From the NCBI GenBank assembly GCA_019239415.1, contig JAFAZW010000051.1:1-63934 (forward strand): DNA of 63,934 bases, read 5' to 3'. The stretch's first letter is position 1, and each line of letters starts with the position of its first letter. The DNA is from Alphaproteobacteria bacterium. Lineage in GTDB: Bacteria > Pseudomonadota > Alphaproteobacteria > Sphingomonadales > Sphingomonadaceae. Positions 1 through 63,934 of this stretch are shown in pieces. Under the pieces are notes generated by a model. It was not told the origin of the DNA. It was given only the letters and a program-made list of their open reading frames with translations, and ran no database searches. The translations under genes and the position numbers were made by a program.

Positions 1-1
1 C

Positions 2-691
2 GGCGCCAATGTCACCGACGTCGCGCAGGTCAACGCCATGGTGGCGCGCGCGATCGAGGCCTGGGGCCGCGTCGATATCCTCATCAACAATGCCGGCATC
101 CTGCGCGACAAGAGCTTCGCCAAGATGGACATGGCCGATTTCCGCGCGGTGGTGGACGTCCACCTGATCGGCTCGGCCAACTGCACCAAGGCCGTGTGGG
201 AGGCGATGCGGGCGCAGGGCTACGGCCGCATCCTGATGACGGCAAGCTCGACCGGCCTCTACGGCAATTTCGGCCAGGCCAATTACGGGGCGGCGAAGCT
301 CGGCCTCGCCGGCTTCGCCAAGACGCTCAGCCTCGAAGGCGCCAAGTACAATGTCCGCGTGAACACGATCGCGCCGACGGCGGCGACGCGGATGACCGAG
401 GACCTCTTCCCGCCGGACATGCTGAGCTTGTTCAACCCGGACAACGTCGTGCCGGCGGCGCTGTACCTCGTGTCCGACGAGGCGCCGACCAACGCCATCG
501 TCGGCGCGGGCGCGGGCGTCGTGCAGGCGGCCTATGTGACGCTGACGCCCGGCTATGCGCTTCGCGAGGGCCGCCGCACGGTCGAAGAGGTCGCCGCCCA
601 CTGGGACGAGATCACCAGCCGCGACGGCGAGATCGTACCGCAATCAGGCGCCGAGCAGGCGATGCTGATCCTGAAGCGGCTACAGGGCTGA
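2..691 (+). CDS. Short-chain dehydrogenase/reductase (SDR), 5' partial
   Basis: C-terminal ~229 residues of an SDR oxidoreductase; the frame is open to the window edge, so the N-terminal Rossmann glycine motif is missing. Visible SDR signatures are NNAG in the strand-4 motif, the catalytic Ser in TASSTG, and YGAAK (Tyr-x-x-x-Lys). The C-terminal extension after the substrate loop (HWDEITSRDGEIV) resembles the dehydrogenase part of peroxisomal multifunctional enzyme type 2, suggesting an NAD-dependent (3R)-hydroxyacyl-CoA dehydrogenase acting on acyl-CoA thioesters. Family is certain; substrate is inference. The ATG at 38 is internal and not the true start. Confidence 0.9.
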   Translation, partial: GANVTDVAQVNAMVARAIEAWGRVDILINNAGILRDKSFAKMDMADFRAVVDVHLIGSANCTKAVWEAMRAQGYGRILMTASSTGLYGNFGQANYGAAKLGLAGFAKTLSLEGAKYNVRVNTIAPTAATRMTEDLFPPDMLSLFNPDNVVPAALYLVSDEAPTNAIVGAGAGVVQAAYVTLTPGYALREGRRTVEEVAAHWDEITSRDGEIVPQSGAEQAMLILKRLQG

Positions 692-694
692 TTT

Positions 695-855
695 GCCTCC
701 CTACCGCGCAGCGTGGGGAGGGGGACCCGCGCAGCTGGTGGGAGGGGTGGCTGGTCCACGCCTCTGCCGTCGCGCGCGCGATCCTCGACGGCTGCGGCAG
801 CTGCCTCTCCACCAGGTCCATCTGGTTCCCCTCCCATCTCGCGATGAGGAGGCAG
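695..855. repeat. ~160-bp imperfect inverted repeat, copy A
   Basis: Non-coding stretch after the SDR gene. The left part reads like CCTCCC..GTGGGGAGGGGGACC..GCAGCTGGTGGGAGGGG, and the right part is a degenerate inverted counterpart ending in GATGAGGAGGCAGGA. The same layout recurs at 29810-29970, so this is a dispersed, folding intergenic element rather than a gene. It lies between two + strand genes. Confidence 0.7.
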
Positions 856-865
856 GAGCTATGCC

Positions 866-883
866 GTATTGCATCACTAATAC
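866..883. promoter_or_regulatory. Candidate operator: GTATT-N8-AATAC inverted repeat
   Basis: A 5-bp inverted repeat GTATT/AATAC with an 8-nt spacer lies 40 bp upstream of the membrane-protein start at 924, in the promoter position. Palindromes ending in TAATACAC resemble operators of some GntR/YtrA-type regulators. No such regulator is in the window, so the assignment is weak. Confidence 0.25.
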
Positions 884-923
884 ACTTGTGCTAGGAGCCG
901 TCCGTTAGGGAGGATCTTCAGAC

Positions 924-2009
924 ATGTACAGCGACAGCGATCTGGAAGCGGCGGTGGCAGCGGGGGCGTTGACGCCCGAGGCCGCGGCGTCGCTCCGCGC
1001 CTATGTCGCCGACCGGAGCGCGAGCCCGGCGGTCGACGAGGAGCATTTCCGGCTGATCACCGGCTTCAACGACATCTTCGTCGCCGTCGCGGCGGCGATC
1101 CTGCTTTTCGCCCTGGGGTATATCGGTTGGTCGATCGGCCCGCGGATCGAGTATAACAGTCCGTCCCCGACCAGCGGCCTGCTCGTCGCCGGCGCGGCCT
1201 GGGGCCTCGCCGAATTCTTCACGAGGAAGCGCCGCATGGCGCTGCCGAGCATCCTCCTCCTCCTCGCCTTCGTCGGTGGGGTGGTCGCGACGACGGGCTT
1301 CGGCCTGGTGCTCGGCGTCGGGCCGGATGCGGTCGAGCACAACAAGACGCTCGGCGGGTTCCTCATGGCGGGCGCGGCGGCCGTCGGCGCCGGCGCGGCC
1401 TGGCTCCACTGGCGGCGGTTCCGGGTGCCGATCACGGTGGCGGCGGGCGCGGCCTCGGTCGCGGCTCTCGTCATGGCGCTGCTCGCCTCGAGCTTCGACC
1501 TGACCCCGCGCGACCCGGTGTTCCTCGGCTTCATGCTGCTGCTCGGCGTCGGCATGTTCCTGTTCGCGATGAGCTGGGACGCCTCCGACCCGACGCGCGA
1601 GACGCGCCGCTCCGACGTCGCCTTCTGGCTCCACCTGCTCGCGGCGCCGATGATGGTGCATCCGATCTTCCGCCTGCTCGGCCTCGCCGACGGCGGCGGC
1701 TCGGCGGTGGGCGCGGTGATCGTGCTGGTGGTCTATGCGGTCTTCGGGCTGACCGCGCTGGCGGTCGACCGCCGTGCCTTGCTCGTCTCGGCGCTCGTCT
1801 ACGTGCTCTTCGCGCTCAGCCGGCTGTTCCAGCAGGCGATCGCCGTCGAGCTGAGCTTCGCGGTGACGGCGCTGGTGATCGGCTCGGCGCTGCTCCTCCT
1901 CTCCGCCTTCTGGCACAGCGCGCGGGCCGCGGTGGTCCGCCCGCTGCCGCCGGCGGTGAAGGCGAAGCTGCCGGTGCTCGACCGGCCGTCCGCCGCCGCG
2001 GCGGCCTGA
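924..2009 (+). CDS. Polytopic inner-membrane protein, about 10 TM segments, function unknown
   Basis: 361 residues. A soluble acidic N-terminus (~50 residues) of the kind seen before DUF2157-like membrane proteins (..LEAAVAAGALTPEAAA..) is followed by about ten hydrophobic segments, and the tail is short, charged and Ala-rich. The start at 924 has a GGGAGGA Shine-Dalgarno about 10 nt upstream. No catalytic motif is recognisable. It is a single-gene unit: a repeat and a possible operator precede it and a strong hairpin terminator follows. Membrane location is clear; function is unknown. Confidence 0.8.
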   Translation: MYSDSDLEAAVAAGALTPEAAASLRAYVADRSASPAVDEEHFRLITGFNDIFVAVAAAILLFALGYIGWSIGPRIEYNSPSPTSGLLVAGAAWGLAEFFTRKRRMALPSILLLLAFVGGVVATTGFGLVLGVGPDAVEHNKTLGGFLMAGAAAVGAGAAWLHWRRFRVPITVAAGAASVAALVMALLASSFDLTPRDPVFLGFMLLLGVGMFLFAMSWDASDPTRETRRSDVAFWLHLLAAPMMVHPIFRLLGLADGGGSAVGAVIVLVVYAVFGLTALAVDRRALLVSALVYVLFALSRLFQQAIAVELSFAVTALVIGSALLLLSAFWHSARAAVVRPLPPAVKAKLPVLDRPSAAAAA

Positions 2010-2026
2010 GGCGATTCCCGTCACGA

Positions 2027-2062
2027 CTGGGGCGGCACCCTCGCGGGCGCCGCCCCAGCTTT
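2027..2062. terminator. Rho-independent-like terminator between convergent genes
   Basis: Perfect 10-bp stem CTGGGGCGGC / GCCGCCCCAG (2027-2036 with 2049-2058) and a 12-nt loop, followed by CTTTC on the + strand. It lies between the membrane protein (ends 2009) and the convergent urcA-like gene (ends 2078), so it can serve both directions. The T-run is short, as is usual in GC-rich genomes. Confidence 0.6.
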
Positions 2063-2077
2063 CGTGTGCGGCGGATT

Positions 2078-2404
2078 TCAGCGGCCGGCGGCGAAGCGTT
2101 CGCCGGTGGGGCGCAGCGCCGCGGCACGCACCGCGGCGCGCTGGGCCGCGACCGCCCGCTTCGTCTGGGCGACACAGGCCCGCACCGCGTTGCGGCCGTG
2201 CAGGTCCGCGTCCGAGGCGCTGCCGCACGCATCGCGCACGGCCGCGTCGATGCGCCGGTCGAGGACGCGACGACCCGCCGCGCTGTAGAGGTCGAGGTCG
2301 GCGTAGCGGACGACGACCGCGGCAGCCGAGGACGGGGCCTCGGCCACAGCGGGCGCGCCGGCGACGGTGGCGGCGAGCGCCGCGAGGGAAAGCAGGATCT
2401 TCAT
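2078..2404 (-). CDS. UrcA family protein, exported
   Basis: 108 residues with an N-terminal signal peptide (MKILLSLAALAATVAGAPAVA, likely cleaved after Ala). The mature part matches the UrcA pattern: V-x-Y-x-DLDL-x-S near the start, a G-x-x-x-L-x-x-RI stretch, a central A-x-x-x-CG and a later Cys (VRACVAQ), probably forming a disulfide. UrcA proteins are small periplasmic proteins of unknown function common in Sphingomonadales and Caulobacterales. It is divergent from the LysR gene at 2527, and the 122-bp gap contains a palindrome that could control both. Confidence 0.85.
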   Translation of the reverse strand: MKILLSLAALAATVAGAPAVAEAPSSAAAVVVRYADLDLYSAAGRRVLDRRIDAAVRDACGSASDADLHGRNAVRACVAQTKRAVAAQRAAVRAAALRPTGERFAAGR

Positions 2405-2501
2405 CGCGAGTCTCCTTCGGATTGGCGAATCGGGCCGGCCGGCTCCTCATCCCGATACGCGCAGCCGCCCCTCGACGACGAACAACGATGTTGCGCGACC
2501 G

Positions 2502-2519
2502 TTCTGCAAAAGTGCAGAA
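2502..2519. promoter_or_regulatory. Candidate LysR operator: TTCTGC-N6-GCAGAA
   Basis: Perfect 6-bp inverted repeat with a 6-nt spacer, centred 16 bp upstream of the LysR start and about 106 bp upstream of the divergent urcA-like start. LysR regulators usually bind a dyad between themselves and a divergent target. The dyad is seen directly; its role is inferred. Confidence 0.5.
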
Positions 2520-2526
2520 TAGGAAT

Positions 2527-3444
2527 ATGTTCGACTGGGACGACCTCAGGACCTTACTCGCCGTGGCCGAGACCGGCAGCACCCTCGCCGCCGGCAGGCG
2601 CCTGCGGGTCAGCCAGACGACGGCGGCGCGGCGGGTGGCGGCGCTCGAGCGGGCGCTCGGCCTCGCCCTCTTCGAGCGGCGACAGGCGGGCTATGCGCTG
2701 ACGCCCGCGGGAGAGGCCCTGGTCGAGCCGGCGCGTGCGGTCGCGGCGGCGGCGGCTGCGGTCAGCGAGACCGCCGCGTCGCTGTCGCGGGAAGTCAGCG
2801 GCACCGTGCGGCTCACGACGCTCGAAATCTACGCCGCCACGGTGCTGCCGCCGATCCTGCGCGACCTCCACGAGGCGCATCCCGGCATCCTCATCGAGCT
2901 CGACACGGCGGAGGAGCAGCGCGACCTCGCCGCCGGCGCTGCCGACATCGCCCTTCGGACGAGCGTCGCCCCCAGCGGCGGCGGTCTGGTCGGCCGGCGC
3001 GTCGCCCACGATCCGTGGACGCTCTATTGCAGCCGCGACTATGCGGCGCGCCACCCGCGGCCGCACACGCGCGAGGAACTGTCGGCGCACCCGTTCATCG
3101 GCGGCGGCGGGCCCGGCCTCTGGCGCCGCTATCGGGCCTGGCTGCAGCGCCTCGGCCTCGAGGACAGCGTCGCCATGCACCACGACACGGCGACGGGCCT
3201 GCTCGCCTCGGTCCGCGCCGGCTTCGGCATCACCGTCCTGCCGAGCTTCTTCGCGGACCACGATCCCGACCTCGTCCGCTGCGTCGACCCGGTCGGCGGC
3301 GACGAGACCGGCCTCTGGCTCCTCACCCACGAGCGCGTGCGCCACACGCCGCGGGTGCGGGCGGTGATCGACTTCCTATGGGAACGGCTCACCCGTCTGG
3401 CCCGCGAGCCGGTGCCGGACCGGCCTTATCCCTGGGCCAGCTGA
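2527..3444 (+). CDS. LysR family transcriptional regulator
   Basis: 305 residues. The N-terminal winged helix-turn-helix (residues ~5-60) includes TGSTLAAGRRLRVSQTTAARR, where a second Thr replaces the more common Ser before the recognition helix. A LysR substrate-binding domain follows (~90-290). The ATG at 2527 was chosen over an upstream in-frame ATG at 2422 because it gives the canonical LysR N-terminus (MFDWDDLRTLLAVAETGS) and has AGGA just upstream. It is divergent from the UrcA gene with a shared palindrome, so autoregulation plus control of that gene is the simplest model. The effector is unknown. Confidence 0.9.
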   Translation: MFDWDDLRTLLAVAETGSTLAAGRRLRVSQTTAARRVAALERALGLALFERRQAGYALTPAGEALVEPARAVAAAAAAVSETAASLSREVSGTVRLTTLEIYAATVLPPILRDLHEAHPGILIELDTAEEQRDLAAGAADIALRTSVAPSGGGLVGRRVAHDPWTLYCSRDYAARHPRPHTREELSAHPFIGGGGPGLWRRYRAWLQRLGLEDSVAMHHDTATGLLASVRAGFGITVLPSFFADHDPDLVRCVDPVGGDETGLWLLTHERVRHTPRVRAVIDFLWERLTRLAREPVPDRPYPWAS

Positions 3445-3451
3445 GACGCGC

Positions 3452-3790
3452 TTACCCGCCGACGACCTTCAGCAACCGCCGCTCGAGCGGCGCGAGGAGC
3501 GGGCCGAGCTCGTGCCCGCGGCGCACGACCATGCCGCCCTCGTTGACCAGCGCCCACATGCCCTGCCGGTGGCGCAGCGCGGGGCGCTTCTCGATCTTGT
3601 ATTCCGGACGTTCGGCGGAGCGGCGGAAGGCCCAGAAGGCGGCGTGGTCGCGGCCGAATTCGACCGCATAATCCTTCCACAGGCCGGCCGCGACCATGCG
3701 GCCGTAGAGGTCGATGATCCGCTTCAGCTCACCGCGGGTGAAGCCGATCTGCGGCGAGGAGCCGCCCGGAAAAGGGTGGACGGTACCCAT
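3452..3790 (-). CDS. DUF2794 domain-containing protein
   Basis: 112 residues, soluble, with no signal peptide. The conserved body runs from F-x-R-x-EL-x-x-I-x-x-x-YGRMVAAG, through W-x-DYA-x-x-F-x-x-x-A-x-FWAFRR and the basic YKIEKRPALRHRQG, to a short C-terminus. This is the alphaproteobacterial DUF2794 pattern; its function is unknown. The start overlaps the cysE stop by one base (TGATG), so it is translationally coupled to serine acetyltransferase. Its 3' end is 7 bp from the convergent LysR gene. Confidence 0.85.
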   Translation of the reverse strand: MGTVHPFPGGSSPQIGFTRGELKRIIDLYGRMVAAGLWKDYAVEFGRDHAAFWAFRRSAERPEYKIEKRPALRHRQGMWALVNEGGMVVRRGHELGPLLAPLERRLLKVVGG

Positions 3791-4503
3791 CAGGCGCGGC
3801 CGCGCTCCTTTCCGTTGCGGGCGGGGAGTTCGGCGTCGCGACCGCGTTCGGCGGCCAAAGCGACAAGCTCGGCGCGCAGCCGCTCGACCTCGCACTGGAG
3901 GATTTCGAGCTTCTGGGTGGCGGGGTCGAACAATTCGCTGCACGGCGTGCCGTAGGGGAGGAAGCGACCGGCGTTGCTCGCCTCCGCCGAAACGAGGGTC
4001 GAGCGCGCGGGGATGCCCACCATCGTCGCGCCTTCCGGCACGTCCTTGGTTACCACCGCGTTGGCGCCGATGCGGGCGCGGGCGCCGACGTGGATCGGCC
4101 CGAGCACCTGCGCGCCCGAACCGATGATGGCGCCGTCGCCGATCGTCGGGTGGCGCTTGCCGGGGACGCCGTCCGACGGGTTGGTGCCGCCGAGGGTGAC
4201 CTGCTGGTAGATGGTGACGTCGTCGCCGATCTCGGCCGTCTCGCCGATCACCACGAAGCCGTGGTCGATGAAGAAGTTGCGGCCGATGACGGCGCCGGGG
4301 TGGATGTCGATCGCGGTGAAGGCGCGGCCGATATGGTTGACCAGCCGGGCGAGGAAGAAGAGGTTGCCGCGGTACAGCCAGTGCGCCACGCGGTGAAAGG
4401 CGAGCGCCCACAGACCCGGATAGAGCAGCACTTCCCAGCGGGACCGGGGCGCCGGATCGCGCGCCTTGATCGAATCCAGATAGGCGACGAGCCCGTCGAA
4501 CAT
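3790..4503 (-). CDS. cysE: Serine O-acetyltransferase (short EpsC/SrpH type)
   Basis: 237 residues. Acetylates L-serine with acetyl-CoA to O-acetylserine, the first step of cysteine synthesis, in the cytosol. A helical N-terminus ([17 protein letters not shown]) precedes the left-handed beta-helix of hexapeptide repeats with the acetyltransferase signature: [17 protein letters not shown] with the catalytic His, VTLGGT, and GAGA-type turns near [11 protein letters not shown]. The ATG at 4503 is used because further upstream the frame lacks family similarity. The C-terminal tail after the hexapeptide domain is long and charged ([13 protein letters not shown]), possibly a coiled coil. First gene of a two-gene unit with DUF2794. 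Confidence 0.93.
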
Positions 4504-4621
4504 TGGCAATCCCGCTATCGCTCCCGGGACGGAAGATAGGCAGGCGATTCCTAAAATACCAGCAACCGCGGCGCGAAGAGTGCTAAGGGAGCAAGCCTCT
4601 ACGATCTGGAGGAGCCGGACC

Positions 4622-4873
4622 ATGGCGGGCGCAGCGGACATTCGCGAGCATATGGAAGTGATCGGCGCCGACGGCGTCCATGTCGGCACCGTCGACCATG
4701 TCGAAGGCGACCGCATCAAGCTGACCAAGGCCGACAGCGGCCAGGGTTCGCACCAGGGCCACCACCACTACATCGCGCTCGGTCTCGTCGCCGAAGTGGA
4801 AGGCGACAAGGTCCGCCTCACCGCGAACGCGGCGGTCGCGATGACCTTCGAGGAAGAGGAAGGCGGGGCCTGA
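4622..4873 (+). CDS. DUF2171 domain-containing small protein
   Basis: 83 residues, acidic and soluble. It matches DUF2171: [12 protein letters not shown], then G[17 protein letters not shown], a His-rich [10 protein letters not shown], and a closing [10 protein letters not shown]. This is a PRC-barrel-like beta fold seen in proteins that accompany stress genes in alphaproteobacteria; function is not established. The ATG at 4622 follows GGAGGAG with a 7-nt spacer. It is divergent from cysE (118-bp gap), with a repeat and two hairpins downstream. Confidence 0.85.
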
Positions 4874-4904
4874 ACCTGCCAACCCGGTCCAAGCGATCCC
4901 GACA

Positions 4905-4980
4905 CCGTTCGGCCTGAGCTTGTCGAAGGCCTGTCCTCCCCCTTCCGCAGCCTAGGAAGGGAAGGACAGGGCTTCGACCA
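4905..4980. repeat. Sphingomonad-type inverted repeat (GTTCGGCCTGAGCTTGTCGAA family), copy 1
   Basis: Left arm CTTGTCGAAGGCCTGTCC (4919-4936) pairs imperfectly with GGACAGGGCTTCGACCA (4964-4980), enclosing an inner TTCC/GGAA stem. A second member at 51919-52005 has longer and better preserved arms. Intergenic, between the convergent DUF2171 and L,D-transpeptidase genes. Confidence 0.7.
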
Positions 4981-4989
4981 TGATCGGGT

Positions 4990-5034
4990 GCAGGCGTCCC
5001 CCGGACGCCTGCAGCCATGTCCGGGGGACATGGC
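4990..5034. terminator. Two adjacent perfect hairpins, mirror-image loops
   Basis: Hairpin 1: GCAGGCGTCC (4990-4999), loop CCC, GGACGCCTGC (5003-5012). Hairpin 2: GCCATGTCC (5014-5022), loop GGG, GGACATGGC (5026-5034). The tops read GTCCCCCGGAC and GTCCGGGGGAC, which are inverse complements, so this is a head-to-head pair. It sits 10 bp from the 3' end of the L,D-transpeptidase gene and can act as a bidirectional terminator. There is no T-run, so a REP-type repeat is equally possible. Confidence 0.55.
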
Positions 5035-5044
5035 AACCTGATCA

Positions 5045-6388
5045 TCAGCCCGAACGGCTTCTCTTCCTGTCCGACAGGGCGATGCGCGTTGCGTCGAGCC
5101 CGTACGGATCCGGCCGCAAATCCAGGCCCTTCTCTCCCGGCAGCGCCGTCACATAGGTGAGATACACCGGCACCGCCTCGGGCAGGTCCACCCGCTGCTC
5201 GGGCGTGCTCCCTTCGGGGCGCGGCGGCGCCCCCCTGAACAGCCAGCGGGCGAGCGCCGCCGCGTCGGCGAGGCGGACGCAGCCGGAGCTCAGCCGGCGA
5301 TCGTCGCGGGTGAACAAGGATTTGTCGGGGAAATCGTGGAGGTAGATGCCGAGACGGTTCGGCATCATGAACTTGATGCGGCCCATGACGTTGGACGCGC
5401 CCGGCAGCTGGCGGATGCGCAGCGCCTCGGCGCCCGCGGCGGCGGCGCGCCAGTTGACGGCGCCGAGCGGCACCGGCCGTGCCGTCTCGCCCCAGTCGGA
5501 CAGCACCTGGAAGCCGCCGGCGGCGAGGAAGCCGGAGCCCTGCTTGAGCACCCGCCGGGCGCGTTCGCGCGCCAGGTCCGGCGGCATGTTCCAATAGGGG
5601 TTGAGGACGGCGTAGGTGAGGCGGCTCGCCATGAGCGGCGTCTTCATCCCCGGCTTGCCGACGACGACCCGCATCGGCCCGCCGACGCGGCCGTTCTCCA
5701 CCGTCCACAGCCGCGCCGAGGCGAGATCGACGATGACGTAGCGGGGCGCGTCGGCGGGGATGGCACGGGCCCGGTCGAGGTTCAGCAACGCGCGCGCCTG
5801 CTCCTGCGCCGGATGCGGGGCCGTCCGCCAGCGGGCATAGCCGCGCTGCAGGGCGCCGTAGAGCGGGTTCATCCGGGTGGCGGCGGCGACGCCCTCGCCG
5901 AGGCTCGGCGCGGCCGCCAGCATCTCGAGCAGGGCACGCGGCGCCGGCGCCCGCGGGGCGAGACCCTCCTCCGCCTGCAGCATCGGATTGACGCGCGGCG
6001 TGCGCAGATCGCGCACGAACATGGTGAAGCCGCGCGAGAGCAGCAGCTCGGCGCGCGCGAGCGCCGCCGGATCGCCGGAACGGGCGCCGGCCAGGGCAGC
6101 CGCCACCTCCGCCGCGCCGTAGCGCGCGCCATCGAGGCCGTGATCCGCGGCATGGGCAAGGAGGGCGGCGGCGCGGTCCGCGCCGGGGCGGACGCCGGCA
6201 CTCGTCACCCAAAGCGGACGGTTCCCGCGCGCCGCGTAGAAGGCGGCGATCTCCGGGGCGACGTCGACCGGCGGCAGCGAGACGGCGGCGGCGGGACGCG
6301 CCTCGCGATGCTGCGGCGGCGCTTCGGGCGAACGCCCGCAGGCGGCGAGCGCGGCGAAGAGCAGGAGGCTGAGACGGCGGCCGGTCAC
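5045..6388 (-). CDS. L,D-transpeptidase family lipoprotein (YcbB-like)
   Basis: 447 residues. The GTG start gives a signal peptide with a lipobox (LAAC, Cys17), so it is predicted to be a membrane-anchored lipoprotein. The N-terminal half contains the long YcbB-type region (FYAARGNRPLWV, HGLDGARY). The YkuD catalytic domain begins near RYVIVDLASARLW and ends with the active-site block H-D-x-P-D-K-SLF plus RRLSSGCVRL, carrying the catalytic His and Cys. The enzyme would form 3-3 cross-links in peptidoglycan or attach proteins to it. It lies 70 bp downstream of a secreted unknown gene on the same strand. Confidence 0.9.
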   Translation of the reverse strand: MTGRRLSLLLFAALAACGRSPEAPPQHREARPAAAVSLPPVDVAPEIAAFYAARGNRPLWVTSAGVRPGADRAAALLAHAADHGLDGARYGAAEVAAALAGARSGDPAALARAELLLSRGFTMFVRDLRTPRVNPMLQAEEGLAPRAPAPRALLEMLAAAPSLGEGVAAATRMNPLYGALQRGYARWRTAPHPAQEQARALLNLDRARAIPADAPRYVIVDLASARLWTVENGRVGGPMRVVVGKPGMKTPLMASRLTYAVLNPYWNMPPDLARERARRVLKQGSGFLAAGGFQVLSDWGETARPVPLGAVNWRAAAAGAEALRIRQLPGASNVMGRIKFMMPNRLGIYLHDFPDKSLFTRDDRRLSSGCVRLADAAALARWLFRGAPPRPEGSTPEQRVDLPEAVPVYLTYVTALPGEKGLDLRPDPYGLDATRIALSDRKRSRSG

Positions 6389-6458
6389 GGCGCCGACTCA
6401 GCCCCTTTTCCTGCCTCGTTTCAAGACGGCGGCGACACCTGCCCCGCCGCGGGACGGA

Positions 6459-7412
6459 TCAGCTCTGACGCTGCGGCCGTCCCGACTGGATCAGCCGCTG
6501 CCGCGACGTGTTGCCCGGCACGGCGATGTGCGTCGCCGGATCATATTCCCTGCCGACGCCGGGGCTTCCCTGCGGCACCCAGATCTCGACCCGGGTCGTC
6601 GAGTAGCCGCTCGGTATGTAGCGGATGAAATAGCCGTCCGGATGGGCCGACCAGCGGCCCGAGGGGACGTCGATGCTGCCGGGCCCGCGCGGCGCCATGC
6701 CGGCGAGGACGGCGACGCGCTCCATCTCGGCGAAGCTGCCGCCGGACGTCAGCATCGAGCGCAGGCTCTGCTCGGCCTCGGCGATCTGCCGGACCGGGCC
6801 GGGCATCCGGTTCATGACCTCGGCGGGAAGGAAATCGAGCGCCGTGCGGTTGAGCCCGGCAAGCTGGCGCGGGGTCAGCAGCCGCGCCGCCACCGCCTTC
6901 AGCTCCATGCTCAGATTCTCGAACTTGGCGCGGGCGATGATCGCCCAGAGGAGCAACTGGATGTCGTGCTGCTGGATTTCGGGATGGTTCACCGAATTGC
7001 GCACGATCGTCATGACCGCGTCCTGCGCCGGCCCCTTGGGCGGGGCGTAGAGATAGCCGTCGCCGCCGCCCGGCCCGTGCGTGCCGGCGTGGAGGCAGTA
7101 GCTCTGGTCGACGAGCATGTAATAGCCCGGCTGCAGGACGAAGCCGCCGTTGGGCGTGCGCTGCAGCGTCATCAGCGAGCGCAGCGCCTCGCGCGGCGTG
7201 AAGCCGTCCTTCGACGAGTCGCCCCATCTCGCATCGGGAAGGCTGGTCGTGATCGGCTCCTCGCCGCCCAGCAGCTTGTTCGCCGGGCTGTGCTTGAGGA
7301 GCTGGCCGCCGAGCGAGCGGCCGAGGCCGCCGAGCTGCGCCGAGGCGCTTCCCGAGGCGGCGAGGATGAGCACGGCCGCGGCACCCACGCGCAGCATTGT
7401 CGCAAGCTTCAT
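6459..7412 (-). CDS. Secreted protein of unknown function
   Basis: 317 residues with a clear signal peptide (hydrophobic LRVGAAAVLILAASGSASA, cleavage before QLGG). The mature protein has an N-terminal Gly-rich stretch, a conserved-looking centre (GGFVLQPGYYMLVDQSYCLHAGTHG), an all-helical middle and a C-terminal beta-rich region with WVPQGSPGVGREYDP. I do not recognise a family. Cargo- or structure-like features rather than enzyme motifs dominate. It precedes the L,D-transpeptidase on the same strand, so it could be a cell-wall-associated partner; that is inference only. Confidence 0.75.
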   Translation of the reverse strand: MKLATMLRVGAAAVLILAASGSASAQLGGLGRSLGGQLLKHSPANKLLGGEEPITTSLPDARWGDSSKDGFTPREALRSLMTLQRTPNGGFVLQPGYYMLVDQSYCLHAGTHGPGGGDGYLYAPPKGPAQDAVMTIVRNSVNHPEIQQHDIQLLLWAIIARAKFENLSMELKAVAARLLTPRQLAGLNRTALDFLPAEVMNRMPGPVRQIAEAEQSLRSMLTSGGSFAEMERVAVLAGMAPRGPGSIDVPSGRWSAHPDGYFIRYIPSGYSTTRVEIWVPQGSPGVGREYDPATHIAVPGNTSRQRLIQSGRPQRQS

Positions 7413-7520
7413 CTTATGTCCCCCTGATACGCGGGGGGCGGTGAGAAAAGCCCCCTCTTTCCCAAGACTTGGATGCTATCGCCGCAGGCGGCGGGGCGCC
7501 AGCGATTCTTGGATCGCGCC

Positions 7521-7587
7521 GGGGACAGCCTAGCCGGCTGCCCCCGTTCAGCGCCGAAGAGCGGGGACAGTCAGATAGACTGTCCCC
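7521..7587. repeat. REP-doublet-like element: two GGGGAC..GTCCCC-type hairpins
   Basis: Hairpin 1 (7521-7544) pairs GGGGACAGCC with GGCTGCCCC apart from one bulged A. After an 18-nt linker, hairpin 2 pairs GGGGACAGTC (7563-7572) with GACTGTCCCC (7578-7587) around loop AGATA, a perfect 10-bp stem. It overlaps the histidine-kinase stop codon and could also end its transcript. A second doublet with the same GGGGAC start is at 44631-44700. Confidence 0.65.
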
Positions 7588-8953
7588 GGGGAAGCACGAG
7601 CGTCGCACGAAGCCCGCCCGTTCCCCGATTCGCCAGCTCCAGCCGCCCGCCATGCGCGGCGGCGACCGCCCGCGCGATGGCGAGGCCGAGGCCGGCGCCG
7701 CCGGTGTCGCGGCTGCGCGAGGCTTCGAGGCGGCGGAACGGCTCCAGCACCTCGGCGAGGCGCGCCGGAGGAATGCCGGGCCCTTCATCCTCGACGTATA
7801 TCCGAACCGTCTCGGCGTCGGATTCGACCCGCACCCTCGCGCTACCGCCGTACGTGACGGCATTGTCGGCCAGGTTGCGGATCGCGCGGCGCAGCAGGTT
7901 CGGCCGCACCGCCAGCACCGTGCGCGCGGACTCGGCGAAGGCCGCCGGGCGGCCGAGGTCGCGCAGCTCCTCGACGACGGCATCGGCCAGGGCGGTGACG
8001 TCCATGGGCCGCGCCGGCTCCTGCGAACGGCCGGTGCGGGCGAGCACGAGGATGTCCTCGAGCGTCGCGTGCATCTCCTCGATCGTCGCCACGAGCCGTG
8101 CCCGCTCCTGCTCCGGCTCCATGTTCTCGGCGCGGATGCGGAGCGCCGCGAGCGGGGTCCGGAGGTCGTGGCCGATGGCGCCGAGCATCCGGTCCTTCTC
8201 GTCGAGCAAGGCGAGGGTGCGGCGGCGCATGGCGTTGAACGCCTCGATCGCGGCCCGGACGTCGGAGGGGCCGCGCGGCGGCACGGAAGGCCCCTCCTCC
8301 GCGCCGTCGAACCGCTCGGCCGCGCGGGTGAGGTCCCGCAGCGGCGCGGCAAGGCGGCGGGCGATCCAGAAGGTTGCGCCGAACACAAGGGCGAACAGGC
8401 AGAGCGTCGCGACGAGCAGCTGGTGGACGAGGTAATGGTTGAACGGGGGCGCCGGCAGGCGGCCGTTGAGCCAGCGCCCGTCGGCGAGCTGGACGGAGAG
8501 GAAGACGATCTTCTGCCGGTCGCCGTGGCCGAAGAGCGGCGGCGGGGGCGCGTCCGGCGGAGGCGGCGGCCGCTTCTCCTCCCGCAGCGCGGCCCGCAGC
8601 GCGATGCGCGGCACGCCGGCGCGGGTCAGGCCGGCGTCGAGCCGCGCTTCGAGCGGGATATCGCGCGGGAGCCCCATGCGCTCGACGACGCTGGCGCCGC
8701 CGAGCCGGTAGACCATGCCGGGCTCGTGCGGCAGCATCTCCGCGAGCCGCGCGCGGTCGGCCGCCGGCGCCTCGGCCACCGTCGCCGCCACCTGCACGAA
8801 GCGGATGAGGGCGGGCGCCTCGTTCTGGGCGAGGCTCAGTTTCTGCTGCTGGCTGAGCAGCGCCGCGACATTGACGAGCTGCGCGACGACGAGCGCCGCG
8901 CCGATCAGCAGCAGCATCTGCCCGAGCAGGCTCCTGGGAAGCAGGCGCGTCAC
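7571..8953 (-). CDS. Two-component sensor histidine kinase
   Basis: 460 residues in the inner membrane. TM1 (GQMLLLIGAALVVAQL) and TM2 (LLVATLCLFALVFGATFW) flank a ~150-residue periplasmic sensor domain rich in Pro. HAMP follows, then HisKA with the H-box IGHDLRTPLAALR (phospho-acceptor His262), and HATPase_c with N-box NLADNAVTYGG, YVEDEGPGIP and GGAGLGLAIARAV. The GTG start at 8953 overlaps the response-regulator stop (GTGA), so the pair is coupled. The stop codon lies inside a hairpin repeat. Phosphorylates the adjacent OmpR-type regulator; the signal is unknown. Confidence 0.93.
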   Translation of the reverse strand: MTRLLPRSLLGQMLLLIGAALVVAQLVNVAALLSQQQKLSLAQNEAPALIRFVQVAATVAEAPAADRARLAEMLPHEPGMVYRLGGASVVERMGLPRDIPLEARLDAGLTRAGVPRIALRAALREEKRPPPPPDAPPPPLFGHGDRQKIVFLSVQLADGRWLNGRLPAPPFNHYLVHQLLVATLCLFALVFGATFWIARRLAAPLRDLTRAAERFDGAEEGPSVPPRGPSDVRAAIEAFNAMRRRTLALLDEKDRMLGAIGHDLRTPLAALRIRAENMEPEQERARLVATIEEMHATLEDILVLARTGRSQEPARPMDVTALADAVVEELRDLGRPAAFAESARTVLAVRPNLLRRAIRNLADNAVTYGGSARVRVESDAETVRIYVEDEGPGIPPARLAEVLEPFRRLEASRSRDTGGAGLGLAIARAVAAAHGGRLELANRGTGGLRATLVLPRGQSI

Positions 8954-9675
8954 CGCCGCGTCACGTCGGCGGCGAGCATATAGCCGCCGCCCCACACCGT
9001 CTTGATAAGGGTCGGCTGCTTCGGATCGGCCTCGATCTTCCGCCTCAGCCGCGACACGGCATTGTCGATGCTGCGCTCGAACGGCGCGAGCTCGCGGCCG
9101 CGGGCGAGATCGAGCAGCTGGTCGCGGGTGAGCACCCGGCGCGGATGCGTCACCAGCGCGAAAAGGAGATTGTACTCGCCGGTCGACAGCGGCGCCGCCA
9201 CCCCCTCCGCATCCACGAGCTCCCGCTCGCCGGTGCGCAGCACCCACGGGCCGAAGGCGAAGGCCTCGGCGCCCGTCGGCCGGTCCGCGCGAGCCCGCTC
9301 CCCCACCCGCCGCAGGACGACCTTGATGCGGGCGAGCAGCTCGCGCGGCGAAAACGGCTTCACCACGTAGTCGTCGGCGCCGATCTCGAGCCCCACGATC
9401 CTGTCCGTCTCCTCCGCTCTCGCCGTGAGGAGGATGACCGGGACGCCGGACGTCGCGCGGACGTGCGCACAGAGCGACAGCCCGTCCTCGCCGGGCATCA
9501 TCACGTCGAGGAGGATGAGATCGATCGCGCTGCCCGCGAGCGCCTGGCGCGCGGCCGCGGCGTCGGCCGCCTTGGTGACGCGCAGGGCGTTACGGGCCAG
9601 ATACTGCGCCAGCGGCTCGCGGATCGACCGCTCGTCGTCGACGAGGAGGATGTGGGGCTCGGCAGCGCTGGCCAT
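8950..9675 (-). CDS. OmpR family response regulator
   Basis: 241 residues. The receiver domain has the acidic pair DDE near residue 14, the phospho-acceptor Asp57 in LILLDVMMPGEDG, Thr in LLTAR and Lys in DDYVVKPF. A C-terminal winged-helix DNA-binding domain follows (STGEYNLLFALV, SIDNAVSRLRRKIE, TVWGGGYML). ATG 9675 is used; upstream in-frame residues do not belong to the receiver fold. First gene of the regulator-kinase pair. It starts only 34 bp after a strong terminator-like hairpin that follows the EF-hand gene. Confidence 0.94.
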   Translation of the reverse strand: MASAAEPHILLVDDERSIREPLAQYLARNALRVTKAADAAAARQALAGSAIDLILLDVMMPGEDGLSLCAHVRATSGVPVILLTARAEETDRIVGLEIGADDYVVKPFSPRELLARIKVVLRRVGERARADRPTGAEAFAFGPWVLRTGERELVDAEGVAAPLSTGEYNLLFALVTHPRRVLTRDQLLDLARGRELAPFERSIDNAVSRLRRKIEADPKQPTLIKTVWGGGYMLAADVTRR

Positions 9676-9708
9676 GGGGGCAGGTTCCGGCGGCGGAAGG
9701 GATCGGTC

Positions 9709-9744
9709 AAGGGCGGCCGCCGTGCCAGGACGGCGGCCGCCCTT
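9709..9744 (-). terminator. Strong 15-bp hairpin after the EF-hand gene
   Basis: AAGGGCGGCCGCCGT (9709-9723) pairs perfectly with ACGGCGGCCGCCCTT (9730-9744) across a 6-nt loop. On the minus strand it begins 5 nt after the EF-hand stop and ends in TT. This is the best intrinsic-terminator candidate in the window. With only 33 bp left before the response-regulator start, the regulator depends on read-through or on a promoter overlapping the hairpin. Confidence 0.7.
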
Positions 9745-9748
9745 CGCG

Positions 9749-10240
9749 TCACGGATGCGGCGGGTGCATCGCCCGGTGCGCGGCCTCGAGCTCATCGTGG
9801 GTGACGACGCCGTCATGGTTCGCATCGATCATGGCGAAATGCTGCTCGAGATGCTGCTGGAACTCGGCGAGGCCGATCGCGCCGTCATGGTCGCTGTCGA
9901 GCTCCTCGAACCGGGGCGGGTGCGGGCCTCCCGGTGGCGGTCCGGCATGTCCCTCCGGGGGCGGTCCCATGTGCCCGCGTGGGCCGCCGTGGTCCCCGGC
10001 CATCAATTTCCGGCGGTGCGCCCGCATTTCGTCCGGTGTGATCCGGCCGTCGCCGTTCGCGTCGATGGCCCGGAACAGCCGGGCCGAGCCGGCCTGCAGC
10101 TCGGCGAGGCTGATGGCGCCGTCGCGGTTCGCGTCGAACATCGCCATCGGGTCGTGCGGCGGCGGCCCCGGCGGCTGGGCGTGGAGCGGGGCGTGGAGCA
10201 GAGCGGCGCCAGCGGCGAGGATGAGGATGGTCGGCTTCAT
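9749..10240 (-). CDS. Periplasmic calcium-binding EF-hand protein (four EF-hands)
   Basis: 163 residues with a signal peptide (MKPTILILAAGAALLHAPLHA). Four canonical 12-residue EF loops are visible, starting DANRDGAISLAE, DANGDGRITPDE, DSDHDGAIGLAE and DANHDGVVTHDE, all with acidic positions 1, 3 (or N), 5 and 12 intact. A Gly/Pro/His-rich linker separates the two pairs. It should bind Ca2+ in the periplasm. It lies upstream of the response regulator/kinase pair on the same strand, so Ca2+ signalling or a regulon-target relationship is possible, but a strong hairpin separates them. Confidence 0.9.
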   Translation of the reverse strand: MKPTILILAAGAALLHAPLHAQPPGPPPHDPMAMFDANRDGAISLAELQAGSARLFRAIDANGDGRITPDEMRAHRRKLMAGDHGGPRGHMGPPPEGHAGPPPGGPHPPRFEELDSDHDGAIGLAEFQQHLEQHFAMIDANHDGVVTHDELEAAHRAMHPPHP

Positions 10241-10347
10241 AACGGGTCTCCCTGAGCCGGCGTCTTCGATGGCGCCCGGCTTCCCTCGGTTGCGTCCGGA
10301 ATGTCCCTCATGTTTCCCGCCGGGAGCCGAAAGCGTCGCAAATTGTA

Positions 10348-11241
10348 TCAGACGAGCCGCGGCAGCGACTGGTCCGCCTCGCCCCAGCCGGCCAGCGCCC
10401 GAGAGCCGGCGCGGCGCAGGAGCGGCGTCAGGTCGGCGATCGTCCAGCGCCCCGCGCTCTCGATTTTCGGCAGCTCCTGCCACGTCACCGGCGCCGCCAC
10501 CGGCGCCCCCGCTCGCGCCCGCAGCGACCAGGGCATGATCGCCGTCGCGGTCCGCTGGTTGCGCAGGAAATCGAGGAAGATCCGCCCCTTGCGCTCCGTC
10601 TTCGGCAGCGCGACCGTGAAGCGCGCCGGCTCCGCCTCCGCCAGCGCCGCGCAGATCCGGCGGGCAAAGGCGCGCACCGCGTCCCAGTCGCCCTCCGGCC
10701 GGATCGGCACGACGACGTGAATGCCCTTGCCGCCGGACAGCATGGGGAAGCTCTCCAGCTCGATCGCCGCGAGCAGGTCGCGCATGGTGAACGCCGCCGA
10801 CTTCACCTCCTCGAAGCCCGTGCCCTCGCCGGGATCGAGGTCGAGCGCGATCCGGTCCGGCCGCTCGACATCGTCGACGCGGCTGCCCCAGGCGTGGAAC
10901 TCGATGCCGTCGGCGAGCGCGCAGGCGAGTACGCCGGGCTCGTCCCCGACCCAGAGATAGTCCTCGGTGCGGCCGTTCTTCTGGGCGATGGGGACGAAGC
11001 GGATCGGGGGTCCGAAATCGTTCCCCGAGGCGGGGTGGGCGCGGTTGCGCTGGAAGAAGCAATAGCCGCCGGTGCAGCGGAAGAGGTTGAGCGGCCGCCG
11101 CCCCGCATGGGGGAGCAGGTGCGGCGCCATCGCCGCATAATAGGTCAGCAGCTCCGTCCTGGGCGGGAGTTTGGGCTTGGTATAGCTCGGCTCCCCGCCC
11201 GCCTTGGCGGTCCCCGGGATCGGCCGCGGGACGTCCGCCAA
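10348..11241 (-). CDS. Stand-alone LigD-type DNA polymerase (primase-polymerase) domain
   Basis: 297 residues matching the polymerase domain of bacterial NHEJ ligase LigD: LLTYYAAMAPHLLPH, GRRPLNLFRC, CFFQRN, the metal-binding D-x-D in ALDLDPGEG, the GGKGIHVVVPI His motif and LDFLRNQRTATA. Such domains extend DNA ends or gaps and prefer ribonucleotides. There is no ligase or phosphoesterase domain, and no Ku gene is visible. The likely TTG start is 4 nt after the upstream hydrolase stop with a poor Shine-Dalgarno, so the start is uncertain. The N-terminus lacks the usual ~20-residue lead-in, so it may be a decaying or rearranged fragment of full-length LigD. Confidence 0.8.
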   Translation of the reverse strand: MADVPRPIPGTAKAGGEPSYTKPKLPPRTELLTYYAAMAPHLLPHAGRRPLNLFRCTGGYCFFQRNRAHPASGNDFGPPIRFVPIAQKNGRTEDYLWVGDEPGVLACALADGIEFHAWGSRVDDVERPDRIALDLDPGEGTGFEEVKSAAFTMRDLLAAIELESFPMLSGGKGIHVVVPIRPEGDWDAVRAFARRICAALAEAEPARFTVALPKTERKGRIFLDFLRNQRTATAIMPWSLRARAGAPVAAPVTWQELPKIESAGRWTIADLTPLLRRAGSRALAGWGEADQSLPRLV

Positions 11242-11245
11242 GCGA

Positions 11246-13252
11246 CTAGCGCGCGGCGGCCGTCCGGAACGGCGCCGGCGGCTGCCCCGGCTGGCTGCCG
11301 GGCGAAGGCACGACCGGGAGCTCGATCCAGCTCTGCTGCCGTCCCGACGTGAACACGCGCTGCGTCGCCTTCTGAAAGTCCGCGGGCTTGGCCCAGAAGA
11401 TGTTCGCCACGAACTTCTGCGGGTTGCGGTCGTAGAGCGGGAACCAGCTCGACTGGACCTGGACCATGATCCGGTGGCCCGGCTGGAAGACGTGGTTCGC
11501 GGTCGGCAGGCCGAACGTATAAGCGAGCGGCGCATTGGGCCGTAGCGGCTTCGGCATCGACAGGCTCTCGCGGTAGCGGCCGCGGAAGATGTCCATCGCC
11601 ACGGGGAGCTGGTAGCCGCCCATCTTCGGGTTGCGCGCGACTTCGTCGGGATAGACGTCGATCAGCTTGACCACCCAGTCGCTGTCGGTGCCGCTGGTCG
11701 AGGCGGTGAGGTGGACGACCGGCTCGCCGCTGATCGTGACGGGACGGTCGAGCACCGGTGAGACGAAGGTGAGGACGTCGGGCCGGCCGGACGGATTGCG
11801 CTGGTCGTCGACGAGCCAGCACGCCCATTGCTCGCACGTGTCGTAGCCCGCCGTCGGCACGGGCCGCGGCCGGTTCGGCACCGGCTTGTTCGGGTCCGAC
11901 ACATATTCGGCATATTGCGGGCGGCCCTGCGGCGTGGGCGTGAAGCCGAGGCTCATGTCGGTGTTGAGATAGAGCGGCATCGAGACCGGCGCGCAGGTCG
12001 GCTCGGGGCAGGTCGACGGCCAGTCCCTCAGCCGCAGCCATTCGTTCGTGCCGGACTGGAAGGCGGTGACCGGCGCCACGTTCATCGGCGGCGGGTCATC
12101 CTTCAGATAATGGGCGAGGAAGGGCGCCAGCACGTTCTTGCGCCACCACAGCGAGGTGTCGTGGCCGAAACGCAGTGCGCCGAGGCTCGCCCCCTCCTCG
12201 ATCTCCTGGCCGTGATTCCAAGGGCCGATCGAGAGGTAGACCATGTCGCCCGCCACATCTTTGGGCTTCAGCGCCTTGTAGACGGCGATGTCGCCGTAAA
12301 TGTCTTCGGCGTCCCAGAGCCCGTGGACGAGCATGATCGGCACCTTGAGCGGCTGCTTGGCGAGGATCTTGTCGAGCGCCTGGTCCTGCCAGAAGGAATC
12401 GTAGGCGGGATGTTCGAGGATGCGCTTCCAGAAGCCCATCTGCTCGAGACCGCGGCGCTTGCCGAGCTCTCCGGCCGAGCCGGGGCGCATGTAGAGGTCG
12501 TAATCGTCGGTCGTGTCGGTGAACCACTTGGCGCTGTTCGCCCGCGTCCCCTCCTGCTCGTAGATGTAGGGCATGTTCTGCTGGCGGAAGGCGCCGTTGT
12601 GGAACCAGTCGTCGCCCTTCCACCCGTCGACCATCGGGTGCTGCGGGATGGCGACCTTGAGCGCCGGATGCGGGTTGATCAGCGCCATCAGCGGCGTGAA
12701 GCCGTCGTAGGAGATGCCGAGGATGCCGACGCGGCCATTCGACTCCGGCACGTTCTTCACCAGCCAGTCGATCGTGTCGTAGGCGTCCGTCGAATCGTCG
12801 ACGTTGGTCGGGTTCCAGCGGCTGCCGGCGAGCGGCCGGTTCATCACGTAGGTGCCTTCCGACCCGTACTTGCCGCGCACGTCCTGGACGACGCGGATAT
12901 AGCCGCCGCCGACGATCACGTCGGCGGGATTGTCGTAGCCGTTCAGCGCGCTCTCCATGCTGCGGCTGGTGTTGTGGCTGGTCTGCTCGTCGGCATTGTA
13001 GGGGGTGCGGGTGAGGAGGATCGGCGCCCGCCTGGCGCCCCGCGGCACGAGGATGACGGTGTGGAGGTGCACGCCGTCGCGCATCGGGATCATCGTCTCG
13101 GTGCGCACGTAGTCGAAGCTGTCGGTGACCGGCCGCAATGTCTCGGGCGTCTCGTTATAGCCCTGCGCCGCGGCCGCCGCGGGCGCGGCAAGGGCGGCGA
13201 TGCCGGCGAGGAGGGAGAGCATCACCGGAACGCGTACCGCCATTCTCGTCAT
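11246..13252 (-). CDS. CocE/NonD family hydrolase, alpha-amino-acid ester hydrolase-like, secreted
   Basis: 668 residues with a signal peptide (MLSLLAGIAALAAPAAAAA). Alpha/beta-hydrolase core with the nucleophile elbow GISYDG (Ser ~180), an acidic region in HGLWDAEDIYG (~309) and the catalytic His in GPWNHG (~344), then an X-Pro dipeptidyl-peptidase C-terminal jelly-roll domain. Order and motifs fit alpha-amino acid ester hydrolases, which cleave or transfer acyl groups of amino-acid esters and some beta-lactams; X-Pro peptidase is the alternative. The ATG overlaps the permease stop (ATGA), so it is co-translated with an amino-acid transporter. Confidence 0.88.
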   Translation of the reverse strand: MTRMAVRVPVMLSLLAGIAALAAPAAAAAQGYNETPETLRPVTDSFDYVRTETMIPMRDGVHLHTVILVPRGARRAPILLTRTPYNADEQTSHNTSRSMESALNGYDNPADVIVGGGYIRVVQDVRGKYGSEGTYVMNRPLAGSRWNPTNVDDSTDAYDTIDWLVKNVPESNGRVGILGISYDGFTPLMALINPHPALKVAIPQHPMVDGWKGDDWFHNGAFRQQNMPYIYEQEGTRANSAKWFTDTTDDYDLYMRPGSAGELGKRRGLEQMGFWKRILEHPAYDSFWQDQALDKILAKQPLKVPIMLVHGLWDAEDIYGDIAVYKALKPKDVAGDMVYLSIGPWNHGQEIEEGASLGALRFGHDTSLWWRKNVLAPFLAHYLKDDPPPMNVAPVTAFQSGTNEWLRLRDWPSTCPEPTCAPVSMPLYLNTDMSLGFTPTPQGRPQYAEYVSDPNKPVPNRPRPVPTAGYDTCEQWACWLVDDQRNPSGRPDVLTFVSPVLDRPVTISGEPVVHLTASTSGTDSDWVVKLIDVYPDEVARNPKMGGYQLPVAMDIFRGRYRESLSMPKPLRPNAPLAYTFGLPTANHVFQPGHRIMVQVQSSWFPLYDRNPQKFVANIFWAKPADFQKATQRVFTSGRQQSWIELPVVPSPGSQPGQPPAPFRTAAAR

Positions 13253-14664
13253 CCTTGGCTGGGGGCGCCGGCCGGCGCCTGGAACTCATCGATGGGGTCG
13301 CGAACGATCCACGGCCCGCGTCGTTTCACCACCAGAATATAATAAGCGGCGGCGACCAGCATCTGCGCCGCCGTCGCAATGAGGCCGCGGCGACCGGTCT
13401 CGAGGTCCCACCAATTGGTCCAGAAGACGTAGAGCAGCGCCACGATCGTCACGAGCGGGGCCGCCGGGAAGAGCGGCATCCGATAGGGCGAATGGGCGGC
13501 GGCGCCGGTCCAGCGGCCGGCGAGCGCCGCGAAGGCCATGGCGAGATAGGTGACGCCGATGCCGGCGCCGCTCAGCACCAGCAGCAAGGGGAGCGGGACG
13601 AAGCAGGCGGCCGTGCCGACGCCGCCGACGACCAACGTCGCGATCCACGGCGTGCCGAAGCGCGGGTGGACGGCCGTCGCCCAGGCGTCGAACGGCCGCC
13701 CCCAGGCCTGGTCGCGGCCCGTCGAATAGAAGAAGCGGGCGAAGGAGATGATGCAGGCGATCGCCGCGTTGACGATCGCCACCGCCACGCCGAGCGAGAC
13801 CCAGGCGGCGAGCGTGGGGCTGCCGCGGAGCGTCACGAACAGGCCGAACGGATCGGCACTGGCGAACAGGGTCTTCAAGTCGGGCGCCCCGGCGAGGACG
13901 GCAGCCAAGGGTGCGATCTCGACCAGCAAGGTGAGGACGAGGGCGAGCAGGATGACGCGCGCGATCCGCTTGGCCGGCTCGTGCATCTCCTCGGCCAGAT
14001 ACACGGCATTGCCATAGCCGTTGAGCGCGAAGATCGCGACCGTGGTGGCGAGCCCGATCCCCGCCGCCGTCGCCGGCGCACCGGCGATGGCGGGATGGAG
14101 GAGCATGGGACCGAGCGGCCGCACCGGGTCGAGCAGCCCGAGCAGGAACAGGATCGCCAGCGCGCCAAGCTCGACGGCGAGGAAGACGCCGGTCAGCCAG
14201 GCGTTGAATCGGATGCGCAGTACGCTGACGAGGGTGCAGGCGACAACCATCCCCACCGCCACGGGAATCGGCCTCAGCCCGGGAATGACGGTGCTCAGCA
14301 CGTCGCTGAGGCCGAGGCCGACGACGGCGGGGAAGATGAAGTTGTTCAACGCGTTGACGCCGAGAATGACGAAACCCGCGAGCGGCCCGAGCGTGTGGGC
14401 CACCATCACATATTCTCCGCCCGCCACCGGCCAGGCGGATGAAAGCTCGGCGTAGAGATAGGCCGTGGCGACGCAGACCAGTCCCGCGATCAGCATCGCC
14501 CACAGCGCGCCGGTGCCGGCATCTTTCAGCATCTCCGGGACGATGATGAAGACCGACGAGGCCGGGGTGATCGCGGAGAGGGTGAGGAACAGGATGCCGA
14601 CGACCCCGAGCGAGCGCCGGAGCGGCTGGAGGGTCGGCGCGGGAAACGGCTCGGCCGGTTGCAC
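13249..14664 (-). CDS. APC superfamily amino acid permease
   Basis: 471 residues with about 12 TM segments. It opens with GILFLTLSAITPASSVFIIVP, the unwound TM1 region typical of APC transporters, and carries GGEYVMVAHTLGP in TM3 and FALNGYGNAVYLAEEM in TM6. Predicted to import amino acids or amines by H+ symport. The GTG start at 14664 has no clear Shine-Dalgarno. It is the first gene of a unit whose next gene is the secreted ester hydrolase, suggesting that amino acids released outside are taken up here. Confidence 0.88.
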   Translation of the reverse strand: MQPAEPFPAPTLQPLRRSLGVVGILFLTLSAITPASSVFIIVPEMLKDAGTGALWAMLIAGLVCVATAYLYAELSSAWPVAGGEYVMVAHTLGPLAGFVILGVNALNNFIFPAVVGLGLSDVLSTVIPGLRPIPVAVGMVVACTLVSVLRIRFNAWLTGVFLAVELGALAILFLLGLLDPVRPLGPMLLHPAIAGAPATAAGIGLATTVAIFALNGYGNAVYLAEEMHEPAKRIARVILLALVLTLLVEIAPLAAVLAGAPDLKTLFASADPFGLFVTLRGSPTLAAWVSLGVAVAIVNAAIACIISFARFFYSTGRDQAWGRPFDAWATAVHPRFGTPWIATLVVGGVGTAACFVPLPLLLVLSGAGIGVTYLAMAFAALAGRWTGAAAHSPYRMPLFPAAPLVTIVALLYVFWTNWWDLETGRRGLIATAAQMLVAAAYYILVVKRRGPWIVRDPIDEFQAPAGAPSQG

Positions 14665-14734
14665 GGGCAGGCTGTAGCAGCGACAGCGGCCGGCGCAATC
14701 GTGAGAGATGAGATGGGCTGCGGCTCGAAAAGGT

Positions 14735-14820
14735 CGTCATGCCGGACTTGATCCGGCATCCACCTTTCTGAAAGCCCATGGAAGAAGGAAGATGGACCCC
14801 GGGCCAAGCCCGGAGTGAGG
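14735..14820. repeat. Intergenic double-hairpin repeat (ATGCCGGACTTGATCCGGCAT type)
   Basis: Hairpin 1: ATGCCGGA (14739-14746) with TCCGGCAT (14752-14759). Hairpin 2: CCGGGC/GCCCGG around CAA near 14799-14813, followed by GGAGTGAGG. This two-hairpin form is a common dispersed element in alphaproteobacterial genomes. It fills the gap between the exonuclease gene and the permease start. Confidence 0.65.
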
Positions 14821-14832
14821 ATCATCGGACGA

Positions 14833-15399
14833 TCATCCGAACGGGTGCCCCAGCTCCGCCGCCTTCGCGTCGGCGCGGCGGACGACCTCCCGCCAGCGGC
14901 GCAACTCCTCGACCGCATCGTCTACCGCGCGGTGACGGGGCGGCGTCCGCTCGGCCTCGGCCCGGACCTGTGCGATGATCTCTCGCACCGCTCCCGCCGC
15001 CTCGCCGGGCGTCAGCAGGGGATCGAGCAGCGCCGCCGCGCTATCGGCTTGGGCGACCTCCGTATCGCGCAGGCGGAGCGCATGCCGCGGGAGCCCGGCG
15101 CTGCGCAGCAGCAGGCTCAGCCACTTGCCGTCCCACGAGGGGGCGCTGGCAAAGAGGTCGTGCCCCTCGAGCGATTCCACCATCCGCCGCGCGACGTCGC
15201 CATGTGCCGTCCCCTCGCGCTCCAGCCGCTCGCGTGAAATTCCGTGGATCGCCTCGGCGTCCGCGTCCCAGTCGCTCCAGCCGGGCGCCGGTCGAATGAG
15301 GTGCCCTTCAAACGCACCGTCCTCGAACACCCAGCCCACCTCGACAGGAAAGCCGTTCTTGCGGAGCGACGAAGCTTCGAAGTCCAGGAATGCGCGCAC
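14833..15399 (-). CDS. DEDDh-type 3'-5' exonuclease family protein
   Basis: 188 residues. Opens with FLDFEASSL, the exonuclease I motif (D-x-E), continues through EVGWVFEDG and HGISRERL (Exo II context) and ends with HRAVDDAVEELRRW, an H-x-x-x-D-D pattern fitting motif III. This is the RNase T/DnaQ fold without extra domains, predicted to trim single-stranded nucleic acid ends. The GTG start has no obvious Shine-Dalgarno. It is a single gene, with its 5' end facing a divergent hypothetical gene. Confidence 0.75.
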   Translation of the reverse strand: MRAFLDFEASSLRKNGFPVEVGWVFEDGAFEGHLIRPAPGWSDWDADAEAIHGISRERLEREGTAHGDVARRMVESLEGHDLFASAPSWDGKWLSLLLRSAGLPRHALRLRDTEVAQADSAAALLDPLLTPGEAAGAVREIIAQVRAEAERTPPRHRAVDDAVEELRRWREVVRRADAKAAELGHPFG

Positions 15400-15490
15400 G
15401 GGAGGCGAACGCAGTCGCGGGAGAAAGGAGCCGACGCCCGTTCACGCCGCCTTCATGGCCCCCGGCGGAACAGTGTGGCCGGGAGAAGAT

Positions 15491-15967
15491 ATGCCTGCTG
15501 CGTTGCTGACGATGGGAATCGTGGCGCTCGGGACGCCGACCGCCGGCCAGCAGGCCGGCCCAGCCTCTCTCGCGTCGGTGGTGGGCTGCGCGGCGGTCGC
15601 CGCCGAAGTGACGGCGGTGCCCGACGGCCTCACGACCCGAATCGCGATCGATCCGGGCATGCTGGAGAGGATCGGGACGCGCTTCCGCATCCGCGCCTCC
15701 GGCGTCGGAGCTATCGCCTATGTTCTGAAGACGACTTCGGTCACTCTATTGCCCGCCGGCGCACCGCGTCGCAGCTTCGAGGCGCGCACCGGCCTGACGG
15801 TCACCTGTTCCGACGGAACAGTGCACAGGGTCTACTTCCAGCGCGGTTGGCCGGGCGCAGCATTCCACCCGATCGTCGTGGCCGACGGTCGGATATTCGA
15901 AGCGGAAGGCGACCCGGCTGCCCGCTTGCGGGACGTGGCCCTCTTCGAAGGCAGGCGCGAGGAGTAA
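15491..15967 (+). CDS. Hypothetical secreted protein
   Basis: 158 residues. The N-terminus (MPAALLTMGIVALGTPTAG) looks like a short signal peptide. The mature part is beta-rich with two Cys (VVGCAAVAAE and VTCSDGTVH) that could form a disulfide. The ATG at 15491 follows GGGAGAAG with ~6-nt spacing; longer in-frame starts would run antisense through the exonuclease gene. I do not recognise a family. It ends 7 bp before the convergent ahpD gene. Confidence 0.6.
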   Translation: MPAALLTMGIVALGTPTAGQQAGPASLASVVGCAAVAAEVTAVPDGLTTRIAIDPGMLERIGTRFRIRASGVGAIAYVLKTTSVTLLPAGAPRRSFEARTGLTVTCSDGTVHRVYFQRGWPGAAFHPIVVADGRIFEAEGDPAARLRDVALFEGRREE

Positions 15968-15974
15968 CGCCGCG

Positions 15975-16493
15975 TCAAAGCGTCGCGTGCACCGTCGCGA
16001 CCGCCTTTACCACCGCCGCGATCCGCGCCGCCGCCTGGATCGTCTCCGCCTTGACGCCGTGCTGCTGGAGGACACGCTCGTGGCTGTCGATGCACATGCC
16101 GCAGCCGTTCATCGCGCTGACGGCGAGGCTGAACAGCTCGAAATCGTCCTTGCCGATGCCCGGATTGCCGATCACGTTCATGCGGAGGCGCGCGGGAAGC
16201 GCGGCGTATTCGGGGTTCGAGGCAAGGTGCACGAAGCGGTAATAGACGTTGTTCATCGCCATCACCGCCGCCGCCGCGCGTGCCGCATTGGCGGCTTCGG
16301 GCGAGAGCTTGTCCTCCACCTCCGCCTCGGCGGCGGCGACGATCGGGCGGTAGCCGGTGCCGTGGGCGCAGGCGAGCAGTAGGCCGTACTTGCGCTGGTC
16401 GGCGAGGGTCTGGTCGGAGAGCAGCGAACCGAGGTTGAGCCGGAGGTCCTTGGCGTAGTCGGGGAGGGTGTCGGCGAATTGCTTGAGGGACAT
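15975..16493 (-). CDS. ahpD: Alkylhydroperoxidase AhpD family protein
   Basis: 172 residues, cytosolic and all-helical (carboxymuconolactone decarboxylase fold). The catalytic block NGCGMCIDSHE carries the redox C131-x-x-C134 pair and the His three residues on, exactly the AhpD spacing. In mycobacteria AhpD reduces the AhpC peroxiredoxin, linking it to lipoamide. The partner ahpC lies 160 bp upstream on the same strand, with an inverted repeat between them. Shine-Dalgarno GGAAAGG precedes the ATG. Part of a peroxide-defence block with oxyR and katG. Confidence 0.93.
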   Translation of the reverse strand: MSLKQFADTLPDYAKDLRLNLGSLLSDQTLADQRKYGLLLACAHGTGYRPIVAAAEAEVEDKLSPEAANAARAAAAVMAMNNVYYRFVHLASNPEYAALPARLRMNVIGNPGIGKDDFELFSLAVSAMNGCGMCIDSHERVLQQHGVKAETIQAAARIAAVVKAVATVHATL

Positions 16494-16506
16494 GGGAATA
16501 CCTTTC

Positions 16507-16588
16507 CGTCATCCCGGCGAAAGCCGGGATCTCGTGGAGACCCGCCGTGACTTTCCGACGGGAGATTCCGGCTTTCGCCGGGATGACG
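16507..16588. repeat. Inverted repeat CGTCATCCCGGCGAAAGCCGG between ahpC and ahpD
   Basis: The left arm (16507-16530, starting CGTCATCCCGGCGAAAGCC) is complementary to the right arm (16565-16588, ending CGCCGGGATGACG), with small self-folding stems in each arm. A common dispersed repeat type in sphingomonads and relatives. Between ahpC and ahpD it could form a long hairpin and modulate relative expression or message stability. Confidence 0.7.
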
Positions 16589-16653
16589 AAGGGGCGCGAA
16601 GCTCACGCCCGCGCCCCTCACCGGCCTCAAAGTACCACTTCGAGGCGATGTCG

Positions 16654-17193
16654 TTACGCCGCCGGGCGCAGCGGCTCCTGGCCTTCCTGCCAGTTGCAGG
16701 GGCAGAGCTCGTCGGTCTGCAGCGCGTCGAGGATCCGCAGCGTCTCCTGCGGGTTGCGGCCGACGTTGAGGCCGTTCACCGTGACGTGCTGGATGACATT
16801 GTCCGGATCGACGATGAAGGTGGCGCGATAGGCGACGCCGGCATCGGGGGCGACGATGCCGAGCGCGTTGGCCAGTTCCTTCTTGTTGTCGGCGATCCAC
16901 GGGAAGTCGGCGGCGGCAAGCCGCTCATCGGCCTGGCGCCAGGCGTGGTGGACGAAATCGGTGTCGGTCGAGGCGCCGATCAGCACCGCGTCGCGGTCGG
17001 CGAAGTCCCGGGCGAGCTCGCCATAGCCGATGATTTCGGTGGGGCAGACGAAGGTGAAGTCCTTCGGCCAGAAGAAGACGATCTTCCACTTGCCGTTGGT
17101 CTCGGCGAGGTCGAGCGTCTCGCCGGCGGGGAGCGCGGCGCCCTGCTGGACGGGGACGGTAAGGGCGGGGAACTTGTCGCCGACGGTGAGCAT
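16654..17193 (-). CDS. ahpC: Peroxiredoxin AhpC (mycobacterial-type, AhpD-linked)
   Basis: 179 residues. Reduces H2O2, organic peroxides and peroxynitrite in the cytosol. Peroxidatic Cys50 sits in FTFVCPTEI. The C-terminal DELCPCNW gives Cys164 and Cys166, the two-cysteine arrangement of Mycobacterium AhpC, which is recycled by AhpD, here the next gene. The ATG at 17193 follows AGGAGA by about 9 nt. The 114-bp gap to the divergent oxyR must hold both promoters; OxyR control is expected but I could not find convincing ATAG/CTAT half-sites. Confidence 0.95.
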   Translation of the reverse strand: MLTVGDKFPALTVPVQQGAALPAGETLDLAETNGKWKIVFFWPKDFTFVCPTEIIGYGELARDFADRDAVLIGASTDTDFVHHAWRQADERLAAADFPWIADNKKELANALGIVAPDAGVAYRATFIVDPDNVIQHVTVNGLNVGRNPQETLRILDALQTDELCPCNWQEGQEPLRPAA

Positions 17194-17307
17194 GAAAAGC
17201 GTCTCCTGATGGTGGGGAATCTCGTGTTGCAATGCAGCATCTAGGGTGCTGGTTCTGATCGTTCAACCGATCTATGTTGCCCTTACTGATTGGAATTTTC
17301 GATCACT

Positions 17308-18252
17308 ATGAGTGTCCATCCGCCCACGGTCCGCCAGCTCCAATATTTGGTCGCGCTCCGCCAAGAGGGCCATTTCGGCCGCGCGGCCGACGCTTGCTAC
17401 GTGACCCAGTCGACCCTGTCCGCCTCGATCCGCGAGCTCGAGGCGCTGCTCGGCGTCGCGCTGGTCGAGCGGACGCGGCGCGTGGTGCGCTTCACGCCGC
17501 TCGGCGAGCGCATCGCCGACAAAGCGGTGCGGGTGATCCGCGAGGCCGAGGATCTGGCCGAGATGGCCCGGGCGGAAGGCAAGCCGCTCCACGGCGCGCT
17601 GAGGATGGGCATCATCCCGACGATCGCGCCGTTCCTGCTGCCCGCGATGTTGCCGCGGCTGCGCGCCGAATGGCCGCATCTCAAGCTTTATCTGCGGGAG
17701 GAGACGAGCCAGGCGGCCTGCGAGGCGCTGCACCGGGGCCGGCTCGACTGCGTGCTGCTCGCTCTGCCCTACGCTTGCGGAGAGGTCGATGCGGCGCCGC
17801 TGTTCGACGACCCATTGTGGGTCGCCTTCCCGCACGGCGAGGCGCCGCCCGGCCGCGCGATCGACGCCGTGGCGATCGACGAGAGCCGGATGCTGATGCT
17901 CGAGGACGGCCATTGCCTGAAGGACCATGCCCTGGCCGCCTGCAACCGGCCGGAGCTTCGCGCCAGCGCGGCGATGATGGGCACTTCGCTCCACACTCTG
18001 GTGCAGATGGTCGACAACGGCCTCGGCGTCACGTTCCTCCCGGCGATGGCGATCGAGGCCGGCATCCTGGCGGGGACCCGCATCGATGCGAAGCCGCTGC
18101 GATCGAAGCAGGCCGTTCGCAGCGTCGCGCTGGTCTGGCGCCGTTCGAGCCCACGGGAAAGCGAGTTCCAGCTGCTCGCGGCCGCCATCCGCCGGATCGT
18201 TGCCGGGCTCAGTCGAGCCCCAGCAGCCAGCGATCGAGCGGCACCGGCCTGA
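17308..18252 (+). CDS. oxyR: LysR-type hydrogen peroxide sensor OxyR
   Basis: 314 residues. N-terminal winged HTH (VRQLQYLVALRQEGHFGRAAD, then STLSASIRELE) and a regulatory domain with the redox pair Cys203 in LEDGHCLKDHAL and Cys212, nine residues apart as in E. coli OxyR (199/208). H2O2 oxidises this pair to a disulfide and switches DNA binding. The ATG at 17308 is preferred to an in-frame TTG at 17290. It is divergent from ahpC and convergent with a small gene and katG, all plausible regulon members. Its 3' end overlaps the antisense small gene by 44 bp. Confidence 0.94.
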   Translation: MSVHPPTVRQLQYLVALRQEGHFGRAADACYVTQSTLSASIRELEALLGVALVERTRRVVRFTPLGERIADKAVRVIREAEDLAEMARAEGKPLHGALRMGIIPTIAPFLLPAMLPRLRAEWPHLKLYLREETSQAACEALHRGRLDCVLLALPYACGEVDAAPLFDDPLWVAFPHGEAPPGRAIDAVAIDESRMLMLEDGHCLKDHALAACNRPELRASAAMMGTSLHTLVQMVDNGLGVTFLPAMAIEAGILAGTRIDAKPLRSKQAVRSVALVWRRSSPRESEFQLLAAAIRRIVAGLSRAPAASDRAAPA

Positions 18253-18496
18253 CCGTGGCACCGGGCAGCGCCCGGGCCAGCTCGGCGCGGTGGCGCATGA
18301 TCCAGCCGAGGCAGGCGAGCTGGCTCTCGAACGGCTCGAACGCATCGCGGCTCGGACCGAAGGTGCGCGCGTCCACCAGGAAGCGCGCACCGCGGCGGCA
18401 GCCGGGGGCGGCGGGCCAGTCGCGCATCGGCGCGACCAGCGCCGCCACCCACCAGGTCCGGTCCGATTCCAGACGCTCCACCTCGCAGCGGCGCAT
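18209..18496 (-). CDS. Hypothetical protein downstream of katG
   Basis: 95 residues, soluble, rich in Trp and Arg (RTWWVAALVAPMRDWPAAPG; LACLGWIMRHR; LDRWLLGLD). No recognised domain. A good Shine-Dalgarno (GGGAGAGG) precedes the ATG at 18496, and the gene lies 73 bp downstream of katG on the same strand, so it may be co-transcribed. Its last 44 bp overlap the 3' end of oxyR in antisense. It could be real or a GC-rich chance frame; the ribosome site and non-random composition favour real. Confidence 0.5.
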   Translation of the reverse strand: MRRCEVERLESDRTWWVAALVAPMRDWPAAPGCRRGARFLVDARTFGPSRDAFEPFESQLACLGWIMRHRAELARALPGATVRPVPLDRWLLGLD

Positions 18497-18569
18497 CGAT
18501 CCTCTCCCGTCGCGACGTTGCTCGGGCGTCGCGGCACCGGGCCAGCTTACCCGCGTCCGGGAGCGGCCG

Positions 18570-20906
<2,337 letters not shown>

Positions 20907-20963
20907 TCATGCCGGCGCCGCCGCGGGCTTTCGCGCACCCCCGCAAGCGCTTAGGATCGGGAC

Positions 20964-21338
20964 GTGACGTTATCGCTCTCCGATCCGCCGGGCAGCAGCC
21001 CGATCCTCGCCGCGGTGAGCTGGGTCCAGGGCGCGCTGCTCGGCACCGTCGCCACCGCCATCGCCACCATCGCGATCGCGGCGCTCGGTTTCCTGATGCT
21101 CACCGGCCGGCTGCCGGTGCGCCGCGGCATGATCGCGATCCTCGGCTGCTTCATCCTGTTCGGCGCGTCGAGCATGGCGCGGAGCATCCGCTCGGGCCTC
21201 GCCGAGATGGCCGGCGCGCCGGAGCCGGTGCCGGTCGCCTACGCACCCCCGCCCCTGCGCCCGCCGCCGCCGCCGGCCGCGCCGAGACCGGTGCCGCCCG
21301 CCGATCCCTTTGCCGGCGCGGCCGTGCCGAACCGGTGA
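20964..21338 (+). CDS. Small two-TM protein, TrbC/VirB2-like
   Basis: 124 residues. Two hydrophobic segments (residues ~23-46 and ~53-72) are separated by a short basic turn (TGRLPVRRG), the hairpin fold of TrbC/VirB2 pilins; a Pro-rich cytosolic-looking tail follows (PPPLRPPPPPAAPRP). GTG start with AGGA upstream. No other type IV secretion gene is present. It ends 41 bp before the GH18-deacetylase-glycosyltransferase gene on the same strand, so a role as a small membrane partner of that enzyme (PgaD-like position) is as plausible as a pilin origin. Confidence 0.7.
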   Translation: MTLSLSDPPGSSPILAAVSWVQGALLGTVATAIATIAIAALGFLMLTGRLPVRRGMIAILGCFILFGASSMARSIRSGLAEMAGAPEPVPVAYAPPPLRPPPPPAAPRPVPPADPFAGAAVPNR

Positions 21339-21379
21339 GACTGATGCACGCGGGCGCGCGCCTGCTATAGCGGCCCGCG

Positions 21380-24300
21380 ATGGCGAACCCGATCTTCCAC
21401 GATCCTTCCGGGCGGCGCGGGCGCTGGACCGCATCGTCGCTGGCGCTGATGGCGCTGCTCGTCCTCGCCACGGTGACGCTGTTCGCAGCGACCATCGTCA
21501 ACGTGCCGATTCCCAACCCGCTGCCGATGCGGTTCGACAATGGCGGCCTCCATGCCCTGGCGGAAAAGATCGGCCTCGCCCACCGCCCCCGCCACCTCGC
21601 GCGCGACGGCAGCTGGCTGCCGCTCGCGCCGCCCAAGGCCGCGCATGTCGGCCGCCAGCGCATCGCCGGCTTCTACGTGCCGTGGGAAGAGAGCAGCCGC
21701 GCCTCGCTCCAGGCGCACGTCGGCGATCTCGACGCGGTCATCCCGGTATTCGGCTTCGTCACCGGCCCGTCGCATCAGCTGCGCGTCACCACCGACCGCG
21801 CCTTCGACGCGATCATCGCCGGCGCCGCCCGCCGGCCCAACGTCGTGCCGCTCGTCCAGAACGCGACCGGCGGCAATTGGGACAGCGCCGGTTTCGCCGC
21901 CCTGCTCGCCGACCCGCGGGCGCGCGCGCACCTGCTCGACCAGGTCGCCGACATGCTGGCCGCGCGCCGCGCCACCGGCGTCGTCTTCGATTTCGAGGAA
22001 TTCCCGGCCGCCTACCAGCCGCTGTACAAGCGCTTCCTCGTCGAGGCGCGGGGCCGTTTCGCGCCGAAGGGCTGGACGCTCGGCGTCACCGTTCCGGTCG
22101 GCGACGATGCCTGGCGGCTCGCCGATTACGCCCGCCTCGCCGACCGCGTCTTCCTCATGCTGTACGACGAGCATTGGGCGGCCGGCGACCCTGGGCCGAT
22201 CGCCTCCCAGGCCTGGTTCGTCGCCAAGCTGGAGGAGGCGGTGCGGCAGGTCGGACCCGACAAGGCGATCGCCGCGATCGGCAATTACGGCTACGACTGG
22301 ACGGAGGGGAAGAAAGGCGCCGCCGCGCTCACCGCCGGCGACGCCTGGCTCGCGAGCCACGACAGCCAGGCGCCGATCCGCTTCGACGCCGCCAGCGGCA
22401 ACGCCACCTTCGACTATGAAGAGGCGGGCAAGCCGCACCACGTCTGGCTGCTCGATGCCGCGAGCGCGTGGAACCAGTTGCGCGCCGCGCATGTCGAGGG
22501 CGTACGCGGCGTCGCGCTGTGGCGCCTCGGCAGCGAGGATCCGGGCATCTGGAAGGATTTCGCCGCGATCGGTGCCGACCGGCCGCCCGATCTCTCGGCC
22601 ATCCCGGGCTCCAACGACGCGGACGTCGAGGGCTCCGGCGAAGTGCTGCACATCAACGCCGCGCCCGCCCAGGGCCAGCGGCGGATCGTCGTCGACAAGG
22701 CCGGCCTGATCCGCGACGAGCAATATCTCGTGCTGCCGACGCCCTATGAAGTGCAGCGGACGGGCTATCGTCCGAAGCTCGTCGCCCTCACCTTCGACGA
22801 CGGTCCCGATCCGGACTGGACGCCGCCGATCCTCGACATCCTCAAGGCGAAGCGGGTGCCCGCCACCTTCTTCGTCGTCGGCGAGAACGCGCTGCCCCAC
22901 CCGCAATTGCTCAATCGCATCGTCGACGAAGGGCACGAGCTCGGCAACCACAGCTACACCCATCCGAACATGGCGCTGCTGTCGCCGCGGGGGGTTCGGC
23001 TCGAGCTCAACGCCACCGAGCGACTGGTCGAGGCCTATACGGGGCGCGGCATGCGCCTGTTCCGCGCGCCCTATTTCGGCGACGCCGAGCCGACCACCGC
23101 CGACGAGCTCGGGCCGGCGCTCGAGGCGCAGCAAAGCGGCTACGTCAATGTCGGCCTGCACGTCGACCCGGCCGATTGGCGTCGCCCCGGCATGGTGCCG
23201 ATCGTCCAGCGCACCCTCGCGCAGGTGGAGACCGGCACGCCGGAGCGGTCCGGCAACATCGTCCTCCTCCACGACGCCGGCGGCGACCGCAGCCAGACCG
23301 TCGCCGCGCTGCCGCACATCATCGACCTGCTGCGCGCCCGGGGCTACGAATTCGTGCCCGTGTCCGCCCTGATCGGCCTGGGCCGCGCCCAGGTCATGCC
23401 GAAGGTCGAGGGCAGCGACCTCTTGGCCGTGCGCGCCGACGTCGGCATCTTCCTCGGCCTCGCCGCCTTGTCGGTCGCGCTCTCGGCGTTGTTCCTGATC
23501 GCCATTGCCGTGGGCCTCGTCCGGTCGGTGACGCTGACGTTCCTGGCGCTGCGCGCCACGCACGCAGCGCCTGCCCTCGCGGAGGCCGCACGTTCCGGGA
23601 GCGATGGCGAGGAACTGCCCCTCATCTCCGTCCTCATTCCCGCCTTCAACGAGGCGCGGGTGATCGAGGCTTCGGTGCGGCGCGTCCTCGCCAGCGACGG
23701 AGTGCGGCTCGAGGTCCTGGTCATCGACGACGGCTCGAAGGACGAGACCAGCGCCATCGTCGCCGCCGCCTTCGCCCACGAACCGCGCGTGCGCCTGCTG
23801 ACCCTGCCCAACGGCGGCAAGGCGCGCGCCCTCAACCGCGGTCTCGAGCTGGCGAGCGGCGCCGTCGTCGTCGCGCTGGACGCGGACACGCAGTTCGAGC
23901 CGCGCACCATCGCCCTCCTCGCCCGCTGGCTTGCCGACGAACGGATCGGCGCCGTCGCGGGCAACGCCAAGGTCGGCAACCGGATCAACCTGGTCACGAA
24001 GTGGCAGGCAGTAGAATATGTGACCGCGCAGAATCTCGAGCGCCGCGCCCTCGCCTCACTCGATGCGATCATGGTCGTGCCCGGCGCGATCGGCGCCTGG
24101 CGGCGGGCGGCGCTGGAGGACGTCGGCGGCTATCCCGTCGACACGCTCGCCGAGGACCAGGACCTGACCATCGCCATCCAGCGCGCCGGGTGGAAGGTCG
24201 CCAACGACACGGAGGCTGTCGCCTGGACCGAGTCGCCCCAGACCCTGCGCGGCCTCGCGAAGCAGCGCTTCCGCTGGGCGTTCGGCACCCTGCAATGCCT

Positions 24301-24748
24301 GTGGAAGCACCGCGCCGTGCTGCGCGAGGGGCGTCCCCGCGGCCTCGCCCGGATCGGCATGCCGCAGGCGTGGATTTTCCAGATCCTCTTCTCGCTCGTT
24401 TCGCCGCTGATCGACCTCGCGCTCATCCTGTCGATCGCCGCGACGATCGGGCGGGTGCGCGAGCATGGCTGGGCGCAGACCCACACCGACGTCTTCAAGA
24501 TGCTGACCTTCTGGCTGCTGTTCGTGACCGTCGACCTGATCGCCGGCTTCATCGCCTACCGGCTCGACCCGCGCGAAGAGCGTTTCCCCGCCGCGCTCCT
24601 GATTGCGCAGCGCTTCGTCTACCGCCAGATCATGTACTGGGTCGTGATCCGCGCGGTGGGCGCGGCGCTGCACGGGCGCTGGGTCGGCTGGGGCAAGCTC
24701 GAACGCACCGGCCGCGCGACCGCTCCGGCGACGAGCGCCCACGCCTGA
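21380..24748 (+). CDS. Trifunctional GH18-like / NodB deacetylase / GT2 glycosyltransferase
   Basis: 1122 residues. Order: TM anchor (~20-40), GH18-like domain (~95-400; acidic motif VVFDFEEF near 204), NodB polysaccharide deacetylase (~468-680; TFDDGPDPDW near 471, the H-x-x-x-H-type GNHSYTHPN, RAPYFG), TM (~695-720), then a processive GT2 domain (~748-1000) with DDGS, DADT, EDQDL and QRFRWAFG, and C-terminal TM helices. This joins the activities of PgaB (deacetylase plus GH18-like) and PgaC (synthase) in one chain, suggesting synthesis and tailoring of a beta-linked GlcNAc-type exopolysaccharide. Product is inferred. Preceded closely by a two-TM protein. Confidence 0.9.
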   Translation: MANPIFHDPSGRRGRWTASSLALMALLVLATVTLFAATIVNVPIPNPLPMRFDNGGLHALAEKIGLAHRPRHLARDGSWLPLAPPKAAHVGRQRIAGFYVPWEESSRASLQAHVGDLDAVIPVFGFVTGPSHQLRVTTDRAFDAIIAGAARRPNVVPLVQNATGGNWDSAGFAALLADPRARAHLLDQVADMLAARRATGVVFDFEEFPAAYQPLYKRFLVEARGRFAPKGWTLGVTVPVGDDAWRLADYARLADRVFLMLYDEHWAAGDPGPIASQAWFVAKLEEAVRQVGPDKAIAAIGNYGYDWTEGKKGAAALTAGDAWLASHDSQAPIRFDAASGNATFDYEEAGKPHHVWLLDAASAWNQLRAAHVEGVRGVALWRLGSEDPGIWKDFAAIGADRPPDLSAIPGSNDADVEGSGEVLHINAAPAQGQRRIVVDKAGLIRDEQYLVLPTPYEVQRTGYRPKLVALTFDDGPDPDWTPPILDILKAKRVPATFFVVGENALPHPQLLNRIVDEGHELGNHSYTHPNMALLSPRGVRLELNATERLVEAYTGRGMRLFRAPYFGDAEPTTADELGPALEAQQSGYVNVGLHVDPADWRRPGMVPIVQRTLAQVETGTPERSGNIVLLHDAGGDRSQTVAALPHIIDLLRARGYEFVPVSALIGLGRAQVMPKVEGSDLLAVRADVGIFLGLAALSVALSALFLIAIAVGLVRSVTLTFLALRATHAAPALAEAARSGSDGEELPLISVLIPAFNEARVIEASVRRVLASDGVRLEVLVIDDGSKDETSAIVAAAFAHEPRVRLLTLPNGGKARALNRGLELASGAVVVALDADTQFEPRTIALLARWLADERIGAVAGNAKVGNRINLVTKWQAVEYVTAQNLERRALASLDAIMVVPGAIGAWRRAALEDVGGYPVDTLAEDQDLTIAIQRAGWKVANDTEAVAWTESPQTLRGLAKQRFRWAFGTLQCLWKHRAVLREGRPRGLARIGMPQAWIFQILFSLVSPLIDLALILSIAATIGRVREHGWAQTHTDVFKMLTFWLLFVTVDLIAGFIAYRLDPREERFPAALLIAQRFVYRQIMYWVVIRAVGAALHGRWVGWGKLERTGRATAPATSAHA

Positions 24749-24754
24749 GCCAAA

Positions 24755-27142
24755 TCAGCTGGTGACGGTCAGCTTCGTGCTCTTGAGGTCGACCGAGTTG
24801 GGACCGGCGGAGATGGTGAAGGTGCCGGGCTCGACGACGCGCTTCATCTGCGCGTTCCACAGCGCGAAGTCGTCCGGGGTCAGCTCGAACGTGACGGTGC
24901 GCCGTTCCCCGGGCTGGAGGCGCACGCGCTGGAAGCGCTTCAGCTCGAGCACCGGCCGGGTGACCGACGCCTCGTCGTCGCGCACGTACAACTGGACCAC
25001 CTCGTCGCCCTCGCGGCGGCCGGTATTGGCGACGTCGACGCTGACCCGCACCGGTTCGTTGGTGCGGATCGACGGTCGCGCCAGCTGCGGGGCCGAGACG
25101 TCGAAGCTGGTGTAGCTGAGGCCGTAGCCGAACGGATAGAGCGGCGCCGTGGTGTCGAACAGATAGCCGCGCCGGGCGGTCGGCTTGCGGTTGTAGAAGA
25201 TCGGCAGCTGGCCGACGCTCCGGGCGATCGACACGGGGAGCTTGCCGCCCGGGGCGGCGCGGCCGAACAGGACGTCGGCCACGGCATGGCCCGTCTCCTG
25301 GCCCAGATACCAGCCCTCGATCAGCGCCGGCGCTTTCTCCGCGAGGTAAGTGACGGACAGCGGCCGGCCGTTGAGCAGGATCACCACCGTCGGCTTGCCG
25401 AGCGCGAAGACGACGCGCGCCAGATCATTCTGCTGCCCGAGCAGGTCGAGCGAGGAACGGTCGCCGAGATGCGCGTCGGCCCAGGCCTCGCGGCTCGTCT
25501 CCTCATTGTCGCCGAGCACCATCACCACGACGTCCGCCTTCCTGGCCGTCTCCACCGCTTCGGCGATGAGCCGGCGGTTCACCTCCGGATCGACGAGCTT
25601 CACCTCGTCCTTCGACCAGATGCGGTCGGTGGTGATCCGCACGCCTTCGGCATAATCGACGGCGAAGCGGCCCCGCCCCTCGTCCTGCAGGCCCTCGAGG
25701 ACGCTGACGACGTGCCGCGGCTCGTCGGAATAGCCGCCGATCGGCGTGTCCTTCGCATGGGTGCCGAGCACCGCCAGCCGCTTGATCCGGCCCCCGTCGA
25801 GCGGCAGCAGGCCGCCCTCGTTCTTCAAGAGCACCATCGCCTCGCGCCCCGCCTCGCGGGCGAGGGCGATCGCGTCGGGCGTCGCCTCCTTCGCCAGCGC
25901 CGCGCCGGCGTCGACATAGGGATGCTCGAACAGGCCGGCCTCGAACTTCATCCTGAGGATGCGGCGGACGGCCTCGTCGACCTCGCGCTCCGGCACCTTG
26001 CCCGCGCGGACCAGCTGCGGAAGGAGCGCATAGGCTTCGCCGTCGGGCGTCTCGGCGTCGACGCCGGAGTCGATCGCGCGGACGGCGGCACCGGCAACGT
26101 CGCCGAACATGTGGTGGCGCGTCACCAGCTCGCGGATCGCGAAATAGTCGCTGACGACCGCGCCCCTGAAGCCCCATTCGCCGCGCAGCACGTCGGTCAG
26201 CAGCCACTTGTTGGCGTGACTCGGGATGCCGTCGATCTCGTTATACGACGCCATCACCGAGCGGATGGGCAGCTGCTTCACCGCTTTCTCGAACGGCGGG
26301 AAGAAATCGGTCCGCAGCGCGCGCTCGCCGAGACTGGCCGGGCCGACATTGGTGCCGTTCTCCGGCTGGCCGTGGCCGGTGAGGTGCTTCAGGGTGACGT
26401 AGACCTTGTCGGACGCGAGCGGCAGGGTGGTCCCCTGGAAGCCGCGGATCGCGGCGAGGCCCATCTCGCTGACGAGATATGGGTCTTCGCCGAAGGTTTC
26501 CTCGATCCGCCCCCAGCGCGGGTCGCGGGCGACGTCGACGACGGGAGCCAAAGCGAGGTTCGCCCCGCGCGCCCGCATCTCGCGCGCCGCGACCGCAAAG
26601 ATGCGGGTGAGCAGCGGCGGGTCCCAGGTGCTGGCGAGGCCGATCGCCTGGGGGAAGCTGGTCGCGCCGCGGGCGACGTAGCCGTGCAGCGACTCTTCGT
26701 GGAGGATGAGCGGGATGCCGAGCCGCGTCCTGTCGACCGCCCAATGCTGCGCGGCGTTGATATAGTCGGCGGTCTCGCGGGCGTCGCGGCCAAGCGATCC
26801 GGCCGCCGCGCCCGCCGCGCCGTTCGCGCCGGCGGTGACGCCGCGCCGGTCCGACGGTCGCGCGATCTGGCCGAGTCCGTTCGGAAAGGCCTGGCTCGCC
26901 TTCTCCGGCGAGAAGTCGCCGGCGGGCGTCTGGATCCGGTCCTTATGCTCCCAGACCGAGAGCATCTGCGCGACCTTCTCCTCGAGGGTCATGCGCTTCA
27001 GCAGGTCCTCGACGCGGCGTTCGACCGGCTGCGAGGGATCCTTGTAGAGTGGCCGCACCGGCGCCGCGCCGATCAGCACGGCCAGCGCCGCCGCCGCAAC
27101 CAGGCCCGCGAGGCCCCTGCGCCCCATGTTCCCCGCCATCAT
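24755..27142 (-). CDS. GH3 beta-xylosidase/beta-glucosidase, exported
   Basis: 795 residues with a signal peptide (GLAGLVAAAALAVLIGAAP). GH3 N-terminal TIM barrel with KHLTGHGQPENGTN, the catalytic Asp nucleophile in VVSDYFAI and a BglX-like FEAGLFEHPYVD; then the alpha/beta sandwich (VVILLNGRPLSV, EGWYLGQETG) and a fibronectin-III-like C-terminus (YPFGYGLSYTSF). Releases terminal xylose or glucose from oligosaccharides in the periplasm. Two adjacent ATGs (27142, 27139) are possible. A XylR-type operator lies 22-37 bp upstream in the gap shared with xylR. Xylosidase is favoured by context; specificity is not proven. Confidence 0.9.
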   Translation of the reverse strand: MMAGNMGRRGLAGLVAAAALAVLIGAAPVRPLYKDPSQPVERRVEDLLKRMTLEEKVAQMLSVWEHKDRIQTPAGDFSPEKASQAFPNGLGQIARPSDRRGVTAGANGAAGAAAGSLGRDARETADYINAAQHWAVDRTRLGIPLILHEESLHGYVARGATSFPQAIGLASTWDPPLLTRIFAVAAREMRARGANLALAPVVDVARDPRWGRIEETFGEDPYLVSEMGLAAIRGFQGTTLPLASDKVYVTLKHLTGHGQPENGTNVGPASLGERALRTDFFPPFEKAVKQLPIRSVMASYNEIDGIPSHANKWLLTDVLRGEWGFRGAVVSDYFAIRELVTRHHMFGDVAGAAVRAIDSGVDAETPDGEAYALLPQLVRAGKVPEREVDEAVRRILRMKFEAGLFEHPYVDAGAALAKEATPDAIALAREAGREAMVLLKNEGGLLPLDGGRIKRLAVLGTHAKDTPIGGYSDEPRHVVSVLEGLQDEGRGRFAVDYAEGVRITTDRIWSKDEVKLVDPEVNRRLIAEAVETARKADVVVMVLGDNEETSREAWADAHLGDRSSLDLLGQQNDLARVVFALGKPTVVILLNGRPLSVTYLAEKAPALIEGWYLGQETGHAVADVLFGRAAPGGKLPVSIARSVGQLPIFYNRKPTARRGYLFDTTAPLYPFGYGLSYTSFDVSAPQLARPSIRTNEPVRVSVDVANTGRREGDEVVQLYVRDDEASVTRPVLELKRFQRVRLQPGERRTVTFELTPDDFALWNAQMKRVVEPGTFTISAGPNSVDLKSTKLTVTS

Positions 27143-27163
27143 CCTCGCCTCACGCGCCTGCTT

Positions 27164-27179
27164 TTGGTAGCGTTACCAT
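27164..27179. promoter_or_regulatory. XylR operator 1: TGGTAGCGTTACCA
   Basis: Palindrome with one mismatched pair, between the divergent GH3 gene (start 27142) and xylR (start 27256). It has the CG centre typical of LacI-family sites and matches three more sites at 28348, 38369 and 40015. It would let XylR repress the glycosidase and itself. Confidence 0.8.
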
Positions 27180-27255
27180 AGACGAGCATAGGCGCGGGCG
27201 AAAGCCGGGGTCAACGCGTTGCATCGACGCGTGCCGCGCCATAGGGTTCAGCGCG

Positions 27256-28341
27256 ATGGGACGGGCAAAGACGACGAGGCCGCCGAGCCGCCGGCGGCGC
27301 GGCACGATCACGATCGAGGACGTCGCGCGCGCCGCCGGCGTCTCGGCGATGACCGTCTCGCGGGTGGTGAACGGCGGCCGCAACGTGCGCGAATCGACGC
27401 GCGCCGCCGTGCTCGAGGCGGTGGAAAAGCTCAATTACGCGCCCAATACCGCCGCGCGCTCGCTCGCCGCGGGCGAGGCCACCCATATCGGCCTGCTCTA
27501 CGCGAACCCCTCCGCGGCCTATCTCAGCCAGTTCCTCATCGGCGCGCTAGAAGCCGCGCGCCGCGCCGGCTCGCACCTCGTCATCGAATCGTGCGAATCG
27601 GAAAATGCCGACGAGCAGGCCGAGGTCACCCGCCGCTTCGCGACCAGCGACGTCGAAGGCGTCATCCTCCCCCCGCCGCTGTCCGAATCGCAGCCGATCA
27701 TGGCCGAATTGCGCGCGATCGGCATTCCGGTCGTCACCGTCGCCATGGGCGTACCCGGCGAGGACGACCTCAACGTCACGATCGACGACCGCGCCGCCGC
27801 CGCCGAGATGACTCGGCACCTGATCGGGCTCGGCCACCGCGCCATCGGCTTCATCAAGGGGCACCCGAACCACATCGCCAGCCACGACCGCGAGCGCGGC
27901 TTTCTCGACGCCCTCGGCGAGGCCGGCATTCCCCTTGAGGACGCGCCGATCGAGCAGGGCTATTTCACCTACCGCTCCGGCCTCGCCGCGACCGAGCGCC
28001 TGCTCTCCCGGGCCAACCCGCCGACGGCGATCTTCGCCTCGAACGACGACATGGCCGCCGCCGCGGTCAGCGTCGCCCACCGCCGCCATTTGTCCGTCCC
28101 GGGCGATCTCAGCGTCGCCGGCTTTGACGACACCTCGCTCGCCACCACCATCTGGCCCGAGCTCACCACGGTCAAGCAGCCCATCTCCGCCATGGCCGAG
28201 GCCGCGCTGGAGCTGCTGCTCGACGACCTGCGGGGCCGTCGCGCCGGCCGCGCCCGCCACAAGACCGAGAGGGTGCTCGAGCACGATCTCATCGTCCGGG
28301 AATCGACCGGCGCCCCGACGGGGCGGTTGCGCGGCGGCTGA
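27256..28341 (+). CDS. xylR: LacI family repressor of xylose genes (XylR)
   Basis: 361 residues. N-terminal LacI HTH (TIEDVARAAGVSAMTVSRVVN) and hinge helix (NYAPNTAARSLA), followed by the periplasmic-binding-protein-like effector domain (HIGLLYANP, FASNDDMAAA, VAGFDDTSLA, TTVKQP). The first in-frame ATG giving a normal LacI start is 27256. It sits at the head of the xylose locus and four similar palindromes flank the locus genes, so by comparison with Caulobacter it is the xylose-responsive repressor. The inducer is inferred. Followed after 45 bp by the sugar transporter. Confidence 0.9.
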   Translation: MGRAKTTRPPSRRRRGTITIEDVARAAGVSAMTVSRVVNGGRNVRESTRAAVLEAVEKLNYAPNTAARSLAAGEATHIGLLYANPSAAYLSQFLIGALEAARRAGSHLVIESCESENADEQAEVTRRFATSDVEGVILPPPLSESQPIMAELRAIGIPVVTVAMGVPGEDDLNVTIDDRAAAAEMTRHLIGLGHRAIGFIKGHPNHIASHDRERGFLDALGEAGIPLEDAPIEQGYFTYRSGLAATERLLSRANPPTAIFASNDDMAAAAVSVAHRRHLSVPGDLSVAGFDDTSLATTIWPELTTVKQPISAMAEAALELLLDDLRGRRAGRARHKTERVLEHDLIVRESTGAPTGRLRGG

Positions 28342-28347
28342 GGGCCG

Positions 28348-28361
28348 TGTTACCGCTAACA
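28348..28361. promoter_or_regulatory. XylR operator 2: TGTTACCGCTAACA
   Basis: Near-palindrome (TGTTA/TAACA arms with a CG-containing centre) in the 45-bp gap between xylR and the transporter gene, 26 bp upstream of the transporter ATG. It is the most divergent of the four sites. Predicted to control a promoter for the transporter and xylD. Confidence 0.7.
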
Positions 28362-28386
28362 AAACAGCAGACGGAGAGGATCGACC

Positions 28387-29802
28387 ATGACCGAACCGAG
28401 CGCGGCCCGCGCCAACATGGGCTTCATCGCCGCGATCGTCGCAGTGGCGACCATCGGCGGCTTCCTGTTCGGCTATGACAGCGGCGCGGTGAACGGGACG
28501 CAGGAGGGCCTGACCCAGGCCTTCCACTTGAGCGAGGGCGGCCTCGGCTTCACCGTCGGATCGCTGCTGATCGGCTGTTTCATCGGCGCCTTCCTCGCCG
28601 GCCGCCTGGCGGATCTGTTCGGTCGGCGCAACGTGATGATGCTCGCCGCCTTGCTCTTCCTCATCGGCGCCGTCGTGCAGGGGATCAGCCACGACCATGC
28701 GGTCTTCCTCGTCGCCCGGCTCTGCGGGGGCATGGCGGTGGGCGCCGCCAGCGTCCTCTCGCCGGCCTATATTTCCGAGGTGGCGCCGGCGAACATCCGC
28801 GGCCGGATGACGACGATCCAGCAGATCATGATCATCACCGGCCTCACCGGCGCGTTCGTCGTCAATTATTTCCTGCAGCAGGCGGCGGGCAAGTCGACCG
28901 CGCTGTTCTGGGGCGGCTACGAGGCCTGGCGCTGGATGTACCTGATGCAGGCGATCCCGGCGGCGATCTTCCTCCTCGCCCTGTTCATGATCCCGGAAAG
29001 CCCGCGCTACCTCGTCGTCAAGGGCCGCGACGCCGAGGCGCAGGGGGTGCTCGCCCGGCTGTTCGGCAATGCCGACGTCGCCTCGACCAAGGTCCAGGAG
29101 ATCCGCGCCACCCTCGCCGAAGACCATCGCCCGCGCCTCAGCGACGTGATGGCGAAGGGCGGCCACGGCTTCATCTTCCGGCCGATCGTCTGGGCCGGCA
29201 TCCTCCTCGCCGTGTTCCAGCAGCTCGTCGGCATCAACGTCATCTTCTATTATGGCGAGACACTCTGGAAGCTGGCGGGCGTTTCCGAATCCGCCGCCCT
29301 CGAGCGCAACATCGTCTCGGGCCTCGTCTCGATCGCCGCCTGCTTCGTGACGATCGCCGTCATCGACCGGATCGGCCGCAAGCCGCTGCTCCTGATCGGC
29401 TCGGCGGGCATGGCGGCGACCCTGTTCGCGATGGTCTACGCCTTCGCCAACGGCACGCTCGACGCGACCGGCAACCTCCAGCTGTCGGCGAGCATCGGCA
29501 TGATCGCCCTCGTCGCGGCCAATCTCTACGTCATCTTCTTCAACGTGAGCTGGGGCCCGGTCATGTGGGTGATGCTCGGCGAAATGTTCCCGAACCAGAT
29601 CCGCGGGTCGGCGCTCGCCGTGGCCGGCTTCGCACAATGGTTCGCGAACTATCTCATCGCGCAGAGCTTCCCGATCATGTCCAAGTGGAGCCTGGCGGGC
29701 AGCTACGTGTTCTACGCCGTCTCGGCCCTGATCAGCTTCTTCCTGGTCCAGAAGTTCATCCACGAGACCAAGGGCAAGGAGCTCGAGGAGATGCGGGGGT
29801 AG
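28387..29802 (+). CDS. xylE: MFS sugar porter, xylose/H+ symporter-like
   Basis: 471 residues, 12 TM. Sugar-porter signatures: GFLFGYDSGAVNG in TM1, LFGRRN after TM2, PESPRYLV before the central loop, QQLVGINVIFYYG in TM7, IDRIGRKPLL, and the C-terminal HETKGKELEEM. Imports a pentose or hexose with protons across the inner membrane. XylR operator 2 lies just upstream and xylD follows after a folding repeat. Xylose is the expected substrate from context. Confidence 0.9.
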   Translation: MTEPSAARANMGFIAAIVAVATIGGFLFGYDSGAVNGTQEGLTQAFHLSEGGLGFTVGSLLIGCFIGAFLAGRLADLFGRRNVMMLAALLFLIGAVVQGISHDHAVFLVARLCGGMAVGAASVLSPAYISEVAPANIRGRMTTIQQIMIITGLTGAFVVNYFLQQAAGKSTALFWGGYEAWRWMYLMQAIPAAIFLLALFMIPESPRYLVVKGRDAEAQGVLARLFGNADVASTKVQEIRATLAEDHRPRLSDVMAKGGHGFIFRPIVWAGILLAVFQQLVGINVIFYYGETLWKLAGVSESAALERNIVSGLVSIAACFVTIAVIDRIGRKPLLLIGSAGMAATLFAMVYAFANGTLDATGNLQLSASIGMIALVAANLYVIFFNVSWGPVMWVMLGEMFPNQIRGSALAVAGFAQWFANYLIAQSFPIMSKWSLAGSYVFYAVSALISFFLVQKFIHETKGKELEEMRG

Positions 29803-29809
29803 CCCGCGT

Positions 29810-29970
29810 GCCTCCCCATCGGAGATGGGGAGGGGGACCAGCGTAGCTGGTGGAGGGGTGACCGGCGCGACGATCTGAGTTTCTCGCGAGAACCTCCGGA
29901 TCCGGCGCCAGTTACCCCTCCACCGCCTCCGGCGGTCCCCCTCCCCCTCCGCTTCGCGGACGGGGAGGCA
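29810..29970. repeat. ~160-bp inverted repeat, copy B, between xylE and xylD
   Basis: Left part CCTCCCCATCGGAGATGGGG-AGGGGGACC with TAGCTGGTGGAGGGGT, right part ACCCCTCCACCG..GGTCCCCCTCCCCCTCC..GGACGGGGAGGCA: long imperfect complementary arms with internal small hairpins. Same architecture as copy A (695-855). Its end supplies purine-rich sequence just upstream of xylD. As RNA it would form a large structure between two cistrons. Confidence 0.75.
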
Positions 29971-29984
29971 GAATGGAGCCACAT

Positions 29985-31766
29985 ATGACCGATCGCACCC
30001 CTGCCCGCCCCTTCCGCTCGCGCGCGTGGTTCGCCGCGCCGGGGCGGAGCGACATGGCGGCGCTATACCTCGAGCGATTCATGAACTACGGGGTCACGCC
30101 CGACGAGCTTCGCTCGGGGAAGCCGATCGTCGGCATCGCCCAATCCGGTTCCGACATCGCACCGTGCAACCGGGTCCATCTCGAGCTCGTCCACCGCATC
30201 CGCGCCGGCATCCGCGACGCGGGCGGCATACCGATGGAATTCCCGCTCCACCCGATCTTCGAGAATTGCCGCCGCCCGACGGCGGCGCTCGACCGCAACC
30301 TCGCCTATCTCGGCCTCGTCGAGATATTGAACGGCTACCCGATCGACGCCGTCGTCCTCACCACCGGTTGCGACAAGACCACCCCCGCCTCGATCATGGC
30401 CGCCTCGACGGTCGACATCCCCGCCATCACGCTCAACGGCGGCCCGATGCTCGACGGCTGGCACGACGGCGAGCTGGTCGGCTCGGGCACCGTCATCTGG
30501 CGTTCGCGCCGCTTGCTCGGCGCCGGCGAGATCGACGAGGAGGAGTTCCTCCGCCGGGCCACCGATTCCGCCCCATCGCTCGGCCATTGCAACACGATGG
30601 GCACGGCCAACACGATGAACGCCGTCTCCGAAGCGCTCGGCCTCTCGCTCCCCGGCCAGGCGGCGATCCCCGCGCCCTATCGCGAGCGCGGCCAGATCGC
30701 CTACGAGACCGGCCGCCGCATCGTCGACCTCGCCTATGAGGACCTGCGCCCGTCGAAGATCCTGACCCGCGGCTCCTTCCTCAACGCGATCCGCCTGGTC
30801 ACCGCGATCGGCGGCTCGTCCAATGCGCAGCCGCATATCGTCGCCATGGCGCGCCACGCCGGCGTCGAGATCCGGAGCGAGGACTGGATGGAGCACGGCT
30901 ACGACCTGCCGCTGCTCGTCGACATGCAGCCGGCGGGCCGCTTCCTCTCCGAACGCTTCCATCGCGCCGGCGGCGTCCCCGCCGTGCTCTGGGAGCTGCT
31001 CCAGGCCGGCAAGCTCGACGGCGGCGAGATGACGGTGACCGGCCGCACCATGGCGGAGAACCTCGAAGGCCGCCAGGCGACGGACCGCGAGGTCATCCGC
31101 CCCTTCGCCGAGCCGCTGAAGCGGCGCGCCGGCTTCCTCGTCCTCAAGGGCAACCTGTTCGACTTTGCCATCATGAAGACCAGCGTGATCTCGGAGGATT
31201 TCCGCCGCCGCTATCTCAGCCAACGGGGGCATGAGGGCGTGTTCGAGGCGCGCGCGATCGTCTTCGACGGATCGGACGACTATCACCACCGCATCAACGA
31301 CCCCGCGCTCGGGATCGACGAGAATTGCATCCTCGTCATCCGCGGCGCCGGCCCTCTCGGCTGGCCCGGCTCCGCGGAGGTGGTGAACATGCAGCCGCCC
31401 GACCACCTCCTCCAGCGCGGCATTCAGAGCCTGCCGACACTCGGCGACGGCCGCCAGTCCGGCACTTCCGACAGCCCGTCGATTCTCAACGCCTCCCCCG
31501 AGAGCGCGGCCGGCGGCGGCCTCGCCTGGCTGAAGACCGGCGACACGATCCGCATCGACCTCAACCAGGGAAGCTGCGACGCTCTCGTGAGCGAAGACGA
31601 GATCCGCCGCCGCATCGCCGCCGGGCCGCCGCCGGTTCCCGAGAGCAACACGCCCTGGGAGCAGCTCTTCCGCGAGGAGACCGGGCAGCTCGCCGAAGGC
31701 GGCGTCCTCGAATTCGCGCTCCGCTACCGGGGCACTTCCGACACGACGCCGCGACACAATCATTGA
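29985..31766 (+). CDS. xylD: D-xylonate dehydratase (IlvD/Edd family)
   Basis: 593 residues. Dehydrates D-xylonate to 2-keto-3-deoxy-D-xylonate, third step of the Weimberg pathway. IlvD/Edd iron-sulfur dehydratase with cluster cysteines in DIAPCNRVH, TTGCDKTTP and GHCNTMGT, then NAQPHIVAMARHAGV, RSGTSDSP-like GRQSGTSDSPSILNASPE, and a PRHNH C-terminus as recalled for Caulobacter XylD. ATG 29985 with GGAG six nt upstream is preferred; ATG 29973 also has a purine-rich site. L-arabonate or gluconate dehydratase are family alternatives, but the neighbouring xylXABC set favours xylonate. Confidence 0.93.
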   Translation: MTDRTPARPFRSRAWFAAPGRSDMAALYLERFMNYGVTPDELRSGKPIVGIAQSGSDIAPCNRVHLELVHRIRAGIRDAGGIPMEFPLHPIFENCRRPTAALDRNLAYLGLVEILNGYPIDAVVLTTGCDKTTPASIMAASTVDIPAITLNGGPMLDGWHDGELVGSGTVIWRSRRLLGAGEIDEEEFLRRATDSAPSLGHCNTMGTANTMNAVSEALGLSLPGQAAIPAPYRERGQIAYETGRRIVDLAYEDLRPSKILTRGSFLNAIRLVTAIGGSSNAQPHIVAMARHAGVEIRSEDWMEHGYDLPLLVDMQPAGRFLSERFHRAGGVPAVLWELLQAGKLDGGEMTVTGRTMAENLEGRQATDREVIRPFAEPLKRRAGFLVLKGNLFDFAIMKTSVISEDFRRRYLSQRGHEGVFEARAIVFDGSDDYHHRINDPALGIDENCILVIRGAGPLGWPGSAEVVNMQPPDHLLQRGIQSLPTLGDGRQSGTSDSPSILNASPESAAGGGLAWLKTGDTIRIDLNQGSCDALVSEDEIRRRIAAGPPPVPESNTPWEQLFREETGQLAEGGVLEFALRYRGTSDTTPRHNH

Positions 31767-31807
31767 AGCCCATGGCGGAGGCCTCGGTCGACGGCTAAGC
31801 TCGTGCG

Positions 31808-32431
31808 ATGCTTGGTTTCCTGGCCCTTCTCCTGACCGGCGCGGCGCCCCCGGCGGCGCGCGCCGCGCCGACCTATGACCGTCCGCCGATCTCGTACGCC
31901 GACTACCCCGAGGACGCGCTCCGGGCGAACCGACAGGGTCTCGTCCAGGTCCGGCTGGCGATCGACGCCGCCGGGAAGGTGGCTGGCTGCACCGTGGTCC
32001 AGTCCAGCGGCACGCCCAGCCTCGATGCCGCCACGTGCGATATCCTGCAAAGCCGGGCGGCCTTCACGCCCGCGCGCGACGCGGCCGGCCGACCGGTCCC
32101 GGACGTCTATCTGCAGAAGATCGCCTGGCGCATCGCGGGGCCCGTGCGCGAGCCGGCGCTCGACGCCGCGGCGCAGGCGTGGGTGAATTGCCTGCTGACC
32201 GAGGCCGGCAGCCAGGCGCGCGGCCACGATCCCGCCGAGAGCGTGGCCGACCGCGCCTTCGCGGCCTGTACCCAAGGGGAGCGGGGCATGCTCACCGCGA
32301 TCGCGGCCACCGTTCCGAAAGGGGCCACCCCAGTGAGCGAGGTTCCCCGGGAACTGCGGCAAGGGATCCGGGAAACGGTGCTGAAGCGCATCGCGCAGCT
32401 CCGCGCGGCCGAGGCTGGCAGCTCGCCATGA
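31808..32431 (+). CDS. Secreted TonB-C-module protein (one TonB module plus Cys-pair helical module)
   Basis: 207 residues with a signal peptide (MLGFLALLLTGAAPPAARA). Residues ~25-105 form a TonB C-terminal-like module (YPEDALRANRQGLVQVRLAID; PSLDAATC; FTPARDAAGRPV; WRI) with a Cys pair (AGCTVVQ and AATCDIL). Residues ~110-200 are a helical module with another Cys pair (WVNCLL and FAACTQ). It lacks the TM anchor and Pro-rich spacer of a true TonB. Its last codons overlap the next, related gene by ATGA. It lies within the xylose locus after xylD. Function unknown. Confidence 0.8.
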   Translation: MLGFLALLLTGAAPPAARAAPTYDRPPISYADYPEDALRANRQGLVQVRLAIDAAGKVAGCTVVQSSGTPSLDAATCDILQSRAAFTPARDAAGRPVPDVYLQKIAWRIAGPVREPALDAAAQAWVNCLLTEAGSQARGHDPAESVADRAFAACTQGERGMLTAIAATVPKGATPVSEVPRELRQGIRETVLKRIAQLRAAEAGSSP

Positions 32432-33624
32432 ACGGCTTCCTCGCCGGCCTCGCGGCTGCCGCCCTGCTGAGCGCCGGAACCGGACCGCCGCCGCGCGAAC
32501 CGGCGCACCCGCTCGGACGCGGCCTCGTCAGCCTGATCTCGACCGACGATTATCCTCTGGCCGCTCTGCGCGCCGACGAGCAGGGGAATGTCACCGTCCG
32601 CCTCGACATCGATGCCGCCGGCAGCGTCTCCGCCTGCACCGTGGTGCAGTCGAGCGGCTCGGCAAGCCTCGATGCCGCCACCTGCGCGCTGCTACGGGAG
32701 CGGGCCCGCTTCAGCCCCGCCCGCGACCGCCGGGGGCGCCCGGTCCCGGACACGTACTCGCAGACCGTGAACTGGCGGATAAGCCCCAAGACGCCGCTCG
32801 ACACCGCCATCGCCGGCGCCGTCCAGCCCTATCTCTGGTGTCTCGCCAAGGCTGTGCAGCCGCTCGCGGACGGCCCGGCGAGCTTCGATGCCATCGCCGA
32901 TCAGGCCTTCGCAGCCTGCACGGACACCGAGCGCGCGGTGAAGGGCACGCTCGCAGGCATGCCGGCGCCGGCCGGTGCATCGCCCTGGCCGCCCGACTTG
33001 CGGCGGCTGATGCGGCAGACGGTGATCGACGTCGTCCGCTTTCGGCGCGAGGGCCCGCGCGAGCATGTCCGTCCGGTGGTCGGCAAAAGCCTGGCCGGCC
33101 TCATCTCGGCGGCCGATTACCCGCCGTCGGCCATTGCCGCCGGGGAGCAAGGCGGCGTCAGGGTGCGCCTGGAGGTCGACGAGAACGGCCGACCGACCGG
33201 CTGCCGAGTGATCGAGTCGAGCGGCTTCGAGAGCCTCGACACCGCCACCTGCCGTCTGCTCCAGGAGAGGGCGCGGTTCACCCCGGCGCGGGACCGACAG
33301 GGGAAGCCGATCGCCGACATCTTCTTTCAGCGGATTGCCTGGCGCCTTACCGAGCCGGACCAGGAGCCGGCCGTCGAAGCCGCGCTCGGACGCTGGTCTT
33401 CCTGCCTCTACGATTATGCGGCCGAGCATGCCGCGGACTCGGTCGACGTGATCGGCGAACGCGCCTTCGCGACGTGCCGCAGCTTCGAGCCCGCGCTCGT
33501 CGCCGCACTGAACGCGGCACCCGGCAACGCCGCGCCGCTGACGACGGTGCCGCAGTCCCTGCGGGACGACATGCGGCAGCAATTGCTGGAAACGCTCCTG
33601 TTGCAGCGCCTGCCGCGGCGCTGA
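32428..33624 (+). CDS. Secreted protein with two TonB-C/Cys-helical repeats
   Basis: 398 residues: a signal peptide and then two copies of the unit seen once in the upstream gene, each a TonB-C-like module (YPLAALRADEQGNVTVRLDID; YPPSAIAAGEQGGVRVRLEVD) with the C..SSG..LD-x-ATC pair, followed by a helical Cys-pair module (YLWCLA..FAACTD; WSSCLY..FATCRS). The ATG at 32428 overlaps the upstream stop (ATGA). The internal duplication, plus the single-copy neighbour, points to recent tandem expansion. No membrane anchor. It ends 2 bp from the convergent esterase gene. Confidence 0.8.
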   Translation: MNGFLAGLAAAALLSAGTGPPPREPAHPLGRGLVSLISTDDYPLAALRADEQGNVTVRLDIDAAGSVSACTVVQSSGSASLDAATCALLRERARFSPARDRRGRPVPDTYSQTVNWRISPKTPLDTAIAGAVQPYLWCLAKAVQPLADGPASFDAIADQAFAACTDTERAVKGTLAGMPAPAGASPWPPDLRRLMRQTVIDVVRFRREGPREHVRPVVGKSLAGLISAADYPPSAIAAGEQGGVRVRLEVDENGRPTGCRVIESSGFESLDTATCRLLQERARFTPARDRQGKPIADIFFQRIAWRLTEPDQEPAVEAALGRWSSCLYDYAAEHAADSVDVIGERAFATCRSFEPALVAALNAAPGNAAPLTTVPQSLRDDMRQQLLETLLLQRLPRR

Positions 33625-33626
33625 GC

Positions 33627-35546
33627 TCAGCGCCCGATCGGCACCTCGAACGGCCCGGCCGGCAGCGGCGCCTCGTCGAACAGGTTCACCACCGGCGAGT
33701 CGGCCCAGGCATAGCGGACGCGGGTCGCCGGGCGGCCGTCGTCGGCGACGCGCACCGTCGCGCCTTCGGCGACGGCGTCGGCATAGCGGCAGCTCTGCTG
33801 CGTCTCGGCGCACAGCTCGAAACCGAGCGGGTGCGCGCCGCTCCACGCATGGAGGCTTCCCTTGACGCCGCGGAAGCTGAGCAGGATGCCCGCCGCCGTG
33901 CGCCGCGCGGCGACGATCTCCGGCCCCGACGGCGGCACGTCGGCGCCGTAGGCGAGCGCGCGCGCCGCCTGGGCGAGCCGCCGCCCGACCTCCAGCTTCT
34001 GCCCGGGATGGATGTCGAACCGGTCGCCAATGTCCAGGGTGACGACCACCGCGGCGCGGCCGTCGTGCAGCGCCGCCTCGCGCTGGGCCTCGCGGATCTG
34101 TGCCCAGCCGCTCTCGACGGGGGCGCTGGCGGGGTTGCCGAAATTGGCGAGGCTGACGACGAGGAACGGTAGGGCCGGCGCCTCGAACTGGCGGCGCCAC
34201 CCCGCCATCATGGCCTCGAGCTTGGCGGCATAGCCGGCCGGCGAGCCGGCATCGGTCTCCCCCTGGTACCAGGCGACGCCCCTGAGGCCGTAGGCGCCGA
34301 GCGGCGCGACCATGCCGGAATAGATCGGCGACAGGCCTGCCGCCGCGTCCCACGGCGCGCGCGGAGGATCGCCGATGCCGGACGGCGCCACCGCATAGTC
34401 CCACCCCTCGCCGAGCGGCACCGATCCGCCGCCGGCGAGGCCGAGCCGGAGCTTCGCCGCCGGGCCCTGGAAGCCGCCATAGCCCCACGAGTCGATGAGG
34501 GCGACGAGGATCACGTTGTCGCCGGCGTGGAGCAGGCCCTTGGGCAGCCGGTAATCGCGATCGACGTCCCAGCCGAAGGTATTGCCGACCGGCACGCCGT
34601 TGACGATGGTCTCGTCGATCTCGTCGACGACGCCGAGAGACAGGGTCTCCGCCCGCGCCGCCTCATCGGCGGTAAGCCGCACCACCTTCCTGCCCCAGAC
34701 GATGCCGTCGAAGCTGGCGAAGGCGGGGTCGCCCCACGTCTCCCAATAGGCGATCTTCGGCATCGGCTTCCACGCGAGGGCGGACGCGTCGCGCCACGGC
34801 GCCTGGTGCGCGTGGCTCTCCCACCAGGCCTGCCAGAGCGTGCCGAACGCCCGGTTGCCGGCGAGCGGATCGCGCCGGTAGAGGTCGAGCAGCTCGGCGT
34901 CGCGGCCGCCCACGGCGCGGCCGGCGCCGACGTCCAGCCAGGAGCGGATCGCCGTGCCGCCCCAGGTCGCGTTGATCGCGCCGACCGGCACGTTCTGCGA
35001 CGCCCTGAGCTGTCGCGCCAGATAGTAGCAGGCGGCCGAGAAGCCGGGCACCGACTGCGGCGTCACGGGCGACCAGCCGACCGGGCCGCCGAAGCCGTAG
35101 GCCGGCGCCGTAGCCGTCTTGCGCGGCACCGTCAGAATGCGCAGCTGCGGATCGTTGGCGCTTTCGATCTCGCTCTGGTTGTTGAGCACGCGCGAGAGCT
35201 GCAGCTCCATGTTCGACTGGCCCGAGCAGAGCCAGACGTCGCCGACCAGCATGTCCTCGGCGACGACACGCGCCCCGTTCCCGCCGACCGCCTCGAGCCG
35301 GTACGGCCCGCCCGCCGCCATCGCCGGCAAGGTTGCCCGCCAGACGCCGTCCGCCCCCGTCACCGCCTCGGCGCGGCCGGCGCCGAGCGTCACGCTCACC
35401 CGCTCTCCGGGATCGGCCTTGCCCCAGATGCGGATCGGCCGGTCGCGCTGGAGCACGCCATGGTCGGAAAAGAGCGGGTGGAGGACCGGCGCCGCCTGCG
35501 CCGCGCCAGCGAGGAGAAAAGCGGTGAGGGCCGCCGCGGCCTTCAC
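33627..35546 (-). CDS. Sialate O-acetylesterase / acetylxylan esterase-like SGNH hydrolase, exported
   Basis: 639 residues. The GTG at 35546 overlaps the xylC stop (GTGA) and yields a clean signal peptide (KAAAALTAFLLAGAAQA); an ATG 18 nt upstream is the alternative. The SGNH-type nucleophile motif is GQSNME, with AWYQGETDAG later and a C-terminal beta domain. An embedded galactose-binding-like insert (residues ~270-370) is present. The family removes O-acetyl groups from sugars. In a xylose/xylan locus, deacetylation of xylo-oligosaccharides is the likely role. Last gene of the xylX-xylB-xylC unit, all joined by overlaps or a 1-nt gap. Confidence 0.88.
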   Translation of the reverse strand: MKAAAALTAFLLAGAAQAAPVLHPLFSDHGVLQRDRPIRIWGKADPGERVSVTLGAGRAEAVTGADGVWRATLPAMAAGGPYRLEAVGGNGARVVAEDMLVGDVWLCSGQSNMELQLSRVLNNQSEIESANDPQLRILTVPRKTATAPAYGFGGPVGWSPVTPQSVPGFSAACYYLARQLRASQNVPVGAINATWGGTAIRSWLDVGAGRAVGGRDAELLDLYRRDPLAGNRAFGTLWQAWWESHAHQAPWRDASALAWKPMPKIAYWETWGDPAFASFDGIVWGRKVVRLTADEAARAETLSLGVVDEIDETIVNGVPVGNTFGWDVDRDYRLPKGLLHAGDNVILVALIDSWGYGGFQGPAAKLRLGLAGGGSVPLGEGWDYAVAPSGIGDPPRAPWDAAAGLSPIYSGMVAPLGAYGLRGVAWYQGETDAGSPAGYAAKLEAMMAGWRRQFEAPALPFLVVSLANFGNPASAPVESGWAQIREAQREAALHDGRAAVVVTLDIGDRFDIHPGQKLEVGRRLAQAARALAYGADVPPSGPEIVAARRTAAGILLSFRGVKGSLHAWSGAHPLGFELCAETQQSCRYADAVAEGATVRVADDGRPATRVRYAWADSPVVNLFDEAPLPAGPFEVPIGR

Positions 35547-36406
35547 CGCGCCACTCGTGGGCACGGCACGCCCGGCACATCCACCCGGAACTCGAAAAGA
35601 TCGCCAATCTGCGGCTGTTTCGCGATCTGCTCGGGCTTCAGGAGTTGCCGCGCCGTCGTCGCGTAGACCGTGCGTAGATCGTCCCCGCCAAAGGCGATCT
35701 TCGTGATGTTGGAGACCGGGAAGCGCACCCGATCGACCAGCTTACCCGTCGGCGAATAGCGCCGCGCCTCCCATCCCGCGTAGAGGCTGATCCAGACGCA
35801 TCCCTCGCTGTCGATCGTCGGACCGTCCGGATGTCCCTCCTTCGGGTCGATCCTGACGAACGGCCGGCGCGGCCCGAGCGAGCCGTCGGAGTGGATGTCC
35901 GCCGCCTCGATCGTCCCCCCCAGCGTGTCGACGAAATAGAGGATGCGCCCGTCCGGCGACACGCACGGTCCATTGGTGATGGCGATCCCTTCGATGTGAG
36001 TGCGCACCACGATGCCGCGCTCGTAGCGGTAGAAGGCCCCGCTCCTGTCGCGCTCGCCATTGTCCATGGTGCCGAACCACATGCGCCCGGCCGGGTCGGC
36101 GACGGCATCGTTCAGCCGGTTGTCCGGCCGCTCCGGCTCCATCTCCGCGATGAGATCGAAGCCGCCGCTCTCGGGGTTGAAGCGATGCAAGCCGCTCTGC
36201 AGGCCGGCGATGAACGCCCCGCCTTCCTCCGGCAGGATGAAGCCCACCTGCTCCGGCGCGTCCCAGCTCCGCCGGCCGCCGCCGGCCGGATCGTAGCGGT
36301 GGATCTTCTGCGTCTTGATGTCGACGAACCAGAGCGCCCCTTCGACCCAGACCGGGCCTTCGCCCAGTTCGCAATGGAGGTCCCAGACGTTTCTTGGCTC
36401 CGCCAT
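35543..36406 (-). CDS. xylC: Xylono-lactonase (SMP-30/gluconolactonase family)
   Basis: 287 residues, six-bladed propeller. Hydrolyses D-xylonolactone to xylonate, second Weimberg step, in the cytosol. SMP-30 metal ligands fit LGEGPVW (Glu), RLNDAVADPAGRMWFGTM (Asn) and PDGPTIDSEG (Asp); ITNGPCVSPDG also matches what I recall of Caulobacter XylC. The ATG is one base after the xylB stop. Its last 4 nt overlap the esterase start. Confidence 0.92.
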   Translation of the reverse strand: MAEPRNVWDLHCELGEGPVWVEGALWFVDIKTQKIHRYDPAGGGRRSWDAPEQVGFILPEEGGAFIAGLQSGLHRFNPESGGFDLIAEMEPERPDNRLNDAVADPAGRMWFGTMDNGERDRSGAFYRYERGIVVRTHIEGIAITNGPCVSPDGRILYFVDTLGGTIEAADIHSDGSLGPRRPFVRIDPKEGHPDGPTIDSEGCVWISLYAGWEARRYSPTGKLVDRVRFPVSNITKIAFGGDDLRTVYATTARQLLKPEQIAKQPQIGDLFEFRVDVPGVPCPRVAR

Positions 36407-36407
36407 C

Positions 36408-37175
36408 TCACCGCCATCCCGCGTCGATGAACACCTCGTGCCCCGTCATCAGCCGCGCATCGTCGGACGCGAGGAAGAGGACGAGCGAGGCGACGTCCTC
36501 GGGCGCCAGCCTGCCCGGGAGGCACTGGGCGGCGACGATCTCGGCCTCGCCCTCGGGCGTATACCATTGCAGCTGGCGGGGAGTCCTGACGTTTCCGGGC
36601 ACGACGCAGTTGACGCGGATGCCGTCGGGGCCGAGCTCCCGGGCCAGCGCGCGGGTCATGCCTTCGATCGCCGCCTTCGCCGTCTGGTAGACGGCGAGCT
36701 CCGGAATGCCGAGGTGCCAGGAGATCGAGCCGAAATTGACGACCACGCCGCCCCCCTTCTCCCGCATCCCCGGCACCACCGCCTGGGTGCAGAAGAAGAG
36801 GTGCTTGAGGTTCACCGCCATGCGCTGATCCCAATAGGCCTCGTCGACCTCCTCCCAATCGTGGCGGTCGTCATTGCCGGCATTGTTGACGAGGACATCG
36901 AACGCGCCGCCGTCGTCGATCAGCCGGCGGATCGTCGCCTGGGTCGCCGCGATGTCGGTGAGGTCGACGCGCTCGTAGCAGAGCCGCTCCGCGCCGAGGC
37001 CGGTGACGAGCTGGCGCGAGGGCTCGTCGGCGATATCGAAGAAGACGACGTCGCTGCCCTGCCGCACGAACGCCTCGACGATGCCGGCGCCGATGCCCGA
37101 GCCGCCGCCGGTGATAAGGACGCGCCTGCCCTCGAGGCTTGGATAGATGGCCCGCCTGTCCTGCTTCTCGGTCAC
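36408..37175 (-). CDS. xylB: D-xylose 1-dehydrogenase (NAD+), SDR family
   Basis: 255 residues. Oxidises D-xylose to D-xylonolactone, first Weimberg step. N-terminus AIYPSLEGRRVLITGGGSGI with the SDR glycine motif, NNAGNDDRHDW, the catalytic Ser in NFGSISWHLG, VYQTAK (Tyr/Lys), GNVRTPRQ and a C-terminal GHEVFIDAGWR. NDDRH, GSISWHLG and the DAGWR end agree with Caulobacter XylB as I recall it. The GTG start overlaps the xylX stop (GTGA). Confidence 0.93.
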   Translation of the reverse strand: MTEKQDRRAIYPSLEGRRVLITGGGSGIGAGIVEAFVRQGSDVVFFDIADEPSRQLVTGLGAERLCYERVDLTDIAATQATIRRLIDDGGAFDVLVNNAGNDDRHDWEEVDEAYWDQRMAVNLKHLFFCTQAVVPGMREKGGGVVVNFGSISWHLGIPELAVYQTAKAAIEGMTRALARELGPDGIRVNCVVPGNVRTPRQLQWYTPEGEAEIVAAQCLPGRLAPEDVASLVLFLASDDARLMTGHEVFIDAGWR

Positions 37176-38317
37176 GTCCGCTCCTGTCGGGATGAGGGTC
37201 CGAGCAGGCCGCGCGCGGCGAGGTTGCGCATCAGCGCGCGCACCCCGAAGCGCCACGGCGGCGCCGCCTTGGAAGTCGTCACCCGGTTTTGCAATACGCC
37301 GATCCGCGGCGCGCCGATCCGCACCACGTCGCCTTCCTTGTGGGTGAAGCCGCGGCCCGGCTCGTCGCGGTCCTGGACCGGCGCGAACAGGGTGCCGAGG
37401 AAGAGCGTGAAGCCGTCCGGGAAATGATGCTCGCTCATCGCCTGGCGGAGCAATTCTTCCGGGTCGCGGCTGATCTGGCGCATCTCGCTGCGGCCTTCGA
37501 GCCGGAAATCGTCGGCGCCCTCGACGACCAGCTCGACCTCCGCCGCGCGCACGTCGTCCATGGTGAACCCGCGGTCGAACAGGCGGATGAACGGGCCGAT
37601 CGCGCAGGAGGCGTTATTGTCCTTAGCCTTGGAGAGGAGGAGGGCGCTGCGGCCCTCGAAGTCCCGCAGATTGACGTCGTTGCCGAGCGTCGCGCCCTTG
37701 GCCCGTCCCCGGCTGTCGGCGACCAGCACCACTTCGGGCTCGGGGTTGTTCCAGGTCGAGTCGGACCGGACGCCGATCGCGCCGCCCCAGCCGACCGTCG
37801 ACAGGATTGGCGACTTGGTGAAGATCTCGGCGTCGGGACCGATGGCGACCTCGAGATATTGCGACCACATCCCTTCGTCGATCAGCGCATGCTTCAGCCG
37901 CATTGCCTCGTCCGAGCCGGGCACGACGGCGCGGATGCCGCCGCCGATCCGCTCCTCGAGCATCGCCCTGATACCGGCCGCCTGGTCCGCATCGCCGCGC
38001 GCCCGCTCCTCGATCACGCGCTCGACCGCGGAGACGGCGAACGTCACCCCCGCCGCCTTCACCACCTGCAGGTCGACGGGCGAGAGAAGGAAGGCGCCGG
38101 GCGCGGAGGCGGCGACGCGCGCGATCAACTCCTCGGTCGAAAAGAGCCGCTCCCCGTCGGCCGAGGCGGGATCGGCGCGGTCCATGAGGTCGGAAACGGT
38201 GGGTGCCGTACGGGAGACGTCGAAGACGGCGCCATCGCGTACCACCACCGGCGTGGGGCCCGCCTCGAGCTGCAGCCGACCCGCGAGACTCGCATCGTCG
38301 AGGTCGACCGGCAGCAT
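37172..38317 (-). CDS. xylX: 2-keto-3-deoxy-D-xylonate dehydratase (FAH family)
   Basis: 381 residues. Converts 2-keto-3-deoxyxylonate to 2-oxoglutarate semialdehyde, fourth Weimberg step. Fumarylacetoacetate-hydrolase-fold C-terminus (VGWGGAIGVRSDSTWNNPEPE, then GNDVNLRDFEGRSALLLSKA) with the acidic metal ligands. The ATG at 38317 is chosen because the longer frame to 38383 would put the XylR operator inside the coding region, although the Shine-Dalgarno is weak. First gene of the xylX-xylB-xylC-esterase operon, with operator 3 lying 52-65 bp upstream. Confidence 0.9.
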   Translation of the reverse strand: MLPVDLDDASLAGRLQLEAGPTPVVVRDGAVFDVSRTAPTVSDLMDRADPASADGERLFSTEELIARVAASAPGAFLLSPVDLQVVKAAGVTFAVSAVERVIEERARGDADQAAGIRAMLEERIGGGIRAVVPGSDEAMRLKHALIDEGMWSQYLEVAIGPDAEIFTKSPILSTVGWGGAIGVRSDSTWNNPEPEVVLVADSRGRAKGATLGNDVNLRDFEGRSALLLSKAKDNNASCAIGPFIRLFDRGFTMDDVRAAEVELVVEGADDFRLEGRSEMRQISRDPEELLRQAMSEHHFPDGFTLFLGTLFAPVQDRDEPGRGFTHKEGDVVRIGAPRIGVLQNRVTTSKAAPPWRFGVRALMRNLAARGLLGPSSRQERT

Positions 38318-38368
38318 CGCCGCCGAAAATGCCTGCTCCACCCTCTCCGCCTTATCCGCGCGCCACGT

Positions 38369-38382
38369 TGGTAGCGCTACCA
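38369..38382. promoter_or_regulatory. XylR operator 3: TGGTAGCGCTACCA
   Basis: Perfect 14-bp palindrome between the xylA stop (38405) and the xylX start (38317). Identical to the core of operator 4. It shows that the xylX operon has its own XylR-controlled promoter rather than relying on read-through from xylA. Confidence 0.85.
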
Positions 38383-38404
38383 TTCTGCCTGCCGCCGCGC
38401 GGTG

Positions 38405-39988
38405 TCAACCCGCTTCCACCACCATCGCCTTGCCGTCGACCAGCCGGTCGATACGGCGCGGGTTCGAGTCGCGCAGCTCCGGGGGCAGCAGATCGTCGGG
38501 CAGATCCTGGTAGGCGACGGGACGCAGGAAGCGGTCGATCGCCATCGAGCCGACCGAGGTCGAGCGGCCGTCGGACGTGGAGGGGAAGGGGCCGCCATGG
38601 ACCATCGCATGGGTGACCTCGACGCCGGTGCCGAAGCCGTTGACCAGGATGCGACCGACCTTGCGCTCCAGCACCGGGAGGAGCCGGCGCGCGTCGTCAT
38701 GGTCGGCCTCGGCGATATGGAGCGAGGCAGTGAGCTGGCCTTCGAGGCTCTCCACCACCTCGGCCAGGGCCGCGTCGTCCGGACAGCGGACGACGAGCGA
38801 GGAGGAGCCGAACACTTCCTCCTTGAGCTGCGCGTCGGCCAGGAAGGCGTCGGCGCCGGTCGAGAACAGGCCCGCCTGGCCCTGATAATTGTGGCCGGCC
38901 TTGCCGCGTGCGACGGTGTCGACCTTCGGGTGCCGCGCCAGCGCCTCGACTCCGGCGCAATAAGCCTGGTGGATGCCGGGAGTGAGCATCGTTCCGGGCG
39001 CTGTTTCCCGGAGCGCGGTCGCCGCCGCTGCGGTGAAGCGGTCCAGCCCCTCGCCCTCGATGGCGAGCAGCAGGCCGGGGCTGGTACAGAACTGCCCCGC
39101 CCCCATCATCAGCGAGTTGACGAAGGCCTGCGCGATCTGCGGCCCGCGCTCCTCCAGCGCTCCCCGGAACAGCAGCACAGGATTGATCGAACTCATCTCG
39201 GCGTAGACGGGGATCGGCTCGGGCCGCGCCTGGGCGATCTTCATGAGGGCAAGCCCGCCGCGCCGGGAGCCGGTGAAGCCGACGGCCTTGATGCGCGGAT
39301 CGGCGATCAGTGCCTGGCCGATCTCGTAGCCCGAGTCGAACACGAGCGAGAAAACACCTTCGGGCAGGCCGCACGCCTCGACCGCGTCGCGGATCGCGCG
39401 TCCGACCAGCTCCGACGTGCCGGGGTGCGCCGGATGCGCCTTGGCGACGACCGGACAGCCCGCGGCGAGAGCCGACGCGGTATCGCCGCCGGCGACGGAG
39501 AAAGCGAGTGGGAAGTTCGAGGCGCCGAACACGGCCACCGGGCCGAGCGGGATCTTGCGCGAGCGCACGTCCGGCCTCGGCAGCGGCTTGCGCTCGGGCT
39601 GGGCCGGATCGATCCGCGCCTCGACGTAGCGCCCCTCCCGCACGACCTGCGCGAACAGCCGCAGCTGCCCCGCGGTGCGGCCGCGTTCGCCCTCCACCCG
39701 CGGCCGCGGCAGGCCGCTCTCGGCGATCGTGCGCGCGACGAGCTCCTCGCCGAGGCCGACGATATTGTCCGCGATCGTGTCGAGGAATTTGGCGCGCAAC
39801 TCCGGCTCGACGGCGCGATAAGAATCGAATGCCTCCCAGGCGAGGCGGCAGGCCTCGTCCAGTTGCTCCCGAGTCGCACCCGCATAAGCGGGCTCCAGCG
39901 TCTCCCCCGTCGCCGGGTCGACGCCGCGCACCTCGCCGACCGAGCCTTTGACGGCGCGACCGCCGATGAACATCTCTCCGTTGATCAC
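38405..39988 (-). CDS. xylA: 2-oxoglutarate semialdehyde (2,5-dioxovalerate) dehydrogenase
   Basis: 527 residues. Oxidises 2-oxoglutarate semialdehyde to 2-oxoglutarate with NAD(P)+, last Weimberg step, feeding the TCA cycle. Aldehyde dehydrogenase fold: [16 protein letters not shown], the NAD loop [16 protein letters not shown] (general base Glu) and the catalytic Cys in [10 protein letters not shown]. Length and FGASNFP/QFCTSPG context fit the KGSA dehydrogenase branch. GTG start with GGGAG about 8 nt upstream. Operator 4 lies 26-41 bp upstream, shared with the divergent GH3 gene. Confidence 0.92.
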
Positions 39989-40013
39989 GTCGATTTCTCC
40001 CGGAAGGCGAGTG

Positions 40014-40029
40014 TTGGTAGCGCTACCAA
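40014..40029. promoter_or_regulatory. XylR operator 4: TTGGTAGCGCTACCAA
   Basis: Perfect 16-bp palindrome in the 98-bp gap between divergent xylA (start 39988) and the second GH3 gene (start 40087). The strongest of the four sites; it can repress both directions. Confidence 0.87.
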
Positions 40030-40086
40030 AGTGGTGCGGGGCCGTGTAGGCTCAACCCCGCTCGAAAGAAAAGGCTTCGCCGATCG

Positions 40087-42321
40087 ATGATGAAGACGCT
40101 CGCCCTCGCCGCCGCCGCCGCTTCCCTGCTCGCCCCTGCCGCCGCCTCGTCCTTCGCGCCGCCCCGCAACGCGCCGGCCGCCGCGGCGCGGCCATGGATG
40201 AACCCGACGCTTTCGCCCGATCGGCGCGTCGCCTTGCTCCTGCCGACCATGACCGAGGACGAGAAGCTGACCCTCGTCTTCGGCTATTTCTCGATCGATT
40301 TCCCGCCCAAGAGCTACACGATGCCGGCGGGCGGGCGCGAGGGCGCCGCCGGCCACGTACCCGGCATTCCGCGGCTCGGCATCCCCCCGCAATGGCAGAC
40401 CGACGCGGGCGTCGGCGTCGCCAGCCAGGGCGGCGCCAGGCACAAGCGCGAGCGCACCGCCCTGCCCTCCGGCATGGCGACCGCCGCCACCTGGAACCCC
40501 GTCACCGCTTTCGCCGGCGGGCGGATGATCGGGGCCGAAGCGCGCGCGTCGGGCTTCAACGTGATGCTCGCCGGCGGCGTCGACCTCGTGCGCGACCCCA
40601 GGAACGGCCGCAATTTCGAATATGGCGGCGAGGACCCTTTGCTGGCCGGGACGATGGTCGGCGCCCAGATTGCGGGCATCCAGTCGAATGCGATCATCTC
40701 GACCGTCAAGCATTACGCCCTCAACGACCTCGAGACGGGGCGCGACTATCATGACGCCCGCATCGCGCCGGAGGCGGCGCGCATGTCGGACCTGCTCGCC
40801 TTCCAGTTCGCGATCGAGCGGTCGGACCCGGGCTCGATCATGTGCTCGTACAACCAGGTGAACGGCACCCATGCCTGCGAGAATCGCTGGCTGCTGATCG
40901 ACGTGCTGCGCGGCGATTTCGGCGCGAAGGGATTCGTCATGTCGGACTGGGGCGCAACCCACAGCACCGAGGCCGCCGCCAGTGCCGGCCTCGACCAGGA
41001 CAGCGGTTTCCCGTTCGACAAGGAGCCCTATTTCGGCGCGCCGCTCAAGGCCGCCATCGCCGCCGGCCGCGTCCCCAAGGCGCGGCTCGATGCCATGGCC
41101 GGCCGGATCCTGCGGGCGATGTTCGCCCATGGCCTGTTCGATCGTCCCGTCGCACCCGGCCCGATCGACCTCGCCGCCCACGCCGCGGTCAGCCGCACCG
41201 ACGCCGAGGAAGGCGCGGTGCTGCTCAAGAACGAGCACAATGTCCTTCCCCTCTCGCCGCACGCGAAGCGGATCGTCGTCATCGGCGGCCATGCCGACGC
41301 CGGGGTGCTCGCCGGCGGCGGCTCGTCGCTGGTCTATCCGGTCGGCGGCAATGCCGTCCCCGGCCTCGCCCCGACCGGCTGGCCCGGGCCAGTCATGTAC
41401 TATCCGAGCGCGCCGCTCCGCGCGCTGAAGGCGCTCATGCCCGGCGCCGACATCAGCTATGTCGACGGCGGCGACCCCGCCGCGGCCGCGGCCGCCGCGC
41501 GGGGCGCCGACGTCGCTCTCGTCTTCCTGACGCAATGGGCGGGCGAGGCGTTCGACGTCCCCTATCGTCTCTCCGGCAACCAGGACGCCCTCGTCGAGGC
41601 CGTTGCCGCCGCCAACCCGAAGACGGTCGCGGTGCTCGAGACCGGCGGCCCGGTCGCCCTTCCCTGGGCGGGCCGCGTCGGCGCCATCCTCGAAGCCTGG
41701 TATCCGGGCACGGCCGGCGGCGAGGCGATCGCCAACCTCCTGACCGGCCGCGCCAACCCCTCCGGCCGCCTCCCGGTCACCTTCGCCCGCGACGAGAGCC
41801 AGCTCCCCCGCCCGGCGCTCCCGGGCGGCGGCCTTCGCGAGGGCGAGCCGTTCGCCATCGACTACAGCGAAGGCGCCGCCGTCGGCTACAAGTGGTTCGA
41901 CGCAAGGCATCTCGACCCGCTCTATTCCTTCGGCCATGGCCTCTCCTACACGACGTTCGCGCATGGCGGGCTCACCGCGACGCTGCGGGACGGCCGCATC
42001 GCCGTCAGCTTCCGCGTCCGCAACGCCGGGAGCCGGGCGGGAAGCGACGTTCCGCAAGTCTATGTCGCGGGCCCGGCCGGCGCGGGCTGGGAAGCGCCCA
42101 AGCGCCTCGCCGGCTTCAGCAAGGTCGCCCTCGCGCCCGGCGCTTCGCAAGCCCTCGCGGTGACGATCGACCCGCGCCTCCTCGCCACCTTCTCGCGCGG
42201 GCAGTGGCATATCGCAGGCGGAGAGTATCGGGTGATGCTCGGCAAGTCGGCGCGCGACATCGGCGAAACCGTCACCGTGCGGGTGCCCGCGCGCACCCTG
42301 CCCGGGAACTGGCGCCCCTAG
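40087..42321 (+). CDS. GH3 beta-glucosidase/beta-xylosidase, exported
   Basis: 744 residues with a signal peptide (MMKTLALAAAAASLLAPAAAS). GH3 barrel with the Asp nucleophile in FVMSDWGAT, STVKHYALNDLE, CSYNQVNG and NRNG-like DPRNGRNFEYGGEDP; then the alpha/beta sandwich (AVLLKNEHNVLPL, LEAWYPGTAGGEAIA, GRLPVTF) and an FnIII-like end (YSFGHGLSYTTF). It belongs to a different GH3 branch from the 24755-27142 gene, so the two probably differ in substrate. XylR operator 4 is 58-73 bp upstream. Its TAG stop overlaps the convergent gene's TAG within CTAG. Confidence 0.9.
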   Translation: MMKTLALAAAAASLLAPAAASSFAPPRNAPAAAARPWMNPTLSPDRRVALLLPTMTEDEKLTLVFGYFSIDFPPKSYTMPAGGREGAAGHVPGIPRLGIPPQWQTDAGVGVASQGGARHKRERTALPSGMATAATWNPVTAFAGGRMIGAEARASGFNVMLAGGVDLVRDPRNGRNFEYGGEDPLLAGTMVGAQIAGIQSNAIISTVKHYALNDLETGRDYHDARIAPEAARMSDLLAFQFAIERSDPGSIMCSYNQVNGTHACENRWLLIDVLRGDFGAKGFVMSDWGATHSTEAAASAGLDQDSGFPFDKEPYFGAPLKAAIAAGRVPKARLDAMAGRILRAMFAHGLFDRPVAPGPIDLAAHAAVSRTDAEEGAVLLKNEHNVLPLSPHAKRIVVIGGHADAGVLAGGGSSLVYPVGGNAVPGLAPTGWPGPVMYYPSAPLRALKALMPGADISYVDGGDPAAAAAAARGADVALVFLTQWAGEAFDVPYRLSGNQDALVEAVAAANPKTVAVLETGGPVALPWAGRVGAILEAWYPGTAGGEAIANLLTGRANPSGRLPVTFARDESQLPRPALPGGGLREGEPFAIDYSEGAAVGYKWFDARHLDPLYSFGHGLSYTTFAHGGLTATLRDGRIAVSFRVRNAGSRAGSDVPQVYVAGPAGAGWEAPKRLAGFSKVALAPGASQALAVTIDPRLLATFSRGQWHIAGGEYRVMLGKSARDIGETVTVRVPARTLPGNWRP

Positions 42322-43283
42322 ACCGGCACGACCCGCCCCGCCCGCGCCGACGTGCGGGCGAGCTCGAGGATCCGCAGCCCCTCGCGCGCGTCGGCGGGGT
42401 CGACCGGCACGGGCCCCTCGCCGCGCACCGCCGCGCCTACCGCCTCGTAGAAAGCGAGGTAATTGCCGGGCTCCCCCGGCACCGGCTCGCAGGCGCCGTC
42501 CGCCAGGGTCAGCGTGCCCGTCATGGGATCCAGCCCGGCGTCCCGCGGGTCGGCGCCGGCCTTCAGCGCCGCCTCCTGCGGGTCGAGGCCGTGCTTGACG
42601 AAGCTCCCGCCATCGCCGTGCACGGCAAAGCGCGGTCGCGGAGCGGCGACGAGGGTCGAGGCGCCGAGCACCGCCCGCGTCGTTCCATAATGGAGCCGCA
42701 GCTCGAAATAGTCGTCGACCCGGGCCTCCGGCCGCTGCGCCAGCAGCTCCGCAGAGAGCGCCTCCGGCGTCCCGAGCAGCAGCAGCGCCTGGTCGACCAG
42801 ATGCGGCCCGAGGTCGGCGAGCAAGCCCGCCCCCTCGGCCGGGACCTCGCGCCATCCGGGCTTGATCGCCGGCCGGAACCGGTCCCAATGCGCCTCGAAC
42901 AGCCGCACCGTGCCCAGCCGCGGCAGCAGCTTGCGCACGGTCAGGAAATCCCCGTCCCAGCGCCGGTTGTGGAAGACGGTGAGCACCCGCTTCCGCGCCG
43001 CCGCCAGCGCGATCAGTCCGTCCGCCTCTGACAGCGTGACGGTAAACGGCTTGTCGACGACGACATGCTTGCCCGCCTCCAGCGCCGCCCGCGCCAGCGG
43101 AAAATGGAATGCATTGGGCGTCGCGATCACGACCAGCTCGACGTCCGGCGCGGTCGCGGCCGCTTGCGCGTCGGCGGCCCCGACCCAGCGCGTCAGCTCG
43201 AGGCCCGCGCAGGCGCGGACCAGCGGCGCATGGAACACGCTCCCGCCCAGGCCCCGCCCGATCAACGCCGTCCTGATCGCCAT
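42318..43283 (-). CDS. Gfo/Idh/MocA family NAD(P)-dependent oxidoreductase
   Basis: 321 residues. Rossmann N-terminus (TALIGRGLGGSVFHAPLV), VVIATPNAFHFPLARAALEAGKHVVVDKPF with the Lys-Pro signature, then the alpha/beta domain (FHNRRWDGDF, LLADLGPHLVDQALLLLG with the catalytic-region His). Acts on sugars or sugar derivatives; the FHAPLV start is common in YdgJ-like members. No XylR site is upstream. It borders the xylose locus but need not belong to it. Its stop shares CTAG with the GH3 gene. Confidence 0.88.
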   Translation of the reverse strand: MAIRTALIGRGLGGSVFHAPLVRACAGLELTRWVGAADAQAAATAPDVELVVIATPNAFHFPLARAALEAGKHVVVDKPFTVTLSEADGLIALAAARKRVLTVFHNRRWDGDFLTVRKLLPRLGTVRLFEAHWDRFRPAIKPGWREVPAEGAGLLADLGPHLVDQALLLLGTPEALSAELLAQRPEARVDDYFELRLHYGTTRAVLGASTLVAAPRPRFAVHGDGGSFVKHGLDPQEAALKAGADPRDAGLDPMTGTLTLADGACEPVPGEPGNYLAFYEAVGAAVRGEGPVPVDPADAREGLRILELARTSARAGRVVPV

Positions 43284-43426
43284 GCCGGCGCCCTAGCCGA
43301 CGGGCCCGCCCGAAGGAACGGCCCGTCCGTCGGGAACCCGTTCGCGGCCGCGGCATCCAACGGACATGTCCGCCGCGACCATGTGGAATCGATCGGCGGC
43401 CGCCGCTAGCTTCGGAGAGGACGACC

Positions 43427-44122
43427 ATGGCCGCAACTGCCCTTCTCGACCTCCACGCCCTCTGCGACACCGCCCTCGCCGCGCGGATCGCCGCCGGCGA
43501 CGGCGCCGCCGCCCGGCTCGTCACCGAACGCAACAACCAGCGCCTGTTCCGCGCCGCCTGGTCGGTGCTCAGGAATCGCGAAGAGGCCGAGGATGCGGTG
43601 CAGGCCGCTTATGCGCGCGCGTTCGCCGCGATCGGCACGTTCGAAGGGCGCTCGGCTCTCTCCACCTGGCTGACCCGCATCGTCATCAACGAGGCGGTGG
43701 GCCGCGCCCGCGCCGCCACCCGTCGCCGCGCCCGTCTCGACGCGGGCTCGGTCGTCCACCTCGACGAATATCGGGAGAAGCTGATGCGCGGCTCGTCCTC
43801 CTCCCCGGCGCCCGACGCCGCCCTCGCCCAGGCGCAGTTGCGAGCGCTGCTCGAACAGGCGATCGCCGCCCTCCCCGATGCCTTCCGCCAAGTGTTCGTG
43901 CTGCGCGACGTCGAGGGATTGAGCGTCGAGGACACGGCCGAGGCGCTTGCCATCCTCCCCGCGACCGTCAAAACGCGCCACCTGCGCGCCCGCCGTCGGC
44001 TTCAGCAGGCGCTCGCGCCGGACGTGAAGGCGGCGCTGACCGGCACCTTCCCGTTCGCCGGGGCCGATTGCGCGGCGATGACCGAGCGGGTGATGGCCGC
44101 CTGGAGGCCGCGCGCCGGTTGA
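43427..44122 (+). CDS. ECF-type RNA polymerase sigma factor
   Basis: 231 residues. Sigma-2 region ([28 protein letters not shown], then [12 protein letters not shown]) and sigma-4 region ([39 protein letters not shown]). A C-terminal extension of ~30 residues ([16 protein letters not shown]) with one Cys occurs in a recognisable ECF subgroup. Shine-Dalgarno GGAGAGG. No anti-sigma factor is adjacent; the next gene, 48 bp on, is msrB, which may be a target or co-transcribed. The signal is unknown. Confidence 0.9.
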
Positions 44123-44169
44123 GCGCCGGCGTGCACGCACTACATGCGGCTCCGATGAAGGAGACGCAC

Positions 44170-44631
44170 ATGACGGCCGCCGCCAAATCCCGCTCCGGCT
44201 ACGACCTCACCCCGCTGAGCCCAGAGACGCGCGAGGCTTATGCGCGGGCGCTGACGCCCGAGGAGCGGCAGGTGATCCTCGACCATGGCACGGAAAGGCC
44301 GTTCTGCGGCACCTTGCTCAACAACAAGGCGGCCGGCCTCTATGCCTGCCGCCTCTGCGGCCTGCCGCTGTTTCGGTCCGAGGGGAAGTTCGAGAGCGGC
44401 ACCGGCTGGCCGAGCTTCACCCGGCCATTCGACACCGACCACATCAGCGAGATCGTCGACCGCAGCCACGGCATGGTCCGCACCGAGATACGCTGCGCCC
44501 GCTGCGACGGCCATTTGGGCCACGTCTTCCCCGACGGCCCGCCGCCGACGGGCCTGCGCTACTGCCTCAACTCCGCCGCGCTGGAATTCTTCGGCGAAGG
44601 CGAGGACATCCCACAGCGGACGGAGAGGTAG
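44170..44631 (+). CDS. msrB: Peptide-methionine (R)-S-oxide reductase MsrB
   Basis: 153 residues. Reduces methionine-R-sulfoxide in proteins. Zn-binding CxxC pairs in CRLCG and CARCDGH, the [11 protein letters not shown] signature, [10 protein letters not shown] and the catalytic Cys in RYCLNSAAL are all present. The N-terminal segment is slightly unusual ([16 protein letters not shown], with an extra Cys where others have G-x-Y). The ATG at 44170 follows AAGGAG with 6-nt spacing; the ATG at 44155 is less likely. A double-hairpin repeat starts at its stop codon. Confidence 0.94.
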
Positions 44632-44700
44632 GGACATGTACTTGTACGAGTCCCTTTAGTCCGGGGCGAGGAATGGGGACACGTACGAGTACGTGTCCCC
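44631..44700. repeat. REP-doublet-like element, second copy type
   Basis: Hairpin 1: GGGACATGTAC/GTACGAGTCCC (44631-44654, one mismatched pair). A 20-nt linker follows, then hairpin 2: GGGGACACGTAC (44675-44686), loop GA, GTACGTGTCCCC (44689-44700), a perfect 12-bp stem. It shares the GGGGAC start and hairpin-linker-hairpin form with 7521-7587 but differs in stem interior. It lies between the convergent msrB and csbD-like genes and may also terminate both. Confidence 0.65.
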
Positions 44701-44710
44701 TGCCACGCGC

Positions 44711-44878
44711 TCACAGCCCGTTGATGATGCCCTTGACCTTGCCCTTGAGGTCCTGGCCGGTGCCCTTCAGCTTCTGGGCGTCGCCTTCCTCGCGCACGGC
44801 GGGGTCGTCGCTCTGCTGCTTCATGCCGCCGACGGCCTGGTTGATATTGCCTTTGATGCGGTCCTTGATCTCGCCCAT
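44711..44878 (-). CDS. CsbD family general stress protein
   Basis: 55 residues, hydrophilic and mostly helical: MGEIKDRIKGNINQAVGGMK at the N-terminus, then ..EEGDAQKLKGTGQDLKGKVKG. The KGN-x-x-QAVG and KLKG-x-x-Q-x-x-KGK repeats are typical of CsbD, a small stress-induced protein of unknown mechanism. Too short for most ORF filters. A possible EcfG-type promoter lies 32-56 bp upstream. It sits downstream of the PCMT-esterase fusion gene on the same strand. Confidence 0.85.
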   Translation of the reverse strand: MGEIKDRIKGNINQAVGGMKQQSDDPAVREEGDAQKLKGTGQDLKGKVKGIINGL

Positions 44879-44909
44879 CTTCGGTACTCCCGTTACTTGA
44901 TACGGGTTA

Positions 44910-44934
44910 AACCGGCGGGGCGAGTCTGCGTTCC
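44910..44934 (-). promoter_or_regulatory. Candidate EcfG (general stress) promoter of the csbD-like gene
   Basis: On the minus strand GGAAC (44934-44930) is followed after 16 nt by GGTT (44913-44910), close to the alphaproteobacterial EcfG consensus GGAAC-N16/17-CGTT with one mismatch in the -10 part. It is placed about 32 bp before the csbD-like ATG, and CsbD genes are common general-stress targets. The promoter lies in the gap after the upstream gene's stop. Confidence 0.5.
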
Positions 44935-44935
44935 G

Positions 44936-46897
44936 TTACAAACCGAACGGATAGGTCGCGTCGTCGCCGGGGCGTTGCTCGCCCGCGAGCGGGCGCACGG
45001 CCTCGGTTTCGTCGAACCAGACCCAGGCGTCGAACTGCCGCGGCAGGGTCGCTTCGGCATAATGGCTCCAGCGTTCGGTCTCCGGCCGGTAGATGACGCC
45101 GATGAACCGCTCGAGGCGCGGGCGCATCAGCGCCTGCTCCAGCTCGGCGGGGATCCTCTCCTGCCTCAGGTCGAGAAGGAAGCGCGGCACGCCCGCGTCG
45201 TGGCACATCCGCTCGTAGCTGTCGGGAAGCGACGGCCGCACCTGCTTCACCGCCATCGGCTCGTCCCAGTCGTCGGCGGCGGCGACGGTGCCCGTATGGG
45301 TGCCGAAGCCGATCAGCCGCGCCTGCTCTCCGAACTTCTGCTTGGCGAGTTGGCCAATATTGACCTCTTCGCGCACTTCGCCCATTTCCGTGAAGCGGGC
45401 GTTGCCGACATGGCTGTTGTGGGCCCAGACCACCGCCTTCGCGCCGGGCCCCTTCGCGTCGAGGATCTGGCAAAGCGTCTCGAACATGTGCGTATCGCGC
45501 AGGTTCCAGCTCTCCGCCGCGCCTTCGTACATGACCCGGTAATAACGTTCGGCATTGGCGATCAGCCGGGCGTTGGCGGCGGCGTCGAGCCACTCGTCGC
45601 ATTCCTCGCCCAGGCAGTCCATGCGACGGTCGAGCAGCGCCTTGAGCATCTGGACGGCGCCGGCCTCGCAGCGGCCATAACCCTCGCTGATCGCCAGGCG
45701 CCCATAAGCCGCCGGGTCCCGGCTCCACGGGGCGAGGCAGGCGTAGCGCCGCTTCGCCAGCTTCGCCGCTTCCGGATCCGCTTCCGCCAGGAAATCGAGC
45801 ACGGCGCGGATCGAGCCGCCCAGATTGTAGAGGTCGAGGCCGTAGAAGCCGGCCATGGCCTCGTAGGCGCGCCCCTCGTTGCGGCGCCGCAGCCAGCGGA
45901 TGAAGGCGTCGACCTCCTCGTTGCGCCACATCCAGGTCGGGAAGCGCTCGAATGCCGCGTCCTCGCCCTCGCGGCGGGCGCGGTGGCGGACGTAGCGGTC
46001 GATCGTCGCGGCGTCCGGCCAGTCGGCCTCGACGGCGACGATCGAGAAGCCGTGCTCCTCGATCAGCCGTCGGGTGATCGCGGCGCGGGCGCGGTAGAAT
46101 TCGCTGGTGCCGTGGCTCGCCTCGCCGAGCAGCACCACCCGCGCGTCGCCGAATCGGTCGAACACCGCCCCGAAGGCAGCGCTCGCGAGGTCGGGCAGCG
46201 GCTCGGCCGCGGCGGCGATCAGCGCCGGGAGCGGGTCAGCCCCGGCCGGTTCGCGCCAGCCTTCCTCGCCGATGAGCGGCACGAAACGGACGGGGCCGAG
46301 ATCCTCCCGCTCGGTATCGGTTTCGGACGTGCGGGTCACCTTGACGAGGGTCTGGACGGTGTCGGGTTCGCCGAGCGGCATGACGAGAATGCCGCCGACG
46401 GCGAGCTGGTCGACGAGCGCTTGCGGAACGTGGCGGCCGCTGGCGGCGGCGAGGATCGCCTCGAACGGGCCCTCGTCCGGGAGGCCGGCGCTGCCGTCGG
46501 CCGCGACGACGCGGACGTTGCCGTAACCGAGCGCGGCGAGCCGCTCCCGCGCCGCGGCGGCGAGCTCGGCGTGCCGCTCGACCGCCACGACCTGGTCGGC
46601 GATCCGGCTGAGAACCGCCGCCGCGTAGCCCGAGCCGGCGCCGATCTCGAGCACGCGCGCGCCCGGGCGCACCCGCGCCGCCTCGATCATCAGCGCGACG
46701 ATATAGGGCTGCGAGATGGTCTGACCCGCGGCGATCGGCAGCGGCCCATCCGCGTAGGCGAAGTCGCGCTCCGCCTCGGGCACGAACAGCTCGCGCGGCA
46801 CCGCGCGGAAGGCGTCGAGAAGGCGGCGGTCGGCGATGCCACGGCCGCGGAGCTGCTCCTCGACCATCCTCTCCCTGAGCGCGGCTAAGTCCGGCAT
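44936..46897 (-). CDS. Fused protein-L-isoaspartate methyltransferase / erythromycin-esterase-like protein
   Basis: 653 residues in two parts. Residues ~1-205: PCMT (MVEEQLRGRGIAD, FVPEAERDFAYAD, GQTISQPYIVA, VLEIGAGSGYAAAVL SAM motif), which methylates L-isoaspartyl residues for protein repair. Residues ~235-650: EreA/ChaN-like esterase fold (VVLLGEASHGTSEFY with the catalytic His, FSIVAVEADWPD, VWAHNSHVGNA with a second His). The fused esterase part is usually annotated as erythromycin esterase, but macrolide hydrolysis cannot be inferred. Context (msrB, csbD, GFA) suggests protein repair or stress. No frameshift; a genuine single frame. Confidence 0.92.
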   Translation of the reverse strand: MPDLAALRERMVEEQLRGRGIADRRLLDAFRAVPRELFVPEAERDFAYADGPLPIAAGQTISQPYIVALMIEAARVRPGARVLEIGAGSGYAAAVLSRIADQVVAVERHAELAAAARERLAALGYGNVRVVAADGSAGLPDEGPFEAILAAASGRHVPQALVDQLAVGGILVMPLGEPDTVQTLVKVTRTSETDTEREDLGPVRFVPLIGEEGWREPAGADPLPALIAAAAEPLPDLASAAFGAVFDRFGDARVVLLGEASHGTSEFYRARAAITRRLIEEHGFSIVAVEADWPDAATIDRYVRHRARREGEDAAFERFPTWMWRNEEVDAFIRWLRRRNEGRAYEAMAGFYGLDLYNLGGSIRAVLDFLAEADPEAAKLAKRRYACLAPWSRDPAAYGRLAISEGYGRCEAGAVQMLKALLDRRMDCLGEECDEWLDAAANARLIANAERYYRVMYEGAAESWNLRDTHMFETLCQILDAKGPGAKAVVWAHNSHVGNARFTEMGEVREEVNIGQLAKQKFGEQARLIGFGTHTGTVAAADDWDEPMAVKQVRPSLPDSYERMCHDAGVPRFLLDLRQERIPAELEQALMRPRLERFIGVIYRPETERWSHYAEATLPRQFDAWVWFDETEAVRPLAGEQRPGDDATYPFGL

Positions 46898-46945
46898 GGC
46901 GCTCCCTTACCACGCGACAACCGCGGCGGCCGCGCCCCGTTCCGC

Positions 46946-47329
46946 TCAGCCGTCCAGCGCCGCCTTGGCCTGCTCCCAGTTGCGGCCGTCGAACGGGGTG
47001 ACCGTCACGACGAGCGAACCGGGCTCGTCAAGCGCATTCACGTTCACGCTCCAGGCATGCGGGTGCGAGCGCGGCTGGTAGAAGCTCTTGATGCCGCAGA
47101 CCGCGCAGAACAGGTGGTTCGCCGCCCCGGTGCCGAAGCGGTAGCTGGTCAAGGCATCCTCGCCCGAGAGCAGGCGGAAATCGCCGTGCGGCACGATGAG
47201 GTGCAGGAACCCCGTCGCCGCGCAGATCGAGCAGTTGCAGGAAAGCGCCTCCACCGCCCGCGGCACATCGGCCTCGAACCGCACGGCGCGGCAATGGCAG
47301 CCGCCGGAGATCGTCACCCTCTCGCCCAT
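46946..47329 (-). CDS. GFA family (glutathione-dependent formaldehyde-activating enzyme-like) protein
   Basis: 127 residues, Zn-binding beta fold. Conserved Cys motifs: GGCHCRAVRF, CNCSIC, and FCAVCGIKSFYQPRSHP. The family name comes from Gfa, but most members have no proven activity. The ATG at 47329 starts just before the first beta strand; the longer frame adds unrelated residues. It is upstream of the PCMT fusion gene on the same strand (48-bp gap) and divergent from the secreted methyltransferase-like gene. Confidence 0.88.
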   Translation of the reverse strand: MGERVTISGGCHCRAVRFEADVPRAVEALSCNCSICAATGFLHLIVPHGDFRLLSGEDALTSYRFGTGAANHLFCAVCGIKSFYQPRSHPHAWSVNVNALDEPGSLVVTVTPFDGRNWEQAKAALDG

Positions 47330-47415
47330 CTCCCGCCCGGGGATGGCAGACGCGTCGTTGTTATGGAAGCCGCCGGCGTGGTAACGCCTGCGCAACGACA
47401 GGAAGAGGAGAATTT

Positions 47416-48141
47416 ATGCGGATCACGTCCCTGGCGGCCCTGGGCGCGACGGCGCTCGCCTGCGCGGCGGCGGTCGCTTCGCCGAAGACGGACTGGAGGG
47501 CCGTCCTCGCCGACTCGGCGCGGCCGGATGCCGACAAGGCCCGCGACGCCGACCGCAGGCCCGCCGAAGTCGTCGCCTTCGCCGGCGTCAGACCCGGCGC
47601 CAAGATCGCCGAGCTCGCCCCCGGCGGCGGCTATTTCACGCGCATCCTCTCCGGCGCCGTCGGCCCCAAGGGCGTGGTCTACGCGATCGCCCGTCAGGAG
47701 ACGCCGGCGCTCAAAGCGATCGCGGATGCCAAGCCCAACGTGAAGATCGCGGTCTCGCCGCCCGGCACCATCGCCGTGCCGGAGCCGGTCGACATGGTCT
47801 GGACCACGCTCAACTATCACGACTTCAAAAACGTCAAAGTCGGCGACCGGGACGCGGCGGGGATCATCAACGCCGCCGCCTTCAAGGCGCTGAAGCCCGG
47901 CGGCACCTATTTCATCGTCGACCATGAAGCGGGCAAGGGCGTCGGCGCCACCGTCACCAACACCCTCCACCGCATCGAGGGGGCGACGGTGCGCCAGGAA
48001 GTCGAAGCCGCCGGCTTCCGCTTCGAGGCCGAAAGCCCCCTCCTCCGCCACGCGGCCGACGACCACAGCCAACGCGTCATCGAAACCGGCATCCGCGGCA
48101 AGACCGACCAGTTCATCTACCGGTTCCGCAAGCCGAAATAG
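47416..48141 (+). CDS. Exported class I methyltransferase-fold protein
   Basis: 241 residues. A signal peptide (LAALGATALACAAAVA) precedes a methyltransferase-like domain: KIAELAPGGGYFTRIL (motif I, ELAPGGG), a QE/ETPALKAI strand, DMVWTTLNYHDF, and LKPGGTYFIVDHEAG (motif III/IV). Class I SAM methyltransferases are normally cytosolic and SAM is not expected in the periplasm, so the export signal is odd; the domain may have another role. Shine-Dalgarno AGAGGAG. Sphingomonads and relatives carry similar exported proteins. Confidence 0.82.
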   Translation: MRITSLAALGATALACAAAVASPKTDWRAVLADSARPDADKARDADRRPAEVVAFAGVRPGAKIAELAPGGGYFTRILSGAVGPKGVVYAIARQETPALKAIADAKPNVKIAVSPPGTIAVPEPVDMVWTTLNYHDFKNVKVGDRDAAGIINAAAFKALKPGGTYFIVDHEAGKGVGATVTNTLHRIEGATVRQEVEAAGFRFEAESPLLRHAADDHSQRVIETGIRGKTDQFIYRFRKPK

Positions 48142-48171
48142 ACCGCGCCGGTCGAGCGACGGCAATATGCC

Positions 48172-48190
48172 CTCTTCCCGGCGGGGAGAG
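48172..48190. repeat. Short hairpin CTCTTCCC-GGC-GGGGAGAG
   Basis: An 8-bp stem with one G-T pair and a 3-nt loop between the convergent methyltransferase-like gene and phaC. Same family as the hairpin at 63310-63328. Likely a short dispersed repeat that may also assist termination. Confidence 0.5.
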
Positions 48191-48231
48191 GGAGTTGTCA
48201 GCGACTCTTGCCGCCTTCCCTGCTGCGCGAC

Positions 48232-50037
48232 CTATCCGCGATTCCGCACGTAGCTCCCGGGCGCCGGCTCGATTGCCTTGAGCCCACCCGCGCCGGGCAC
48301 CCGCGCCGGGACCTTCTCCCCCTTGCCGCCCTCGCTGAGCAGGCCCTGCCAATAGGGCCACCAGCTGCCGTCGCGCTTCTCGGCGCCTTCCAGCCAGGCT
48401 TCCGGCGTCTCCGGCAGGGCGTCGTTGACCCAGTAGCCGTGCTTGTTCGCCGCGGGCGGGTTGATGACGCCGGCATTGTGGCCGCTGCCGCCCAACAGGA
48501 AGCGCACTGGGCCGCCGAACAGCCTCGCGCTTTCATAGGTGGCGTTCCAGGCGGAGACGTGGTCGTCCTTGAGGCTGATGGCGGTGAGCGGCGTCTTCAC
48601 CGCGCCGAGGTCGATCGGCACGCCGCCGAGCTGCAGCGCGCCGGCCCGCGTCAACGCATTGTCGCGCAGGATGTCGTGGGCCCAGCTGAGCAGGAAAGCG
48701 CGCGGGATGTGGGCGCCGTCGGCGAACCAGTAGAGGATGTCGGAGGGCGGCGCCTCCTTGTCGAGCAGATAGTGGTTGACCACCGACGACCAGATGAGGT
48801 CGTTCGCCCGGACCGCCGAGAAGAGCGCCTGGAGGTCCTGCGCGGCCATGAAGCCCTTGTGGAGCAGATGCCGCTCCATGGCGCGCAGCTGCTCGGGCTC
48901 GGTGAAGGTCGCCCAGGTGCCGAGCTCGGAGAAGTCGAACAGGGTGCCGATAGTGGTCGCCGAAGCGACGCGGTCGCCCTGACCCTTCGCCGCGAGCCAC
49001 GCGAGGGCAATGCCGACGAGCGTCCCGCCCATGCAGAAGCCGAACAGGTCGACGCTGCGCTCGCCCGTCGCCCGCTCGATCGCATCGAGCGCGGCCACCG
49101 GGCCGAGCGCGATATAGTCTTCGATGTCCTTGTCGGCGAGGTCCGGGCCCGGATTGACCCAGGAGATGACGAACACGGTATGGCCCTGCTCGACGAGCCA
49201 GCGGATCAGGCTCGATTTGGGCTGGAGGTCGAGCAGATAATATTTGTTGACGAGCGGCGGCACGTAGAGGACCGGCCGCCGGTACACTTCGTCCGTCGCC
49301 GGCGCATATTGGATGAGCTGCATCAGTTCGTTCTGGAAGACCACGCTCCCAGGAGTCGCCGCGATGTCGACCCCGAGCTCGAACTCGCGTTCGGCCCGCC
49401 GGCGCACCAGCCCGCCATCCTCGGCGGCGTCGGCGAGCAGGTTGGCGAGGCCCGAGAGAAGGCTGATCGATCCGGTGTCGATCGCCCGCCGGATCGCCTC
49501 CGGGTTCGAAAAGGCGAAGTTCGCGGGCGACAAGGCGTTCAGATATTGCTGGGTGAAGAATTCGACCCGGGTCCGCGTCGCCGCGTCGAGGTCGGAGCCT
49601 TCGACCAGCTCCATCGCCCGCCGCGCGGTCAGCAGATAGGCCTGCTTCAGGTAATCGAAGACCGGCTCGTCCGACCAGGCGGGGTCGCTGAACCGGCGGT
49701 CGCCCCGCTGCGGCTCCGCGACCGGCTCGGGCTTCGCGCCGGCGGCGCGGGCGGCCGCCTGGCCCCACAGCGCCATCCAGTCGGCGGCGGCCTTCTGCTG
49801 GGCGCGGACCAACTCGTGCGGGTGGGTGAAAAGGTGGGCGGCAAACGCGCCGAACGCGCGCGCCGGCGCGGCGGGGTCGTAGGCCTGCGGCGCGTGCGGA
49901 TCGGCGGCGCGCTCGACCGTCGTTCCGGCAAGCTTGATCGCATTGGCGACGACCTGGCTCCAGGCGTCGGCGATTTCGGATGGGCTGGGGATGCTCTCGG
50001 GGAGCTTGAAGACGGGGTTTGTCGGAGTCTCGGCCAT
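48232..50037 (-). CDS. phaC: Class I poly(3-hydroxyalkanoate) synthase
   Basis: 601 residues. Polymerises (R)-3-hydroxyacyl-CoA into PHA granules. Lipase-like box GFCMGG with catalytic Cys335, Asp492 in SLKDDHVS and His520 in GSGHNAG, with spacing as in the R. eutropha class I enzyme. PhaC N-terminal domain (DPAWSDEPVFDYLKQAYLL; VEGSDLDAATRTRVEFFTQQ) is present. The ATG at 50037 gives MAETPTNP. No phaAB, phasin or PhaR gene is adjacent. The upstream flank holds a small divergent-region gene and a LysR gene. Confidence 0.96.
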   Translation of the reverse strand: MAETPTNPVFKLPESIPSPSEIADAWSQVVANAIKLAGTTVERAADPHAPQAYDPAAPARAFGAFAAHLFTHPHELVRAQQKAAADWMALWGQAAARAAGAKPEPVAEPQRGDRRFSDPAWSDEPVFDYLKQAYLLTARRAMELVEGSDLDAATRTRVEFFTQQYLNALSPANFAFSNPEAIRRAIDTGSISLLSGLANLLADAAEDGGLVRRRAEREFELGVDIAATPGSVVFQNELMQLIQYAPATDEVYRRPVLYVPPLVNKYYLLDLQPKSSLIRWLVEQGHTVFVISWVNPGPDLADKDIEDYIALGPVAALDAIERATGERSVDLFGFCMGGTLVGIALAWLAAKGQGDRVASATTIGTLFDFSELGTWATFTEPEQLRAMERHLLHKGFMAAQDLQALFSAVRANDLIWSSVVNHYLLDKEAPPSDILYWFADGAHIPRAFLLSWAHDILRDNALTRAGALQLGGVPIDLGAVKTPLTAISLKDDHVSAWNATYESARLFGGPVRFLLGGSGHNAGVINPPAANKHGYWVNDALPETPEAWLEGAEKRDGSWWPYWQGLLSEGGKGEKVPARVPGAGGLKAIEPAPGSYVRNRG

Positions 50038-50167
50038 GCCCGCCCTTAGCAACAGTCGGCGGCCCGGCGGAAGCGGGGACCTCGTCCCCGAAAGGGCGCC
50101 GGCGCCTCCCCCAGGGAGACCCCGGCCTTCGCCGCGGTAACCGGAGACCGATTGGCGTCCGCGGCGC

Positions 50168-50356
50168 CTACAGCGCCATCAGCTCCTCGACCGCGCCGCA
50201 TTCGCGGGGGGTAACGAAGAGGAACAGCATCGCCCGGTCCGGGTTGCGCGCGGCCCAGCCGGCTTCCGGATCCGTGGGCGTGCGGAAATGCTCATTCTGC
50301 GGCGCAGCGCTGCACTCTAGCTCGGCGTGGCCCGCGGCTGCTTCAGCCGTGAACAT
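50168..50356 (-). CDS. Hypothetical small protein
   Basis: 62 residues, soluble: MFTAEAAAGHAELECSAAPQ at the start and a C-terminal RAMLFLFVTPRECGAVEELM. No recognised domain. A good Shine-Dalgarno (AGAGGAAG, 7-nt spacing) precedes the ATG at 50356. It is divergent from the LysR gene (start 50473, 116-bp gap), the usual place for a LysR target. It is 130 bp upstream of phaC on the same strand. Short length limits confidence. Confidence 0.5.
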   Translation of the reverse strand: MFTAEAAAGHAELECSAAPQNEHFRTPTDPEAGWAARNPDRAMLFLFVTPRECGAVEELMAL

Positions 50357-50472
50357 GGGTGGCTTCCTCTTGAATGGGGTGATCCCCTCTCTCATAAGCA
50401 GCGGCACGGTTCCATCGGGAAGATGCCGAAATCGTTGTGCGGATTTCCGCATACCTCCCGGGAGGCGCCGCG

Positions 50473-51372
50473 ATGGCCGACTTCGACTGGAACGATCTGC
50501 GCGCCTTCCTCGCCGTCGCCCGGACGGGTCGGCTGACGGCCGCCGCCACCCGCCTGGGACTAGACCATTCGACGCTGTCGCGGCGGATCGCCGCGCTCGA
50601 GCATGGCCTCGGGGCCAAGCTCTTCGATCGGGCGCCAACCGGTTACACGCTGACCGAGCAAGGCACGCGGCTGGTGCCGATGGCCGAGGAGATGGAGCGG
50701 CTCGCGATCGGCGCGGCCGAAACGGTCGGCGGCACCGCGGCGAACGTCGCCGGGACCGTCCGCATCGGCTCGCCCGAGGGCTTCGGCAGCTGGTTCCTCG
50801 CCCCGCGCATCGGCCGCCTCACCGAGACCTGGCCGCAGCTGCGCGTCCAGCTCGTCGCCGCGGCCGCCACGTTCAGCCTGGCGAAGCGCGACGCCGACGT
50901 GGTGATCTCGGTCTCCCGGCCGCAGGACGGTCGGCTCACCGTCAGCCGCCTCATCGATTACGATCTCGGCCTCTACGCGGCCCCCACCTATCTCGCGGCT
51001 CACCCGCCCATAGCCGGCGCCGTCGACCTCAAGGGTCATCGCTTCGTCACCTACATAGAAGACCTGCTCCACTTCCCGGAGCTCGATTTCGTCCGTCAGG
51101 TCGCGCCGGAGGGGTGCACCGCCCTCGAAAGCTCGAACCTCGTCGCCCAGCTGCGCGCCACCGTCGCCGGCGCGGGCCTCTGCGTCCTCCCGGCCTTCCT
51201 TGCCGCCGGCGATGCGCGGCTGGTCCGCATCCTGCCGGACGCGATCGCGCTGACCCGCAGCCTCTGGCTCATCGTCCACCAGGACCTCGCCGAGCTGGCG
51301 CGGATCCGGGCGGTGGTCCGCTTCATCCGCGACGCCGTCGACGCGGAGCGCGCGCTGTTCAAGCTCGGCTGA
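50473..51372 (+). CDS. LysR family transcriptional regulator
   Basis: 299 residues. N-terminal winged HTH (DWNDLRAFLAVARTGRLTAAATRLGLDHSTLSRRI begins at residue 5) and a substrate-binding domain of the CrgA-like group (SPEGFGSWFLAPRIG, LGLYAAPTYLAAHP). The ATG at 50473 with GGAGGC upstream is chosen over an in-frame ATG at 50437. It is divergent from a 62-residue gene. Effector and targets unknown. Confidence 0.9.
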   Translation: MADFDWNDLRAFLAVARTGRLTAAATRLGLDHSTLSRRIAALEHGLGAKLFDRAPTGYTLTEQGTRLVPMAEEMERLAIGAAETVGGTAANVAGTVRIGSPEGFGSWFLAPRIGRLTETWPQLRVQLVAAAATFSLAKRDADVVISVSRPQDGRLTVSRLIDYDLGLYAAPTYLAAHPPIAGAVDLKGHRFVTYIEDLLHFPELDFVRQVAPEGCTALESSNLVAQLRATVAGAGLCVLPAFLAAGDARLVRILPDAIALTRSLWLIVHQDLAELARIRAVVRFIRDAVDAERALFKLG

Positions 51373-51420
51373 AGGAAAGGGCTCTGCTATCGAGCGGGTC
51401 TCGGCAGTTGGGGGAACGTC

Positions 51421-51894
51421 ATGACGAAGATCGCTCTGGCCGCTCTCGCCTTGTCCACCACCGCGCTCGCGGCGGTACCGGCGACCGTCCTGGTATCGAA
51501 GGTCGCCGTCGAAGACGGCTATGTCGCGCTGATCCTCGGCGAAGGCGGCGAGGCGCCGCTGCTGACGGCAAGCTACCGCTGCGTGCCACATTCCGACCGC
51601 TTCTACGCGCGCGAATATGACGACGACCGCGAGGGCATGGCCGGCGAGCTGCCGGACAGCCACTGGACGAAGCGCGGCTTCCATCGCGTCGCCTGCGACG
51701 CCACCTGCACAGCGGACGCCGCGCCTTTCCACAACCGCAACGAATGGGCGTGGCGCAAGCCGCTCGGCAAGGCGGACCTGCTCCGCGAGCTCGACGCGCT
51801 GCTGAAGCCGGCACCCGCCCTGCATGCGACTCGCGCCAGCCTCGCGGCCCGCGCCGCCGCCGTCGCCGATTTCCGCCGCCGCTGCGGGATTTAG
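51421..51894 (+). CDS. Hypothetical exported protein
   Basis: 157 residues with a signal peptide (MTKIALAALALSTTALAAVP). The mature region contains four Cys (SYRCVPHS, VACDATCTAD, RRRCGI), suggesting two disulfides, and a helical C-terminal half. No family recognised. It lies 48 bp downstream of the LysR gene on the same strand. Followed by a long inverted repeat. Confidence 0.65.
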   Translation: MTKIALAALALSTTALAAVPATVLVSKVAVEDGYVALILGEGGEAPLLTASYRCVPHSDRFYAREYDDDREGMAGELPDSHWTKRGFHRVACDATCTADAAPFHNRNEWAWRKPLGKADLLRELDALLKPAPALHATRASLAARAAAVADFRRRCGI

Positions 51895-51918
51895 GCTCGA
51901 CCACGGGATTTCGGGAAA

Positions 51919-52005
51919 CCGTTCGGGCTGAGCTTGTCGAAGCCCTGTCCTTCGCTCCAGCTCCAGACAAGAAAAGCAGGGCTTCGACAGGCTCAGCCCG
52001 AACGG
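51919..52005. repeat. Inverted repeat CCGTTCGGGCTGAGCTTGTC family, copy 2
   Basis: Arms CCGTTCGGGCTGAGCTTGTC..AAGCCCTG (from 51919) and CAGGGCTTCGACAGGCTCAG..CCCGAACGG (to 52005) are almost perfectly complementary over ~29 bp, with a ~29-nt loop. Copy 1 is at 4905-4980. This palindrome family is common in sphingomonads and other alphaproteobacteria. It fills most of the gap before the satP-like gene. Confidence 0.75.
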
Positions 52006-52111
52006 CTTTAGGCCTCGGTGCGAAGAGAGCGAACTCGCGACGAGGGTCCCGCTTGACACGCCGCCGCCTTGGCGGCCAGCCTGCCCTCGCATCGACAGGG
52101 GGGACACTCAC

Positions 52112-52702
52112 ATGGCCGATATCGATCCGGCGCCCGCCAATCCCGCCGCCCTTGGCCTCGTCGGCTTCGGGCTGACGACGGTCCTGCTCAGCCTGATCAA
52201 CGCAGGCCTGCTCCCCGTCGGCGGGGAAGGCGTGGTCGTGCCGCTGGCGCTCGCTTATGGCGGCCTCATCCAGATCGTCGCGGGCCTCATGGAATTCCGC
52301 CTCGGCAACACCTTCGGCACCACCGCCTTCCTCTCCTACGGCGCCTTCTGGTGGTGGTTTGCGTTCCTCCTCATCTTCGCCAAGACCGGAATCGTCGATC
52401 TCTCCCAGCCGGGGCCGACGGTGGGCGTCGCGCTGCTGCTGTGGGGCCTGCTCACTTTCTATCTCTGGATCGCCACCTTCCGGCTGCCGAAGATCCTGTT
52501 CCTGATCTTCCTTGCGCTGTGGATCACCTTCGCCCTGCTCGGCCTCGGCGCGATCATGAAGCAGCCCGGCCTTACCCAGGCAGGCGGGTGGCTCGGCCTG
52601 CTGACCGGGCTCATGGCGATGTACGGCAGCTTCGGCCTCGTCACCAACGCCACCTGGGGGCGGACGGTCGTCCCGCTCGGCGAGCGGCCCTTCGTCTCCT
52701 GA
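52112..52702 (+). CDS. GPR1/FUN34/YaaH (SatP-like) acetate/succinate transporter
   Basis: 196 residues, six TM. The family signature NPAALGLVGFGLTTVLLSL is at the N-terminus; AYGGLIQIVAGLMEFRLGNTFG and the FWWWF aromatic stretch follow. Moves acetate or other short carboxylates across the inner membrane with protons. First gene of a same-strand run (pdxH, CDF, phzF-like, OYE) but with a 52-bp gap, so it may be separate. Confidence 0.92.
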   Translation: MADIDPAPANPAALGLVGFGLTTVLLSLINAGLLPVGGEGVVVPLALAYGGLIQIVAGLMEFRLGNTFGTTAFLSYGAFWWWFAFLLIFAKTGIVDLSQPGPTVGVALLLWGLLTFYLWIATFRLPKILFLIFLALWITFALLGLGAIMKQPGLTQAGGWLGLLTGLMAMYGSFGLVTNATWGRTVVPLGERPFVS

Positions 52703-52754
52703 CGGGGCCGCATCGACGCTTGTGCCGGCGGCTTCGCGGCGGCAAAGGGCCGGC

Positions 52755-53333
52755 ATGGCCGACGACCCCGACGCGCTGTTCGACGCCTGGCTCACCGAGG
52801 CGCGGGAGGCGGAGCCGAACGACCCGACGGCGATGGCCCTCGCCACCGTCGACGCCGACGGCCGTCCGTCCGTCCGGATGGTGCTGATGAAGGGCCACGA
52901 TCCTCGCGGCTTCCTCTTCTATACCAACCTCGACAGCCGCAAGGGCGCCGAGCTCGCCGCCAGTCCCCGCGCGGCTTTGCTCTTCCACTGGAAGTCGCTG
53001 CGGCGGCAGGTGCGGATCGAGGGGCGGGTCGAAGCAGTGAGCGAGGGGGAAGCCGACGCCTATTTCGCCAGCCGCGGCCGCGATTCCCAGCTCGGCGCCT
53101 GGGCTTCGGATCAATCCCGCCCGCTCGACTCCCGCGCCGCCTTCGAGGCCCGCTACGAAGCCGTCCGCGCCCGCTTCGAGGGACAGGAGGTGCCGCGGCC
53201 GGCGCGCTGGTCGGGCTGGCGCCTGGTCGCCGAGCGGATCGAATTCTGGACCGACCGGCCCCATCGGCTCCACGAGCGGCGCCTGTTCACCCGCGACGGC
53301 GGCGGGTGGCGCGACGGGCTGCTCTACCCGTGA
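52755..53333 (+). CDS. pdxH: Pyridoxamine 5'-phosphate oxidase
   Basis: 192 residues, FMN-dependent. Oxidises pyridoxamine- or pyridoxine-5'-phosphate to PLP. Signatures: NAMALATVD-like TAMALATVDADGRPSVRMVLMKG, FYTNLDSRKGAEL, LFHWKSLRRQVRIEG, and the C-terminal WSGWRLVAERIEFW..RLHERR block. The ATG at 52755 gives the normal PdxH N-terminus. Its stop overlaps the next start (GTGA). Confidence 0.95.
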   Translation: MADDPDALFDAWLTEAREAEPNDPTAMALATVDADGRPSVRMVLMKGHDPRGFLFYTNLDSRKGAELAASPRAALLFHWKSLRRQVRIEGRVEAVSEGEADAYFASRGRDSQLGAWASDQSRPLDSRAAFEARYEAVRARFEGQEVPRPARWSGWRLVAERIEFWTDRPHRLHERRLFTRDGGGWRDGLLYP

Positions 53334-54283
53334 GCGATGTCCACGCCCGCCACCAGGCTCACGCCGACCTGACGCGCCGGGCGGCGCTTGCCAGCGTGTC
53401 GATGGCGACCTTCCTGCTCCTGCTCAAGGGCTATGCCGCGTGGCGGACCGGGTCGATCGCAATGCTCGGCTCGCTCGCCGATACCGGCCTCGACCTGATC
53501 GCCTCGCTGATCACCCTCTACGGCGTCCGGCTCGCCGCGACGCCGGCCGACCGCGACCACCGGTTCGGCCACGGCAAGGCGGAAGCGCTCGCGGCCCTGT
53601 TCCAGGTCGGCATCATCACCTTCTCCGCCGTCGGCATCGGCTGGCGGGCGGTCGACCGCCTCGTCCATGGCGAGGTGACCGCGCATGCCGAATACGGCAT
53701 CGCCGTCTCGATCCTCGCCATCGCCGCGACCCTGCTCCTCGTCGCCTACCAGCGCCGGGTGATCGCCAGCACCGGTTCCGTCGCGATCGAGACCGACTAT
53801 GTCCACTACCAGAGCGATCTGCTGCTCAACGGCTCGGTCATCGTCGCGCTGGTGGCCGAACAATATCTCGGCCTCACCGGCGCGGACCCGGTGTTCGGCT
53901 TCGCGATCGCTCTGTGGCTCGCCTGGGGGGCCTGGAAGGCATCCAGCCGCGCCATCGACCAGCTGATGGACAAGGAGTGGCCCGAGGAGAAGCGCCGCCG
54001 CTTCATCGAGGTCGCCGCCCGCCATCCGGAGCTGAAGGGCCTCCACGACCTCCGGACGCGCTCGAGCGGCATGCACGACTTCGTCCAGTTCCACGTCTGG
54101 GTCGACCCGAACATGACCGTCGCCGAGGTCCACAAGGTGATGGACGAGGTCGAGCACAAGCTCGAGGCCGAATTCCCCGGCTGCGAGGTGCTGATCCACC
54201 CCGATCCCGAAGGCCATGTCGACCATCCCGGGAACGCCCTCGTCGAGACCGACCTCCTCAGCCAGGTCCAGGAGGAGACATGA
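53330..54283 (+). CDS. Cation diffusion facilitator (FieF-type metal/H+ antiporter)
   Basis: 317 residues, six TM plus a cytosolic domain. TM2 metal site SLADTGLDLIAS (Asp-x-x-x-Asp) and TM5 site HYQSDLLLNG (His-x-x-x-Asp) match E. coli YiiP/FieF; HRFGHGKAEALAAL follows TM2. C-terminal domain with IHPDPEGH for dimer metal binding. Exports Zn2+, Fe2+ or Cd2+. The GTG start is coupled to the pdxH stop; its own stop overlaps the next ATG. Confidence 0.92.
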   Translation: MSDVHARHQAHADLTRRAALASVSMATFLLLLKGYAAWRTGSIAMLGSLADTGLDLIASLITLYGVRLAATPADRDHRFGHGKAEALAALFQVGIITFSAVGIGWRAVDRLVHGEVTAHAEYGIAVSILAIAATLLLVAYQRRVIASTGSVAIETDYVHYQSDLLLNGSVIVALVAEQYLGLTGADPVFGFAIALWLAWGAWKASSRAIDQLMDKEWPEEKRRRFIEVAARHPELKGLHDLRTRSSGMHDFVQFHVWVDPNMTVAEVHKVMDEVEHKLEAEFPGCEVLIHPDPEGHVDHPGNALVETDLLSQVQEET

Positions 54284-55071
54284 CCGCCTATCGCATCGTC
54301 CAGGTCGACGCCTTCGCCGACCGGCCCTTCTCCGGCAACCCGGCCGCGGTGATGCCGCTCGAGACGTGGCTGCCGGAGGCGACGATGCAGGCCATCGCGG
54401 CCGAGAACAACCTCTCCGAGACCGCCTTCACCGTCCCCTGCGCCGACGCCGAGGCGGATTACGAGCTGCGCTGGTTCACGCCGACGACCGAAGTCGCGCT
54501 GTGCGGCCATGCGACCCTCGCGAGCGGCCACGTGCTGATCGAGGGCGAGCGGATCCGCTTCCGCACCGTCCGCTCCGGCATCCTCGAAGTCGGGCGCGAC
54601 GGCGACGCGCTGACGCTCGACCTCCCCGAGACCCTGGTCCGGCGCGAGGACTATCCGGGCCTGCTCGACGCGCTCGGCACGCCGACGGCGGAGACCTACG
54701 TCAGCTACAAGGGGACGGAAGCGACCGCCGTCATCCTGCTTCCCGACGCGGCGGCGGTGCGGGCCTGCGCGCCGGACATGGCGGCCCTCCGGAAGATCGA
54801 CCTGATGGCGATCGTCACCGCCCGCTGCGAGGGCGGTCACGACGTCGCCAGCCGCGTGTTCGTCCCCGCCTGGGGAGTCGACGAAGATCCGGTGACCGGC
54901 TCCGCCCACGCCGCCCTCACCCCCTTCTGGTCCGAGCGGCTGGGGCGCGACAGCTTCACCGCCTGGCAGGCGAGCCGACGCGGCGGGACGGTGCGCTGCC
55001 GCCGCGCCGGGGAACGGGTCGTCCTCGGCGGCCGTTGCGTCACCGTGATCGAAGGCACCTTCCACTTGTAA
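54280..55071 (+). CDS. PhzF family isomerase-fold protein
   Basis: 263 residues. Twin diaminopimelate-epimerase-like halves: VDAFADRPFSGNPAAV, the catalytic Glu in ENNLSETAF, LRWFTPTTEVALCGHATLA, and the second-half GVDEDPVTGSAH. The founding member isomerises DHHA in phenazine synthesis, but no phenazine genes are here, so the substrate is unknown. The ATG overlaps the upstream stop (ATGA). Confidence 0.93.
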   Translation: MTAYRIVQVDAFADRPFSGNPAAVMPLETWLPEATMQAIAAENNLSETAFTVPCADAEADYELRWFTPTTEVALCGHATLASGHVLIEGERIRFRTVRSGILEVGRDGDALTLDLPETLVRREDYPGLLDALGTPTAETYVSYKGTEATAVILLPDAAAVRACAPDMAALRKIDLMAIVTARCEGGHDVASRVFVPAWGVDEDPVTGSAHAALTPFWSERLGRDSFTAWQASRRGGTVRCRRAGERVVLGGRCVTVIEGTFHL

Positions 55072-55099
55072 GCCGGCCTTCGGGCCCTAACTGCCCCCG

Positions 55100-56206
55100 A
55101 TGTCCAGCGCCCTCTTCGCTCCGCTCGCCGTCGGCGGCCTCACCCTTTCGAACCGCATCGTCATCGCGCCGATGTGCCAATATTCCGCCGACGGGGAAGG
55201 CAGCGCCACCGACTGGCACCTCATCCACCTCGGCAACCTAGCTCTGTCGGGCGCGGCCCTGCTGATGCTCGAGGCGACGGCTGTGACGCCGGAGGGGCGC
55301 ATCTCGCCGGACGACCTGGGCTTGTGGTCAGACGCCAACGAGACGGCTCTGGCGCGGGTGCTGGAGAGCGTGCGGCGGTGGTCCGACATCCCGGTCGGCA
55401 TCCAGCTCGGCCATGCTGGCCGCAAGGCCTCCACACATGTGCCTTGGGAAGGCGGCGCGCAGATCCCGCCCTCGGAGCCGCAGGGATGGCAGACCGTGGC
55501 GCCGTCGGCGGTACCGTTCCTGGAGGGCGAGAACCCGCCGGAGGCGCTCGACCGCGACGGCCTCGCCCGCATCCGCGACGGCTTCGTGGCCGCCGCCCAG
55601 CGGGCCGCCCGGCTCGGCCTCGACGCGATCCAGCTCCACGGTGCCCACGGCTATCTCCTCCACCAGTTCCTCTCGCCGCTCTCCAACCGCCGCGAGGACG
55701 AATATGGCGGCAGCCTGGAAAATCGCCTGCGCTTCCCGCTCGAGGTGTTCGACGCGGTGCGGGCGGCCTTTCCGGCGGAGAGGCCGGTCAGCATGCGCGT
55801 CTCCGGCACCGACTGGGCCGAGGGCGGGTGGGATGTCGATCAGACCATCGCCTTCGCCCGCACGCTGGAAGCGCGGGGCTGCGCGGCGATCCACGTCTCC
55901 TCGGGCGGCCTGACGCCGGCCCAGAAGATCCCGGTCGGCCCCTCCTACCAGGTGCCACTCGCCCGAGCGGTCAAGCAGGCGGTCGGCATTCCGGTGGTGG
56001 CGGTGGGGCTGATCACGGGCTTCGAGCAGGCCGAGGCGATTGTCTCGACCGGAGACGCGGACGCCGTGGCACTCGCCCGGGGCATGCTCTACGACCCGCG
56101 CTGGCCCTGGCACGCCGCGGCGGCGCTGGGCGGACGGGTCAGGGCCCCGAACCAGTATCTGCGCTGCCAGCCCCGCCAGCACCCGCACCTGTTCGATCCC
56201 GACTGA
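55100..56206 (+). CDS. Old yellow enzyme family NADH:flavin oxidoreductase (YqjM/NamA-like)
   Basis: 368 residues, FMN-dependent TIM barrel. Class II (YqjM-like) marks: APMCQYSA (Cys and Tyr tuning the flavin), LGHAGRKAS, LHGAHGYLLHQFLSPLSN with the ligand-binding His pair, RREDEYGGSLENR, and VGLITG. Reduces activated C=C bonds of enals, enones and nitro compounds. 28 bp downstream of the PhzF-like gene. Its last 68 bp overlap the convergent NUDIX gene. Confidence 0.94.
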   Translation: MSSALFAPLAVGGLTLSNRIVIAPMCQYSADGEGSATDWHLIHLGNLALSGAALLMLEATAVTPEGRISPDDLGLWSDANETALARVLESVRRWSDIPVGIQLGHAGRKASTHVPWEGGAQIPPSEPQGWQTVAPSAVPFLEGENPPEALDRDGLARIRDGFVAAAQRAARLGLDAIQLHGAHGYLLHQFLSPLSNRREDEYGGSLENRLRFPLEVFDAVRAAFPAERPVSMRVSGTDWAEGGWDVDQTIAFARTLEARGCAAIHVSSGGLTPAQKIPVGPSYQVPLARAVKQAVGIPVVAVGLITGFEQAEAIVSTGDADAVALARGMLYDPRWPWHAAAALGGRVRAPNQYLRCQPRQHPHLFDPD

Positions 56207-56654
56207 GCAGGGCCTCCAGCGCATCGAGGATCGGCAGCTGGCTCGGCAGCATCATCGTCCGCGCGTCGTCGATGCCGAACCAGCGCGCCTCCTCGACTTC
56301 CGGAAATTCCCGCCAGGTGCCGGAACGCGGCGGATATTCGAGCGCGAAGGCGTTGCTCGCGAGCGTGGCGGGGTCGAAATCGCCTTCCAGCGCGAAGGCC
56401 TCGACCCATTTGCCGCCCTTCTGACGAACCGTGCAGAGCGCCAACGGCGTCCCGATCGGCGCGGCGCCGAGCTCCTCCTCGAACTCCCGGACCGCGGCCT
56501 CCAGTGCCGTCTCGTCCTCGCCGATGCCGCCCTTGGGGATCATCCAGGCGCCGGCATCGCGGCCGCGCCAGAACGGGCCACCGGGACGGACCAGCAGCAC
56601 CTCGAGGGGCGGCCGCTGGCGGTAAAGCAGGATGCCGGCGCTGACCTGCCTCAC
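56139..56654 (-). CDS. NUDIX hydrolase (predicted NTP pyrophosphohydrolase)
   Basis: 171 residues. SAGILLYR opens the domain, then RPGGPFW..DAGAWMIPKGG, and the NUDIX box GGIGEDETALEAAVREFEEE ends LG, with all metal-binding acids in place. This pattern fits the COG4119 group of NTP pyrophosphohydrolases. The GTG start overlaps the sensor kinase stop (GTGA). The Gly/Ala-rich C-terminal 20 residues are coded antisense to the OYE gene and may be dispensable. Confidence 0.9.
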   Translation of the reverse strand: MRQVSAGILLYRQRPPLEVLLVRPGGPFWRGRDAGAWMIPKGGIGEDETALEAAVREFEEELGAAPIGTPLALCTVRQKGGKWVEAFALEGDFDPATLASNAFALEYPPRSGTWREFPEVEEARWFGIDDARTMMLPSQLPILDALEALLSRDRTGAGAGGAGSADTGSGP

Positions 56655-57655
56655 GCCGACAAGGGCACCGTCACGATGTGGACCGTCCCCGCGTCCGACG
56701 AGCGGACGTCGCTGGCGCCGCGCACGCGCTGGACGAAGGCACCGACCAGGCGCGTGCCAAGGCCCGTTCTGCGCGCCGCGCCGGTCGGCATGCCCCGGCC
56801 GTCGTCCGCGACCTCCACGCGGGCGGCGTCCCCGTCGCGGGCGCAGCGCACGACGATCGATCCCCCGCCTTGGGGAAAAGCATGCTTGCAGGCGTTGGTG
56901 ACGAGCTCGTTGACGATGATCCCGATCGCGACGGCGGTCTCGTGCGGCACCAGGATCGGCTCCAGGTCGGTCGTGAGCACGATGCCGTCGGGGAGGATGC
57001 CGCGGCGGATCTGGCTGCAAATTTCCTCGAGCTGGTCCTGCAGCCGCACCGCGGCGAGGCCCTGGCTGCTGGGCGCCAGCGCGGCATAGACCGCCGCCAC
57101 TGCCTGCAGACGCTCACCCGCCTCGCGCAGCGCCACCTTGACCTCGTCGCTCGCGGAGCGATTCGCTTGGAGCTGGAGCAGGCTGGTGACGATCTGGAAA
57201 TTGTTGCGGGTGCGGTGATCCATCTCTCGCAGGGCGTGGCCGAGGAAGTTGATCCGCCGCGTCCGCTCGTTCTGCCCCCGCCGCATCTCCGCCTGGTAGA
57301 CTCCCAGGGAGAAGACGATCAGCGCCTGCGTGCCCGCGGTCAGCACGATCCACCAGATCATTTCCGGATCCGCGAGCGTGAAGCTGCCGCGCTCGGGGAG
57401 GATGAAATACCAGACCAGGAGGATTCCGAGGACGAGGGCCACTGCGCCGGCCCGCCAGCCGGCGAGCAGGGTTGCAAGGACGATCCCGAGAAAGGTGAAG
57501 GCGAAGGGCACGCCCTCCCCGATCAGCGGGTTGAGCAGCGTGCGCGCACCGCCGACCAGCACGACCATCGCCGCGCCGGTCAGCACTTCCGTCAGCGGCC
57601 TCGGCACACGCGCCGCCAGCCGCCTCGGCAGGTCGATCGCAACGAGCCGCTTCAC
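56651..57655 (-). CDS. Membrane sensor histidine kinase, HisKA_2 type
   Basis: 334 residues. Four hydrophobic N-terminal segments of DUF4118 type (LTGAAMVVLVGGARTLLNPL to WWIVLTAGTQALIVFSLGVY), then HisKA_2 dimerisation with the phospho-His in REMDHRTRNNFQIV and LLQLQAN, and a HATPase domain (NELVTNACKHAF, VADDGRGMP). No response regulator is adjacent. Kinases of this class act in the alphaproteobacterial general stress and light pathways through PhyR or single-domain regulators. The GTG at 57655 with GGGGGA upstream is chosen; an in-frame ATG at 57748 is an alternative. Confidence 0.85.
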   Translation of the reverse strand: MKRLVAIDLPRRLAARVPRPLTEVLTGAAMVVLVGGARTLLNPLIGEGVPFAFTFLGIVLATLLAGWRAGAVALVLGILLVWYFILPERGSFTLADPEMIWWIVLTAGTQALIVFSLGVYQAEMRRGQNERTRRINFLGHALREMDHRTRNNFQIVTSLLQLQANRSASDEVKVALREAGERLQAVAAVYAALAPSSQGLAAVRLQDQLEEICSQIRRGILPDGIVLTTDLEPILVPHETAVAIGIIVNELVTNACKHAFPQGGGSIVVRCARDGDAARVEVADDGRGMPTGAARRTGLGTRLVGAFVQRVRGASDVRSSDAGTVHIVTVPLSA

Positions 57656-57855
57656 CCCGTCCCCCGCACACGCCGCCCCCGGTGCGGCGACGTGCAGCCT
57701 AGCACCTTTTGGCGAGGCGACCAGAGGCGGCCGAATGATGTAGATCATAGGTTCAGAGACAAGCGTCCTCCGCCTCACTCTCCGGGGAGGCGGCTACCGT
57801 GCCTCTCGCGGCGGTGGTACAAGGCCGGAAATGGTCTGAGCTCCGGGGGAAGCGC

Positions 57856-58569
57856 ATGCCTGAGCCACAGAAATTCTTCATCGGCATCTCCGATTTTTTC
57901 TCGGTCCTGCTGCCGGGCGCCGTATTCGCTTTCTCGCTCGGCCTGCTGTCCGGCTGGATCCGGCTCGAGGCCCTACCCCACCTAGAAGCCGAGAGCTGGA
58001 TCGCCTTCGTGGTGGGAAGCTACGTTCTCGGCCATGTGCTGTCGCTTTTCGCATCCTCCTTCGACCGCGGCTACGATGGGCTGCGATCGCCGCTTGCCGG
58101 TGATCCCGGGACGTCCGTCAGCTGGGTTCGCCGCAAGCTGGTGATACCGGCCGCGACGGTCGTGGTCGGGCGCGATGCGGCCAAGTGTCTGGAGGCGGCG
58201 CGCGCGATATGCGATCGCGACATGGCGGCGGTCAGGCGTGGCGGTGAACTTCCCCTCAACGTCTTCCAGTGGGCAAGGGCGCGCCTGGTGCTCGGCCATC
58301 CCACGGCGGCCGCGCTGGTGATCCGCACCGAAGCCGATTCGAAACTTTTCCGCAGCCTGATGCTCGTCGCCCTGCTGGTCGGCGCCTGGGGCGCGTATCT
58401 CGGCCGGATGGTGGTCCTGCTGACGGCGGGGCTCGCATGGGTGATCGCGGCGTGGTGCTACGCGCATTTCAGGAGCAAGGCCATTACGCAGGCCTATCGA
58501 TTCGTCATCGTTCTGGAAGGCCGGGAGGGAGAGACCGCTCGCGCGCCTGCGAGCCCTACGCCGGAGTGA
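57856..58569 (+). CDS. Membrane protein of unknown function
   Basis: 237 residues. N-terminal amphipathic [20 protein letters not shown], then about four TM segments (two near the start, two near residues ~180-215) around a ~100-residue soluble loop with two Cys and [14 protein letters not shown]. The [10 protein letters not shown] start is reminiscent of other uncharacterised bacterial membrane proteins. ATG 57856 with GGGGGA upstream. Single gene; its end overlaps the convergent mnmA by 14 bp. Function not recognised. Confidence 0.7.
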
Positions 58570-59662
58570 GGGCCGCCGGCACCGTCTCCTCGATCCAGCC
58601 GCCGCCGAGGACGCGGGTGCCCTCGTACAGCACGGCCGCCTGGCCGGGAGCGACGCCAAATTCGGGCGAGTCGAAGCGAAGCTCGTCGCCGTCGAAGCGC
58701 GCCGGCGCCGGCTTCGCCATCGAGCGCACCTTCGCTTCCAGTCCATCCCGCTGGCCTTCGCCGAGCCAGTTGATTCCCGAGAGCCGCGCTCCCGCGACGG
58801 CCAGCTCCGCCTTTGGACCGACCACCACGCGGCGCGTCTCCGGATCGAGCCGCACGACGTAGAGCGGCTCGGCCTGGCCGCCGATCTCCAGGCCGCGCCG
58901 CTGACCGACGGTGAAGTGGATCAGGCCCTTGTGCCGACCGAGGACGCGGCCCGTGCCGTCCACGATCTCTCCCGGCTGCGCGGCCTCCGGCCTCACCTTC
59001 GCCACGACGGCGGCATAGTCGCCGTTGGGCACGAAGCAGATGTCCTGGCTGTCCGGCTTGTCGGCGACGGCGAGGGCGAGGTCGCGGGCGATGTCGCGCA
59101 CCAGCGGCTTGGGTAGTCCACCGAGCGGGAAGCGGAGGTAGGCGAGCTGCTCGCGGGTGGTGGCGAAGAGGAAGTAGCTCTGGTCGCGCGCCGGATCGGC
59201 GGCGCGGTGCAGCTCCGGTCCGTTCGGCCCGACGCGGCGACGGACATAATGGCCCGTGGCGAGGCAGTCGGCGCCGAGCTCCCGGGCGAGACCCAACAGG
59301 TCGGTGAACTTCACGCTCTGATTGCACGAGACGCACGGGATGGGGGTGCGGCCGCGCGCATATTCGTCGGCGAAGCGATCGATGACGCTGTCGCGGAAGC
59401 GGCTTTCGTAATCGAACACGTAATGGGCAATGCCGAGCCGGGCCGCCACCGCCTGCGCATCGGCGATGTCGCGGCCGGCGCAGCAGGCCCTGGCGCGGCC
59501 GGTGGCGGCGCCGTGGTCGTAGAGCTGGAGGGTGACGCCGATCACCTCGGCGCCCGAGCGGGCGGCGAGCGCCGCCACGACCGAGCTGTCGACGCCGCCG
59601 GACATGGCGACGACGATGCGCGCCTCGGCGGCGGGCCTGGCAAGGTCGAAATCGACGATCAT
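58556..59662 (-). CDS. mnmA: tRNA-specific 2-thiouridylase MnmA
   Basis: 368 residues. Thiolates U34 of tRNA Glu, Gln and Lys using ATP and a persulfide sulfur. PP-loop [12 protein letters not shown], the catalytic Cys in [35 protein letters not shown] with the second Cys, [16 protein letters not shown], and a C-terminal beta-barrel. ATG 59662 (MIVDFDL) is used. Convergent with the membrane protein and divergent from a small gene. Confidence 0.97.
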
Positions 59663-59784
59663 GGCGCCGGCCAGATAGGCGCTGCGCGCCGAAAAGCCCA
59701 CCCCGCGCGCCGGTGTCGGATTCGCGGCGGCGGCGCGAACGTGCTAGGCGCCGACTCGCTCCAGAGACGAAACGAAAGGCAGCA

Positions 59785-59997
59785 ATGTCCAGCCAGTACG
59801 AGTTCTACCGCGCCCGCGCCGAGGATGCGCGCAAGGAAGCGGGCGCCACCAATCTCGCCAACGTCCGCGAGCGCTGCCTCAGGGCCGCCGAGGCCTGGGA
59901 GGCGATGGCCGCCCGTGCCCACCGCAGCGACACCAATCGCGCGCGCGCGGAAGCGGAGAAGGCGGCCGCCGCACCGGCGCCGGCACCGGTCGGCTGA
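59785..59997 (+). CDS. Small conserved-looking hypothetical protein
   Basis: 70 residues, charged and helical: SSQYEFYRARAEDARKEAG, then NVRERCLRAAEAWEAMAARA, and an Ala/Pro tail. The Y-x-F-Y-x-x-RA-x-x-A and R-x-R-x-L-x-AA-x-AW-x-x-MA pattern is seen in small alphaproteobacterial proteins of unknown function. The ATG has only a weak upstream purine run (GAAAGGC). Divergent from mnmA (122-bp gap). Confidence 0.65.
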   Translation: MSSQYEFYRARAEDARKEAGATNLANVRERCLRAAEAWEAMAARAHRSDTNRARAEAEKAAAAPAPAPVG

Positions 59998-60051
59998 TCT
60001 CGGCCGTTCCGTTCGAGTCCGTCGACGCGCCCCGCCGCGTCCCAGAGCCCC

Positions 60052-60510
60052 TCACGCGGGCTCGACGAGGATCTCGGTCTTCAGCGAGTTGGCGATGAAA
60101 CAGCGCTCGTGGGCGTCGTGGTGGAGGCGCCCCAGCGTGGCGGCGTCCGGCGAGTCGCCGGAGAATTCGATCTTCGGCCGCAGGACGATGCGGCTGATGG
60201 CGACGCGGCCGTCGGCGCCGCGGCCGAGCGTTCCGGTCGCCTCGTCGCGATAAGCGGCGACCTCGAGTCCCGCCTGGCGGGCAAGATCAAGGAACCAGAG
60301 CATGTGGCAGGACGCCGCGGAGGCGATCAGCATCTCCTCCGGATCGACGCCGGCGGGGTCGGACAGCGGCTCGGGCACGACCTGGGGCGAGGCCGAGGCG
60401 GGAACATCCGCACCGCCGTCGAAGCGCAGGCGGTGGGCGCGGCTGTAGCGATTGTCCCGGAAGGCACCGCCCGCCGCGCGCCACTCGACCGTCGCGCGGT
60501 GCTCGGCCAC
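60052..60510 (-). CDS. OsmC/Ohr family protein
   Basis: 152 residues. OsmC fold with the two redox cysteines: EEMLIASAASCHMLWFL and AHERCFIANSLKT. Family members reduce organic hydroperoxides with thiols; the ASCHM/H-x-x-C context fits the OsmC/YhfA-like branch. The GTG start is 1 nt after the GST-family gene's stop, so the two form a unit. It probably detoxifies peroxides or acts with the GST. Confidence 0.9.
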   Translation of the reverse strand: MAEHRATVEWRAAGGAFRDNRYSRAHRLRFDGGADVPASASPQVVPEPLSDPAGVDPEEMLIASAASCHMLWFLDLARQAGLEVAAYRDEATGTLGRGADGRVAISRIVLRPKIEFSGDSPDAATLGRLHHDAHERCFIANSLKTEILVEPA

Positions 60511-60511
60511 C

Positions 60512-61156
60512 TCAGGCCGCCCTGGCGAAGAAGGCGCGCTCCCGCTCGATCCACGCCGCGAAGCTCGGCCGGGCGAGGATCGCGTCGACATAGGCCCGCG
60601 CCTTCGGCCAGCGCGCGGCGTCGACCTGGACGTCCATATGGCCGAGATTCACGAAGGGGCTGGCGACGGCGATGTCGGCGAGGGTGAGGCGATCCTCGAC
60701 CAGGAAGCCGCTGTCGGGCACCGTTCGCTCGAGATAATCGAGGATCGGCGGCAGCTCGTCGCGCTCCGCCTGGTCGGCGACGGCGGGGTCGCCCTCGCGG
60801 CCCAGGAAGCGCGGCGCAACGACGCGGTTGAAGAACATCTTGCCGCCGCAGCCCATGACGATCGTGTCGCCGAACTCGTCGAACCAGATGGTGCGGGCCC
60901 GCGCCCTGGGCTCGGTGGGAATCAGGTTCGGCTCGGGGAACTTGGCTTCGAGATAGTGGACGATCGCCGAGGAATCGCAGATCGAGAAATCGCCGTCCTT
61001 GAAGCCGGGCATCTTGCGGAACGGACTGGCGGCGAGGAAGTCCGGATCGGTCGACCCGAGCCCGGAGGCGCGGAGCTCCAGGTCGAGCCCCTTCTCGGCG
61101 CCGAAGGCGAGCACCTTGCGCACGAACGGCGAAATCGATGAGCCGAAGACGATCAT
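60512..61156 (-). CDS. Glutathione S-transferase family protein
   Basis: 214 residues. Thioredoxin-like N-domain (FGSSISPFVRKVLAFGAEKG; a Ser/Pro start instead of CPxC; FRKMPGFKDGDFSICDSSAI, the GSH-binding ES/DSS motif) and a helical C-domain (LTLADIAVASPFVNLGHM). Conjugates or binds glutathione; substrate unknown. First gene of a pair with OsmC. It lies 52 bp downstream of the TonB receptor gene, same strand. Confidence 0.92.
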   Translation of the reverse strand: MIVFGSSISPFVRKVLAFGAEKGLDLELRASGLGSTDPDFLAASPFRKMPGFKDGDFSICDSSAIVHYLEAKFPEPNLIPTEPRARARTIWFDEFGDTIVMGCGGKMFFNRVVAPRFLGREGDPAVADQAERDELPPILDYLERTVPDSGFLVEDRLTLADIAVASPFVNLGHMDVQVDAARWPKARAYVDAILARPSFAAWIERERAFFARAA

Positions 61157-61208
61157 GGCCTAACTCCCCTCTTTGAGTTTCACCGCGAAACTAATCCGCG
61201 CCAGCGCT

Positions 61209-63260
61209 TCACGGCAAGGCCGAGAAGCTGAGACCGATCCAGAGCGCGCGCGGCGTCGCTCGCTCGACGATGCCATCGCCGCTGATGCCGGCATAGATGC
61301 GGCGGTTGGCGAGATTCTCGCCGCGCGCCTCGACCGCCACGCCGCGGGCGAGCGGCAGCCGGGCGGCGGCGTCGAGGGTGAACGCACCGGGCAGGCGCTG
61401 GCGGTTCAGATCGTCCTCATATTGCGCCGAGACGTAGCGGCCGGTGACCGAGAGGACGGCGCGCCGGGTCCCCTGCCACGCGAGGGTCGCCGACCCGGTG
61501 CTGCGCGGCGTCTGGGCCGGACGGAGGCGGTCGAGCGGCGCCGCGGCGCCCGAGGCGCGCACCGAAGCGTCGGCGAACGACCAGCCTGCCGACAGCCGCC
61601 ACGGTCCCCGGTCGACGCTGCCGTCGATCTCGACGCCGCGCGAGACGATCGCGTCGATATTCTCGCGGACCCGGTAGACGCCGCCGGCCGCGACGAAGCC
61701 GACGCCGGGGAAATTACCCGGACCTTTCCCCATCGTCACGTTGGCGATGCCGTCCTCCAGGCGATTGGCGAAGAGGGTGAGGCCAAGGCGGGCGTGGGCG
61801 AGGGGACGCCAATCGACCCCGGCTTCCGCCCCCTTGAGACGCTCGGGTGCGAGCGAGGGGTTGGCCGCGGTGGCGTCGGTGCCGGCGCGGAACGGGCGGT
61901 AGAGCTCGTTCAGGGTCGGAAGGCGCCAGCCGGCATAGGCGGCGCTCCGCAGCGTCAGGCCGGGCACCGGGCGCCAGGCGAGGCCGGCGCGGCCGGTCGG
62001 CTGCCAGCCGCCGCGGTCGGGATAATGGGCGTCGGTGAGCAGCGCCTGCGTCGCGATCGTCCGCTCGACCAGCGCGCCGCGCGACAGGTCCCAGCGGTCG
62101 AGGCGGCCGCTGGCGGTGAGGGTGAGCCGGTCCCCAGCCCAGGTCGCTTCGGCGAAGGCGCCGACGGTGCGCGCGCGGCCGCCGGCGGCGCGGATGCGCG
62201 TCGGCGCGTCGGCGACGTAGCTGAAGAGCTCGCGGCTGACGCCGCGCGTGTCGCGCCAGTCCCCGCCGAGGCGCAGCTCGACGTCCTTGCCGACGCGCGG
62301 ACGCCATTCGGCGCGGGCGCCGAGGCCGGTCGAGGGGACGCTATATTGCTCGGAGGCGCGGGCGACGGCCGTGCGCGCGGCGTTGACGCTGGCGAAGCTG
62401 TTGAAGAAGTCGCGGCTCTGGACGTAGGCGAGCGCGCTCCAGCGCCGGCCGACGAGGCGCAGGCTCGCGTCGGCCCCCGTGGTCGCGATCCCGCTCAGCG
62501 CGGTGCCGCGCTCGCGCCGGTCGGTGAAGCCGAGGCCGCTCGCCTGCAGCTCGACGTCGGGAGCGACCGGGAAGACGGCGCGGGCGGCGAGGCTCGCCTG
62601 TTCGTAGGGCGCGGGGCGGTCGACGGGGCCGCGCTGCTCGGCGACGATGGGAATGAAGCCGTCGCCGCGGGCGTAGGCGGCGCTGAGGCTGGCGAAGCCG
62701 CCGCCGACCAGGGTCCCCCACGCAGCGCGGCCTTCGAGGCTGTCGCGGCTGCCGTAGAGCGCCTGCGCGCGGACGCCGCGCGCGATGTCCGGGCCAGCGC
62801 TTTCAAGCTCGATCGTGCCGGCCAGCGCGCCCGGACCCTCGACGCCGGAACCGCCGCCGCGCGTCACCCGGACGCTGCCGAGGCGATACGGGTCGAAGGC
62901 GGGCCAGCTCACCCAGCCGCCGAACGGATCGGTCTGCGGCACGCCGTCGAGAAGGAGCAGCGCGCGGCTCGACGCATTGCCGCCGAGCGCGCGCAGGGTG
63001 GCGCCCTGGCTGGTCGGGTTGGCGCTCGAGGCGTCGGAGCGGCGGAACAGCTGGAAGCCGGGCACGTCGCGCAGCACGTCCTCGAGCCGCTCCGCCGTCT
63101 CGAGCCGCGCCCGCGGCACCTCCACGACGTCGAGCACGCCTTCGCCCGTGCCCGGGGCGAGACCGCGGCCGGTGACGACGATCGTCGGCCCGGACGGCTC
63201 CTGGGCGAGCGAGGGGCTCGCGCAGGCGACGAGGAGGAGGGCGAGGGAGCGGCGGTGCAC
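61209..63260 (-). CDS. TonB-dependent outer-membrane receptor
   Basis: 683 residues. GTG start and a signal peptide (SLALLLVACASPSLA). TonB box-like TIVVTG near residue 27, plug domain (LEDVLRDVPGFQLFRR, NPTSQGATLRALGGNASSRA, LLLLDGVPQTDPFGGW) and a beta-barrel ending ALWIGLSFSALP with a terminal-region Phe. The size and plug fit vitamin- or metal-type receptors (BtuB-like length) rather than large SusC-type ones. No transport partner is adjacent; substrate unknown. Confidence 0.93.
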   Translation of the reverse strand: MHRRSLALLLVACASPSLAQEPSGPTIVVTGRGLAPGTGEGVLDVVEVPRARLETAERLEDVLRDVPGFQLFRRSDASSANPTSQGATLRALGGNASSRALLLLDGVPQTDPFGGWVSWPAFDPYRLGSVRVTRGGGSGVEGPGALAGTIELESAGPDIARGVRAQALYGSRDSLEGRAAWGTLVGGGFASLSAAYARGDGFIPIVAEQRGPVDRPAPYEQASLAARAVFPVAPDVELQASGLGFTDRRERGTALSGIATTGADASLRLVGRRWSALAYVQSRDFFNSFASVNAARTAVARASEQYSVPSTGLGARAEWRPRVGKDVELRLGGDWRDTRGVSRELFSYVADAPTRIRAAGGRARTVGAFAEATWAGDRLTLTASGRLDRWDLSRGALVERTIATQALLTDAHYPDRGGWQPTGRAGLAWRPVPGLTLRSAAYAGWRLPTLNELYRPFRAGTDATAANPSLAPERLKGAEAGVDWRPLAHARLGLTLFANRLEDGIANVTMGKGPGNFPGVGFVAAGGVYRVRENIDAIVSRGVEIDGSVDRGPWRLSAGWSFADASVRASGAAAPLDRLRPAQTPRSTGSATLAWQGTRRAVLSVTGRYVSAQYEDDLNRQRLPGAFTLDAAARLPLARGVAVEARGENLANRRIYAGISGDGIVERATPRALWIGLSFSALP

Positions 63261-63309
63261 GGTTACGGCCTAGACCGCTCCGCGCACCTGCGGAAGACGC
63301 GATGATCTC

Positions 63310-63328
63310 CTCTCCCCAGCGGGGAGAG
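63310..63328. terminator. Hairpin CTCTCCCC-AGC-GGGGAGAG
   Basis: Perfect 8-bp stem with a 3-nt loop, 8 bp downstream of the helicase stop (minus strand) and upstream of the TonB receptor start. It may end the helicase transcript. It is also a short repeat related to 48172-48190. Confidence 0.5.
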
Positions 63329-63336
63329 GGGGAGGA

Positions 63337-63934
63337 TTACCGCGCCGAGGCGCGGCGCTTGGCGCGGTTGGTGCGCGGCGCGCCGGCCGAGCCGAAGTTC
63401 GGGCGGCGGCTGCGCGGGCGGCGGACGCGGTTGCGGTCCTCGCGCGGCTCCTCGCGGTGTGCCGCGCGGGGCGGCTCGGCCGGGCGGGAAGCCTTGATGC
63501 GCGCCGCCTCGGCATTGAAGTTGGCCGGCAGCGGCACCGTCTGCAGCGTCTGCCGTGTCAGCTTCTCGATGCCCTTGAGATAGGCCCGCTCGTCGTCGGA
63601 GCAGAAGGCGATGGCGACGCCCGCCGCGCCTGCCCGCGCGGTGCGGCCGATGCGATGGACATATTGCTCCGACACGTTGGGCAGGTCGAAATTGACGACG
63701 TGGCTGACGCCCGAGACGTCGATGCCGCGCGCGGCGATGTCGGTCGCGACCAGGATCTTCGAGCGGCCGGACTTGAACTCGGCCAAAGCCCGCTCGCGCT
63801 GCGGCTGGCTCTTGTTGCCGTGGATCGCGTTCGACGCGATGCCGGAGGCGTTCAGCTGCTTCACGATCCGGTCGGCGCCGTGCTTGGTCCGCGAGAAGAT
63901 CAGGACGCGGTCCATATTGCCCTTCTCGCCGAAG
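63337..63934 (-). CDS. DEAD-box RNA helicase (RhlE-like), C-terminal part, 5' partial
   Basis: C-terminal ~198 residues; the frame runs open to the window edge, so the DEAD domain is outside. Helicase C-terminal motifs: [12 protein letters not shown] (motif IV), [14 protein letters not shown] (motif V) and [12 protein letters not shown] (motif VI). A basic, Arg-rich low-complexity tail follows ([19 protein letters not shown]), typical of RhlE-type RNA helicases that remodel ribosome or mRNA structures. The internal ATG at 63915 is not the start. Confidence 0.93.

Follow-up and report, generated by a model that had tools for sequence, protein, structure and literature searches.

A xylose locus with a predicted XylR regulon in a sphingomonad, and a predicted last pathway enzyme from another dehydrogenase lineage

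In Caulobacter, the xylose genes are arranged in a single operon, xylXABCD. The pathway, the repressor XylR and its box are well known from Caulobacter and Xanthomonas, and for Sphingomonas there is a report of a Weimberg pathway, named as such for S. sanxanigenens NX02 (PMC10463938); the locus described here is a system of this kind. The operator of XylR in C. crescentus comprises 14 bp (PMC7198004), the Caulobacter xylose motif has been given as 20 bp (PMC1790865), and the xyl-box of X. citri reads TGGTAGCGCTAACA (PMC10380989). The xylose motif is common to xylose-induced TonB receptors of Caulobacter and Xanthomonas, and xylan-linked receptors of Xanthomonas carry it as well (PMC1790865). 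Among the titles and abstract openings covered, a body of literature outside of which most subscription papers lie, no description of the present regulon or of an exchange of the last enzyme in sphingomonads was found. What is added here are a wider predicted regulon in this group, revised gene starts and a last enzyme that is exchanged reciprocally.

Gene content of the locus

The window, i.e., the whole stretch of 63,934 nucleotides that was analysed, is contig C19 of a draft genome of 3.49 Mb in 103 contigs (97% complete). Its XylD is closest, at 83-87% identity, to proteins from Sphingomonas species and from MAGs of Alphaproteobacteria, and the host is therefore treated as a sphingomonad. 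Gene identities were assigned by family scans (Pfam/NCBIfam) and PDB sequence searches, and from left to right the order is GH3a (-), LacI (+), MFS (+), XylD (+), two TonB_C ORFs (+), CE20 esterase (-), XylC (-), XylB (-), XylX (-), aldehyde dehydrogenase (-) and GH3b (+). A preceding sequence-only reading had placed xylB, xylC, xylD, xylX and xylA, genes for an MFS symporter and a LacI repressor, two GH3 glycosidase genes and that of an acetylxylan-esterase-like protein together in about 17.5 kb, which is borne out by the family matches and by a gene order conserved in relatives. One related locus (L002) repeats the whole layout, and the order GH3-LacI-MFS-XylD-(XylC XylB XylX) is common among Sphingomonas loci. 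The four units proposed in the same reading correspond to four control regions with operators, which would serve six transcripts, namely GH3a (-), lacI (+), MFS-xylD (+), xylX-xylB-xylC-CE20 (-), xylA (-) and GH3b (+).

Like the xylXABCD operon of two Caulobacter loci (L074, L078), to which XylX is 63%, XylB 65%, XylC 46-49% and XylD 76% identical, the locus is associated with a LacI repressor, and in both Caulobacter loci TGTTAGCGCTACCA precedes xylX. In contrast to Caulobacter, its genes are split over both strands with four operators, the repressor, transporter, GH3 glycosidases and esterase are adjacent, and the predicted last enzyme comes from another ALDH lineage. Very probably, the locus is the xylose end of a sphingomonad xylan-utilisation regulon, following the Weimberg route, repressed by XylR and equipped with a last enzyme of the other lineage.

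With respect to the pathway enzymes, the predicted SDR-type D-xylose 1-dehydrogenase XylB (36408-37175, minus strand) reaches 419.7 bits against NF053674 (XylDhXylBProt, cut-off 400) when scanned with the longer ORF, its start being revised from 37256 to 37175, a GTG overlapping the xylX stop. The predicted D-xylonolactonase XylC (SMP-30/SGL family, PF08450; 35543-36406, minus strand) has as its best PDB match 7PLB, the Caulobacter xylonolactonase (PMC9795676), and the motifs bearing the E, N and D of the 7PLB Fe site are present, as judged by motif and not by alignment. The predicted D-xylonate dehydratase XylD (29973-31766, plus strand), a member of the IlvD/EDD family that exceeds the cut-off of PRK13017 and has the Cys and Ser-x-Thr motifs, can be aligned from residue 6 to residue 597 with 5OYN, described as the D-xylonate dehydratase of C. 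crescentus (PMC5770437). Its cysteines of the pentonate-type [2Fe-2S] site are found at C65, C133 and C206, together with S496 and T498 (numbered from motif positions), the reference residues of the 5OYN enzyme being Cys60, Cys128, Cys200, Ser490 and Thr492 (PMC5770437). Finally, the predicted 2-keto-3-deoxy-D-xylonate dehydratase XylX of the FAH family (37172-38317, minus strand) matches PF01557 with 32.2 bits (cut-off 23.9), and its PDB matches are 9kkt and the 2-keto-3-deoxy-D-arabinonate dehydratase 2q18. The listed ORF starts at ATG 38383 and its first codons (ATGGTAGCGCTACCA) sit on operator 3 (see below); the true start is likely ATG 38317, which places this operator 51 bases upstream.

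It is very improbable that the locus serves another sugar acid such as L-arabonate, D-gluconate or galactonate, with xylose being secondary. IlvD/EDD pentonate dehydratases do accept several acids, and the Caulobacter enzyme also takes D-gluconate (PMC9795676); moreover, a second, about 60% identical XylD paralogue is present in 8 of the 26 genomes of the genus, though absent from the genome studied here. However, XylD scores 1038 bits to 5OYN as compared to 446 bits to the L-arabinonate dehydratase 5J83, XylB lies above the D-xylose dehydrogenase cut-off, and the same operator precedes GH10 and GH115 genes. On the scores of XylD, the L-arabonate reading was rejected, and the case in which the enzymes act on L-arabonate or another sugar, named beforehand as contradicting the assignment to xylose, is disfavoured by the scores of XylD and XylB. 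In favour of the oxidation of xylose by the Weimberg route, the xylose isomerase model TIGR02630 had no match in this genome and matches only one of the 26 genus genomes; X. citri, in contrast, uses xylose isomerase genes (PMC10380989).

Apart from XylD, the genome yields no match to PF00920 (IlvD/EDD), a separate ilvD or edd not being seen, and the IlvC-like gene adjoins a recA-like gene, so named from its sequence. That XylD necessarily doubles as dihydroxy-acid dehydratase was considered and not adopted: PF00920 has no match at all in 8 of the 26 genus genomes and an IlvC-like match is found in all 26, so that ilvD is lost independently of xylD. In another genome (L155, on contig C233 of G014), an about 61% identical XylD paralogue and a 63% relative of the dehydrogenase discussed below lie at 1-1113 and 7343-9241 of one contig, hinting at a parallel sugar-acid pathway.

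The MFS sugar porter (28387-29802, plus strand) is XylE-like, with 375.9 bits against TIGR00879 (cut-off 237.8) and 371 bits against the XylE model, which is below the cut-off of 608 of the latter. It is separated from xylD by 170 bases, as compared to 40-69 bases in 28, at least 120 in 11 and at most 1 in 3 of the 42 loci with that order (this one included). The spacer is filled by a dispersed inverted-repeat element (29809-29970; arms 29809-29837/29942-29970 and 29824-29886/29887-29949) with 83 matches in the genome (E up to 0.001) and another copy in the window at 694-854, which suggests an insertion into an operon. As a point against the favoured explanation, there is no operator directly in front of xylD and this repeat element lies between it and the MFS gene.

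On the xylan side, the GH3 glycosidase GH3a (24755-27142, minus strand; PF00933, PF01915 and Fn3-like domains) is of the beta-xylosidase/beta-glucosidase type, with 5z87 and the beta-xylosidase 7zb3 as best PDB matches. The best PDB match of the GH3 glycosidase GH3b (40087-42321, plus strand; PF00933/PF01915) is 8va7, followed by beta-glucosidases; it fits these better than xylosidases, which speaks against the favoured explanation. Neither of the two passed a cut-off in the NCBIfam scan, and by eye both N-termini look like signal peptides. The predicted carbohydrate acetylesterase (33627-35564, minus strand; PF03629) has as its nearest relatives, over the full length, structures treated as CE20 (9EGA, 7KMM and 9H4U; PMC12313940), the alignment to 9ega covering 28-641 of 644, and contains both the serine in GQSNM and the DxH motif in the form of DIH.

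Several neighbouring genes are mentioned here for completeness. Two tandem ORFs (31808-33624, plus strand) with one and then two TonB C-terminal domains converge on the esterase gene. Inspected by eye, their products have the look of exported proteins and not of genuine TonB energy transducers, and they are probably unrelated to the xylose locus. A GFO/IDH/MocA oxidoreductase gene (42318-43283, minus strand) adjoins GH3b, a neighbourhood kept in L002, L006, L010 and L011; an operator of its own was looked for and none was found. A protein of 1122 aa encoded at 21380-24748 (plus strand) carries GH18, polysaccharide deacetylase and family 2 glycosyltransferase domains, and at 44936-46897 (minus strand) a PCMT methyltransferase domain and an erythromycin-esterase-family domain are joined in a single protein.

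Predicted XylR operators within and beyond the window

The candidate xylR (27256-28341, plus strand) codes for a LacI-family protein with LacI HTH and Peripla_BP domains; a search of three Caulobacteraceae genomes gave best matches at 55% identity. Its start was revised from GTG 27049 to ATG 27256: the HTH domain begins well inside the listed ORF, which overruns the start of GH3a unless begun at ATG 27256. Pattern searches yielded four operator-like sites, all of them 14-bp palindromes resembling the published XylR xyl-box. Operator 1 (TGGTAGCGTTACCA, 27165-27178) lies between the divergent GH3a and lacI genes and operator 2 (TGTTACCGCTAACA, 28348-28361) before the MFS gene, while the perfect palindrome TGGTAGCGCTACCA occurs both before xylX (operator 3, 38369-38382) and between the divergent xylA and GH3b genes (operator 4, 40015-40028).

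With up to one mismatch, the pattern TGKTASCGYTAMCA has 8 strand-matches, corresponding to these 4 places, in the window, as compared to a mean of 0.01 and a maximum of 1 in 100 dinucleotide shuffles of the window. In the entire genome, there are six places with zero mismatches and none for the reversed control pattern, but at one mismatch 20 strand-matches stand against 15 for the control. As the control is nearly as frequent at one mismatch, weight is placed only on zero-mismatch or well-placed sites. Accordingly, the one-mismatch places at C15:5637 and on contigs C83, C88, C51 and C23 are not claimed as operators, those on C88 and C51 lying inside called ORFs. The place on C15 (5637-5650; L097) lies upstream of an MFS transporter gene and has the variant TGTGAGCGCTAACA.

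In relatives, a site with up to one mismatch is present between GH3a and lacI in 39 of the 40 loci with this arrangement, before the MFS gene in all 39 loci with the LacI-MFS order, and ahead of xylX in 41 of the 70 loci, the remaining 29 showing none; the random-stretch control gave 37 of 1600, a value inflated by stretches that may overlap real sites. At the level of whole genomes, zero-mismatch sites were found in 13 of the 14 genus genomes with XylD and in none of the 12 without, the one exception (G014) being 81% complete. The control pattern has the same lean, although far weaker (8 of 14 versus 3 of 12), which is partly explained by a tendency of XylD-bearing genomes to be larger. A palindromic box resembling the xyl-box thus precedes the pathway genes and is conserved in relatives, and the LacI protein is predicted to be the repressor acting at it.

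The other two zero-mismatch sites of the genome both reside on contig C21, and at both the box TGGTAGCGCTAACA of the Xanthomonas XylR xylan system with TonB receptors (CUT loci) is exact on the minus strand. One precedes a GH10 gene, at 9 or 15 bases from in-frame ATGs of the latter, with GH115 and GH9-like genes following, and the other lies 36 bases before a gene for a TonB-dependent receptor (TIGR01782, over cut-off), from which four tryptophan-halogenase-family genes diverge. Sites before both the GH10 gene and the same TonB receptor recur in two other genomes (G015 and G018; L129, L130). Of 20 stretches around sites in relatives, chosen from the site lists and not comprising all sites, 18 have, within about 400 bases of a site, a homologue of a xyl-locus gene, of a TonB receptor, of GH10 or of GH115, some of these homologues being distant (28-39% identity). 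No recognised homologue was found near the site in the other two (L139, L147), and a further site falls within a GH9-like gene. Given the zero-mismatch sites before the GH10-GH115 run and the TonB receptor, the regulon is predicted to span the way from xylan to 2-oxoglutarate. Family models, relatives in the PDB, synteny and the footprinting of operators all support the earlier proposal of a complete Weimberg set with a XylR regulon readable from sequence, with the qualification that the predicted regulon extends beyond the window.

It is hardly probable that the flux instead follows the Dahms route, in which an aldolase yields pyruvate and glycolaldehyde. For S. sanxanigenens NX02, isomerase, Dahms and Weimberg routes have all been reported (PMC10463938); in the locus studied here, however, xylX and the candidate semialdehyde dehydrogenase gene have operators, and no aldolase is found among the scanned proteins of the locus itself.

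The predicted dehydrogenase of the last step

The predicted alpha-ketoglutaric semialdehyde dehydrogenase (KGSADH) of the Weimberg route is encoded at 38405-39988 (minus strand; PF00171, Cys and Glu motifs). The name xylA given to this gene in the sequence-only reading is apt as a functional label, but the gene is not an orthologue of the Caulobacter-type xylA: its product shares 25% identity with the XylA encoded in a Phenylobacterium xyl operon (L012), whereas the Caulobacter counterparts are 79-80% identical to the latter, and the best match to the L012 XylA anywhere in the genome is 39%. In the PDB search, it reached 485 bits to 3v4c, 454 to 1eyy and 62 to the Azospirillum KGSADH 5x5t. Since no curated KGSADH model was passed (86.8 bits at a cut-off of 770, 86.5 at a cut-off of 750), its substrate is assigned by position, operator and reciprocal distribution. 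The window enzyme may be a KGSADH of type II/III.

Among 80 XylD loci (L002-L081), 15 have the window type of dehydrogenase (82% identity in L002, 60-63% in the rest) and 11 the Caulobacter type (at least 69%, L012 being the query), and none has both; the remaining 54 contain neither type in the available flanks and are uninformative on the exchange, 31-34% matches in L064 and L076 being left uncounted. In turn, in the 14 genus genomes with XylD, this one included, the two types are reciprocal at the level of orthologues, seven against seven: the window type (at least 76%) is present in G000 (the genome studied here), G001, G006, G008, G010, G015 and G019, and the Caulobacter type (at least 71%) in the other seven. 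In two of the latter, G009 and G014, a 63% relative of the window type is additionally encoded elsewhere in the genome. In the 12 genomes without XylD, the Caulobacter type is found in G007, G012 and G017 (68-72%) and the window type in G007 (61%), while 48% matches to the Caulobacter type in G004 and G005 were left uncounted.

As to its location, of the seven genus genomes with the at least 76% identical dehydrogenase, only G000, G010 and G015 have its gene in the xyl locus beside an operator, a point of difference from Sphingomonas xylose genes such as those of S. sanxanigenens NX02; in G010 and G015 it lies between operators beside xylX, as in the locus described here. In G001 and G008 it is unlinked, and TGTGAGCGCTAACA, the one-mismatch variant also seen on C15, is found within 100 bases of its start. 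It is likewise unlinked in G006 and G019, where a search for the box before the gene found none.

These observations bear on the possibility that the enzyme serves hydroxyproline, glucarate or another aldehyde and that the pathway is completed by another dehydrogenase, which is quite unlikely. It would be in keeping with the scores below all curated KGSADH models, with the position of the gene away from the xyl genes in G001, G006, G008 and G019, and with the link of the type II and III enzymes to glucarate/galactarate and hydroxyproline in Azospirillum (PMC8231600). Against it stand the perfect operator at the gene in the present locus, the one-mismatch box close upstream in G001 and G008, and the presence of the at least 76% identical enzyme in exactly the seven genomes, out of 14 with XylD, from which the Caulobacter type is missing.

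If the enzyme does complete the Weimberg route, as favoured here, the distribution of the two types is to be read as repeated non-orthologous replacement at one step of the pathway. Mapped onto a tree of XylD with 33 rows of known type, which is a gene tree and not a species tree, at least four type changes are required, as compared to a mean of 10.5 in shuffled assignments. The XylD of the window groups with that of L006, which has the other dehydrogenase type (support 96/87), although the single row nearest to it, L138 of G010, shares its type; transfer of xylD could be an additional source of type changes. On balance, it is more probable than not that the last Weimberg step is an exchangeable slot, two non-orthologous dehydrogenases having been swapped at least four times in sphingomonads as counted on the XylD tree, and that in some lineages at least the XylR operator accompanies the dehydrogenase even when the gene is unlinked, an association seen in G001 and G008 but not in G006 or G019.

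As in the case of the KGSADH types I and II/III of Azospirillum and Burkholderia, differing dehydrogenase lineages can fill one step, and for Burkholderia relatives without araE, aldH copies have been proposed as substitutes in the arabinose pathway (PMC8231600). In contrast to these cases, the exchange described here concerns the xylose pathway, is associated with XylR operators and is reciprocal across the genus.

Proposed working and significance

The sequence itself shows which genes are present, where operator-like sites lie and that these are conserved, all of which is consistent with the following working of the locus. Xylan would be broken down by the GH10 xylanase and GH115 glucuronidase encoded on the other contig, and then by the CE20 esterase and the GH3 glycosidases, and xylose might enter through the MFS porter. 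XylB, XylC, XylD, XylX and the NAD(P)-dependent aldehyde dehydrogenase would convert xylose to 2-oxoglutarate without phosphorylation, the last step being carried out by a dehydrogenase of a lineage other than the Caulobacter-type XylA and encoded inside the locus under its own operator. The LacI-type XylR would repress the units via the 14-bp xyl-box, from which it may be released by xylose or a near metabolite.

The analysis thereby links the breakdown of xylan, uptake and a phosphate-free route to 2-oxoglutarate in one operator-defined, predicted regulon of sphingomonads, and yields a list of promoters for testing. In addition, the sphingomonads would offer a set of naturally occurring enzyme exchanges at a single pathway step, which may aid in choosing a semialdehyde dehydrogenase for xylose engineering.
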